Assembly: GCA_031273045.1 (NCBI GenBank)
Contig: JAISSQ010000159.1
Span: 1 to 56,559 of the forward strand
Source: Puniceicoccales bacterium
GTDB taxonomy: Bacteria > Verrucomicrobiota > Verrucomicrobiia > Opitutales > UBA953
Direction: 5' to 3'
DNA length: 56,559 nt
Under the pieces are notes generated by a model. That model had not been told where the DNA came from. It saw only the letters and a program-made list of their open reading frames with translations, and did no database searches. Positions 1 through 56,559 of this stretch are shown here, piece by piece (position 1 is the first letter of the stretch; each line of letters begins with the position of its first letter). The position numbers and the translations under genes were made by a program.

Positions 1-3000
1 ACGTCACCGCCGGCACCGTCACCCTCGACGGCGCGTTCAGCGTCACCGTCACGCCGAACACCGCGACGCTCGTCACCGCGCCCGCCGGCTATGCCGGACA
101 CCCCGCCGCGCCGACCCTCACGGTCACGAACCTCGCCGTGAACACCGGCGCGCTGTTCATCGGTGACGCGGCGTCGCTCGTCCTCGCCGACACCGCCGCC
201 ACGAGCGTCGAAGTCAAAGTCGGCAGCGCGTCCGCCACCGCCGGCGCGACCACCGGCACCACCTCGCTCGGCAACGCAGGCACCGTCCGCCTGACCGCCG
301 ACAGCGACGTCGGCTTCGCCGGCACCGTCGCGTCCGCGCACGTCGTCCTCGACGCCGGCGCGCTGGAAATTCTCGCCGGCAACGCCACCGGCACCCCGAA
401 CTACACCGCCTCGCTCGGACCGCAGGTCTCCTACTCGTTCACCGAGAAAGGCGCCGCGCTGCGCGCCCAGACCGGCGTCACCGCCAGCATCGCCGGCGTC
501 ATCAGCGACCGCGACACCGACAGCAACGCCGGCACGCTCGGCACACTGACCATCGGTGGCGACACCTTCACGAACCACGACCTCGACGGCACGGAGGTCG
601 GCTTCAACGGCAAAATCGTCCTGCTCGGAAAGAACACCTTCCAAGGCGACATCGCCGTGAAAGCGGACAACACCACCGCCGCCGGTGCCGGTGCCACGCT
701 GCAAGTCGGCGGCAAGTCGCTCGCCACCCCCGTCGCTGACGGCGAGGCCGGCGTCCTCGGCTACCGCTCCGCCGCGCCCGCCGCGCCGGTCTATAACGGC
801 GACATCACCGTCGAGACCAAGGCGACTCTCATCTTCAACCAGAACGAGACGCTCTACGGCGCGACGAACGCGACGATTGCCGACCGCTTCACGCAGACCC
901 TCACCGGCGACATCAACGGCGCCGGCAGCGGCGAAGCCACCGGCAACATCATCAAGCACCTCGGCGGAACGCTGGTCTTCACCGGCGACGAAATCGGCTT
1001 CGACACCCTGCTCGCCGACGGCGGCACGACGCGGTTCCTGACCAGCGGCCAGACCGTCTCGATTGGCACCAGCGCGACGATTGCCAGCGCGGTCGCGCCG
1101 ACCGCCTCGACCCCGTGGAACGCCGCGCGCGTGGAAGTCGCCACCGACATCCTCATCCAGCAAGACCCCGCGACCGCCCCGAACACGGCTATCACCATCA
1201 CCCTCGGCGGCAGCACCACCGGTGCCACCGGCGAACTGTTCGTGAAACTCGCGACCGGTGCCGGCGCGGAAACGATGCTCACGCCCTTCGGCTCCGGCGC
1301 GAATGCCGGCGGCAAGGTCGTCCTCGGCAGCGCCGGCGGCATCATCAACATCGAGGACGGCGCGACGCTCCGCCTCTACGCGCCGCTCACCGGCACCAAC
1401 GGCCTGCTCGTGTTCAACGTCCCGGCGGGGAACGACGAGGACTACGTCACCACCGACGACCCCGACACCACCCCGACCGGCACACTGCGCCTGTTCAGCA
1501 CCGGCACCTACACCGGCGGCTCGGAACTCTACGCCGGAACCGTCCAAGTCGGCAGTTACCTCGACAACACCGCCGCGACCGCCCGCGAGAACGTCCTCGG
1601 CACCGGCCTCGCGAAGGTTCGCGGCGTCGTGACCATCGAGGCGCTCTCCCACGCCACGTTCAGCCAGAACAGCGGCAACACCTTCGAACTCGATTACGAC
1701 AACGCCGTCCTGAACCTCGACGCCTCCGACTACGGCAGCGTGCTCACCTTCGGCAACGTCTTCACCGACGACATCGCCGGCGCCAACCACCACACCGGCG
1801 GCGCGCAAGGAACCGCGCTCCACATCACGACCGACACCGCGCAGGGCGGGGCAGTCGGCAAGTTCACCGCCGGCAAGCCAGACCTCGTGAACAACCGCTA
1901 CGCCGACATCGTCGTCACCGCCGCCGGCCGCACGTGGCTCGACGGCTCCGCCGGCTTCACCTACGGCTCCTTCACCCAGACCGGCTTCACGCAGGTCGCG
2001 GACGGCCTCACGGCGCACACGATTGGCGCCGAGCGCGTCCACCTCGACAGCGCGTTCCTGACCGCCGACACCACCGACGACAGCACCACCCTCGCCGCCA
2101 TCACCATCGAAACCCTCACCGGCAACGGAACGGTGACGCTCTCGAACACCGGCGACATCACCGGTGCCGGCAAAATCCTCATCAAAGACCTCGTTTCGCC
2201 CGACACGAAGTCCTACGGCACCGCCGCCGCCAACGCCGCCCTCGTCGCCGGTCTCGGCGCGAGCGACAGCGCCATCTACGCCACCCTCACGTTCCTCACC
2301 ACGCCCGGCGCCACCGCCCCGCTCGGAACCGTCACCCTCGGCAACTCCACCTCGAACAAGGACTACGCTGCGGTGCCCGGCACCGACCCCGCCGTCTACC
2401 GCAACATCTACCACATTGACGTGAAGGACGCCGCCGGCGGTCTCGCAACCAACGGCGCCAAGTGGGACTCGCTCGTCGTCGGCTCCGCCGCGAACGCCAC
2501 CGTCCTCACCTTCAACACGCACGTCACCGCCGACGTGATTGACTGGGTCGCCACCGCCGTCACGCCCTCGCGCTACCTCGTCGTGGACACCGCCGCGAAG
2601 ATTCTCACGGACGACGCCGCGCTCGGTTCCATCGCGCTCTCCGCGTCCGACAAGGTCGTTCTGCGCCCGTGGACAAGCAACGGCGACCACGACTCCACCG
2701 GTGCCGCCCCCGGCACCACGCACATCCACGTCCTCAAGGACGAGTGGCTCGACCTCACCAGCGCGCTGCCCAGCGGCGCCGCCTATCCGCCCGCCGAGCG
2801 CCGCAAGGGCTTCCTGCTGCTCACGAACGACGCCAAGGGCGTCTCCGCCTCCTCGCCCGCCGATGACGCGAACATCGAACTCTACCTGACGACCACGAAC
2901 GCGCTCGTCGAATGGTGGGGCTTGGACAGCAACACCCTCGCCGGCACCGCCGCGCTCTCCGGCGCGACGGTTCCCGCCACCACGCTTTGGACGGAGATGG

Positions 3001-6000
3001 AGGAGCACCTCGCCGCCACTCCCGCCTCCGAGAACAGCAATTGGGAAATTCTCGACACCGACACGCCGCGCACCGGCACCGGCGTCGCCACGCCGTTCGT
3101 GAACGGCGACGTCGTGCACTTCCTCGGCCTCGGTCAGAGCACGATTGCCGCCACCGCCGCCAACCAAGTGCAGGTCAACGGCGCCTACAAGGTCGGCGCG
3201 TTCCTGCTCACCAACGGCTCCTACATCTTCGACGCCGTCTCCGGGAAAGCCGCGTCCGTCACCGCCGACATCACGCCCTCGCCGGCGAACTGGGACATCG
3301 AAAAGTTCCTCACCGGTGACCTGACGATTGGCGAGCGGCCGGACCTCATCCACGAGCACCCGACGACGGGCGCGCCCGCCGCGAGCGCCGTCTTCAACAT
3401 CCCGCTGGCGTTCGCCGGCGTCACCGTCTTCGACACCTCGGCGGTCGAATTCAACCGCGCCCTCGAAATCAAGACCCTCGCTGGCATCGGCGGCGTCGCC
3501 GGCTGGGCAGGCCTCGTTGCCGCCGACCTCGGCAAGACCCTCGGCGTCACCTTCGAGACCGGCACGAAGATTTATTTCGGCGGCGAGGCCGACAGCGGCA
3601 CGACGAAGTGGGCGCTCACGACGCCTGCGAACGTCTCCACGCTCATCCGCATCGGCGCGCTGCCGGCGACGAACCACCCCGCCAGCACCGCCGCGACCGT
3701 CCTGACCTTCACCCGCCTCGGCAACATCGGCGAAGCGGCCTCCACGAACCTCGACAACATCGTCCTCGGCGACGCGCTCCTCTACGTCGCCTCCGGCACC
3801 GGCACCGCCGCGTCCACCACCGCCGACGCCGTCGGCGCGCACACGCTGACCATCAACACGCCGGTCAACGACGCCACCGCGATTTCCGCCGCCAAGACCG
3901 CCAACCTGCTCGACAGCACCTTCGCTGTTGCTGCCACCACGCTCGTCATCGGCGGCAACGCCGTCGCGAACATCGCCGCCGACCCCTCGCTGTTCACCGG
4001 CGACGTCATCTTCCAGAACAACGTCTCCATCGGCACGCTCACGCTCGACGGCGCGCTGTCCGTGCGCGTCCGCAAGGACGCCGGTCTCGGCGCTCCGACC
4101 CTCGCCGCCGACCGCATCGTCATCAACACCGGCGCGCTCTCGTTCGGCGACGGCACCACGATTCAAGCCGGCGTTGACGGTTCCGGCAGCACCGTGCCGA
4201 CCATCGCGATTGGCAGCGCGTCGCTCACCGCCGGCAGCGCCGCCGGCACCGTCTCGCAAGGCAGCAACGGCACGTTGCGCCTGACCACCGGCTCCTTGCT
4301 CGCCCTCGGCGCGAGCGAAAGCGCCGTCAAGGTCGCCCTCGACAGCGGCGCGCTCGAAGTCATCAAGAAGGCCGGCTGGGTTGCTACCGACGCCCCCGCC
4401 GGCATCGGCGGACTGGTCACCTACACCTTCACCGAGAAGGGCGGCGCGCTCCGCGCCGAGACCGGCGTCACCGCCTACATCCACGGCGTCATCAGCGACC
4501 GCGACACCGACAGCAACGCCGGCACACTCGGCACGCTGACCATCGGCGGCGACACCTTCGCGAACCACGACCTCTCGAAGAACGCCTTCAACGGCAAAAT
4601 CGTCCTCACCGCGAAGAACGACTTCCAAGGCGCCATCCACGTCGTCACCACCGGTGGCGGCACCGCGCAGGGCACCGGCGCCACGCTGCAAATCGGCGAC
4701 TACGCGACCGTCGCCGCCGACACGCTCACCACCGACACGCTGAACCTCGGCGCCTATCCGTTCACCTCGCTCGGCACCGACCACGAAGGCGTCCTCGGCT
4801 ACTCCGCGTCCGCCCCGAACGCGCCGACCTACACCGGCGCCATCGCGCTCGATAACTCCGCCACGCTCATCTTCAACCAGCGCGTCGTCTCCGGCGGCGT
4901 CGGCTCCTTCACGCAGACCCTCGCGGGCGCGGTCACCGGCGACGGCGACATCATCAAGCACAACGCCAACACCCTCGCGTTCACTGGCAACGCCGCGTTC
5001 GACACGCTGTTTGCCGACGCCGGCCTGACCACCTTCACCGCCGCCGGAAAGACCGTGAAACTCGGCGGCGACACCGCCGCCAACGCCGCCAGCAAGAGCA
5101 GCACCGAGGCGCGCATCACCCTCAACGGCGCGACTTACAGCGCCGCCGGCTACGGCGACGCCGACACGACGCTGCGCATCGGCACCGAGACCATCCTCAC
5201 GAGCAACACCACCAACGCCGGCGCGTTCATCGAAATCAACGCCGCCACGCTCGACTTCGTGAAGAGCGGCTCCGTCACCGCCTACGAACTCGCCAGCACG
5301 ACGAACACCTTCGCGGCCTCGGACGGCCCGACCGTCCTGCTCGGCAGCACCGGCGGCAACATCACCGTCGGCGACGGCGTGACCGTCACGCTCCACAGCA
5401 CCGTCCAGTCCCTCGCCGGCTCGACGACCGCCGCCGGCAGCGGCGTCCTGCACGTCAACGAGGCGACGTTGCTCGCCGACTACGCCTCCAGCGTCAGCCG
5501 CGCCGGCACGCTCATCCTGACCGGCCGCAACTTCACCGACGTTTCGACGAACAGCGTCTCCGGCACCGGCTCGAACGCCGGCATCGAAATCGCCGCCGGC
5601 ACGCTGCAAATCGGCGGCATCAGCACCTCCGGAGGCACCGTGAACGGCGGCTCGCTCGGCGTCATCGAGAGCACCGGCCACGCCCGCTACGACGGCTTCA
5701 TCAACATCCTCGGCGACGGCTCCGGCTCCGGCGCGGAAAGCGTCCTCGTCTTCAACCAAGACCGGACGAATCTCGCCGCCGGTCAGACCGTCACCGGCGC
5801 CGTCAACTACTACGACGCCACCGCGACCGAGCACCTCGGCGGAACCGCCGCCGCCCACGCCACCGGCGACATCGTCAAGCACCTCGCCGCGAACCTCGCC
5901 TTCACCAACGCGAACATCGCGTTCAACTCGCTCGACTCCGACGGCGCCGACTCGACCGTCCGCCTCACCGGCGAGAGCGCGCGGAGCACCGCCACGACCC

Positions 6001-9000
6001 GCAACGTCCTCACGAACGCCGGCGGCGGTGCCACCGCCGGTGACGATGCCGCGGTGATTACCGTGAGCGTCGCCAGCGCCATCACCATCACCAGCGCGGC
6101 GAACGCGAACTTCACGCCGACCTACACCGCCGCCACCGGCCAATGGGCGAAGAACGACAAGAACGAACCCGCCCGCCTCGAACTCGGCAGCGCGGTCGCC
6201 TACCGCGCCGCCGCGAGCACGGATGTCCTGACGCTCACCTTCGGCGGCGCGAACAAGACCGGCGAACTCTACGTCGTCTCGCAGGGCACCGCCGGCCTCA
6301 CCACCGACGGCGGTCAGCCGAGCGACCCCGACAACGTCCTGCGTCCCTTCGCCAACGCCGCCACCGGCACCAAGGTCGTCCTCGGCAGCGGCGCGGGCGC
6401 GGGCGTCATCAACATCGAGGACAACGCGAAACTCGTCCTCGACTACGCCCTCACCGGCGGCCACCTGCTCTTCAACGTCCCGTCCACCGGCACCGGTTAC
6501 AACGCCGACTTCGACACCACGCCGGGCGGCACGCTGCTGCTCAACGCCACCGGCACGCTCACCGAGGCCAGCACGCTCTTCGCCGGCCGCATCGAAGTCG
6601 CCGCGGACAACGTCCTCGGCAACGGCACCACGCTCTTCATCAAGGGCTACCAACTGAACAGCGTCACCGGCACCACCGGCGTCACCCTGCGCAACGTCCT
6701 CAACGACCTCGACAGCAGCAAAGACCACTCGCTGAACAACCCGCTCGTGCTCGCCGCCAACGGCGCGTTCCTGACGCTCGACGACCGCAACGGCACGAAC
6801 GACACGCTGACCGACGACTACGTGTTCACGCTCACCGGCGGCATCACCTCGACCGCGCAGACGAACGCCGCGAACACCTACCTGCGCCTGCTCGGCGGCA
6901 CCGCCACCGGCACCGTGCCGCAGGGCGTCGGCCTCGTCATCGCCACCACCGGCATCACCGCCGGCATCACCGCCGGCAGCACCGCGCCCATCCAGATTGA
7001 GACCTCCGGCAAAGTGTTCCTGAACGCCGCCGTCACCAACGGCATCACCACCGGCGACACCGGCGACGCGTCCATCTACTCGAACTTCCACCAGTTCGCC
7101 GCCACCGGCAGCGGCGTCGTCGCGCTCGACACGCTGACGCAGTTCGCCACCGGCGGCACCGTGAACACCGTCGGCGAACTGCTCGTCGAAGGCGGTCAGT
7201 TCCGCCTCGCCAACAGCACCGTCTCCGCGACCGCCGCCGGCAACGCGAACGCCGCCGGTCTTGCCACCGGCAAGGCGGACGGCACCGGCGCCGGCGTCTC
7301 CACCTCCGGCAACGCCGCCGGCTTCATCACGAAGAGCGCCGACTCGCCCGTCCTCGTGACCGGCCAAGGCACGCTCACCTCCGCCGACGGCTTCCTGTTC
7401 GACGGCACGGCGGGCAACTTCTCCGCCGGCGCCATCTTCGCCGCCGCCGACCTGTCCGACACCCACGGCTACCTCGCCTACGCCGGACAAATCCCCGCGC
7501 TGACCCTTTCGCCCGACAACGGCAAGGCGCTCACCCCGACCGACCTGTCCATCCGCACCGCCGCCAGCCCGCTCTCCGACCTCACCGGTCAAATCGTCGT
7601 CAACGGCGACGCCGAGTTCCGCAACGTCCTGTTCAAGACCGACATCACCGGCTGGGACGTCTCCGGCGCCACCTCCGCTTGGGACAAGTCCGGCTCCGCC
7701 GCGCACGCCTCCTACTACGGCGCGAACGACAACATCCTGCTGCCCAACACCGACAAGCACGTCGCCACCTTCGGCGCCGACAACCACATCTCGCTCAACA
7801 TCGAGAACTGGCACGACGGGCGCTACATCCTGCTCGACACCGGCGCCACGATTCTCACCGCCGACGCCGCGACCGCCCTCGCCGACGACGCCCGCTACGC
7901 GCTCTCCTACGGCTCCAACCCGCCGTTCGTGAACTACGCGCTCCTGAGCCACGACGCCGCCAACGCCGCCTCCGCCAAGGCGTTCAACCTCATCCCGTCG
8001 CCCTTCAACAATCTGCTCGGCGACGTCACCCTCGGCTCCGCCGTCTCCGACCCGACCTCCATCCGCAAGGCGGTCTATCTCGCCGTCACCGACGACCCCG
8101 CCACCGGTCCCGCCACCGTCGAGAAGACGAACATCGAAGCCATCCTCGTCACCCGAAACCTCGTCCTGACTTGGACGAACTCGCAGAGCGACAACGTCTG
8201 GAACGCGGACTATGACACCTACACCGCCGGCACCGGCAACACGACCACCACCGCCGGCACCGAGAACTGGAAGGTCGAAGCCGCCCTCAACGACGGCCTC
8301 GCCGCCGACCCGTTCTCGTTCCGCAACGGCGACGTGGTGTTCTTCAACTTCACCGAGGACACCGACGCCGCCTACGAGACCGACACCAGCACCGGTGACG
8401 TGCGCTTCCTTGGCGGCAGCGTCGCCCAGCAGACCATCAAGATTGACACCGCGGCGGCGACCGCCGGCGGCGTCCGCTTCGTCGGCGCGATGACCGTCCA
8501 CGGCAGCAGCGATTACGTGTTTGAGGGCGACACCGGTCGCGTCACCGCGCTCACCGGCGGCGGCTACCTCCTCACCGGCCGCGACGTCGAGAACCTCGCC
8601 TCCTTCGAGATTGAGCAGTTCGTCACCGGCAAACTCACCGTCGGCAGCGCGCCGACGCGCGGCGGGTTCACCCGCTCGACCCTGCTCGACGGCGACATCA
8701 CCGCCGACGGCAACGCGCTCGCGTTCCCCGACACCACGACCGCCCGCTTCGACGTGCCGGTCTCCTTCGAGGGCTTTGACCTGCTCTCCGGCGTCACGAC
8801 CTTCAACGCGCCGCTCTTCATCGGCGCCGCCGCCCGCGCCGCGAACGCCCTCACCGGCGAGCCGCAGGAACCCGCCCGCGCCGGAACCGTCAACCTGCTC
8901 GCCGGCGCCACCGCCATCCTCGACAAGTCGGCGGTCGTCTCCGCCGAAGTCGCCGCCACCTTCAACCTCGGCTTCATCAACTACGACTACGAGCAGAAGG

Positions 9001-12000
9001 GCTGGACGGTCGGAACCGGCTGGGTGGACACCGCCGCCGGCAACGAATTCGTGACCCCGAACGCCGCCTACCTCGCCAAGGCGTTCGCCGACGGCGCGCA
9101 CCTCGTCTTCAAGGACGAGTTCGCGACCGCCGACGGCACCACCGGCACCACCACCTACGAACTCGGCCTGCGCTACGCGAAGAACGTCATCAACCTCGGC
9201 GTCGCCACAATCAGCGTGAACGTCGCCGCCGACCAGCCGACCTACTCGTCCGAACTCAACGTGACGCTCTGGGACTCCATCAACGTCCCGATGACCGTCA
9301 CCGCCGACACCGTCGTCTCCGGCGTCGTTACCACCGCCGGCACCGTGCTGCCGACTTATGCCGACGGCTCCGCCGGCGCCGCCGCGAAGACCTTCGCCTC
9401 CGACGGCTCCGTCTCGCCCGCGTGGCTGCGCGACAGCGCGCTGCTGCTCGACGGGCACGGCACACTCACCTTCGGCCGCTCGACCTACGCCCTGAACGGT
9501 GGAGCCGCCGACAACCTTGTCGCCGTCAACACCCTCATCGTCGCCAACGGCCCCGCGACCTCCGTCGCCGGCGGTCTGGCTCTCGGCGCCGCCGATGACC
9601 AAGGCGCGGCGTTCGGGCACGGCACCACCTTCGCCACCGGTCGCGCGCTCGCCGTCAACACGCTCGAAATCGCCTCCGGCAGCCACCTGCTCTTCGAGGA
9701 GCAGACCTGGCTCGTCCTCGACAACCAGCAGACGCAAGCCCTCGGCGCTTCCGGCGCCGCTCCGACCATCACCCTGCGTGACGGCGCGAAACTCGAACTG
9801 ACCACCACCACGAAGGTCTCGCCCAGCACCGCCGTCTCCGGCGCCGCCGCCGGCAACGCCGACGCCTACACGCTCTACATCGGCGACGACTCCATCGTGA
9901 CCACCGTCGCCGCCGCCGGTGGTGACCCCGGCAATTCCAACTCCTATCCCGTCCGCACCGACCTCGTGTTCAACGCCGGCCACGCCGTCACGTTCAGCGC
10001 GGGCGTCTCCGCCGGCACCGCGACCATCGGCGACTATGTCCGCGCTTACACCTTCGCCGCCGACGCCTCCGAGACCCGCACCGCCGCCGGTGCCGAATGG
10101 ACATCCGGCAAGAACCGCATCGTCCTCTCCGCGCACGGCGAGAACGTCATCACCGTCAACAACGCCGACGGATACGTCTTCTCCGGCAAAATTATTATTG
10201 GATATACGGATCCAACTCCCGGTCCTTCTGTCCCCATTTACGCCAACGATTACACCGGTCTTGCCGCCGCCATCACGACCGTTGAAATCGCCGACAACAT
10301 CACCGGCGGTGTCCTCGTGAAGGAAGGCGCGGGCATCCTCAAACTCTCCGCGCAGAACACCTACAAGGAGCCATCGAGCGACCTCGCCCCGTGGGCGGTT
10401 CTCAACGCCGACCGCGTCGCCGGCACCTACATCACGTGGGGCACCGAACTGCGCGAGGGCTTCATCGAAATCGCCGCCGACACGCGCGACGCCTCCGGCA
10501 ACATCACCGGCGACTCCTACGGCGGTGTCGGCACCACCGCCGTCTCCGGTCCGCTGGGCACCGGCAACGTCCTCGTCTCGAACATCGCCGGTCTGACCAA
10601 CTACGACGACTACACGCCCACCGGAACCTCGCTGAACTCCTACATCTCCGCCGCCCTCACCGGTATCCGCGCCACCGCGTCGCACAGCATCGCCAACCAG
10701 TTCTTCGTGAACGACTACCTCGACCGCGGTGACCACCAGGACTTCTGGGTCGAGGCGGACGGGCAGAACACGCTCCTCAAACTCGCCGGCAACACCGGCA
10801 GTGACGCCATCACGTTCTTCGGCGGCGGCGACACCGTCTCGTTCATCGGCACCGGCAGCATCTCGCTCCAAGGGCACGACGAGGCCATCGCCCACTCCTC
10901 CACCGGCACCATCAACATCACCGTCGGCGGCGCGAACCCGCTCACTGGCAAGAACGACAACACGAACGTCTATTTCTCGTCGCGCATCACCGCCACTGCC
11001 GCCAACTCCTCGCTGAAGAACCTCGGTGCCGGCATTGTCCAGTTCTCCGTCCTCGACGCTTCCGGCGTCCACAAGGTCGGCGGCGAGATTTCCGCCACCG
11101 CCGGCGGCGTGTTGCGCGTCTATTCGACCATCGGCGCCACCTCCGCGCTCGAATCCGGCTCGTTCGTCGTCAGTAACGGTTCGACCCTCGCCGGCAACGG
11201 CCAGATTTCCGCGACCAGCGGCTTCAAGTTCACCAACGCCATCATTTCGCCCGACAACGTGGAACTCGCGCCGGGCTACCATGCGTTCAGCGCCGGCGCC
11301 CCGTCCGCGTCCATCCTGCCCGGCGGCGTCTCGATGAGCAAAATCGGCCGTCTCGACCTCGCCGGCGATGCCGAGTTCATCGAGAACACGAACCTCTACT
11401 ACGGCGTCATTACCGCCGGTTCGCAGCACGACTACGTGACCGCCACCAACATCATCCTCGAAGCCGGCAACAACTATACGACCACCTTTAACGTCCTGCT
11501 CACCGGCTCGCTCGTCGAGCAGACCTACCCGCTGCTGTCCTCCACCGGAAACGTCATCCGCTACGGCAGCACCAACTACAACCTCGCCGACCACACCCTC
11601 GGCACTTGGGGTAGCGAAAAACTGCTCACCAGCGCGTTCACGCCCGACGGCTCCTTCGTCGCCACCGGCTACCCCGCCAACAACCTCGTCCTGAAACTCA
11701 ACTGGGAGAACGCGACCGGCGACAAGTATCGCGACGCCGCACGCCTCGTCCTCACCGACAACGACGCGACCATCGCCCTCAAGACCTACAAGGCGAACCT
11801 GCTCGTCGAGTGGTATGGCGAGGACGCCGATAACGACGGCGTCTCCACCACCGCCGACCTGCTCACCGGAGCCGTCGCCGCCGACGCCATCCAGACCTGG
11901 AACATCACCGCCAAGAACTGGAACGCCGTCACGACGCCCAAGAACACCGACGCCATCGCGTTCATCGAGCGCGACGCCGTGCTCTTCGCCGGCCACGGAC

Positions 12001-15000
12001 AGGGAACCGTCACCGTCACCGGCAACCCGGGCACCCCCGCCTCCCCCGGCACCCCCGCCAACCCCGGCAAATACTTCGTCTCGGCGATGACCGTGACCAA
12101 CACGTCCGTCACCAATCCGGGCACGGACGCCGTGAACTATGTCTTCGCCGGTGCCGACATCGTCGGCTCCGACGCGCAGACCCTCACCAACTCCGGCCTC
12201 TACCAGCGCGTTACCGGCGCGCTCACCATCGCCGGCGCCAAGGTCACCGCCACCTTCAACAACAACATCTCGTTCACCGAGATTGACGCGCGCGACGCCG
12301 CCCGCGCCGCCTTCGCCGGAAAAGTCACCCTGACCGCCACGACGTGGACCGCGCCGTGGGTGCACAGCCCCGCCATCTCCTCCGTCCTCAACATCGGCAC
12401 CACCGGCGGAATCGACGCCGCCGGCGCCGCCTACGCCGCCTCGAACGCGACCGTCGTCTTCCTCGACGACGCGACGCTCACGACCCTCAACGCCGCCGAC
12501 ACCGCCGTCGCCTCGACGATTAACCTCACCACCGGCGCCGCCGCCGCCGGCGTCTCCGTCCTCGGCTTCGACACCACCGAGACCAACTCCGCCACCGCCG
12601 TCCCCGTCAACGCCCTCGCCGCGACCAACGTTAACAGCGTGCTGAACACAATCGTCACCACCGGCAACGTCGCCCTCGACGTGTCGAACACCGGCGTCGC
12701 GGCGAGCGTCACCGCGACCGTCGGCTACCAAATCACCGGCACCGGCAACACGGTTGAGAAGACCGGCGTGGGCAAACTCATCCTCATCGGCGCCAACGAT
12801 GACGGGCAGGACAGCACCCTCACCGACACGTGGTCGGCGAAGGTCTCCGTCGGCATCTTGAGCATCGGCGCGGACGCCAACATCGGCTCCGGCGCGGCGC
12901 ACACGCTCGCCGGCGGCACGCTCGAACTCACCGGCGCCACCTACGCCAAGGACTGGTTCCTCGCGGACGACACCGACAGCGCGATTGTCGCCGCCAACAC
13001 CACCTCGCCGTTCACCACCGTCTTCCGCGGCGTCATCGCCGACGAGCCGGTCACGGGCAACGGCACGCTCACGGTGAGCAGCCCGCAGAACGCCACCGCC
13101 GGCAGCACCACCGGCGCCCTCGTCTTCACCGGCGAGAGCACCTTCTCCGGCAACCTGACCATCGCCGCCGGCAAACTCGTCCTCGGCAACGGAACCACCG
13201 GCTCGTTCGACAGCGCCAACGCCGACTCCACCGGCAACGCGCCGACCTACGTCGGCGCCGTCGCCATCGCGCAGGGCGCCTCGCTCGAATTCAACCAGAA
13301 GGTCGTCTCCTCCGGCGCGCCGCTCTCCCAGAAGCAGACCTTCTCCGGCGACGTGACGACCACCGCCACCGCCGCGACGGGCGACTACTCGACCATCACC
13401 AAGAACGCCACCAACACGCTCGCCTTCACCGGAAACGTCGCCGTGGACGTCCTCAACGCCACCGGCGGCCTGACCACCTTCGGCACCGCCATCGGCGCGA
13501 CCAACGGCGGCGCGAAGACGCTCGCGCTCAACGCCCTCGCCATCACCGACGGCACCAACACCGGCACCAACACCTTCACGCAGGTCACCATCGGCTCCGG
13601 CGTCGCGACGACCTTCGCCGTCCGCGACTCCTCGGTCGCTCCGGCGCTCTCCATCACCGGCGCCAGCGCGGCACTGCCCGCCGTCCTGCGCTTCGAGGAC
13701 GCCGCGGACGGCGTCGCCTACGCGACCGCGCCCGCGACGAGCGACGTCCTCGCCGTCACGCTCGACAACGCCCGCCTCGAATTCCTCGGCGCGCCGGCGA
13801 CGAACTACGGCGGCACCGTCACCGCCCTCTCCACCGCCGCCACCAAGGAACTCTTCAGCGGCGCGGACAGCGTCATCACCCTCGCCAACACCGCCATCTT
13901 CGCCGTCAACGACGCCAAACTCACCGTCGTCGTGGACGAGTTGATTGAGGGCACCGGACCGCTCGTGAAGACCGGCGCCGGCCGCCTCGTCCTCTCCGGC
14001 GCGAACACCTACACCGCGAACACCACCCTCGCCGCCTCCGGCGTCTCCGCGAACGGCAACGACGCCGGCGTCCTCGAAATCGCCAACAACAACGCCCTCG
14101 GCGTGAACGACGGCAGCACGACGCTCACCGGCTCCGCCGGCACCATCGCCGCCAACGGCGACTACACCGTCCGCCAGCAGTTCTTCATTGATGGCAGCAC
14201 CGGCATCAACGCCCAGACGCTGACCTTCGCCGCCGAAACCGCCGGCAAACTGCTCACGATTGACTATGGCACAGGTCTGGCGAACGCCATCAATCCGGGC
14301 GACAACGACACCATCACCTTCACCGGACCCGGCGGCGTCCGCATCACGAACGCCTTCAACCGCGCCATCAATAACGCCAGCGACACTGTCGCCATCAACG
14401 TCAACGGCGGCGTCACCGCGTTGCTCGACTCTATCATCAGAATCGGAAACGGCCTCTTGACCGTCTCCGGCGCGGGCACGCTGCTGCAATTGCAAGGCGA
14501 CTCGAACCTCTCCGGTGCCAGTGCCTCGGATGGTCGCGCGACCGTCACCGGCGGCGAACTGCGTCTTGCCGGCGCGGGTGCGAAACTGACCGCGAACACC
14601 TTCACCGCGACCGCCGCCGCCTCGACCGCCGCGAAACTCTCCGGCGCGGGAGAAATCATCGCCGTCGGCGGCTTCGCCTTCGACGGTTCCGCGAGCGGCG
14701 CGACCGTCACCATCGCGCCTGACAGCGGCAACGCCTTCACCGGCGCCACCGACGACGAGAAGACCGTCTCCGGCTACGGCGAATTGAAACTCACCGGCAC
14801 CACCGGCGCGACGTTCACCAAGACCGTCTTCGACCTCGACTACACGACCACCACCGGCAGCACCGCGCACGACACCGTGACCGTCTCCGGCGCCGTCCGC
14901 TTCCTCAACACCGACGCCTCGAACAGCACCAAGAGCACGTTCGACCTCGGCGGCATCGGCGTCTTCGGCGAAGGCCTCTCCGCCGCAGACCTCCCGACGC

Positions 15001-18000
15001 TCTCCGGCTCCACCCTCGGCACCTCGAAGACGTGGACCCTGCTCACCGCCGGCGGCGGCTTCCAAGTCAACAACGGCGGCACCGACCACGACCTCGCCTA
15101 CACGCTCGTCGCGGGGCTGAAAGTCCTCGCCTCGACCGCCACGACCACCACCGCCGTTCCGAACTCCGCCGAACTCGAGTTCACGAACTTCCCGACCGCC
15201 ACCGCGCGCCTCGGCTACGCCGCAATCCTCAACGACTTCGGCTATGGCGCGACCACCACGCAGTCCATTGACCTGATTGCCTTCGCGAAGAACGCCACGC
15301 TCTACTGGGTCGGCGACGCCGCCACCGGCATCACCACTTGGGACGTGACCACCCAGAACTGGAGCGACATCGGCAGCGGCTCGCAGGCCTCGCGCGACGT
15401 CAAGACCTTCGCCCAAGGCGACGCCGTCGTCTTCAACGGCCTGCAGACCGACGGCGCGACCGACCCCGCCGCGAGCGTCTCCGGCACCGTCACCGTGAAC
15501 GTCGCGGCCACCGGCGGCGTCACCGTCTCCGCCGCCGAAATCACGAATCCCGCCAGCGACCTGCTGACATACACCTTCACCGGCAGCGCCATCACCGGCG
15601 TCGCGGACGACTCGCTCGCGACCGTTGACCTCACCCGCCACGACGGCCGCCTCGTCATCTCCGGCAACGTCCGCGCGGTCATCAACAACACGCTCACGTT
15701 CGCCGAAGGCGCGACCGTCACCGCCGGCACCAAAGCCAGCGACACCGACGCCGGCGCGGTCTTCGCGGGCGCCGTGACCGTCGGCACGCTCAACAAGGGC
15801 TTGGTCATCGGCAACGCCACCGGCGCCGGCAACGCCTCGTTCAACACCACCGCGACCTTCACCGGCGACATCTCGCTCAACGGCGGCGCGCTCGGCCTCA
15901 TCTTCCCGCAGGGCAGCAGCGCGACCAACACCGTCCTCACCGCCGCCACGAACATCAAACTCGGCCTCTTCGGAGCCACCGCCGCCGACGACACCGACAC
16001 GAACGGCGTGATTTACGTCGTGGACACCGCCGCCACCGGCAACACGCAGACCGCGACCGTCGCCGCCAAGATTATCGGCGCCGGCACCGCCGCGACCGCC
16101 GTCACGCTCGCCAAGCAGGGCAACGGCTACCTCGCGCTCACGAACACGAACAACAGCGCGACCTTCTGGCGCGCGAAGGTCGAGAGCGGCACGTTGAGCA
16201 TCGGCGCCGACACCAACATCGGCGCGCTCGGCACCGGCGGCACGTTCACCGCGCACGTCCTGCACGCCGACGCGACCCTCGAACTCACCGGCGCGACTTA
16301 CGCCGCCGACTGGACGCTCGCCGGCGCCGTCACCACCGACGGCGTCAAATACGCGCACCTCGTCTCGACCGTTTCCTCCGGCAGCACCTTCGCCGGAACC
16401 CTCACCGGCAACACGAGCGTCAACAGCAACACCGGCCTCGTGCCGCTCGTCACCGAAGGCAACATCACCCTCACCAACACCACCGCCGGCGCGACAACCA
16501 GCGCCTACGACTTCGGCACCCTCACCGTCGCCAGCGGCACCCTCACCGTCGGCAACGGCGGCGCGACCGGACTGGGCGTGACCACCGCCGGCACACCGAA
16601 CGAGTCCGTCTTCGACCAATACACCTTCATCGCCACCGGCGCGACGCTCGCCCTCAACTCCGCGAACGACCAAATCTTCGGCGCCGGCCTGAACTACAAC
16701 GGCACGAACGCGACGGTCACCGGCTCGTTCGTCAAGAGCGGCACCGGAACCCTCGTCTTCACGGACGACATCTACGGCGGCTACAACTCCTACACCTTCG
16801 TCTCGGCGCAAAACATCACCCTGAACGACGGACACACCGACTTCGGCGTCACCGCCGACCTCACCTCCGCTGTCGTCGAGGTGAACAAACTCGTCATCCA
16901 AGACCTCGTCACCACCGACTCCTCGAAGACCACCGTGACCGCCGCCGGCATGACCACGTTCATCTTCGAGCAGTCCGGCACGACCGAGCCGAAACTCGTC
17001 GTCTCCGACGCCACGCTCACCCTCGGCGACACCGTCAGCGGCGCGGCGTTCACCGTGCTCGACACCGGTGCCACCGCCGCCGCCGAGTTCAAGAACGCCA
17101 ACATCATCACCTACGACGCGCACCTCTTCCTTTCCGACGCTGGTGTCACTGCGGTTTCCACCGACAGCACCCTCGCCGTTGACGGCGTGACCTTCGATGT
17201 CCGCGCGTGGTTCGACGGTGCCAAGGACATTGCCGCCCTCTACATCGGCGCGACGATTTCCGACCTCGGCACCGCCGCGAAGGGCATCGTGAAGACCGGT
17301 GCCGGCGACCTCTACCTCCTCGGCGAGACCGGCTCCGCCGCCGCCAACACCTACACCCAAGGCACCGAACTCAACCAAGGCCGCATCTTCCTCGCGAAGG
17401 ACAGCGCGCTCGGAACCGGCACCATCACCGTCACCGGCGGCACCGCCGCCAAGCCGGTCGCACTCATCGCCGACGACTCCGCTGCCGAAGACATCTACAC
17501 CGCCAACGGCGACACCGCCCGCTCGCTCGGCAACGCCATCGTCATTGACGCCGGTGCCGCCGGCAGCACCGCCGCCCGCTACCTCACGATTGATAACGGC
17601 GACCGCGACGGTGCTGGCTGGACAGACCTCACCTTCACCCTCTCCGGTGCGCTCTCCACGAGCGCGATTGCGGCGAGCGGCGACGCCGTGACCTCCGTCC
17701 TCACCCTCGGCGGCGGCACGAAGGGCTTGGCGTTCACGAGCACCATCACCGCCGGCGCCGAGCACGCGCTCGCCATCGCCACCACCGGCGAAGTGTTCTT
17801 CGGCGGCGCCGTTGACGTGACCAACGCCACCCAGACCACCGGCAACGGCTCCTTCACGCAGAACGGCTCGCTCGTCCAGTTCGCCGCCGCCACCAACGAC
17901 CTCGGCACCGCGAGCATCGGCGTCGGCACCGGCACCACCGCCGAGTTCCGCACGACCGCCGGCGCCGGCGTCAGCGCGCTGACCTTCGCCACCGCCTCCG

Positions 18001-21000
18001 GCGTGAAACTCACCGGCGCGGGCACCATCACCTCCGCCGCCGGCTTCACCCTCTCCGGCGTCACCCTCGCGCCGGACAACGGCGCCGCCTACACCCCCGC
18101 CACGACCCACACCGCCGCCGGCACCGGCACGCTGACCCTCGCCGGCGACGCCACGGCCGACATCGTCGCCATCACCGGCAGCACGCTCGCGCACGACTTC
18201 GTCTTCGGCTCGTCCCCGACCCCGACCACTTGGGACAAGGTGGACGTCTCCACCGGCACCGTGAAGTTCGCCCTCGGCGGCTCGAACAAGTTCATCCTGA
18301 ACTTCTCCGGCGCGCTCCAAATCGGCCAATACGACCTGCTCACCACCGGTCAGACCCTGCTCGACGCCGCCGGCACCGCGTTCGACCTCACCAACACCTC
18401 GCTCTTCTCGAAGCCCGCCGGCGCGACCGTCTATTACGTCGCCGACACCACCGCGCTCTTCGGCTTCACCGCCACCGGCACCGCCTTCGGACCGCGCCAG
18501 AGTGCCGTCCTCTACGTCAGCGGCGACGGCACCGACATCGGCGTCGAAATCTACAAGCAACAGGCCGTCCTCACCTGGCACGGCAAGGACTCCAACACCG
18601 CCAACACCCCGACCGCCGGCTACAAGAGCCAGATTTGGGCTGCCGGTGACGGCGCCGCCACCACGCACACCAACTGGTTCGACGCCGCCGCGAACGACTA
18701 CGCCTACTTCCTCGACGGCGACATCGTGAAGTTCACCAACATCGGCGACACTAACGGCGCGTCCGGCACCGAGACCTACGGCGACGTCCTCCTAGCCGCG
18801 AACCCCGTCGTCGGCGGAATGAGCATCACCGACGGCACCTTCACGTTCGCGCCGAACGACTCCGCCGAGCACACCATCACCGGCACCAACGTCCAGAGCG
18901 CCGGCAACCTCGGCCTCGGCGCCAACGGCCAACTCACCATCACCAGCCGCTCCGGCGCCACCGTGCTCACCGACGTCACCTTCGCCGACGGCGTGAACCT
19001 CGCCTTCATCGGCTACGACATCAGCAACGGTGCCAGCGTGTTCGACGCCCCCGTGAGCGTCACCTTTGCCGGCGACGTGCGCGTGCTCGCCGACGACATC
19101 GCCGGCGCCAACGCCTCCGCCCCGCTCTACTTCTCCGTGGACGGCGCGAAAGTCACCTTCGACACCGCCACCGCCTCCTACGGCGCCGCCACCGGCACCG
19201 CCGCCGTGCAGCCCGAAATCGTCGTCACCGCCCTCAAGAACGCCGCGCAACTCATCTTCGACGACAGGTCGATTTCCGACGGCACCGCCGCCGCGTTCGA
19301 CTTCACCGCGACCACCGCCGACGGCATCGGCACGCTCGGCATCCTCTCCTTCACCGGAAGCAGCGCGACGCCCGTCATCACCGTCGCTGACGCCGGCCTG
19401 AACGTCACCACCGGCGACACCCTCGCGGGCGGCTCCTTCACCAAGAACGGACCCGGCACGCTGACCCTCGCCGGCGACAGTTCCGCGACCAACGCCGCGA
19501 ACACCACCGCCTACGCCGGAACCATCACCGTCGCCGCCGGCACCGTGAGCGTCTCCGCGCAGAAGAACCTCGGCGACGCCGACCTCGTCCTCGGCGCCAC
19601 CGTCGCCGGCACGCTGCAAATCCTCGCCGACCCGACCGCCGCCGCGAAGCCCGCCGCCGACGTCTCGCTCAACAACGACATCCAACTCGACGGCGCCGGC
19701 GGCATCATCGAGGTCTCGCTGCTCGACCCGTCGAACGCCGCGCAGACCGCCGCCGCCGCCGACCTGTCCGTCGCGCTCTCCGCGCCCATCGCCGGCGCCG
19801 CGACCGCCCCGCTCACCAAGACCGGCACCGGCGCGCTGCTGCTGACCGCCGCGAACACCTACGCGGGCGACACCACCATCCTCGCCGGCGAAATCGAAAT
19901 CGCCGCCGGCGGCACGCTCGGCAACGGCTCCTACGCCGGCGCCATCGCCATCAACGCCGGCGCCGCGCTGCGCTACACCTCGTCCGCCGCGCAAACACTC
20001 TCCGGCAACATCACCGGCGTCACCACCGGCTCCGACACCACCTACGGCGGCGTGCACTACGCCGGCACCGGCGTCCTCACGCTCGACCACACCGGCGCCC
20101 AGAGCGTCGCCGTGAACGAACTCTCCGCGACCAAGTCCGCAACCGGCACCGCCGGCACCCTCGCGCTCGGCGAACAAACCGCCGTCACCTTCCACGGCGC
20201 GAACGCCGCCCTGACCGTCAGCAAAGGCGCGACCCTCGCCATCGCCGACAACACCACCTTCGCCTCCGCCGCCGACACCGGCGCCGCGAAGACCGCCGTC
20301 ACCCTCGCCGATGGCGGCATCGTGAAGGTGAGCCAAATCGGCTCCGCCTACGGCTACGGCTCGCCGCTCAACTTCCTGCGCGGCGTCTCCAACGGCACCG
20401 ACGCCGCCCTCGCGAACGGCTCCGGCGCCATCACGCTCGACACCGACACCGTCCCCGGCGGCGGCGGCGTGTTCGACATCGCGCCGAACGGAACGAACAC
20501 CTTCGTCGTGAAAGTCCCGCAGACCCTCACGGGCGACGGCTCGCTGACCAAGACCGGTGCCGGCTCGCTGTGGCTCGCCGCCACGCCGAACAGTTACTCC
20601 GGCGGCACGGTTCTGACGGAGGGCGAACTGCTCGTCACCGCCGCCAACTCGCTCGGCAGCGGCGCCATCACGCTCGACGGCACCGCCGGCAACGCCGCGC
20701 TGACCTACTACGCCAACGCCGGCGCGACCCCGCTCGACCTCTCCGGCCACACCGTCACCACCACCGCCGGCAGCGTCACCAAGTTGGAGAGCCGCGAACT
20801 TGACGGCACCGCCGGCGCCGCGAACGAGTTCCAGTTCGGCGCGATTGGCGGCACCGGCACGGTCGTCAACGCCACCGGCGGCATCGTTTATCTCAACGCC
20901 TCCGGCACCGGCATCACCACCGCCGCCACGATTCAGGGCGGCGACTGGGCGGTCCGCGGCGCCACCTACATCACCGACGCCTACGGCCTCTCCTCGCTGA

Positions 21001-24000
21001 CCATCCGCTCCACCGGACCCTTCGCGGCACTCATCATCCGCGACAACATCGAGCAGGACGCCGCGGACGCCTCCATCGCGCTCAAAAACCTGACCCTCAA
21101 CGTCCGCCTCTCCACCGCGAACGCCGCCGACCTCTACGACATCTGGGGCAACGCCCCGACCAACCTCACCGGCACCGACAACGTCTTCAATGTCACCACC
21201 GGCTGGCAGAACGGCGGCGGCGACTACAAGGTCCTCCAAGCGCTGAAAGACAAGCTCTCATACGACCTCGACCGCGCCGGCTTCATTGGCTCCGCGCCGG
21301 ACGCCGGCACCTCGGCCGACTACACCATCACCGGCATCGGCGTGACCGTCGGCGGCGCGACGGTCTCCTCGCTCTCCGCGCACTATGACGCCGCGCTCGT
21401 CCTCGTCACCGCCTTGGCGAACGACGAAATCCACCTGCGCCTCACCGAAAGCAACCGCGCGTTGCTGTGGAACGGCGACGCCGCCCTCACCGCCGACGAC
21501 GTCTGGGCGGGCGGAACCGCCGCAGACCGCACCAAGAAGAACTGGCTCGACATCGCCTCCGGCTACAACGCCGACTTCTTCCTCGACGGCGACAGCGTCA
21601 CCTTCGACACCGCCGACGCGAACCTCACCGCCACCACGCTCGCCACGACCGTCAAGGTTCCGGCGAACGTGAAGGTCAGCGCCGCCGTCATCAAGAGCGA
21701 CGGCTTCACCTTCACCGGCGCCGGCAAAATCACCGGCATCACCACCGGCGTCCTCGGCAACGCCATCACCGCCACGGGCATCCTCGCGCTCGACGCGGGC
21801 GTGGACGCGACCTTCAACAACACCGGCGGCCTCGACTTCACCGCCGTCGGCGCGGGCAACGCCGGCATCACGCTCGGCGCCGGCGCGGAAATCACGCTCG
21901 GCTTCGCCGACACCGCGTTCGCCACAATCATCGGCGACGCCACCACCGGCGCCGCCGGCAAGGTCACCGTCAGGAACGCCACCGGCGTCCCGGGCACCCT
22001 CGGCTTCACCACCGTCCAGCAATACACCGGCCTGACGACCGTCTCCGGCGCCGACACCACCCTCGCGCTCACCGGCGCCGGCGACATCAGCGCCTCCGCC
22101 GGCGTCTCCTTGGATACCGCCGCGACCTTCACCGTCGCGGGCATCACCGGCACCGCCACCACGATTCGCACGTTCAACGGCGACGACAGCGGCGTCGAGA
22201 CGTTCCTCGGCGAGAAGACCCTCAAGGTCACCGGCGGCGGCGTTTACGCCGGCACGCTCGCGGCGACCTCCGAGGGCGGCACGCTCGAAGTCGCCGGCGC
22301 CGTCCTCGAACTCACCGGCGACAACGCCGCCGCGAACTTCGCCGGCACCGTGAGAATCACCTCCGGCATCCTGCAGGTTGCCAGCGAGGACAACGTCGGC
22401 AGCACCGCCGGCCACATCGTCTTCAACGGCGGCACGCTGCGCGCCGAGGGCGACCTCGACTTCTCCGGCTGGAACAGCGGCACTCGCCCCGTCGACGCCA
22501 CCTACGGCACTACCTCCGCCATCGAGACCACCTCCACCCTCGGCGACGCCACGACCGTCAACCTCGGTCACGTCACTACCGACGGCTCCGCCCCCAAACT
22601 GCGAAACACCGGCATCGGCCTCGTGAAGATTGGCGACGAGCCGGACATCAGCAGCGGCAGCACCAACACCTTCCACGGCACCATCGAGCAGGGCAAGTGG
22701 TCGGTCGCCTCCGGCTACACCGTGGAACTGCTCGGAACCACCGGCACCGGCGGCACCGGCGGCATCACCGACATCTCCGTCCACAACACCAACGGCGTTG
22801 CCACCTTCAAGAACAATACCGCCGCTCTCAACGACGGCCTGACCGTCCACCTGCGCCTCGGCGTTGACACGACGCCCGCGCAGCCCGACACCACGGTCGC
22901 CGTCGGCGGCGACGCGCTGAACTTCAGTGACGGCGTCTCCCTCGCCACCCCGTCCGTCACCGGCTCCGGCTACAACGAGCGCACTTACGACCGCACCGCC
23001 ACCGGCGACGACTACTCCGGCGTCACCTTCGACCTCGATGTGTTCAACATCGGTCTGCACACGCTGCTGACCGTCGGCGGCGGCTCCGGCACGAACTCGA
23101 ACTTCACCGCCATCGCCACCGCGCTCGACGCGCTCGAACTGCACGGCAAGGAAGCGCTGACCATCGCCGGCAAGAACGTCTCCGCGCGCCAAGGCGTTGA
23201 CTTCCGCACCGCCGCCACTGCCACCACCGACGGCAAGTTCAACGTCTATCTCTTCAACGAGACCCTGCCGCTCATCTGGGCGGGCACCGCCGGCGACGGC
23301 GTCTGGGACACCGCCTCGCACGGCGCCAAGCAGTGGGTCTCCTCGTCCGACTGGCTCGACACCGCCGACTTCCGCGCCGCCGACATCGTCGAGTTCCGCG
23401 CCCACGGCTCCGTCAAGAGCGTGGACAGCGAACTCGCCGCCACCGCGCCGGTCGTCGCCGCCTCGACGGTGAAAATCCCCGACGCCGTCCGCGTCTCCGC
23501 GATGAGCGTCACCGCCGGCGCCTTCGTCTTCGGCGAGACCGCCGCGAACAACGCGAAAATCACCGGCGTCTATAACGACACGACGAACATTGACCCGTCC
23601 TCGCGCGTGACGCGCACGCTGCTCACCGGCGCGCTGACCATCGGCGGCGTCACCCCGCAGTCCGTCGTCGAACCCGCGCCGTTCCCGAACAACGCGCCCG
23701 CGACCGTCAGCGCCACCTTCAACGCGCCGGTCGAGTTCACCGGAATCACCATCGCTTACGGCGATACCACCGCCGCCGGCAACGCGACCCTCGGCGACAC
23801 CGCGACCGCCGTCTTCAACGCCGCCGTCACCACGAACAACTCCGACTCCGCCAGCGCGACGGCGCGCAACGGCTCGCTGACCGTCGGCGACGCCCTGCTC
23901 GCCACCGGCGGCACCGCCGGCACGCACTTCGACTCCTTCGCCACCTTCAACGGCACGACCACCATCGTCGGCTCCGTCACCATCAACAGCGACGCCAAGG

Positions 24001-27000
24001 CGACCTTCACCGGCGAGACCGTGCTGACCGACACCGGCGTCGTCTCCGGCGCCGACATCACGAACGCCGGCGTGCTCACCCTCGGCGGCGGCGAAGCCAT
24101 CGCGCTCACCACCGGCGCCATCACCACGCCGAGCACCGCCGGCGTCGTCATCAGCGGCGACATCGCGGCGAACAGCGGCCTCCTCATCTTCGACCGCACG
24201 GCGAACAGCGACTTCGCGGGCGTCATCACCGGCACCGGCGCCGTGACCGTCACCGGCACGAAGACGCTCACCTTCTCCGGCAACAACACGCAGGCCTACA
24301 CCGGCGTCACCACGCTCGCCGGCGGCGCGACGCTCGTCCTCTCCAACGACGTCGCCGCGCCCGGACCGCTCACCGCCTCCGCCGGCGTCGTCTTCGCCAC
24401 CGAGACCGCGAAACTCGACCTGACCGCCCGCGCCGCCACGACGCTCAAGAACGTCACCACCGGCGCCGCGCTTGCCACCTCCTCCGACGTCGCCGCCGCC
24501 GATGACGCGCGCGTCCTGCTCCAAGGCGCGGCGACGCTCACGCTCACCGCCGCCAACGGCGTCTTCGCCGGCGTGTTCGACGATGACGCCGCGTCCACCG
24601 GCGCGTCGATCATCCTCGCGCCCGCCGCCACCGGCAACACCTACACCCTGCTCACCGCCCAGAAATACAGCGGCGAGACCCGCGCCACCGGCGACCAGAA
24701 ACTCGTCCTCGGCGACGCGACGCTCGGCGCGACCGACGACATCCTGTCCGCCTCCGGCAAGGTCACGCTCGACGGCACCGCCGCGCTCAACGCGCTCGCG
24801 CTCGACACGGTGACCCTGCGCAACCTCAACGCCGCCGACGCCACCGGCGCCGGCACGACGGTCGCCCTCAAAGCCGCCGCCGAACTCGCCGTCCCGCTCA
24901 CCGCGAACCAGACCTTCGCGGGCGTCATCAGCGGCACCGGCGCGAACCTCACCCTCACCGGCGACAAGGTTTGGACGCTCACGAACGCGCAGACCTACAC
25001 CGGCACCACGACCGTCAAGGGCGGCACCACGCTCGCCCTCGCCACCGGCGCCGCCACCACCGGCAGCGTCGCCGCCAGCGTGGAAATCATCCTGCAAAAC
25101 ACGGCGGTCTTCGACGTGAGCGCGGTCAGCGCGCCCGGCGGCAGTTCAATCCAGAAACTCACCGGCGGCGGCAGCACGACCGTCGTCCTCGGCGGCACGA
25201 CCCTCGCCGTCACCGGCGGCGGCAAGCACGAAGGCGTCGTCAGCGGCGCGACCGGCGCCGTCCTCAACGTCAACGGGGCGGGGAAGACCCTGACCCTCAC
25301 CGGCGACAGTTCGGACGCGACGGACGGCTTCCACGGCACCGTGGCGGTCACCGCCGGCACGCTCGCCATCAACCAAGTCGAGAACCTCGGCGCGGACGAC
25401 GCGGCACTGCTGCTCGCCGGCGGCACGCTCAACACCACCGCCGCGCTCGACTTCACGACCAGCGCGAAGATTCACACCGTCCGCGCCGCCGCCGACACCA
25501 CCTCGACGCTCACCACCACCGGCTCGACCGTCACCGACGTGAACCTCGGCAACGTCGCCATCACCGGCACGCCGGCGAGCGCGGCGACCGACACGCTCAT
25601 CAAGAACTCCCTCTCCGCCGGCAGCACGGCGAAGGTCGGCAACTTCGCCGGCACGATTGACAACGCGAAGTGGAGCATCGCCGCCGGCGCGACCGTCGGC
25701 GCCGCCACGAACATCACCGACCTGTCCGTCCACGGCGCGTCGGTCGGCACCGCGACCCTCGGCACGCTCAACGCCGGCGTCATCGCGGGCGTCACCCTCA
25801 ACATCCGCGTCGGCACCGCCATCACGAGCGGTGTGACCGAGAGCGACACGTTCGCGCTCACCGCCGGCGGCTTCGACTTCGGCGCCGGCAACGAGTTCGA
25901 CGTCGGCAACGGCTGGGCGGAAGGGCGCGTTATCACCGTCGCCACCACCACCGGCGCGAACCTGTTCACGACTTCGCTCAGCGGCTCGCTTGAAAACAGC
26001 GACACCAGCGCGACCGCGTTCCTCGCGACCATCAACGCCACCGGCGGCGTCGCGATTGACTTCCACAACGGCGACGCGCGCTCGCAGGCCGAGTTCGTGC
26101 TGGCCGACAAGAACACGCTCCAAATCGCGTTCTATCAGGACAAATACGACCTGCTGTGGACGGGCTTCAACGAAGGCCCGAACGGCACGACGCAGAACCT
26201 GAAATGGACGACCGAGCACACCGACACCAACTGGACGAAACTCGCGAACAGCCCGCTCGCCGGCAGCGAATACTTCGCGAACTACGACGCGGTGACCTTC
26301 GACCCCTCGGTCACCGGCAACAACCTCTCGGCGGGCAACACGCCGGTCGCCGTCCAGACGGCGGGCGTCATCACCACCGGCGTCGCGATTGAGACCGGCT
26401 CGTTCACCTTCACCGGCGGTTCCATCACCGGCACCACCTCGCTGCTCTCCGGCGGCACCGGCGGCGCGGGCAACCTCTCCGTCGGCTCGAACAACGGCGC
26501 CGCCGCCGCGACCTTCGAGAACGTCCTCACCTTCACCGGCGTCACCGTCAACGGCGCCACGAACAACGCCGCGCTGACGCTCCAGAACACGCTGACCGTC
26601 ACCGGCACCGGAACCATCACCGTCGCCGCCGGCACCGGCGCGACCGGCGTCCTCACGCTCACCGAGAAGTTCGACGCCTCGAACGCGCTCGTCTCGACCG
26701 GCAAACTCGGCTCGGCGAACGACCACGACGTCGTCCTCGCCACCGGCGGCGAACTCGTCTTCGACTACGCGAACGCGAACACCTACGCCGGCGACATCAC
26801 CGGCAACGGCAAGGTCACCAAGAAGGGCGCCGGCGTCCTGACCCTCACCGGCGCGGACACCTTCACCGGCACGCTCGCCATCAACGGCGGCGGGGTCGTC
26901 CTCGACAATGCCTCCGCGACCGTCCTGACCGCCTCCGCCGCCGTTGAATTCGGCAACGCCGCGACGACCCTGACCCTCGCCGCCGGCGCCGCCGCGCAGA

Positions 27001-30000
27001 CCGTCGGCACGATTTCCGGCACCGCCGCCGGCGCGGTCATTGACCTTGGAAACTCCGCGCTGACCACCGTCTCCGCCGCCAACTCCACGTTCGCGGGCGT
27101 CATCACCGGCGGCACCGCCGGCACCGCGGGCTTCTCCTCGCCGGTCTTCGTCAAGGGCGGCGCGGGCCACACGCTCACGCTCTCCGGCGCCAGCGACTAC
27201 GTTGGCGACACGGAGGTCGCCGACGGCGAACTGAAAATCACCGGCTCGCTCGGCGGCTCCGGCGCGAACTACGCCGACGACATCCAACTGACCGCCGCGA
27301 CCTCCGTCCTGCACCTCGCCAACGCCGGCGCGTCCTTCACGCAGGAAATCTTCGGCGTGATTAGCGGCGCCGGCGCCTTCGCGAAGGACGGCGTGTCCGC
27401 CGCCCTCCTCTCCGGCGAAAACACCTACACCGGCGACACCACCCTCGGCGCGACCGGCGGCACCGTGACCGTCACCGGCTCGCTCGGCTACACCGGCGCG
27501 ACCGCCGCGAAATACGCCGGCGACATCGCCGTCGGCACCGGCGCGGAACTCGTCTTCGACCGCGCGACCGCCGGTCTCACGCAGACCCTCACCGGCGAAA
27601 TCACCGGCGCCGGCACGCTCACGCAGAACGGCGCGAACACGCTCGTCCTCGACCTCGGCGACACGGCGACGCCCGCCGGCGGCAACACCATCGCCGCCGT
27701 CAAGGTGCTCGACGGCACCGTGCGCTTCGGCAAGGCCGCCGACCTCGCCGCCGCCACGCTGACCCTCGGCGGCGCCACGACCGCCGGCACGTTGCAGTTC
27801 ACCCTCGACACCACGCCGGGCACCACCGGCGAGCAGACCATCGCCGCCACGAGCGTCGTCTTCGGCGCCGGCACCGGCGTCATCGAGACCACGAACAGCG
27901 CGGACGAACTGAAAATCGCCGCCGTCCTGTCCGGCTCGGACTTCGAGAAGACCGGCGCGGGCAAACTCACCCTCGCGGGCGCCAGCGCCGACTACGCCGG
28001 CGACATCGCCGTCAGCAACGGCACGCTGCAAATCGCGAACGCCGCGAACCTCGGCAAGGGCGGCATCACCCTCGGCAGCGCCGCCACCGCCGCCACCTTC
28101 GCGCTCGTCACCGCCGCCGACGGCGACGCGGTCACCCTCGCCAACACCTTCACGCTCGACGGCAAGGGCGGCGACATCTCGGTCGTCTCCGGCACGACGC
28201 CCGCCGCCGCCACGCTGACGCTCACCGGCGCGTTCACCGGCACCGGTGACGCCCTCGCGAAGAACGGCGCCGGCTCGCTCGTCCTCGGCGGCACCGCCGT
28301 GAACGACTTCGTCGCCACGAACGGCATCGCGTTCAACGCCGGCCGCCTCGTCCTCGCCAAGGACAGCGCGCTGGGCGACACCGCGAACCTCCTCACCCAC
28401 GCCAGCACCGGCGCGCTCGAAATCACCGACGGCGTGACCTCCGCGAACGACATCGCCTTCGACACCAACGCCGCGAGCCGCGAAATCTTCGTCGGCACGA
28501 AGGCGGGGAACGACGCCGCCGCCGCCGTCGGCACCCTCTCCGGCGTGTTCAGCGAGACCGGTGGCGGCACGCCGCCCTTCGGCCTCGTCAAGACCGGCGC
28601 GGGCGAACTCGTCCTCTCCGCGAACACCGCCGCCGACGGCGCGTTCGACTCCGGCGCCTATACCGGCAGCGTCACCATCAGCGCCGGCACGCTCACCGTC
28701 GCCTCCGCCGAGTTCAACAACGCGCTGCTCAACGACCCGTCGAACGACACGACGACCAACCTGAAAGACCCGCACGACAGCACCGGCAACACGCCCCTGA
28801 AGGACACCTTCCGCGTCGCCCGCGCGAACGCGACGGACGCCTTCGCGTTCGGCACCGGCGCCGGCACCGCGTTCACCGGCTACGTCGAAATCACGAAGGG
28901 CACCATCACCCTCGAAGCCGGCACCACCGCCGTTCCGACGCAGAACGCGACCGTTTCGACCGTCGCCCCCGCGACGCTCATCCTCACCGGTGCCAGCGGC
29001 GACACCTACGCCTCCGCGACCGGCCGCGCGCACGTCCTCGGCACGCCCGTCATCGGCGACCTCGTGCTCAACGGCGGCGCGCTGGAATTCGACGCCGACC
29101 TCATCCTGCCCTCCGCACTGCTCACGGTGGGCACCCTCACCGTCCGCGAAGGCAGCGTCGTCCACATCAACGGCATCTCCGGCACGCCCGCCTCGGGCGC
29201 GACCGTCATCACGACCAACCCCGCCGTCTCCGCCTCGCAGAACATCTACGACTACTGGCGCACCGGCTTGGACAACGACCCGCACCAACTCGTGAAGGCC
29301 GCCGACGTCGTCGGCGCGCAGGGCAACCTGACGCTCGACCCCGCCTCCGACACCGGTCAGGTCCGCTACCTTGCGGACGACGCCGCCGCCGTCGCCGCGA
29401 ACAACATCACCGGCGAGGCGACCTTCGACTACGACTTCCTGCTCATCAGCGCGGCGGACGCCTCCTCCTCGACCTCCGCGACCATCGTCGCCGGCGGCGC
29501 CGGCCTCTACCTCGGCTACACGCTCACCGAAATCAAGGCATACGCGAACAAGGTCGTCTCGCTTAACGCCGACACCGTGACCGCCGCCGCCACGCAGCCG
29601 AAACTCGACGCGAAACTCACCGGCGACGGCGGGTTCAAGTTCACCGACGACCTGACCGCCGGCCGCGTCATCGAGATTGGTCACACCGGCAGCGACTACC
29701 TTGGCGCGACGACGCTCGACAACATCAGCGTCCACTCCGAGACCGCCGCCGTCTTCGGTGCCGCAGCCCCGCTCACCCTCGACAACAACGCGCAACTCAA
29801 CCTCGGCGGCGGCCTGACCGTCACCTCCCTCGCCGGCACCGCCGGCACCGGCATCGCCAACTACGCCGCCACGCGCGACTCCGCCGGCTACGTCACCGGC
29901 CTCAACACCGCCAGCGCGCTGTCCCTCGCCCTCACCATTGACACGGCGGCGGCGGCCGACGCCGACTTCAGTGGCACGCTCACCGGCAACGCCGCCTCGA

Positions 30001-33000
30001 CCCTGACCGTCAAGGGAACCGGCGCGCAGACCTTCTCGAACAACAACAGCGCGTTCGAGGGCGTCGTCGCCATCAGCGGCTCGGCGACGCTGAAACTGCT
30101 CGACGCCGGCGCGACGAGCGGCGCGTTCGCCGCCGCCGCCGCCGTGACCCTCGCCGGCTCGGCGACGCTCGACCTGTCCGCCGCCTCCCCGCTCGTCGAG
30201 TTCAAGAAACTCGCCGGCGCTTCGGCGGACGCGACCGTCCAGTTGAGCGCGGACGCCGGCGCGACCGGCGCGACGCTGCTCCGCCTCACCGCCGGCAACT
30301 ACGTCGCCGGCAGCGCCGAATCGCCCGGTCTCGCCGCGACCATCACCGGCGACGGCGCGTTGCTCTTCGAAGGCGGCACGACCGGCTCGCCGTCGCCGTT
30401 CAGCGGAACCGTCCGCCTCTCCGGCGATAACGACTTCACCGGCGGCACGACGCTCACCGCCGGCAAACTCTACCTCGGCAGCGACACCGCGCTGGGCGTC
30501 TTCACCGGCAGCGGCGCGGCGGGCACGCTCGAAATCACCGACAACGCCACCCTCGGCGTCGCCATCGCCACCGACCACATCACCGCCGCCAACCGCGTCC
30601 ACGTGAAGTCCTCCGCCGGCGTCGCGACCTCCGTCGCGCTCACGCTCGACATCGCCAAGACCGCGGACGACACCGGCTCGCTCACGCTCAACAACGTGAA
30701 TGTCTCCGGCGCCGACGGCGGCGCGCTCCTGCTCGAAGACGCCTCGGTGGCTGTCCGCGACGGCAGCAACGGCGCCCTCGCCATCACGAACTCCTCGACC
30801 GACCGGAACGGCGGCGCCATCGCGCAGGTGAACACCGCCTTCGGCGCGACGCTCAAATTGGAGAACCTCTCCGCGCTCACCCTCACCGGCAACACCGCCG
30901 GCGGCGACGGCGGCGCCATCTACGCGAACGCCACCGGCGCGGCGGTGAACGTCTCCCTGCCCGCCAACACCACCGTCAGCGGCAACGCGGCGGGCGGCGA
31001 CGGCGGCGCCATCCACCTCGCCTCCGCCGCCAGCAGCGCGTCGCTGACCATCCTCGGCGGCAGCGTGTTCGCGAACAACGAGGCGGACGGCGTCGGCGGC
31101 GCGATTGCCATCGCCGGCAACGGCTCCTCGACGAACACCCTCACGCTCAACGCCGAACTGGGCACCATCCGCTTCACCGGCAACACCGCCGCCGGCGTCC
31201 CGAACGCCGTTTACGCGGAGAAGACCGACATCACCGTCCGCGGCAGCAACGCCAGCGTCGCCACCGGCAACGTGTTCTTCGACGACCCGCTGACCGCCGT
31301 CGCCGGCAGTTCGCTGACCGTCGCGGGCAACTTCTCCGGCGACTGGTCGTTCGCGCCGGTCAACGGCAAGCCCGTCCTCACCGCCGGCTCGTCCGCCCTG
31401 CTGCAATTCGCCTCCGGCGACAGCACCGTCAGCGGCGCCATCGCCTTCAACGGACCCAGCGCCACCGGCACCGGCAACGCCGTGCGCGTCGCCGAAGGCG
31501 CGACGTTGACGACGACCTCCACGCTGATTGCGAGCAACAACACCGTGTTGCTGGGCGGCGGCATTGTGACCGCGCCGCTGGGCGCCATCTTCGACGGCGC
31601 CGCCATCGCGCCGGACTCGCACGTCACCACCGCCGCCGGCGCGAACGCCCTCGCGCTGCCCGCCGACCAACTCACCGTCGGCACCGGCAGCGTCGCGAAC
31701 AACGCCGTCTATGGCACGCTGACCATCGTCGCCGGCACCGGCAGTGCCGCCGCCCAGTTCACCGCCGGCACCATCTTCCTCGACATCGAGGGCGGCGCGT
31801 CAGACCACGACGACCTCACCGACGGCAAACTCCGCAACGACCTCATCATCATTGACGGTGACGCGGACTTCGCGCCGTTCTCCGGCAACAACACCAACCT
31901 CGCCCTGCGCTACCACGACGCCGACGGGCAGGTTCGCGGCGAGGGCGCGCTCGCCTCGCAGCCGGTCGTCATCCACAACGACTACTCCTACCCGCTCATC
32001 GCCGCCACCGGCACGTTCACGACCGACCTCGGCAACACGTTCCAACTCTTCGGCGACCCGCAGCGCGACACCGACGTCTCGGCGCGCCAACTCGCCCAAG
32101 TGCGCCTCAACAAGGTGCTCGACGACGGCACGGTCGAGTTCGCCTCGCTCACCGACGGCGCCGGCAACACCTACACCTTCGCCGCCGGACAGGTGCTCGT
32201 CCTCGACGTGATGGGCAACATCAACACCAACATCACGTGGGACATCGGCACCGCCGCGACGAACCGCGCCTTCGTCTGGTCGAACGACGACACGAACGTC
32301 CCGTGGCTCGCCAAGAAGCCCGTCGCCACCGGCTCCGCCACCGTGTCCTACGAGAGCACCTACTTCCTCGACGGCGACTTCGTGTCCTTCTCGACGCAGA
32401 ACGCGGTCAACGACGGCGCGAACCCCGCGTTCGGAAACGGCGCCATCAGCATCGAGATTGACGGCTTGGTGAAGCCCTCCGGCGTCGCCATCGGCGTCAA
32501 CAAAGGCCTCACCGGCCAAGTCGCGCCCGCGAACCACTCGACCGTCGCGCTCGAATTCACCGGCGCCGGCCGCATCGTGAGCGCCGCCGCCAACGAGCGC
32601 CGCGCGCCGACCGCCGACGCGCTGAGTTCGCTCACCTACGACGACGTGCTCTACACGTCCGCCCTCGAAATCGCCTCCGGCGTCACCGTCACCTTCAAGA
32701 ACACCGGCGGCTTCGCCTTCACCGCGCACGACGAGACCGCGCCCGGCGGCTCAATCAGCAGCGTCGGCGGCTTCGTGTCGCTCGGCGGCGCGACGACCAA
32801 CCTCGTGTTCGCGGACGGCTTCGCCAGCACCGCCGGCACGTTCGCGGGCGGCGTCAGCGGCCTGCTCGCGACGCCCGTCACCGGCAGCGGCCGCGTGACC
32901 GCCACCGGCGGCGCGCTCGACCTGACCCTCGCCGGCGGCAACACGTTCAGCGGCGGCCTGCTCGTCACCGACGGCGCGCGCCTCGCCCTCACCGGCGCGA

Positions 33001-36000
33001 ACGGCGTCAGCGGCGACTTCTCCGAAATCACCGTCAACAACGGCGCGACACTCGCCGTGACCGGCGACGCCGCGCTGGGCGGCTCCGGCGCCGCCTCGAC
33101 GAACACCATCCTGCTCGGCGGCGCGCTCAACGGCGGCGTCCTCGGCGCCGGCGGCGTTCTCGACACGACGAACACCGCCTCCGCGACCCTCGAATTCATC
33201 GCGCCGCTGCAAACCCTCGCCGCGACCTTCGACGCCGACGGCAACCTCACCCGCGAGGGCGTCATCAACGACATCTACACCTATCCGGTCGAGGACTACC
33301 CCGTCGCCGTCAGCCGCGAAATCACCCTCGGCGCGAACGTGAACCTGCTCGTCGGCACCTACCGCTACGACGGCGGCAGCGGCGCCCTCGTGACGACCGC
33401 GCTCACGGCGGAACTCTCCGGCGCGCTGCTTGAGCACAGCGACCTCGCCGCCGCCGGCCTGCACAGCGCGGTCACCAAGACCGGCGCGGGCACGCTCTTC
33501 CTCACCAGCGCGGACAACAACTACACCGGCGTCACGCTCGTCGCCGACGGCGTCCTCGCCATCGCCGGCTTCGGCACCATCGAGAAGAGCAGCGGCGTCA
33601 CGCTCGACACCGGCACCGCGCTCGACATCCGCTACGCCGCGCAGCCGGTCGTCATCCAGACCCTCGTCAGCGACGACGCGGACACGACCGTCAAACTCGG
33701 CGGCAACGCGCTCCAAATCGGCTCCGCCGACACCGCCGCCGGCTCCACCACGGATTACGCGGGCGTGTTCAGCGGCAGCGCGGACGCTGTCCTCGTGAAG
33801 GACGGTGCGGCCTACACGCTGACCCTCACCGGCGACAGCAGCGCGACGTTCCGCGGCAGCGTTGACGTGGCGGAAGGCGTCCTCGCCGTCACCAAATACG
33901 GCGCGCTCGGCGCGTCGAACGCCGCCGGCAACACGAACGCCGTCACCGTCAAAAGCGGCGCGGTCCTCGACCTGCGCTACACGGCGAGCGGCGAACTCGG
34001 CAACAACCTCGCCGGCGCCGGCACCGTCCAACTCACCGCGCCCGCCGGCATCGAAGTCGCGCTGACCGGCGCGAACACCGCGTTCGCCGGCTCGCTCGTC
34101 ATCGCCAACGGCAACACCGCCGCGATTGGCACGGACACTTCCACCGCCGCCACCACCGCCGTCGCGAACCTTGGCTCCGCGACCGTCGTCCTCGGCACCG
34201 CCGCGATTGCCGAGGTGCCGGAGAGCGCGCCCGGCGCCGGTGACGGCTCGCCCGCCGTCGCCGCCACCGCCGGCACGCTGCGCATCAACACCGACGCCAC
34301 GATTACGAACGCCTTCACGCTCGAAGGGCAGGGCATCGTGGAAACCGCCAGCACCGCCGCCGGCGTCACGCCCGCGGTCATCGCCGCCGGCGCGTTCACC
34401 GGCGCCGGCTCGCTCGAAAAGAGCGGCGACGGCTCGCTGACGCTCACGAGCGGCACGAACGCCTTCACCGGCGCCACGACCGTCACCGGCGGCACGCTCG
34501 CGCTCGTCGGCGCCGGCACCATCGAAAGCAGCGCCGGCGTGACGCTTTCCGCCGACACCACGTTCGACGTGAGCGCGGCGACGACGGCGTTCGACGCCGG
34601 CACGAAGCACGTCGAAGGCGCCATCATCCAGTCCCTCGCGACCGCCGCCGGCGTCACCGCCGCGACCGCTCCGACGACGGTTCTGGGCGCCGCCGCGCTG
34701 CAAATCGGCACCGCCGACACCGCCGCCGGCTCCACGGATTACGCGGGCGTGTTCAGCGGCAGCGCGGACGCTGTCCTCGTGAAGGACGGCGGCGCGGCCT
34801 ACACGCTGACGGTGAAGAACGCCGCCGCCGCGCTCGCGAACTTCGCGGGTGCCATCGGCAGCACCGGCGGCAAACTCGTCCTCGACTACACCGCTCCCGC
34901 CGCGACCCCGTCGCCCGCGCCGCTTGGCGCGCCGACGCCGCTCGCCGCGCCGGTGACGCCGCTGGCGAACGACCCCGTTGTGGCGAACCCCGTCTTCGGC
35001 ACGGCGGCGGCGGTCATCGAGTTCATCCTGCCCAGCGAGAACAACACGCTGCACGTCTTGGCGGACGCGACGGCCAACACCTCGTTCGGCGGCTTCACCG
35101 GCACGCTGCTCCTGAACAAGGGACGCATCCTCATCGAGGACGCGGCGACGAAGAGTTACGGCGGCAACAGCGACTACGCCGCCGACCTGCTCCAAAACGC
35201 CACGTTGAGCGTCGGCTCGACCGCGACCGTCGCTGTCAACAACACCCGCTCGCTCGCGGGCGTGGTCAGCAACGGCGCGACGTTCGACTTCACGAACGCC
35301 GAGGTCGTGCCGGCGGTGACGCTCAATGCCACCAACCTCACGCTCACCGGCACCACGACCGTCAAACTGCGTCCGGTTGACGTTCCGCTGCCGACGGTCG
35401 CTCCGCCCGCCATCGCGCAGAACATCCTCGATATGTGGGCGGATGCGACGCCCTCGCAGATGCTCATCACGAGCGCGACGGACGTCGCCGGTGACGGCGA
35501 GGTCAACCTCGTCTGGGCGAATTCGGACGGCACCCCCGCGCAAGCCATCGCGAGCGAAGGCGTCTCGGAACGTCCCATCGCCGGCGGCGTGGCGGAATTC
35601 GACTACACCAGCGGCCTCATCCGCACCGACGCCGACCAGCATTTCGCCGACACCGGCACACGCGGCATTTACCTCGGCTACGGCCTGACCGCGCTGCGCG
35701 CGAACGTCGGCGAGACCATCACGCTCGACGTTGCCGGCGCGACTAACCCGAAACTGCTCGCCGCGCTCACCGAGGAGAAGGCGGACGACGGCTCCGGTCA
35801 GTTGACCGAACCGGGCAACGGCGGCTTCGCCATCATCAACAGCAACTACACCACCGGCGGCGCGCTTCCGGTCGTCGAAGTCGGCAAAGACACGAGCGCG
35901 TTCACCGGCGGCGTGACGATTAGCGGCGTCGAGGTGCAACTGGTCGCCGACAACGCCTTCGGCAGCGCGGCGAACGGCGGCTACGCCTCGAACCTCACGC

Positions 36001-39000
36001 TCACCGACGGCGCGAAACTCGACATGGTGCAGACCAGCACCACGTCCGACCCCGTCACCGGCGACGACGTCACCACGCAGACCCCGATGAAGGTCATCGT
36101 CGCCTCCCTCGGCGGCGGCGCGAACGCCAACGGCGCGGGCACGACGATTAACGTCGGCGACCTGACCGTTGCCGGCGGCGGCGAATACGCGGGCAACCTC
36201 ACCGGCGGCGCGCTCGACGGCGGCGCGGTCTCGACCCTCACCAAGACCGGCGACGAGACGTTCAAACTCACCGGCGCGAACGAGTTCCAAGGCGACATCG
36301 CCGTCAGCGGCGGAACGTTCGACCTGACCGGCACGCTCGGTGCCGACGGTGCGGGCGACAAGACGCCGGACTTCACCGGCAACATTGACCTGACGCCCGC
36401 CCCCGGCTCGACCAGCGCGCCGCAGGTCGTCTTCGGCAACACGGACGCGACCGTCACGCAGTCCCTCTCCGGCACCGTCACCGGCGGCAGCGTTGGCACC
36501 GCCACCGGCGACGTCGCGGGCGTCATCAAGAAGGTCGGCGACTCGACGCTCGACCTGACCGAGGTTGACGCGACCGCGTTCGACGGCGGCGTTGCCATCG
36601 AGGGCGGCGTCACGCGCATCGCGAGCGACGCCAACCTCGGCAAAGGCGTGAACGTCCTCGGCGGCGGCACCGCCAGCGGCACGGTCGCCCCGACGCTCGA
36701 ACTCACCGGCACCGCCGGCGACGCGGCGTTCGGGAAGGGCTGGACGGTCGCGGGCGACGCGAACCTGCTGGTCGCCGCCGGCAACGACGTGACCTTCGCC
36801 GGCTCGCTTTCGGACGCCGATTTGAGCGTCGGCAACCTCACCAAGACCGGCGACGGCAAGGTGACGCTCACGAACCCGACGAACGCGCAGAACTTCACCG
36901 GCAACGTGACCATCGCCGGCGGCACCGTCGCCATCACGAGCGACGGCGCGCTCAACAATTCGGGAAGCGAGCGCGTGCTCAACGGCGGCGCGGTCGAACT
37001 CTCCGGCGGCGTGACCTACAACAACGACTGGAAGACCGGCGACAAGGGCGGCGCGGTCGTCGCGAACGGACCGGACACCGTGTTCAATGGCTCCATCACC
37101 GGCACCGGCGACCTCGCGCTCGACATCGGCGCCGGCGCGTCGCTGCAGTTCACCGAGGGCGCGACGGTTGACGTCGGCTCCGCCGGAACGGTCAAGACCG
37201 GCGCGGGCGTGCTCGTCGTGGACGGCGCGGTCAACAGCGCCATCACCATCGAGCAGGGAACGCTCGCCGGCAACGGCGTCATCAAGACCGCCACGTTCGA
37301 CCCCGACCGCGACGGCGACGGCGTCGGCGACGCCTACGCGAAGTTCCTCGACAGCGGCAACGCGGACGACCTCGTGACCATCGCGCCGGGCGGCGTGGAC
37401 AAGATTGGCGAAATCACGTTCGGCGACGGGGCGAACACGACCGACTTCACGGGCGTGCGCATCGCGCTCGACACGGACAACTCCGGCGCGCAGGACAAAA
37501 TCCTCATCAAGGGCAACGGCACCTACGGCGCGAACAACGTCATTGACGTGCGCAACGCCGCCGGCGGTCCCTCGTGGGACAACGACACGTTCGTCGTCAT
37601 TGACGCCGGCACCGGTCACATCGACTCGACCCGCGCCGACCTCGACAGCACGCAGTTCTACTACAACGGCTCCTACGTTGACATCGTCAACGGGCGCTTC
37701 CGCGTGGACATCGAGACCGTCGGCGACTCGCAGGTGGTCATCCACACGCAGGCGGGCGTTGACAACGACGGCGACGGCTACCCCGACGGCGTCTCGCTCA
37801 ACCTCATCTGGAACGCGACGGACTCCGCGAAGTCCGACTGGAACGCCGGCGACGAGCCGCTCGCGACCAAGAACTGGCGCGAGGACAAGGGCGACGGCGT
37901 CGTCCACCCGCAGACGTTCTACAACGGCGACATCGTGACCTTCCCCGCCTACGACATCAACGGGGAGGACAAACTCATCAAGTCGGTGCGCGTCGCCGGC
38001 AGCGCGGTTCAGGCGGACGTCTCGGTCGGCCGGATGACGGTCAGCGGCGGCTCCTACGAGTTCGGCGGCAACGGCATCATCGGCACCGGCGACTTCACCT
38101 ACGGCAGCGGCGCGGCGGAATTCGCCGACGGCTCGCTCAACATCACCGGCAGCGCGAGCGCGACGTTCAAGAACAGCGGCGTGGTGAAGTTCACCGGCGG
38201 CGCCTACGTCGGCTCGGCGGCGCAGTTGCGCATCGAGACGACGTTCGAGGCGCCGAACGCGAACGTCCTCGGTACGCTGACCATCGCCGACGGCGCGGTC
38301 ATCAGCGGCCTGCCGCTCATCAACCTCGGCGTGAACAAGGCGGGCGACGTCGCCGGCGCGGGCACGGTCGTGTTCGACCGCACGTCGGGTCAGGACATCA
38401 CCTACGGCGGCGTCATCGCCGGCAGCGGCGACCTCGTCAAACGCGGCGGCGGCAAACTGACGCTCACCGGCATCAACACCTACGACGGCGACACGACGGT
38501 CGAGAACGGCACGCTGTCCATCGCGGGCGACGCGAACATCGGCGCGGGCATCAACACCCTCACGAGCGGCGCGGACACGGTCGCGGTCCTGAACCCGACC
38601 GGCGGCACCTACGCGAAGGATTGGGTGCTGGGCGCGTTCGGCGGCACCGTCCAGAACGCGGCGCAGAGCGTGTTCACGGGCGTCTTCTCCGGCGCCGGCT
38701 CGCTCACGAAGACCGGCAACGGCACGCTCGTCCTCGCGGGCGAGAACACCTACACGGGCGCGACGGTCGTCAACGCCGGCAAACTGCAGGTCACCGGCTC
38801 GCTCGGCGCGAACAACGCCGCCGGCGGCGTCCCGACCTACCGCGCCGCCATCGCGCTCAACTCCGCCGAGGGCATCGAGTTCGCGCAGAACAGCGCGCAG
38901 AACATTGACGGCCTCATCAGCGGCACCGGCGCGCTCGCCAAGTCCGGCGAGGGAACGCTGACGCTGCTGGGCGACCGCGACCACACGGTCGGGAACGTGA

Positions 39001-40652: not shown

Positions 40653-40669
40653 GGGAGGAGGAAGCCGAA

Positions 40670-40744
40670 AGGATGAAGGATGAGGGATGAAGGATGAATG
40701 CGGCGGAATGAAGCACCGGAATGAAGCGGAAGGATGAAGGATGA
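40670..40744 (+). repeat. AGGATGA heptamer repeats downstream of the autotransporter
   Basis: Four tandem heptamers lie at 40670-40697 (the third has G in place of the first A) and two more at 40731-40744, separated by GGAATGAAGC-like degenerate copies. The tract begins 17 bp after the stop codon. I see no gene in it. Confidence 0.8.
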
Positions 40745-40762
40745 ATGCGCCCGCGCTCTCTT

Positions 40763-41006
40763 GGGAGCGCGGGTCTCCTGACCCGCATCGCAGGGCGCGA
40801 CAGGTCTCCATTCTTGCACAGAGTGTCTTTGCCTTGTTGCCAGGCGGCCGCACACATGGAGCGCCGACTTTCAAGTCGGCTTGGAAGAGGTGCGGCGCAG
40901 CCGCCTTGCCTTCTCTTTTTTAATAGTGGCGGCTGCGCCGCATAGGGCATGCGAGCCGACTTGAAAGTCGGCGCTCCCAGTTGCGGGTCAGGAGAACCGC
41001 GCTCCC
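40763..41006. repeat. 24-bp inverted repeat pair flanking the first 120-bp element
   Basis: The left arm 40763-40786 (GGGAGCGCGGGTCTCCTGAC...) and right arm 40983-41006 are reverse complements with one mismatch in 24 bp. Each arm also folds on itself (GCGGGT with ACCCGC at 40769-40786). An extra stem pairs 40750-40758 with 40765-40773. The arms bracket the 120-bp element at 40858-40977, giving a nested REP/BIME-like structure. Confidence 0.85.
40858..40977. repeat. 120-bp palindromic element, copy 1
   Basis: The ends are perfect 24-bp inverted repeats (40858-40881 and 40954-40977), and each end is itself a hairpin (GCCGACTT-TC-AAGTCGGC at 40863-40880). Inside, GCGGCGCAGCCGCC pairs with GGCGGCTGCGCCGC, with a six-T run between them. 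There is no coding content. The layout is like REP doublets mobilised by RAYT transposases, but no transposase gene is in the window. Confidence 0.9.
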
Positions 41007-41052
41007 ACCCACCACACGACGAGCCGATACACACATGGAGCACCAGACACAT

Positions 41053-41172
41053 GGAGCGCCGACTTTCAAGTCGGCTTGGAAGAGGTGCGGCGTAGCCGCC
41101 TTGCCTTCTCTTTTTTAATAGTGGCGGCTGCGCCGCATAGGGCATGCGAGCCGACTTGAAAGTCGGCGCTCC
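41053..41172. repeat. 120-bp palindromic element, copy 2
   Basis: This is the same length and orientation as copy 1 and differs at a single base (C40898 against T41093). The two copies are 75 bp apart. The shared flank ACACATGGAGC before each copy suggests the repeat unit is slightly longer than 120 bp. A fragment of the core (GCGGCGTAGCCGCC) recurs at 41193-41206. Confidence 0.9.
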
Positions 41173-41206
41173 ATGTGTGTGGTCGCCTCCATGCGGCGTA
41201 GCCGCC

Positions 41207-41362
41207 ACTCTATTTTAGGGCACTCCTAAAAAACGTCTCACCGTTAGAAATCACACGAGGACACGAAAACATGAAGCAGCACTCTCAAACCCGTTGGGGT
41301 TGAGATTGCTACAAACATTGTTTCTTGAGAGGTGACTTTTTCCCGCGTCACCGGTGGTGCGC
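41207..41362. other. Intergenic remainder with weak hairpins
   Basis: I see no gene here. Three hairpins can be drawn: TTTTAGG/CCTAAAA at 41213-41231, TCTCAA-CCC/GGGTTGAGA at 41283-41305 with one bulged A, and GGTGAC/GTCACC near 41331-41352. None has a proper T-tract, so I do not call a terminator. The tract separates the autotransporter from the end of the convergent TPR gene and is less GC-rich than its neighbours. Confidence 0.5.
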
Positions 41363-43393
41363 TTACATCAGCGCGAGGCCTTTGAGGTCGGGGCGGACAA
41401 GCGGAGCGACGGCGGCGCGCAACGCGGCGGCGTCGGGCTGGCGGGCGGCGTCGGGAGTGGCGAGCCAGCGGGCGATTTCCGTCCAGACCTTCGGGTTCGG
41501 GCGGGGCATTTTCAGGAGTTGCGCGATGTCGGCGGTCAGTGGACGCCGCGAGCCGATGGCGGCGGTTTCGCTACACGCAATGCGCGCGGAGACGAAGTCG
41601 GCGAGCAGTTGCGCGTTGCGCCGGTGGATGGCGACGCCGCTTTCGAGCAGACGCATGGCGTCGGTGTCGGCGCCGGCGCGGCGCAGCAGGTCAGCGGCGT
41701 TGGAATAGGTCTGGGCTGCGATTTTTCGCGGGCTTCGCAGGAGGGCGTCGATTTCGCCGCGCAGCCGGTTGCGCTCGGCGGGGACGGAGCCGGAGGGCGA
41801 GGCGAGGGCTTCGGCGACGGTGAGGTTGTCGAGGCGGCGGCGCAGTTCTGCGACTTTGGCGAAGGTCTCGGCGTCGGAGCGCGTTTCGACGGTGAACGCT
41901 TCGAGGTGCCGGCGCGCGGCCTGTCGGTCGCTTTTTCCGAAGTAGGCGGCGGCGAGGATTGCGTGGCTGACGCCGTTGGAGGCGGCGGCGAATTCCGGCG
42001 TGTCGAAGCGCGTCTGTCGGGCGGCGTCGAGGGCGTCGTCGTAGCGTCCGGCGCGCACGAGTGCCTCGATGCGGAGCGTTTCGAGCAACGCCCGTTCGGA
42101 CGGGTCGCTGCCGCCGGTGGTGGCGGACTGGCGGGCGCGTCCGGCGGCTCGGCACTGTTCGGCGAGTTCGGGGCGGGCGCGTTCGGAGGCGAGGGTGGCG
42201 AGTTGGATGAGCGCGGCGGGGGTGGCGGCGTGGCGGGCGAGGTAGTCCTTCACGGCGGCGTCGAACGCGGCGCGCTCGCCGGCGGCGTCGAGGTAGAGCA
42301 GCCGTTGGAGTGCCGCCGGCGCGCTCGCGGGCGTCTCCTTGAGGCGTTGCGTGGCGATGGCGAGGGCGTTCGGCGTCTCGCCCAGACCGGCGTAGAAGCG
42401 GGCGACCTGCGCGAGGAGCGAGTCGCGGGCGCGTCCGCGAAACGCCGGTGCCGCCTTGTAGAGCAGTTCAATCGCGCCGCGCGTGTCCTTGCCGAAGTAG
42501 AGCGCGCGCGCTTCGAGCAAGCGCGCCTCGATGGTGCGCAGTCCGCTGCGGCGGACGTGCGCGGCGGCGTCGGTGTATTCGCCCAGCGCGAAGGCGGCGA
42601 TGGCGGCGTGGAAGTTGAGCGTCTCCGCCACCGGCGGCGGCAGGTCGGGATTTTTCAGCAGCGAGCGCAGGGTGCGCAGGGACTGCGCCTCGCGGCCGGC
42701 GGCTTCGAGGATTTTGAAGTATCGCTCGTAGTAGTCGCGGTTCACGGCGTCGGCGATGTTGATGCCGTGCATTCCGGTTTCGAGCGTCGTGGCGGCGGCG
42801 TCGAGGTCGCCCAGCAGTGTCTGCTGCATGTCCGCGAGCAGGAGGCGCGGGCGCGGGTCGGAGGGCGCGCAGCGTGTGGCGAGTTGGAGCGCGTTGTAGG
42901 CGTCCGCGAAACGCTTCGCCTGCAGGGCGGCGACGGCGGCGGTGTGGAAATAGTTTCCGATGCGGTTCATGTGCGCCGCGCGGATTTCCCACGCGCGCGC
43001 CGGCTCGTCCGAGATTTGCGCGAGCGAGAGGCGGATGAGCGAGCGCAGGAGCGGGTCGGGAACCTCGGCGTTCGCGCGCCCCAGCAGGGCGTCGGCATAC
43101 TTGCGCACATCGGCGTCGCCGGTCTTCGGAATCTGGTTGAGCAGGAGCAGGTCAACGGGAATCTGCCGCGCGGGAAGGGGCGTGAACGCGGGCTTTTTTT
43201 CTCCCGTTTTGCTCTCGGTGGCGGCACCGGTGGTGGCGGGGACGGGCGCGGCGGGGACGACCTTGGCGGGTGCCGCCGGTGCCGGCGCGGCGTTGGCAGG
43301 AAGGGCGGGGAAGGCGGCGAAGGCGGCGAGCGCGGCGGTTCCGGCGAGATGGGCGAAGACGGCGGTCGCTCGGTGCGGTGGGCAATAACTCAT
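41363..43393 (-). CDS. Secreted TPR-repeat protein
   Basis: This 676-residue protein starts at the ATG at 43393; a GTG codon lies immediately upstream at 43396. The N-terminus has a hydrophobic signal segment (TAALAAFAAFPALPANAAPA, near residues 19-38) and then a Pro/Ala linker, so export to the periplasm is likely. The rest is alpha-helical with degenerate tetratricopeptide repeats, for example AAVAALQAKRFADAYNALQL followed by D-P-R-P-R-L-L-L-A-D. Helical pairs continue to the C-terminus. TPR domains are protein-binding scaffolds. No enzyme motif is visible and the partner is unknown. It lies 79 bp downstream of lysA on the same strand and may be co-transcribed with it. It converges on the autotransporter. 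Confidence 0.85.
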   Translation of the reverse strand: MSYCPPHRATAVFAHLAGTAALAAFAAFPALPANAAPAPAAPAKVVPAAPVPATTGAATESKTGEKKPAFTPLPARQIPVDLLLLNQIPKTGDADVRKYADALLGRANAEVPDPLLRSLIRLSLAQISDEPARAWEIRAAHMNRIGNYFHTAAVAALQAKRFADAYNALQLATRCAPSDPRPRLLLADMQQTLLGDLDAAATTLETGMHGINIADAVNRDYYERYFKILEAAGREAQSLRTLRSLLKNPDLPPPVAETLNFHAAIAAFALGEYTDAAAHVRRSGLRTIEARLLEARALYFGKDTRGAIELLYKAAPAFRGRARDSLLAQVARFYAGLGETPNALAIATQRLKETPASAPAALQRLLYLDAAGERAAFDAAVKDYLARHAATPAALIQLATLASERARPELAEQCRAAGRARQSATTGGSDPSERALLETLRIEALVRAGRYDDALDAARQTRFDTPEFAAASNGVSHAILAAAYFGKSDRQAARRHLEAFTVETRSDAETFAKVAELRRRLDNLTVAEALASPSGSVPAERNRLRGEIDALLRSPRKIAAQTYSNAADLLRRAGADTDAMRLLESGVAIHRRNAQLLADFVSARIACSETAAIGSRRPLTADIAQLLKMPRPNPKVWTEIARWLATPDAARQPDAAALRAAVAPLVRPDLKGLALM

Positions 43394-43472
43394 CACCGAC
43401 AGGGAAAATGCTCACGGCGATTTTTCAACCGGCAAAAGCGCGCCGGACAAGGCGGTGCCGCTGCCGGTGCCG

Positions 43473-44843
43473 CTATTCCGGCGCGACTTCGTTGGCGATG
43501 ATTTGCTCCAGTGTCTGCCGCCGGCGGATGAGGCGCGCAACGCCGTCGGTGCCGGCGAGCACCTCCGGCGCTTCGGGGAACGAGTTGTAGTTCTTCGCGC
43601 TCATCGCCGAGCAGTAGGCGCCGCAGCCGCCGATGAGCAGCAGGTCTCCGCGCCGCGTCGCCGCCGGCAGCGCGCGCGCCGAAAGCGTCTCCGGCTCGCC
43701 GGCGGCGCAAGTCACGAGGTCGCCCGACTCGCAACAATGCCCGACGACGATGAAGTCCGCACTATCTCCCCGCTCCCCGCTCCCCGCTCCCCGTTCCCAT
43801 TGGGCGACGACCGCCACGGGGTGCTGCGCGCCGTAGAGCGAGGGGCGCAGGAGTTCGGTCATGCCGGAGTCGAGTTTGAGGAAACGGCGGCCGCCGACGC
43901 CGGTGTCGGTGACGTCCTGCACGGTCGCGAGCAACACGCCGCAGTTCGCCACGAGAAAGGTGCCCGGCTCGATTTCGAGGCGCAGGCGGCGTCCGGTCTC
44001 GGCGGCGAAGCGGACGAAGGCGTCGCGCACGGGCGCGCCGACGGTTTGCAGGTCGGTCTCCTTTTCGCCGGTGACGCGCGCGACCTTGTAGCCGCCGCCG
44101 AGGTTGAGCGTCGCCACCTCCGGCATGCGTCGCGCGAGTTCGAGCGAGGCGACGGCGACCTGCTGCCACACGAGCGGGTCGCTGCCGGAGCCGATGTGCG
44201 TGTGCAGGCGCGTGACGCGCAGCCCGGCGCCGGCGGCGAGCGCGAGGGCGTCGCCGAGGTATTCGTGCCAGACGCCGAACGAGGCGTCGGGACCGCCGAC
44301 GTTCGTCTTGCCGGTGCCGCCGCTGCCGCGGCCGGGGTTCACGCGAATCCCGATTTCAAGCGGGGTGCCGGTGCCGGCGCGCCGCCTCGCGGCTTCGCCG
44401 AGGCGCTCCAACTGCGACAGCGAGCAGGCGTTGACGGTGACGCCGGCGTCGAGCAGCGCGGCGATGTCCGCCGGCAACTCCTGCGTCGAGAGCGAGATTT
44501 TCGCGGGCGCGACACCGGCGAGGATTGCGCGGCGCGCCTCGAAGCCGGAACTGGCGTCGAAGTGCAGCCCGCGCCTGTCGAAGAGGCGCAGCACGGCGGC
44601 GTTCGGCAACGCCTTCATCGCGAATCGCGCGGTCAGTCCGAAGGCGTTCGGGAACGCGAGCGCGGCGTCCGCCCGCCGTTCGAGTGCCGGCTGCGAATAG
44701 ACGAAGCACGGCGTGCCGAAGCGCGCGGCAATCTCGCGGGCGAGCGCCGGCGGCACAAGGCGGCGCGGGTCGTGCGGGTCGTCGCCGGACGGGGCGGGCG
44801 CGGCGGCGTTCCGCGCGTCGTTTCGGGCGTTCTCGTTGTGCAT
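43473..44843 (-). CDS. lysA: Diaminopimelate decarboxylase
   Basis: This PLP enzyme of fold type III converts meso-diaminopimelate to L-lysine and CO2, the last step of lysine synthesis. The protein has 456 residues from the ATG at 44843; a longer in-frame extension upstream is Cys/Arg-rich and crosses the likely promoter, so I reject it. The PLP lysine is K77 in RFAMKAL. Further family motifs are HTHIGSG, LNLGGGYKV, EPGTFLVANCGV, CCESGDLV and the late GCGAYCSAMSAKNYNSF. Residues WERGAGSGERGD come from a heptamer DNA repeat and form an extra loop. The gene is divergent from the small basic protein gene, with 110 bp between the starts. Confidence 0.93.
   Translation of the reverse strand: MHNENARNDARNAAAPAPSGDDPHDPRRLVPPALAREIAARFGTPCFVYSQPALERRADAALAFPNAFGLTARFAMKALPNAAVLRLFDRRGLHFDASSGFEARRAILAGVAPAKISLSTQELPADIAALLDAGVTVNACSLSQLERLGEAARRRAGTGTPLEIGIRVNPGRGSGGTGKTNVGGPDASFGVWHEYLGDALALAAGAGLRVTRLHTHIGSGSDPLVWQQVAVASLELARRMPEVATLNLGGGYKVARVTGEKETDLQTVGAPVRDAFVRFAAETGRRLRLEIEPGTFLVANCGVLLATVQDVTDTGVGGRRFLKLDSGMTELLRPSLYGAQHPVAVVAQWERGAGSGERGDSADFIVVGHCCESGDLVTCAAGEPETLSARALPAATRRGDLLLIGGCGAYCSAMSAKNYNSFPEAPEVLAGTDGVARLIRRRQTLEQIIANEVAPE
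43768..43792 (-). repeat. GGGGAGC heptamer tract inside lysA (G4-capable)
   Basis: On the coding strand four GGGG runs are separated by AGC, giving about 3.5 tandem GGGGAGC heptamers. Twenty-one bases (three units) keep the frame and encode a seven-residue period (G-A-G-S-G-E-R). The G runs with 3-nt loops meet the usual G-quadruplex pattern and would be present in the lysA mRNA. Confidence 0.85.
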
Positions 44844-44873
44844 GACCGGCGACGGTAGCGGGCAAAGCCGCCC

Positions 44874-44902
44874 TTGACAACAGGGGCGTCGCCGGCAGGA
44901 TT
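44874..44902 (+). promoter_or_regulatory. Possible sigma-70-type promoter for the small basic protein operon
   Basis: A perfect TTGACA lies at 44874-44879. At 17 bp spacing the -10 position reads AGGATT (two of six matches to TATAAT), so the -10 box is weak. It is placed to give a leader of about 45 nt before the ATG at 44954. No Shine-Dalgarno sequence is evident before that ATG. Confidence 0.35.
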
Positions 44903-44953
44903 TCGCGTCACCAACGGACAACCTCCAACAACCGCAAAACCGCACCGCCACAC

Positions 44954-45067
44954 ATGGGAAAGCAATACAACAAGGTCATCAAACGCCGCCGTGCCCGCGC
45001 CTACGAGAGCCGCGTCAAACAGCGCATTCATGAAGCCATTGCCGCCGCCAAAAAAACCAAGAAGTGA
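44954..45067 (+). CDS. Small basic protein, 37 residues
   Basis: The reading frame starts MGKQYNKVIKRRRARAYESR and ends in KKTKK. About 15 of 37 residues are Lys or Arg. Composition and size suggest a nucleic-acid or ribosome-associated peptide. I recall similar tiny MGKQY-type proteins in verrucomicrobial genomes but cannot verify that here. It is not recognisably a standard ribosomal protein. The lipoprotein ORF overlaps its 3' end by 38 bp in another frame. Confidence 0.7.
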   Translation: MGKQYNKVIKRRRARAYESRVKQRIHEAIAAAKKTKK

Positions 45068-45689
45068 GGCGTTGCCGGCGCGCTCAACCGCCACCGGCGG
45101 CGGCGCGCACGCCGCCCGTTTCCGCCCTCTCCGCCGCGCCGCGAAATCCGCGTTCGCGGCGTTCGTTTTTGCCGCGCTCGCCGGCGGTTGCGCCTCGTCC
45201 GGAAATTCCGCCAAGACGCCGCCGGCACCGGCACCGGCGGCGAAGCCCGCGTCCGCCGCGTCCGCCGCCAAAATCGCCTACGTGCGCGCCGAATGGAAGC
45301 GCGCCGAGGATTTCAAGCGCATCAGCGAGTATCTCGGCGGCGACGAGAACTCCGGCGGCGACGTCGTGCTGCGCACCGTGCCGTCCGGTGCCGACGGCGC
45401 ACGCGGCGGTTTCTATTTCACCACCGGTTTCGCGCACGGAACGCGACTGCCGGCGGGGACGGTCTTCACGCTCGAATACCTCGCCGGCGGCGAGCGCGTC
45501 CCGCAAACGCGCCGCTTCACGCTGCCCGCCGAGTTCCGCGCCGGTCCGTTCGGCGAGGTGTTGCTGGGACTGACCGGCGGCGACTGGACCGACCGGCGGC
45601 GAAAAATGGTCGCGTGGCGGCTGACGGTCTCGACGCCCGACGGACGCGCGCCGGCTGTCCAAAAAAGTTTCCTCTGGTCGCTCGATTGA
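45030..45689 (+). CDS. Putative lipoprotein of unknown function
   Basis: The protein has 219 residues from the ATG at 45030. A TTG at 45072, just after the upstream stop codon, is an alternative start giving 205 residues. After a basic N-region comes a hydrophobic stretch (SAFAAFVFAALAGGC) ending in a lipobox-like A-G-G-C with Cys54 as the probable lipidated residue. A short Ala/Pro linker follows, then a beta-rich domain of about 135 residues including RAEWKRAEDFKRISEYLGG and FYFTTGFAHGTRLPAGT. I do not recognise the family. It lies 15 bp upstream of the glycosyltransferase and is probably in the same operon. Confidence 0.75.
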   Translation: MKPLPPPKKPRSEALPARSTATGGGAHAARFRPLRRAAKSAFAAFVFAALAGGCASSGNSAKTPPAPAPAAKPASAASAAKIAYVRAEWKRAEDFKRISEYLGGDENSGGDVVLRTVPSGADGARGGFYFTTGFAHGTRLPAGTVFTLEYLAGGERVPQTRRFTLPAEFRAGPFGEVLLGLTGGDWTDRRRKMVAWRLTVSTPDGRAPAVQKSFLWSLD

Positions 45690-45704
45690 GCGACCCTGCG
45701 CGCC

Positions 45705-46898
45705 GTGCTGTTTTTCGACGTCACCAAGAGCCGCGCGGCGCGGCACCGCTCCGGGCTCGTGCGCGTTTCCGAGCGGTTGCTCGCCGAACTCTCCGCGCTC
45801 ACGCCGGTGACGCCTGTCCGCTGGCATGCCGGCGGTTGGATGCGCGCCGGTGCCGGCGGGGATATCCGTGGCACCGGCGGCGGGAGCGGCGGAGGTGCAC
45901 TCGGCGGCATCGCCGGTGCGCTGGCGAGGATTTTTTGCTTCGGCGGCGCCGGCACCGGCGGCGGGCGGGTCGCGCTTTCCGAAGGCGACACGCTGCTCAC
46001 GCCCGAACTTTTTTCCGAGGAGGAGCGGCCGGGGTTCGGCGAATTTTTGCGGACGCGGAAGTGCCGAGCCGCCGCGATTTTCCACGACGCCATCCCGCTC
46101 AAAATGCCGGAGTGGTGCCGCTCAAAAAGTGTCGCGCGTCACGCCGGCTACATGCGCTTGCTCGCCGGATTCGACCGCGTGCTCGCCATCTCGCAGGACG
46201 CTCGGCGCGACCTGCTCGGCTTCTGGCAGTGGGCGGGGGTGACCACCGGTGGCGCGTTCGCCGGCAACGTGCCCGTCTCGCCGCCGCCGGTGGTGGATGT
46301 CGTCACGTGGGGCGCGGATTTTTCCGGCGCGCCGCGCGTCACCGACACCGCCGCCCCGCTTGCCCCGCCGTCGCTGCTGTGCGTCGGCATCGTCGAACCG
46401 CGCAAAAACCACGCCTTCCTGCTTGATGTCTGCGCCGCGCTCTGGGACAGCGGTCTGCGCTTCACGCTGACTGTCACGGGGCGCGTCAACACGGAGACCG
46501 GCACCGCCGCCGCCGCGAAACTGCGCGCGTTCGCCGGACGCTACGCCGGTTTGCTACGCCATCTGCCCGCCACCGGTGACGCCGCGCTTGCCGACCTTTA
46601 CGCGAACACGCGCGCCGTCGTTTTCCCGACGCTCGCCGAGGGCTTCGGACTTCCGCTCATCGAGGCACTTTGGGCGGGCGCGCCCTGTGTTTGCAGCGAC
46701 CTCCCCGTGCTGCGCGAACAGAGTGCCGCCGGTGGTTGCCTCCTCGTCCCGCCGAACGACTTTGTCGCTTGGAGCACCGTCCTGCGGGAAATTCTTTCCG
46801 ACGATGCTTCCGTCCTCCGCCTCCGCTCCGTCGCCCGAACGCGCCCCCTCCCCACTTGGCGCGAAACCGCCGCGCACGTCCTCGCACTCTTGCCGTAG
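45705..46898 (+). CDS. Glycosyltransferase, GT4-type (group 1)
   Basis: This 397-residue protein starts at GTG 45705, the only start codon between the upstream in-frame stop and the conserved region. It has the GT-B layout: an N-terminal acceptor half with HDAIPLKMP at 127-135, and a C-terminal nucleotide-sugar half opening with VGIVEPRKNH at 226-235. The E-x7-E motif is AEGFGLPLIEALWAG with E312 and E320. Such enzymes transfer sugars from activated donors to polysaccharide, LPS or glycolipid acceptors; donor and acceptor cannot be read here. An odd Gly-rich insert at residues 49-88 (GTGGGSGGGALGG) looks like expansion of GGC/ACC repeats. The 15-bp gap after the lipoprotein suggests translational coupling. 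Confidence 0.88.
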   Translation: MLFFDVTKSRAARHRSGLVRVSERLLAELSALTPVTPVRWHAGGWMRAGAGGDIRGTGGGSGGGALGGIAGALARIFCFGGAGTGGGRVALSEGDTLLTPELFSEEERPGFGEFLRTRKCRAAAIFHDAIPLKMPEWCRSKSVARHAGYMRLLAGFDRVLAISQDARRDLLGFWQWAGVTTGGAFAGNVPVSPPPVVDVVTWGADFSGAPRVTDTAAPLAPPSLLCVGIVEPRKNHAFLLDVCAALWDSGLRFTLTVTGRVNTETGTAAAAKLRAFAGRYAGLLRHLPATGDAALADLYANTRAVVFPTLAEGFGLPLIEALWAGAPCVCSDLPVLREQSAAGGCLLVPPNDFVAWSTVLREILSDDASVLRLRSVARTRPLPTWRETAAHVLALLP

Positions 46899-46915
46899 AT
46901 GCCGGCACCAGTGCC

Positions 46916-47434
46916 TTACTTCGAGGGCCGTATCGGCAGTTTGAAATCTTCGCTCTTGGCGGTCTGAAGAGCGCAGTGAAACGCGAGAAACAGTCCGTTC
47001 ATTCCAATCCCGTGCTTGGGGGTGCCGAAGTATTCCTGAAAGAGCAATTGCTCGATAAGCAGTTGGGTTTCCGGTGGCACTTCTTTGGTCCGAGTGTCCA
47101 CTCGGAAAAATTCACAGAGTGTCAGCAATGTGGCCTTGATGACCAAGCGCCCCTTTTCCCGCCCCTTTTCCTCATCATTTTCTGCCTTGGCGCGGTCGAG
47201 CAACTCGCCGCACGTCCAGCACGTCAGTTTAACGAGGTCGGGGGCGTCCTGCGTGATGTTGTGGCAGGAGAGGTGCTCCCCGTGGCGGTGGAGGGTCGCG
47301 ATGACAACGGCATCAAAGTCCGCTTCCGAAATGGCGATGTTGAATTTGGCGCAAATCTTTCGGACCCTCTTCAGGATGCTCCAGACGGCCTCTTTTCCCA
47401 ACTCGGCATCCGGGAGTTTTGTGATGTCTTGCAT
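46916..47434 (-). CDS. Unrecognised protein with CxxC and His cluster
   Basis: This 172-residue protein starts at the ATG at 47434 (MQDITKLPD); a TTG four codons upstream is possible. I do not recognise it. It is mainly helical and mixed in charge, with a His/Cys-rich segment (LHRHGEHLSCHN) followed by LTCWTCGELLD. That spacing could bind zinc, but this is a guess. The DNA is noticeably less GC-rich and its codon use less biased than that of the flanking genes, which hints at acquisition from elsewhere. It lies 58 bp downstream of the 67-residue ORF on the same strand and converges on the glycosyltransferase with 17 bp between stops. Confidence 0.7.
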   Translation of the reverse strand: MQDITKLPDAELGKEAVWSILKRVRKICAKFNIAISEADFDAVVIATLHRHGEHLSCHNITQDAPDLVKLTCWTCGELLDRAKAENDEEKGREKGRLVIKATLLTLCEFFRVDTRTKEVPPETQLLIEQLLFQEYFGTPKHGIGMNGLFLAFHCALQTAKSEDFKLPIRPSK

Positions 47435-47492
47435 GAGGGGGGGCAATGATTGTGGCGGCGGGGAGAAGGATTGAAGCAGGGAGGGCTACCGA

Positions 47493-47696
47493 TTATGCGG
47501 CACAGCGAGTGCGCGCGGCAGTATCGTCAAAAACGGAGTCGTCGTCAGTTCTGCCATAGTTCGCGTAGAACTGCAATGTCTCCCGACTTGTCCCGTTGTG
47601 CAGTTTTGCGAGCGGGTCGCGCTCGTTCGCGCTGTCGGATTTCGGGCTGTTCTTGACGAGGGCATCCCAGAGTTCGGAAAAACGTTCGTAGGTCAT
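47493..47696 (-). CDS. Small unrecognised protein, 67 residues
   Basis: The start MTYERFSELWDALVKN at 47696 gives 67 residues. The ORF extends another 29 codons upstream, but that part is Cys/Ser/His-rich and unlike coding sequence. The N-terminal half is helical and the C-terminus is acidic, then TAARTRCAA. It is paired with the lower-GC gene downstream and may form a two-gene unit with it. No Shine-Dalgarno sequence is evident. The 223 bp upstream to the epimerase gene hold nothing I can identify apart from one CACCGGTG palindrome. Confidence 0.5.
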   Translation of the reverse strand: MTYERFSELWDALVKNSPKSDSANERDPLAKLHNGTSRETLQFYANYGRTDDDSVFDDTAARTRCAA

Positions 47697-47919
47697 GGGG
47701 GAGAGTGTGTTTGAGAGGGTTGACGTGTGAGACGGACACGGAGCGAATCCGTGGTTGGACTGGGCGCAAGGGAAAAGGAACAACAGGTTAGGTCAAGTTT
47801 TGTCGCCGGTGATGACGTTTGCGTGGGCGACGCCGTTGGCGTGGAAAATCACCGGCACCGGCACCGGTGGGTAGCCCCGATAGGGTTGAGAGAGTTACGG
47901 GTATTGTCCCTCGTTTGCG

Positions 47920-48345
47920 TTACGCTGCCGGTGCGTCCATGCACAGTTCGGTGAGCACGCTGGCGGTGCTTTTCGGGTGCAGGAAGGCGATGAGTTTCTT
48001 GTTCGCGCCCTTGCGTGGCGTTTTGTCAATGAGGGCGACGCCTTTGGCGGCGAGTTCCTCAAGTTTCGCCGGCACGTCGTCCACGGCATAGGCGACGTGG
48101 TGGATTCCGCCGCGACCGCCGTTTTTCTCGATGAATTTCGCAATCGGGCTTTCGGGGGAGGTCGGCTTGAGCAGTTCGAGGTGCACTTCGCCGATTTGGA
48201 AGAAAGCGGTGACGACTTTTTGGTCAGGCACCTCTTCCTCGCCGTGGAACGGCAGTCCGAGAACGTCGGCGTAGAACGCCTTCGTCTTGTCGAATTCGGC
48301 TTCGGGAACGGCGATGCCGAGGTGGTCAATGCGTTTGAGTGACAT
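47920..48345 (-). CDS. mce: Methylmalonyl-CoA epimerase
   Basis: This 141-residue vicinal-oxygen-chelate enzyme interconverts (R)- and (S)-methylmalonyl-CoA between propionyl-CoA carboxylation and methylmalonyl-CoA mutase. It starts MSLKRIDHLGIAVP and has the two beta-alpha-beta-beta-beta modules of the family. Likely metal ligands are H8, E57 (VHLELLKP), one of H82/H83 (GIHHVAYAV) and E133 (VLTELCM). The length is typical. It is the fourth gene of the minus-strand run after the AsmA-like gene (76-bp gap). Neither mutase nor carboxylase is in the window. Confidence 0.93.
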   Translation of the reverse strand: MSLKRIDHLGIAVPEAEFDKTKAFYADVLGLPFHGEEEVPDQKVVTAFFQIGEVHLELLKPTSPESPIAKFIEKNGGRGGIHHVAYAVDDVPAKLEELAAKGVALIDKTPRKGANKKLIAFLHPKSTASVLTELCMDAPAA

Positions 48346-48421
48346 GGTGTGTGCTTTCGGTCTTGGGATGTGTGTGAACTGAAAGTGGCGCAGGTTGTCG
48401 CCGCCGCCGCCGCCGGCAACG

Positions 48422-51400
48422 TCAATTCTTTCGCCGGAGCGGGTCGCCGAAGACCGTCGGTTCGACCGTCCAGACCGGCTTTTGGAGAGTTCCGCTGATG
48501 TCCACGGGGAAGAGGTGCGCCCATTTGTTCGTGATGGATGTGACGACGCCGATGACCGGAATGCTTTCGCCGCTGCGGGGCGTGAGCAACGCGCGGAAGT
48601 TCAGTTTGCTTCCCTCGAAGGTGTAGTTGCCGCGCACGTTGATTTCAGAGGAACTGCCGGTGATTTTCAGGTCGGGCAGACGCATGACGCCCTCGCGCAA
48701 CGTGAACGAAGTCGTCGCGTGCGTGAGGTTATAGACCCCGAAATCCACGCCGACCTTGTTCAGGAAGCGCGACAGACCTCCGAAGATTTCGAGTTTGTGC
48801 AGGGCGGGGTCGGACAGGCGCGCGACGCCGGCGCCGTCGAGCGAGGTGCCGATGTTTGGCAACTCGCACGCGCCCAGAAACGCGACATCGAGCGAGGAGC
48901 GGTCTTCCGCCGCCGGTGGTGCCGCCGGTGGCGCAACGGCGGCCGCCTTCTTCTCCGTCGGAGCCGTCGGAGCCGCCGCCGCCGTTCCTCCCGCCGTTCC
49001 CGCCGCCGCCGCCGGTGCCGTTGCCTTTCCGAGGCGTCCGATGTTGTCGAGGAACAGACCGCGCCGCGCGCCGAGCATTTCGAGGTCGAGCACGAGACGC
49101 GCCGGCGCGCCGGTCAGGTCAACCCAGACGCGCTCCGGTCTGCCGAGCCGCGCCGCCGCCCAAGGCGAGTTGGTGGACATCGTGATTTTGCCGCCGGCGA
49201 AGTCCGCGCTGTCAATCGTCACCACGAGCCGCTTGTCGTCGTAGGCGACGGAGCCGTCGAAGTTCGCGAACTCCATGCCCCATGCGGAGAACTTGCCCGG
49301 CACCTTCGCGCCGACGCGCACCTGCACGCGCCCGGGCGTCGCGGAGCCGGCGAGGTGCACGCGACCGGTGACGCTCAACGGCAGCGGCACGCCCGCCGGC
49401 ACCGCCACCGGCGCGAGCATTTTCACGACCTCCGTCCCGCCCAGCGGCTCCGCGTGCTCCTTGGGCAGCGCGCCGTCGAACTGGAAGCGCACGCTGTCCG
49501 TCGTGCGCGTTCTCCCCTCCCTGCGGAACGGCACGCGCAGGGTGCCGCCGGCGGTGTTGCCGTCGCGCTCGACGTGCATGTCGAACAGCGCGATGAGTTC
49601 GGGGAACTCGACGATGCGCAGTTCCGCGTGGTCGAAGCGCGTTCCGCTCCAGCCGATGTTCGCGCCGGCGGCGAAGCAGTAGATGAACTCCTGCGGCACC
49701 GCCCAGCGGCCGCGAATCTCGATGTCGGCGCGCGGCAGTTGCGCGGGGTCGAGCGAGATTTTCGCCCACGTGTCCGTCCACTCGCGCCCGATAATCGGGT
49801 CGAGGTAGTGCCCGTCCGTCGAGCCGGAGAGCAGGAAGCGGAAGTCGTTCCCCGCGCCGAAGTCCACGGAGACGCTGCCGGCGGCACCGGTGCCGCCGTC
49901 GCCGCGAAAGTCCGCCTCTTCGAGCCGGAACCCGCTCACGCCGCCGGAGCCGTCCGAGAGCACCGCCATCCGCCCGCGCGCGGTGTTCACGCGGAAGTCG
50001 AGAAAGCGCGCCGCGCCGCTCTCGAAGCGCAGGTTCGCGCCGAGAAACGTCCGCGCCGGACCGAGGCGCGCCGCGCCCTCGACGCGCACCGTCTGCGGGA
50101 TTTCGAGCGTGGCGAGTTTCCCCGTCAGGCGCGGTCGCACCGCCGGATGCGCCAGAATGCGCGAGGGCGAGAACGCCGCCTTGAAGGAGACGTCCGACGC
50201 CTGCGTCTCCCAGTCGCCGACGACGCGCACCGAGGCGGTGTCGGCGGCGGACACGACGGACAGCCCCGCCGCGACGCGCGGGAAGTTCTCCCAGTCCACC
50301 CAGCCGAGCGCGTAGTCGAGCCGCAGTCCGGCGGACGAGGCGATGTCGCTGCCGGCGAGGCGCACGCGCGAGGGCAGTTCCCAGTTCGGACCGAAGCGCG
50401 ACACGAGGCGCAGCGGTCCCGTGCGCAGCGTGAAGCGCGGCGGCAGCGCGGCGGCGGCGGATTTCGCGTCACCGGTGGCGGCGTTCGCGCTCTTCGCGAG
50501 CATCACCGGCGGCGCGCTCCATTCGAGACCGCCGACGGTGAGCACGGAGTCGCCGCCCGGGTGGAACGAGTGCCCGTCGAAGCGGATTGTCCACGTCAGC
50601 CGCGCGTCGCGCGCCCGCGCCGTTCCGGGCAGGGGCAGGTTGAAGAGCGCGCCCTCGGCGAGCACCTTGAACTCGACCGCGCCGTTCTCCTCGCCGTGCC
50701 CGTCCACTTCGAGCGACGCCTTGCCGAGTTTTTCGAGCCGTCCGCGCATGGAGTGCGTCCATGCGGTGATTTTGTTGAGTGCCGCCCAGTCCGCCGGCGT
50801 CATCAACGGCTCGCCGCGCCGCGCCGGGTCGCGCTTGGGCAAGGTGAGTTTCGAGGGCAGGAACTCGCCGTGCAGGACGATGGGCATTTCGCCGTAGCGT
50901 CCTTGGAGCGTCTCGACGCTCACCCAGCCGTATTCGTCCCGCGCGAGCACGGCGCGGACGTCCCGCAGCGCGCGGTGCCGGCGGCCGTCCGGCGAGGCGG
51001 GCGCGGGGCAATAGACGGACGCGCCCTCGATGAGCGCGCGGCGCGGCTTGAAGCGGCCGGTGAGCAGTTCGGGGACGGAGAAAACGACGATGGCGCGCCC
51101 GATGGCGGCGTTGTGCGAGGCGACGCCGGGCTGCCCGACGCGCAGGTTGCGCACTTCGACGCAGCCGGTGGGGCGGACGTTGATTTCGCTGAAGCGGCAC
51201 GCGATGCCTTCGCGTTCGAGGCGGTCGCGAATGATGTCCGCCGTCCACTCCGGCAGCGCGTATTGCGAGTCGTTGCACACGCCCCACCAGAGGAAGAACT
51301 GCGTCGCGAGGACGGCGAGCAGCAGGGTGTTCAGCCCCTTGTGGCCGAGGTGCAGGACCGCCCACATCAGCCGCCGCGAGAGCGCGCTCCGGCGGACGCG

Positions 51401-51466
51401 TCCGCCGCCACCGGTGCCGCCGCCACCGGCAGCACCGTCGCCGGCGTCATTCGTCTGTGTGCTCAT
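48422..51466 (-). CDS. Large AsmA-like envelope protein
   Basis: This 1014-residue protein starts at the ATG at 51466 (MSTQTNDAGD), which has GAGGCG about 8 nt upstream as a ribosome-binding site. A Gly-rich, Arg-rich cytoplasmic tail precedes one membrane segment (LNTLLLAVLATQFFLWWGV, near residues 45-63). A long periplasmic beta-rich region follows. Near the C-terminus, after an Ala/Pro linker, is an AsmA-type block: FGVYNLTHATTSFTLREGVM, then LPDLKITGSSSEINVRGNY and IPVIGVVTSITNKWAHLFPV, matching AsmA/TamB-like family ends. Members are implicated in lipid transport and outer-membrane biogenesis. It lies 77 bp downstream of mutL. The specific role is inferred. Confidence 0.8.
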   Translation of the reverse strand: MSTQTNDAGDGAAGGGGTGGGGRVRRSALSRRLMWAVLHLGHKGLNTLLLAVLATQFFLWWGVCNDSQYALPEWTADIIRDRLEREGIACRFSEINVRPTGCVEVRNLRVGQPGVASHNAAIGRAIVVFSVPELLTGRFKPRRALIEGASVYCPAPASPDGRRHRALRDVRAVLARDEYGWVSVETLQGRYGEMPIVLHGEFLPSKLTLPKRDPARRGEPLMTPADWAALNKITAWTHSMRGRLEKLGKASLEVDGHGEENGAVEFKVLAEGALFNLPLPGTARARDARLTWTIRFDGHSFHPGGDSVLTVGGLEWSAPPVMLAKSANAATGDAKSAAAALPPRFTLRTGPLRLVSRFGPNWELPSRVRLAGSDIASSAGLRLDYALGWVDWENFPRVAAGLSVVSAADTASVRVVGDWETQASDVSFKAAFSPSRILAHPAVRPRLTGKLATLEIPQTVRVEGAARLGPARTFLGANLRFESGAARFLDFRVNTARGRMAVLSDGSGGVSGFRLEEADFRGDGGTGAAGSVSVDFGAGNDFRFLLSGSTDGHYLDPIIGREWTDTWAKISLDPAQLPRADIEIRGRWAVPQEFIYCFAAGANIGWSGTRFDHAELRIVEFPELIALFDMHVERDGNTAGGTLRVPFRREGRTRTTDSVRFQFDGALPKEHAEPLGGTEVVKMLAPVAVPAGVPLPLSVTGRVHLAGSATPGRVQVRVGAKVPGKFSAWGMEFANFDGSVAYDDKRLVVTIDSADFAGGKITMSTNSPWAAARLGRPERVWVDLTGAPARLVLDLEMLGARRGLFLDNIGRLGKATAPAAAAGTAGGTAAAAPTAPTEKKAAAVAPPAAPPAAEDRSSLDVAFLGACELPNIGTSLDGAGVARLSDPALHKLEIFGGLSRFLNKVGVDFGVYNLTHATTSFTLREGVMRLPDLKITGSSSEINVRGNYTFEGSKLNFRALLTPRSGESIPVIGVVTSITNKWAHLFPVDISGTLQKPVWTVEPTVFGDPLRRKN

Positions 51467-51543
51467 GGTTCGCCTCGCTTTCGGGGTCTCTTCGTCCCCG
51501 CTTATTACGGACGGGCGGCGCGGTGAAAATTGCAAACTCGCCG

Positions 51544-53445
51544 TCAGGAGCCGGCGCCGAGGCGGCGGGCGAGTTCGGAGCGGGTGATTTCAAAAAAAAC
51601 GGGGCGGCCGCGCGGACAAACCGTCGGCTGCGAGCACAGGAACAATTCGCGGGCGAGCGCGCCGGCGGTGTCGGCGGAAAACGTCGTGCCGGCGCCGGCA
51701 CCGCCGGCGGTGGCGGCGTCGGACGCCTGTTTGGCGAGGAACTCGTATGCCATGTGGCGGCGCTGGAAGTCGCCGGTGTGCCGGCCAAGTCCGGCGATGA
51801 TGTCGCGCAGGCGCGCCTCGACGGGGGCGTCGGCGAGCCAGTCGGGAACGGCGTGCACGCGGAACAGTCCGCGCCCGAACTCGGAGATGTCGAAGCCGGC
51901 GGCGCGCAGGATGGGCATGCCGTCGCGCAGGACGTCGGCGGCGAGCGGGTCGAGTTCGAGCGGCGCCGGCAGCAGGAGTTGCTGCGAGACGGGTTCGCGG
52001 GAGTTGAAGCGGGCGAGGACGCGCTCGTATTGGATGCGGGCGCGGGCGGCACGGACGCTCATCACGACGAGGCCGCCGGCGGGGGCGGGGGTCTCGAACA
52101 GGAGCAGGTCGCCGGTGAGGTGTCCGGCGAAGCGCCAGCCGAGGCGGAAGGACGCGGCGGGAGCGGCACGGGCGGGGACGGGGGCGGAGGGAGCGGGGAG
52201 CGGGGAGCGGGGATCGGGGGAATAGTGCGGAGGGGTTGCCGGCGGGGGCGCGAACGGCGAAGCGGTTGCCGTTGCCGGTGTCGTTGCCGGCGGCACCGGT
52301 GGTGTTGACGGTGGCGTTGCCGGTGAAGGGGCATTGGCACCGGCAGTGCCGGCGGTGGCGTCGTTCGCGTTCCAGACGCCGGCGGTGGTTGACGTGCTTC
52401 GCACACCGGCGGCCCAGGGGGAGGTCTCCACCGGCGGCGGGGCGACGGTCGCGCCCAGCGCGCCGAGGTGGCGCAGGACCTCGGTGATGACGAACTGGCG
52501 CACGCCCGGCTCGTCGCGGAAGCGCACTTCGCGCTTCGCGGGGTGCACGTTCACGTCCACCCAGCGCGGGTCAATGTCGAGGAACAGGAACGCCAGCGGG
52601 TAGCGTCCCTTGGGCAGTAGCGTGTGGTAACTTTCGACCAGCGCGTAGGCGAGCGCGCGGCTGTCCACGGGGCGGCCGTTGACGATGGTGACCATCTCCT
52701 GCCGCGTGGCGCGACCGACGCCCGGCTTGCCGAGCAGTCCCCACAGGCGCATTCCGCCGCGCTCGCTCTCGGCGAGCGGCGCAAGGTCGTCGGCGAGTTG
52801 GCGTCCGTAGATTTCGCGCACGCGCTCGGCGAGCGAGGCCTGCGCGGGCGAGCGGAAAATCTCGTCGCCGTTCTCAAGCAGCGTGAACCCGACCTGCGGC
52901 TGCGCGACCGCGTAGAGGCGCACGAGGCGCGTGATGTGCGCCGCTTCCGTGTTCTCCGCCTTCATGAACTTCAGCCGCGCCGGCACCGGTTGGAACAGGT
53001 TCGCCACCTCGACGCGCGTGCCCGGCGCGACGACCGCCTCGCGCTGGTGCGTGAACTTGCCGCCGTTGACGAAAATCTCCACGCCCGTCTCCGCCCCCGC
53101 CGGCCTCGTGCGCAGCGTGAAGCGCGACACGCTCGCGATGGACGGCACCGCCTCGCCGCGAAAGCCGAACGTGCGCACCTCGTTCAAGTCCTCCGCGGTG
53201 CGAATCTTGCTCGTGGCGTGCATTTCGAGCGCCATGAGCGCTTGGTCGGGCGTCATCCCGCACCCGTCGTCCTCGACCGCCATGAACGACTTCCCGCCGT
53301 GGCGGAACTCGACGACCACGCGCGTCGCGCCGGCGTCGAGCGAGTTTTCGAGCAGTTCCTTGACGACCGCCGCCGGCCGCTCGACCACCTCGCCCGCGGC
53401 GATTTGGTTGGCGACCCTTTCTGGCAGAACGCGGATTTCCGGCAT
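51544..53445 (-). CDS. mutL: DNA mismatch repair protein MutL
   Basis: This 633-residue protein starts at the ATG at 53445 (MPEIRVLPERVANQIAAGEV); the frame stays open upstream only as a shadow of the dehydrogenase gene. The N-terminal GHKL ATPase is complete, with ENSLDAGAT (E33, N34), DDGCGM (59-64), TSKI (78-81) and FGFRGEAVPSIASVS (93-107). DIDPRWVDVNVHPAKREVRF ends the transducer domain. A Pro/Ala/Thr linker of about 100 residues follows, then the C-terminal dimerisation domain. There the usual DQHAxxExxxxE is SVRAARARIQYE (463-474) and CPHGRP is CPRGRP (610-615), so the metal-dependent nicking residues appear to be lost. In mismatch repair MutL couples MutS to downstream excision. Confidence 0.95.
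   Translation of the reverse strand: MPEIRVLPERVANQIAAGEVVERPAAVVKELLENSLDAGATRVVVEFRHGGKSFMAVEDDGCGMTPDQALMALEMHATSKIRTAEDLNEVRTFGFRGEAVPSIASVSRFTLRTRPAGAETGVEIFVNGGKFTHQREAVVAPGTRVEVANLFQPVPARLKFMKAENTEAAHITRLVRLYAVAQPQVGFTLLENGDEIFRSPAQASLAERVREIYGRQLADDLAPLAESERGGMRLWGLLGKPGVGRATRQEMVTIVNGRPVDSRALAYALVESYHTLLPKGRYPLAFLFLDIDPRWVDVNVHPAKREVRFRDEPGVRQFVITEVLRHLGALGATVAPPPVETSPWAAGVRSTSTTAGVWNANDATAGTAGANAPSPATPPSTPPVPPATTPATATASPFAPPPATPPHYSPDPRSPLPAPSAPVPARAAPAASFRLGWRFAGHLTGDLLLFETPAPAGGLVVMSVRAARARIQYERVLARFNSREPVSQQLLLPAPLELDPLAADVLRDGMPILRAAGFDISEFGRGLFRVHAVPDWLADAPVEARLRDIIAGLGRHTGDFQRRHMAYEFLAKQASDAATAGGAGAGTTFSADTAGALARELFLCSQPTVCPRGRPVFFEITRSELARRLGAGS
52189..52220 (+). repeat. GGGGAGC heptamer tract inside mutL (G4-capable)
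   Basis: Four G runs on the plus strand (52195-52198, 52202-52205, 52209-52212, 52216-52220) are separated by AGC, AGC and ATC. Because mutL is on the minus strand, the G runs are in the template strand and the mRNA is C-rich. The tract encodes part of the linker (DPRSPLPAPS). The same heptamer occurs in lysA in the opposite orientation relative to the gene. Confidence 0.85.
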
Positions 53446-53468
53446 GGCTGGGGAAGGAGGAAAGCGGA

Positions 53469-53485
53469 GGGCGGGGAGGGGAGGG
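53469..53485 (+). other. Compact G-quadruplex motif just upstream of mutL
   Basis: The plus strand reads GGG-C-GGGG-A-GGGG-A-GGG, with single-base loops, 24-40 bp upstream of the mutL start codon and within the 68-bp gap to the dehydrogenase gene. It is on the template strand for mutL. Effects on transcription are possible but unproven. Confidence 0.6.
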
Positions 53486-53513
53486 AAGGTTGGACGGACC
53501 GCCGCCGGCGGCG

Positions 53514-55016
53514 TCACCCGTGGAATCCTTTGCGCGGGTTTCGCGACCAGTCGTAGATGAGCGCGTCCGCCTCGGGGTCGTTGATGAAGGTGCCGGTGGC
53601 GGCGTTGTAGCGCAGGTCGCGGCCGAGGCGCAGGGCGATGTTGCCCATGCAAATCACCTCGGTCAGCGGCGCGGCGTAGTCGAAGTCGGAGACGGCCTTT
53701 TCGCCGGCGCGGATGGCGTTTACCCACGCGCGGTAGTGACCGCCCTTGTGGCGGCGGTATTTGCGGGGCGGCTCGTGCCGCTTCAACTCGGCGAAGCGCG
53801 TCTTGGGCGCGGTGAAGAAAAAGTCGCCGTATTGCCCCATGTTGAAGACGCACTTCTCGCCGTAGAAGAGCGAGCCGTTGAGCGTGAGGCCGTCCTCGCG
53901 CTTGCGGCCGAGGTAGCCGGTGACGCCGGGGTGCAGGTTGAGGCGCGCGTCGTCGGGCAGGTTCGGGTCGTCGGCGCGGTCCTTGAACTCGCGGTATTCC
54001 AGCCCTTCCGGTGCCGGCGGACGGAAATCGCGCCCGTGCCACCAGACGAGTTGCACGGGACCGCGCGTGCCGCTGGCGGGGAAGTGGAAGACCATTTTCG
54101 CGTGCGAGGCGTGGCTGACGAGGGAGTAGTCGCGGCGTTCGAGAATCTCGATTTTCTCGGGGTAGCCCAGTCCGAGAATGTAGTAGGCGGGGTCCATGAT
54201 GTGCGCCGCCATGTCGCCCAGCGAACCGCTGCCGAACTCGTAGTATTTGCGCCAGCCGTCGAGTTTGAAGTGCTCGCGATACGGCGCGGGGCCGAGCCAC
54301 AAATCCCAGTTCAACTCCGCCGGCTTGGGCGAGGGCGCGGCGTAGGCGCGCGCCGCCGGCATGAACTGCCCGTCCCAGCAGTCCACCTTCGTGATTGCGC
54401 CGAACAGCCCCGCCTCGAACCACTCGCGCGCCATGCGGATGTGCCCGCTGGAATGCCCCTGATTGCCCATCGCGGAGACGATTTTCGCCGAGCGCGCCGC
54501 CGCCGCGAGCCGCCGGCACTGGTCAACGCTGTGCCCCATCGGCTTCTGAACATAGACGTGCTTGCCGCGCTGAATCGCGTCGAGCGCGACGGTGAAGTGC
54601 GTGTGGTCGGGCGTGGCTACGACGACGGCGTCAATGTCGCCGCCGAGTTTGTCGAGCATCACGCGGTAGTCGGCGAACTCGCGCGCCGCCGGCAGGTCGA
54701 AGCGGCGTTTCCCGAACGCGGGCTTTCGCGCGTCGGTGTCGCAAATGGCGGCGCAGGCGGCGCCGGCGTTGAGGATTCCGCGCAGGTCGGTCGTCCCCTG
54801 TCCGCCCAGTCCGACGAGGGCGAAGTTGACGCGGTTCGAGGGCGCGTCCGCCCCGCGCAGGAACCCCGCCGGTAGCAGCAACAGCCCGCCGGCGGCGGCG
54901 GAGGCGGCACTCAAAAACTTCCGGCGTCCGAACGCGCTCCCTGTCCGGCTTCCCGTCCGGCAATTCGCGCGGTGGTCCGCGCGGCGGATTTCCCCAATTT
55001 TTTTCGCATGCGTCAT
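53514..55016 (-). CDS. Gfo/Idh/MocA-family oxidoreductase with Tat signal
   Basis: This 500-residue protein starts at the ATG at 55016. The N-terminus carries a twin-arginine signal, GRRKFLSAASAAAGGLLLLP (R31, R32), so it is probably exported folded with its cofactor. The Rossmann motif is VGLGGQG (G69-G74). ATPDHTH and YVQKPMGHS (K158, the usual EKP lysine) follow. The C-terminal Gfo/Idh/MocA beta-sheet domain includes WDLWLGPAPYREHF and GSGSLGDMAAHIMDP, the pattern of the bacteroidete and verrucomicrobial secreted subgroup. Members oxidise or epimerise sugars and inositols with NAD(P). The substrate is unknown. It is first in the minus-strand run, 68 bp before mutL and divergent from the Dus gene with 88 bp between starts. 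Confidence 0.92.
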   Translation of the reverse strand: MTHAKKIGEIRRADHRANCRTGSRTGSAFGRRKFLSAASAAAGGLLLLPAGFLRGADAPSNRVNFALVGLGGQGTTDLRGILNAGAACAAICDTDARKPAFGKRRFDLPAAREFADYRVMLDKLGGDIDAVVVATPDHTHFTVALDAIQRGKHVYVQKPMGHSVDQCRRLAAAARSAKIVSAMGNQGHSSGHIRMAREWFEAGLFGAITKVDCWDGQFMPAARAYAAPSPKPAELNWDLWLGPAPYREHFKLDGWRKYYEFGSGSLGDMAAHIMDPAYYILGLGYPEKIEILERRDYSLVSHASHAKMVFHFPASGTRGPVQLVWWHGRDFRPPAPEGLEYREFKDRADDPNLPDDARLNLHPGVTGYLGRKREDGLTLNGSLFYGEKCVFNMGQYGDFFFTAPKTRFAELKRHEPPRKYRRHKGGHYRAWVNAIRAGEKAVSDFDYAAPLTEVICMGNIALRLGRDLRYNAATGTFINDPEADALIYDWSRNPRKGFHG

Positions 55017-55104
55017 GTTGCGATTTTTGACCGCCGGCGGCGTGTTTTGTTGCCCCGACCGGCGTCCGCGACGTTCGCAATTGACCCGCCGCCGGCGCGA
55101 AATC

Positions 55105-56154
55105 ATGCACTCGCGCATGCCGCTCCCTTGGTTCGCCGCGCCGACGCCGCCGCTCTTCCTTGCCCCGATGTCGGGGTTCACCGGCAGCGCGTTCCGCGCC
55201 CTGTGCCGCGCCGCCGGCGCCGACGTCGTGGTCACCGAATTCGTCCAGTCCGAGGCGCTCCGGCGCGACGTCGTCCGCGCGTGGCGCGACATCGCGTTCG
55301 ACGCGGGCGACCGGCCGACGGGCATCCAGATTTTCGGCGCGTCACCGCCTTCGATGGCGGCGGCGGCGGCGTTGCTCGCCGAGCGGCTGCGCCCCGACTT
55401 CATTGACATCAACTACGGCTGCCCCGCGCACAACGTCGTCGAGCACAACGCCGGCGCGCGTCTCATGCAGACGCCGGCGCTGGCGGCGGAAATCGCCTCC
55501 GCCGTCGTCGCCGCCGCCGGTGCCTTCGGCGTCCCCGTCACGGCGAAAATCCGCCTCGGCTGGGACGCGCGCAGCCGCAACGCGGTCGAGTTCGCGCAAA
55601 TGCTCGCGGACGCCGGCGTCGCCGCCGTCACCGTTCACGGGCGCACGCGCGCGCAGGGCTACTCCGGCGTGGCGGACTGGGAGGAAATCGGGCGCGTCGC
55701 CGCCGCGCTCGCGCCGCTGCCGGTGGTGGGGAACGGCGACCTGCGCGACGCCGCCGGAGCACTCCGCCGGTGGCGCGAAAGCGGCGTCGCCGGTCTGATG
55801 GTCGGGCGCGCGGCGCTGGGCAACCCGTGGCTCTTCGGCGAAATCAAGGCGGCGTTGCGCGGGCTGCCGCCGCCGGCACCGCCGACGGTCGCGGAACGCT
55901 GGGACGCGCTCGAAAACTACGCGGCCGCGCTCGTCCGTGGCGCGCCGGACAAGTCGAACATCCGCTGGCTGCTGCCGCGCCTCATCCCGTTCACGCAGAA
56001 CCTCGCCGGCGCGCGAAAACTCCGCGCCCGCCTCGCGCGTTGCTCGACCCTCGCCGACCTCTCTTCCGAAATCGCCGCCGCCCGCGCCGGAACCACCGGT
56101 GACGACGCCGCGGAGCCCGCCACCGCCGGTGCCGCCGGCAATCTTCCCGCTTGA
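55105..56154 (+). CDS. dusB: tRNA-dihydrouridine synthase (DusB-like)
   Basis: This 349-residue flavoenzyme reduces uridines in the tRNA D-loop with NADPH. The start is the ATG at 55105; another ATG at 55117 is possible, and the longer open frame upstream overlaps the divergent dehydrogenase gene. The TIM-barrel begins FLAPMSGFTGSAFR. Further motifs are INYGCPAHNVVEHNAGARLM with catalytic C106, VTAKIRLGWD with K148, VTVHGRTRAQGYSG, VVGNGDL and MVGRAALGNPWLF for FMN binding. The C-terminal helical tRNA-binding part is present, followed by an Ala/Thr-rich tail. It is followed by the tRNA-Ala gene after 43 bp. The choice of DusB among Dus subfamilies is tentative. Confidence 0.9.
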   Translation: MHSRMPLPWFAAPTPPLFLAPMSGFTGSAFRALCRAAGADVVVTEFVQSEALRRDVVRAWRDIAFDAGDRPTGIQIFGASPPSMAAAAALLAERLRPDFIDINYGCPAHNVVEHNAGARLMQTPALAAEIASAVVAAAGAFGVPVTAKIRLGWDARSRNAVEFAQMLADAGVAAVTVHGRTRAQGYSGVADWEEIGRVAAALAPLPVVGNGDLRDAAGALRRWRESGVAGLMVGRAALGNPWLFGEIKAALRGLPPPAPPTVAERWDALENYAAALVRGAPDKSNIRWLLPRLIPFTQNLAGARKLRARLARCSTLADLSSEIAAARAGTTGDDAAEPATAGAAGNLPA

Positions 56155-56197
56155 CGCTCCGCGCCGGCGCCGCCATCTTCGCGCCACTTTCAGGAAT

Positions 56198-56273
56198 GGG
56201 GTCGTAGCTCAGTTGGTAGAGCGCTACATTCGCATTGTAGAGGTCGGGAGTTCGACTCTCCTCGGCTCCACCA
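56198..56273 (+). tRNA. tRNA-Ala (anticodon CGC)
   Basis: A complete 76-nt cloverleaf with encoded CCA. The anticodon stem CTACA/TGTAG encloses the loop TTCGCAT, with anticodon CGC at 56231-56233, which reads GCG. The acceptor stem GGGGTCG/CGGCTCC contains the G3-U70 wobble pair, the identity element for alanyl-tRNA synthetase, and the discriminator base is A. The D-arm (GCTCAGTTGGTAGAGC) and T-arm (GTTCGAC) are normal. Confidence 0.97.
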
Positions 56274-56290
56274 TTTCAGCGGAGACGTCG

Positions 56291-56313
56291 GCAAAAACGC
56301 CGGCGTTTTTTGC
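56291..56313 (+). terminator. Intrinsic terminator after tRNA-Ala
   Basis: GCAAAAACGCCGGCG followed by TTTTTTGC forms a near-perfect palindrome (AAAAACGCC/GGCGTTTTT) ending in six T, 18 bp after the tRNA. It could work in either direction. Confidence 0.7.
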
Positions 56314-56395
56314 GTCCCGAAGCCGCCTTCGCCCCCGCTTTCGCCCCCGCATTCGCCCTTGTCTAAAAACCCGTTTTTGGCGAACTGCCCCACGC

Positions 56396-56559
56396 ATGTC
56401 CGCCACGCCACCGCCGCCAGCGCCCGCCACGGGGAAGCCCCGCCCGCGCGTCCTCATTCCGGTCTTTCCCGGAACGAACTGCGAATACGACACCGCCCGC
56501 GCCTTCCGCCGCGCCGGCGGCGAGCCGCGCGTCCTCGTCATCCGCAACCAGACGCCCGC
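56396..56559 (+). CDS. purQ: Phosphoribosylformylglycinamidine synthase glutaminase (PurQ, or PurL start), 3'-partial
   Basis: The frame starts at the ATG at 56396 and runs off the right edge after 54 codons. After a Pro/Ala-rich leader it reads RVLIPVFPGTNCEYDTARAF, the characteristic opening of the class I glutamine amidotransferase domain of FGAM synthase. In PurQ this domain supplies ammonia for the fourth step of purine synthesis. A stand-alone PurQ is likely because the domain opens the protein, but downstream sequence is needed to exclude an unusual fusion. The catalytic Cys lies beyond the window. Confidence 0.82.
   Translation, partial: MSATPPPPAPATGKPRPRVLIPVFPGTNCEYDTARAFRRAGGEPRVLVIRNQTP

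What the first reader, a model, noticed from the sequence alone, without database searches (positions are those of the whole stretch)
1..40652. Autotransporter of more than 13,500 residues in one uninterrupted frame
An open frame of 40.65 kb that still ends in an intact beta-barrel is among the largest plausible bacterial proteins. The frame has no stop despite heavy repetition, so selection is keeping it open. The true length is unknown because the 5' end is outside the window.
Basis: partly seen in the sequence, partly recalled or inferred. Interest (0 to 1): 0.78.

Follow-up and report, generated by a model that had tools for sequence, protein, structure and literature searches.

The report
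Giant autotransporter from a Puniceicoccales bacterium
A single uninterrupted gene in an uncultured Verrucomicrobiota bacterium encodes at least 13,549 amino acids of a self-exporting surface fibre; the assembly of the stretch read is sound, the true start lies on another contig, and the design is a known one (a classical type Va autotransporter) carried to extreme size.

Summary
Confirmed. Window 3-40652 (+) is one open frame of 13,549 residues (1.35 MDa, no cysteine) ending in an intact 12-stranded autotransporter barrel. The window is a whole MAG contig, so the start is missing. Inside the frame the longest exact repeat is 58 bp, and beyond the first 119 bp it shares at most 29 bp exactly with the other contigs compared. 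The assembly breaks at 119-mers, so a repeat-driven chimera is unlikely. But 0 stops against about 85-96 expected, 0 Cys and the barrel show a real gene. It is a classical type Va autotransporter: PATR beta-helix, linker helix, barrel (EspP Z 33). The passenger carries ten W-rich units. The genome has two further closed frames above 10,000 aa, and about 13.6% of it lies in such frames. The largest barrel-bearing frame elsewhere in the order sample is 7,032 aa. The first 119 bp are a k-mer fork; a super-repeat found genome-wide only in C171, C28, C90 and this contig suggests one gene of about 21,000-30,000 aa (inferred). Likely role: surface adhesin or coat fibre (inferred).

The parts
3..40652 (+). 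Open frame of the autotransporter, 13,549 aa, 5'-open at the contig edge, stop TAA 40650-40652
1..119 (+). Fork k-mer: identical to the first 119 bp of contig C28, diverging at base 120; the contig ends here because of a shared repeat
3..1382 (+). Super-repeat copy 1 (aa 1-460), 42% identical to copy 2; family found genome-wide only in C160, C28, C90, C171
4023..5399 (+). Super-repeat copy 2 (aa 1341-1799)
2886..3200 (+). W-module 1 (aa 962-1066)
8148..8408 (+). W-module 2
11787..12023 (+). W-module 3
15285..15533 (+). W-module 4
18549..18797 (+). W-module 5
21441..21683 (+). W-module 6
23253..23501 (+). W-module 7
26133..26381 (+). W-module 8
32217..32480 (+). W-module 9
37794..38030 (+). W-module 10
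13110..38792 (+). Region with the recognised PATR (PF12951) repeats; at least 16 matches, first 13110-13184, last 38703-38792
   Evidence: TIGR02601
38979..39620 (+). C-terminal end of the beta-helix, predicted at high confidence; matches Hap, Ag43, pertactin, IcsA passengers
39624..39725 (+). Alpha-helical linker preceding the barrel
39852..40649 (+). 12-stranded translocator barrel (PF03797 / TIGR01414), last residues SYRLRF

Best explanation
A genuine giant classical (type Va, AIDA/PATR-type) autotransporter gene of a Puniceicoccales/Opitutales bacterium. Shown by sequence and structure prediction: single frame, PATR-bearing passenger, beta-helix end, linker helix, 12-stranded barrel. Inferred from the family: Sec export with the N-terminal signal peptide that lies on another contig, barrel insertion by BAM, and passage of the passenger through the barrel from its C-terminal end, with folding into a beta-helix outside the cell. 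At 20-30 residues per 4.8-Angstrom rung, 13,200 residues would give a fibre of very roughly 0.2-0.3 micrometre. The passenger contains ten W-rich units of a kind that occurs once, just after the signal peptide, in the smallest autotransporter of the same genome; this suggests growth by serial duplication and divergence of passenger units in front of one barrel. Most likely role: surface-tethered adhesin or coat fibre towards host, protist, plant fibre or neighbouring cells (inference).
For: Open frame, stop deficit, no Cys. Barrel by profile, by AlphaFold (649 aa, mean pLDDT 84, exactly 12 long barrel strands) and by fold (EspP Z 33.1, NalP 31.4, AIDA-I 30.3; beta-helix to Hap 16.6, Ag43 16.4, pertactin 16.1; BrkA Foldseek E 6.8e-19). 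PATR matches. Two sister frames in the same genome, C132 (10,587 aa frame) and C207 (10,208 aa), are closed at both ends within contigs and have both a signal-like N-terminus (...RRLLSAAATLGALLAPAAA...) and a barrel. W-modules 10x here, once in the 730-aa frame. Longest internal exact repeat 58 bp; at most 29 bp shared with the other contigs compared, beyond the first 119 bp.
Against: No signal peptide in the window. The N-terminal third has almost no recognisable PATR, and its 839-aa model is weak (pLDDT 53; best PDB matches are mostly autotransporter passengers but with E above 0.05). No expression data. dN/dS is uninformative because codon bias suppresses dS, also in barrel controls. Short-read MAG, with no coverage data available.
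Confidence: 0.85

Rival explanations
1. Assembly artefact: several smaller autotransporter genes were fused or repeats expanded by the short-read assembler.
For: MAG from short reads, 247 contigs; the genome has many paralogous PATR genes, and contigs do break inside such genes.
Against: Contig ends overlap by exactly 119 bp and congeners' contigs are named k119_, so the graph k was 119. Inside the frame the longest exact repeat is 58 bp and the longest exact match to the other contigs compared is 29 bp: no ambiguous junction at that k. GC3 is flat and there is no complete internal barrel (one weak partial barrel-profile hit at aa 8592-8679). Independent frames above 10 kaa exist in the same genome.
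Confidence: 0.05
2. Decaying or non-expressed gene whose openness reflects GC-rich codon composition only.
For: The antisense frame is also open for 6,222 aa; substitutions between internal copies fall equally on all three codon positions.
Against: 0 stops against about 85-96 expected from its own composition, 0 Cys, in-frame barrel with the invariant residues of 24 homologues. Equal codon-position changes are also seen between barrels of this genome, so that test does not discriminate.
Confidence: 0.05
3. A secreted polyprotein: the giant passenger is cut outside the cell into ten or more separate passenger-like proteins at the W-module boundaries.
For: Ten W-modules at 600-2,030-aa spacing, a module that in a small autotransporter directly follows the signal peptide.
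Against: No protease domain was found in the Pfam/NCBIfam scans; no cleavage motif is known; no biochemical data.
Confidence: 0.08

Closest known systems
Classical type Va autotransporters of AIDA-I / Ag43 / pertactin / Hap type
   Same: PATR (PF12951) passenger, beta-helix, linker helix, 12-stranded PF03797 barrel
   Different: At least 13,549 aa; the Brucella type Va adhesin BmaC, called large, is 340 kDa (PMC8111173), against 1,346 kDa here. Ten serial W-units in the passenger; no Cys
Other giant surface ORFs: Omnitrophota (39,678 aa, PMC10066038; up to about 85,800 aa cited in PMC12057145), Apilactobacillus kunkeei Giant1-5 (PMC12863079)
   Same: Very large, repeat-rich, presumed extracellular proteins; in A. 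kunkeei about 6% of the genome and with a beta-solenoid
   Different: No autotransporter barrel is mentioned for them in the papers read (A. kunkeei is Gram-positive; the V. archaeovorus protein has 42 predicted TM helices)
Two-partner secretion (TpsA) and large type I adhesins (SiiE)
   Same: Large adhesive passengers
   Different: Exported through separate machinery; this frame carries its own barrel. A separate 7,814-aa TpsA-like frame lies on C198 (PF05860 E 5e-8)

Membership tests
Type Va autotransporter | C-terminal 12-stranded translocator barrel (PF03797) | tested here: met
   PF03797 E 2.1e-41; TIGR01414 E 1.7e-44; 12 long strands; EspP Z 33.1
Type Va autotransporter | Alpha-helical linker in front of the barrel | tested here: met
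   Helix at model residues 308-341; EspP alignment starts at residue 302-305
Type Va autotransporter | N-terminal Sec signal peptide on the same chain | not testable with these tools
   Start lies off the contig; closed sister frames C132 and C207 have signal-like N-termini
Type Va autotransporter | Beta-helical passenger | tested here: inconclusive
   Met for the last 300 or so passenger residues and PATR region; the N-terminal third gave a weak model
AIDA/PATR subgroup | Passenger-associated-transport repeats PF12951 | tested here: met
   At least 16 matches in the frame; E 9.7e-38 in the last third
Trimeric autotransporter (type Vc) | Short four-strand YadA-type anchor | tested here: not met
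   The C-terminal domain is a full 12-strand PF03797 barrel, no YadA anchor match
Two-partner secretion passenger (type Vb) | No barrel of its own (passenger and transporter are separate chains) | tested here: not met
   Has its own barrel in frame; the N-terminus, where a TPS domain would be, is unseen

The most novel reading that the evidence does not exclude
The window is the C-terminal part of a single autotransporter gene whose N-terminus is contig C171 and whose middle includes a roughly 2.7-kb repeat present twice (plus C28 and C90): about 21,000 aa if C171 joins directly to the window through that repeat, about 29,500 aa if all four contigs are one gene.
Probability: 0.6. Interest if true: 0.65.

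Novelty: new member of a known kind. Interest (0 to 1): 0.52.

Why it matters
It pushes the size of a self-exporting type V protein to at least 13.5 kaa and makes a long-standing question concrete: how long a passenger can be kept export-competent and pulled through a single 12-strand pore without an energy source in the outer membrane. The genome spends about 13.6% of its bases on such frames, which suggests that surface fibres are central to the lifestyle of this genus, and gives a natural length series (0.6 to over 13.5 kaa) of autotransporters with related barrels.

Tried and rejected
dN/dS and codon-position tests between module copies: near 1 for passengers, but also for barrel controls, so uninformative at GC3 0.93. 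A suspected frameshift between the C198 7,814-aa frame and the barrel ORF was rejected: the second is a separate gene with its own signal peptide, the first has a TPS domain. The antisense 6,222-aa ORF rejected as codon-bias shadow (it is the mirror frame). The ARAGORN tRNA-Lys inside the ORF (33900-33989) is not supported by Rfam. N-terminal module fold search gave no significant match. Literature searches found no described autotransporter of this size in the open-access library, which does not include most subscription papers or bioRxiv. The isolate names of the congeners were not found in the termite-MAG paper checked.

Full report
OBSERVATION. The window is a whole contig, G000:C160, of a 3.12-Mb, 247-contig, 84%-complete MAG. 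Frame 3..40652 (+) is open for 13,549 codons and runs off the left end. Its own codon-position composition predicts about 85 stops and a Markov null 96 +/- 10; none is present. There is no cysteine in 13,549 residues; mass 1,346 kDa, pI 4.3. The stop deficit, absence of Cys and the in-frame barrel carry the argument instead.

IS THE ASSEMBLY SOUND? Inside the frame the longest exact direct repeat is 58 bp (33748/34732) and the longest exact match to the other own-genome contigs compared is 29 bp, apart from the first 119 bp. The best long repeat is 179 nt at 87%. The window's first 119 bp are identical to those of contig C28 and then diverge at once; several other contig pairs also share exactly 119 bp at their ends; congeners' contigs are named k119_; a termite-gut MAG study used MEGAHIT with a maximum k of 119 (PMC11257099). 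So the graph k was most likely 119 and no ambiguous junction lies inside the frame. Two other frames of more than 10,000 aa are closed at both ends within single contigs: C132 (10,587) and C207 (10,208), each with a signal-like N-terminus and a barrel.

WHAT IT IS. The C-terminus matches TIGR01414 (1.7e-44) and PF03797 (2.1e-41). An AlphaFold model of the last 649 residues, built from 25 sequences (this one and 24 homologues of the genus), has mean pLDDT 84 with a beta-helix end, a linker helix and 12 long barrel strands. Structure comparison gives EspP Z 33.1, NalP 31.4, AIDA-I 30.3 for the barrel and Hap 16.6, Ag43 16.4, pertactin 16.1, IcsA 15.8 for the beta-helix. PATR repeats (PF12951) occur from about base 13,110 to 38,792. 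The first third has almost none; an 839-aa model of it is weak, with strand repeats in the middle at pLDDT about 70-86, and its best PDB matches, mostly autotransporter passengers, are not significant. A profile of a W-rich unit (roughly LxWxG...W...NW...F.xGDxVxF) finds ten copies along the frame, three to five in the other giants, and one, directly after the signal peptide, in the smallest autotransporter of the genome. Growth by serial addition of passenger units to one barrel is the simplest reading (inference).

THE MISSING START. The frames of this genome that include an N-terminus start with GC3 0.68-0.85 over the first 600 codons and mostly rise to 0.9 or more; the window starts at 0.93, as expected for an internal point. 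The 1,068-aa C28 frame belongs to a super-repeat of about 1,340-1,380 aa that the genome-wide search finds only in C28, C90, C171 and C160, and not in eight congeners. C171 carries a signal-like N-terminus followed by about 6,600 aa running off its end; C90 is 5,985 aa open on both sides; C171 and C90 end in the same 119-mer, C28 and C160 start with the same 119-mer. By module coordinates the gap between the two 119-mers is about 800-865 aa, so the missing node would be about 2.6-2.8 kb. Contigs under 3 kb are stated not to be held in one of the genome collections, and I assume the same here. This looks like a two-in, two-out repeat. If C171 joins the window directly, the protein has about 21,000 residues; if C171, C28, C90 and the window are one gene, about 29,500. 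Neither path is shown; strain variation is a further possibility. I did not build a joined sequence.

RELATIVES. The barrel query matches in the own genome and 6 of 8 congeners and in none of the 29 more distant genomes of the first sample; PF03797 in general is common in the order (81 of 177 genomes), where the largest other frame was 7,032 aa (G110) and then 5,056. Named relatives are Puniceicoccales MAGs; a termite-gut source is likely from the style of the records but unverified. In the own genome 39 listed frames (one, C219, counted twice) of autotransporter or beta-solenoid composition, counted from stop to stop, cover about 423 kb after that correction, about 13.6% of the MAG.

FUNCTION. 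Export by the type V route and folding outside are inferred from the family. With 20-30 residues per 4.8-Angstrom rung the known part alone would be about 0.2-0.3 micrometre. Adhesin or coat fibre is the most likely role; no ligand domain was identified.

NOVELTY. Same kind of system as known type Va autotransporters; exceptional in length and in share of the genome. Larger bacterial ORFs are known in other groups (PMC10066038, PMC12057145), with no autotransporter barrel mentioned in the passages read.

Noticed in passing
window 40855-40979 and 41053-41175: Two copies of a palindromic element (GGAGCGCCGACTTTCAAGTCGGC ... GCCGACTTGAAAGTCGGCGCTCC) just downstream of the ORF; the 23-mer occurs 131 times forward and 135 times reverse in the MAG, control 0. 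A REP/MITE-like element.
   Followed up: partly
window 40669-40698, 43766-43798, 52172-52219: Heptanucleotide tandem repeats (AAGGATG, CTCCCCG, GCGGGGA); the first directly follows the autotransporter stop codon.
   Followed up: no
C132, C207, C57, C74, C36 and others of G000; G007 and G008 congeners: GC3 ramp: nearly every giant gene of G000 starts at GC3 about 0.75-0.85 and rises to 0.92-0.95 within 600-3,000 codons; a similar ramp at lower GC3 in congeners. Cause unknown.
   Followed up: partly
L073-L074 (G000:C198:4352-27796, minus strand): A 7,814-aa TpsA-like frame with a TPS domain (PF05860 E 5e-8), directly upstream of a 730-aa-frame autotransporter with its own signal peptide.
   Followed up: partly
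window 33900-33989 (-): ARAGORN calls a tRNA-Lys inside the giant ORF; Rfam does not confirm it, probably false.
   Followed up: yes
L084 end / L076 start (G000:C196 and C134): C196 (4,944 aa, open both sides) and C134 (5,910 aa, 5'-open, barrel) share a 28-bp end in the same frame, so a further gene of more than 10,800 aa is possible.
   Followed up: partly
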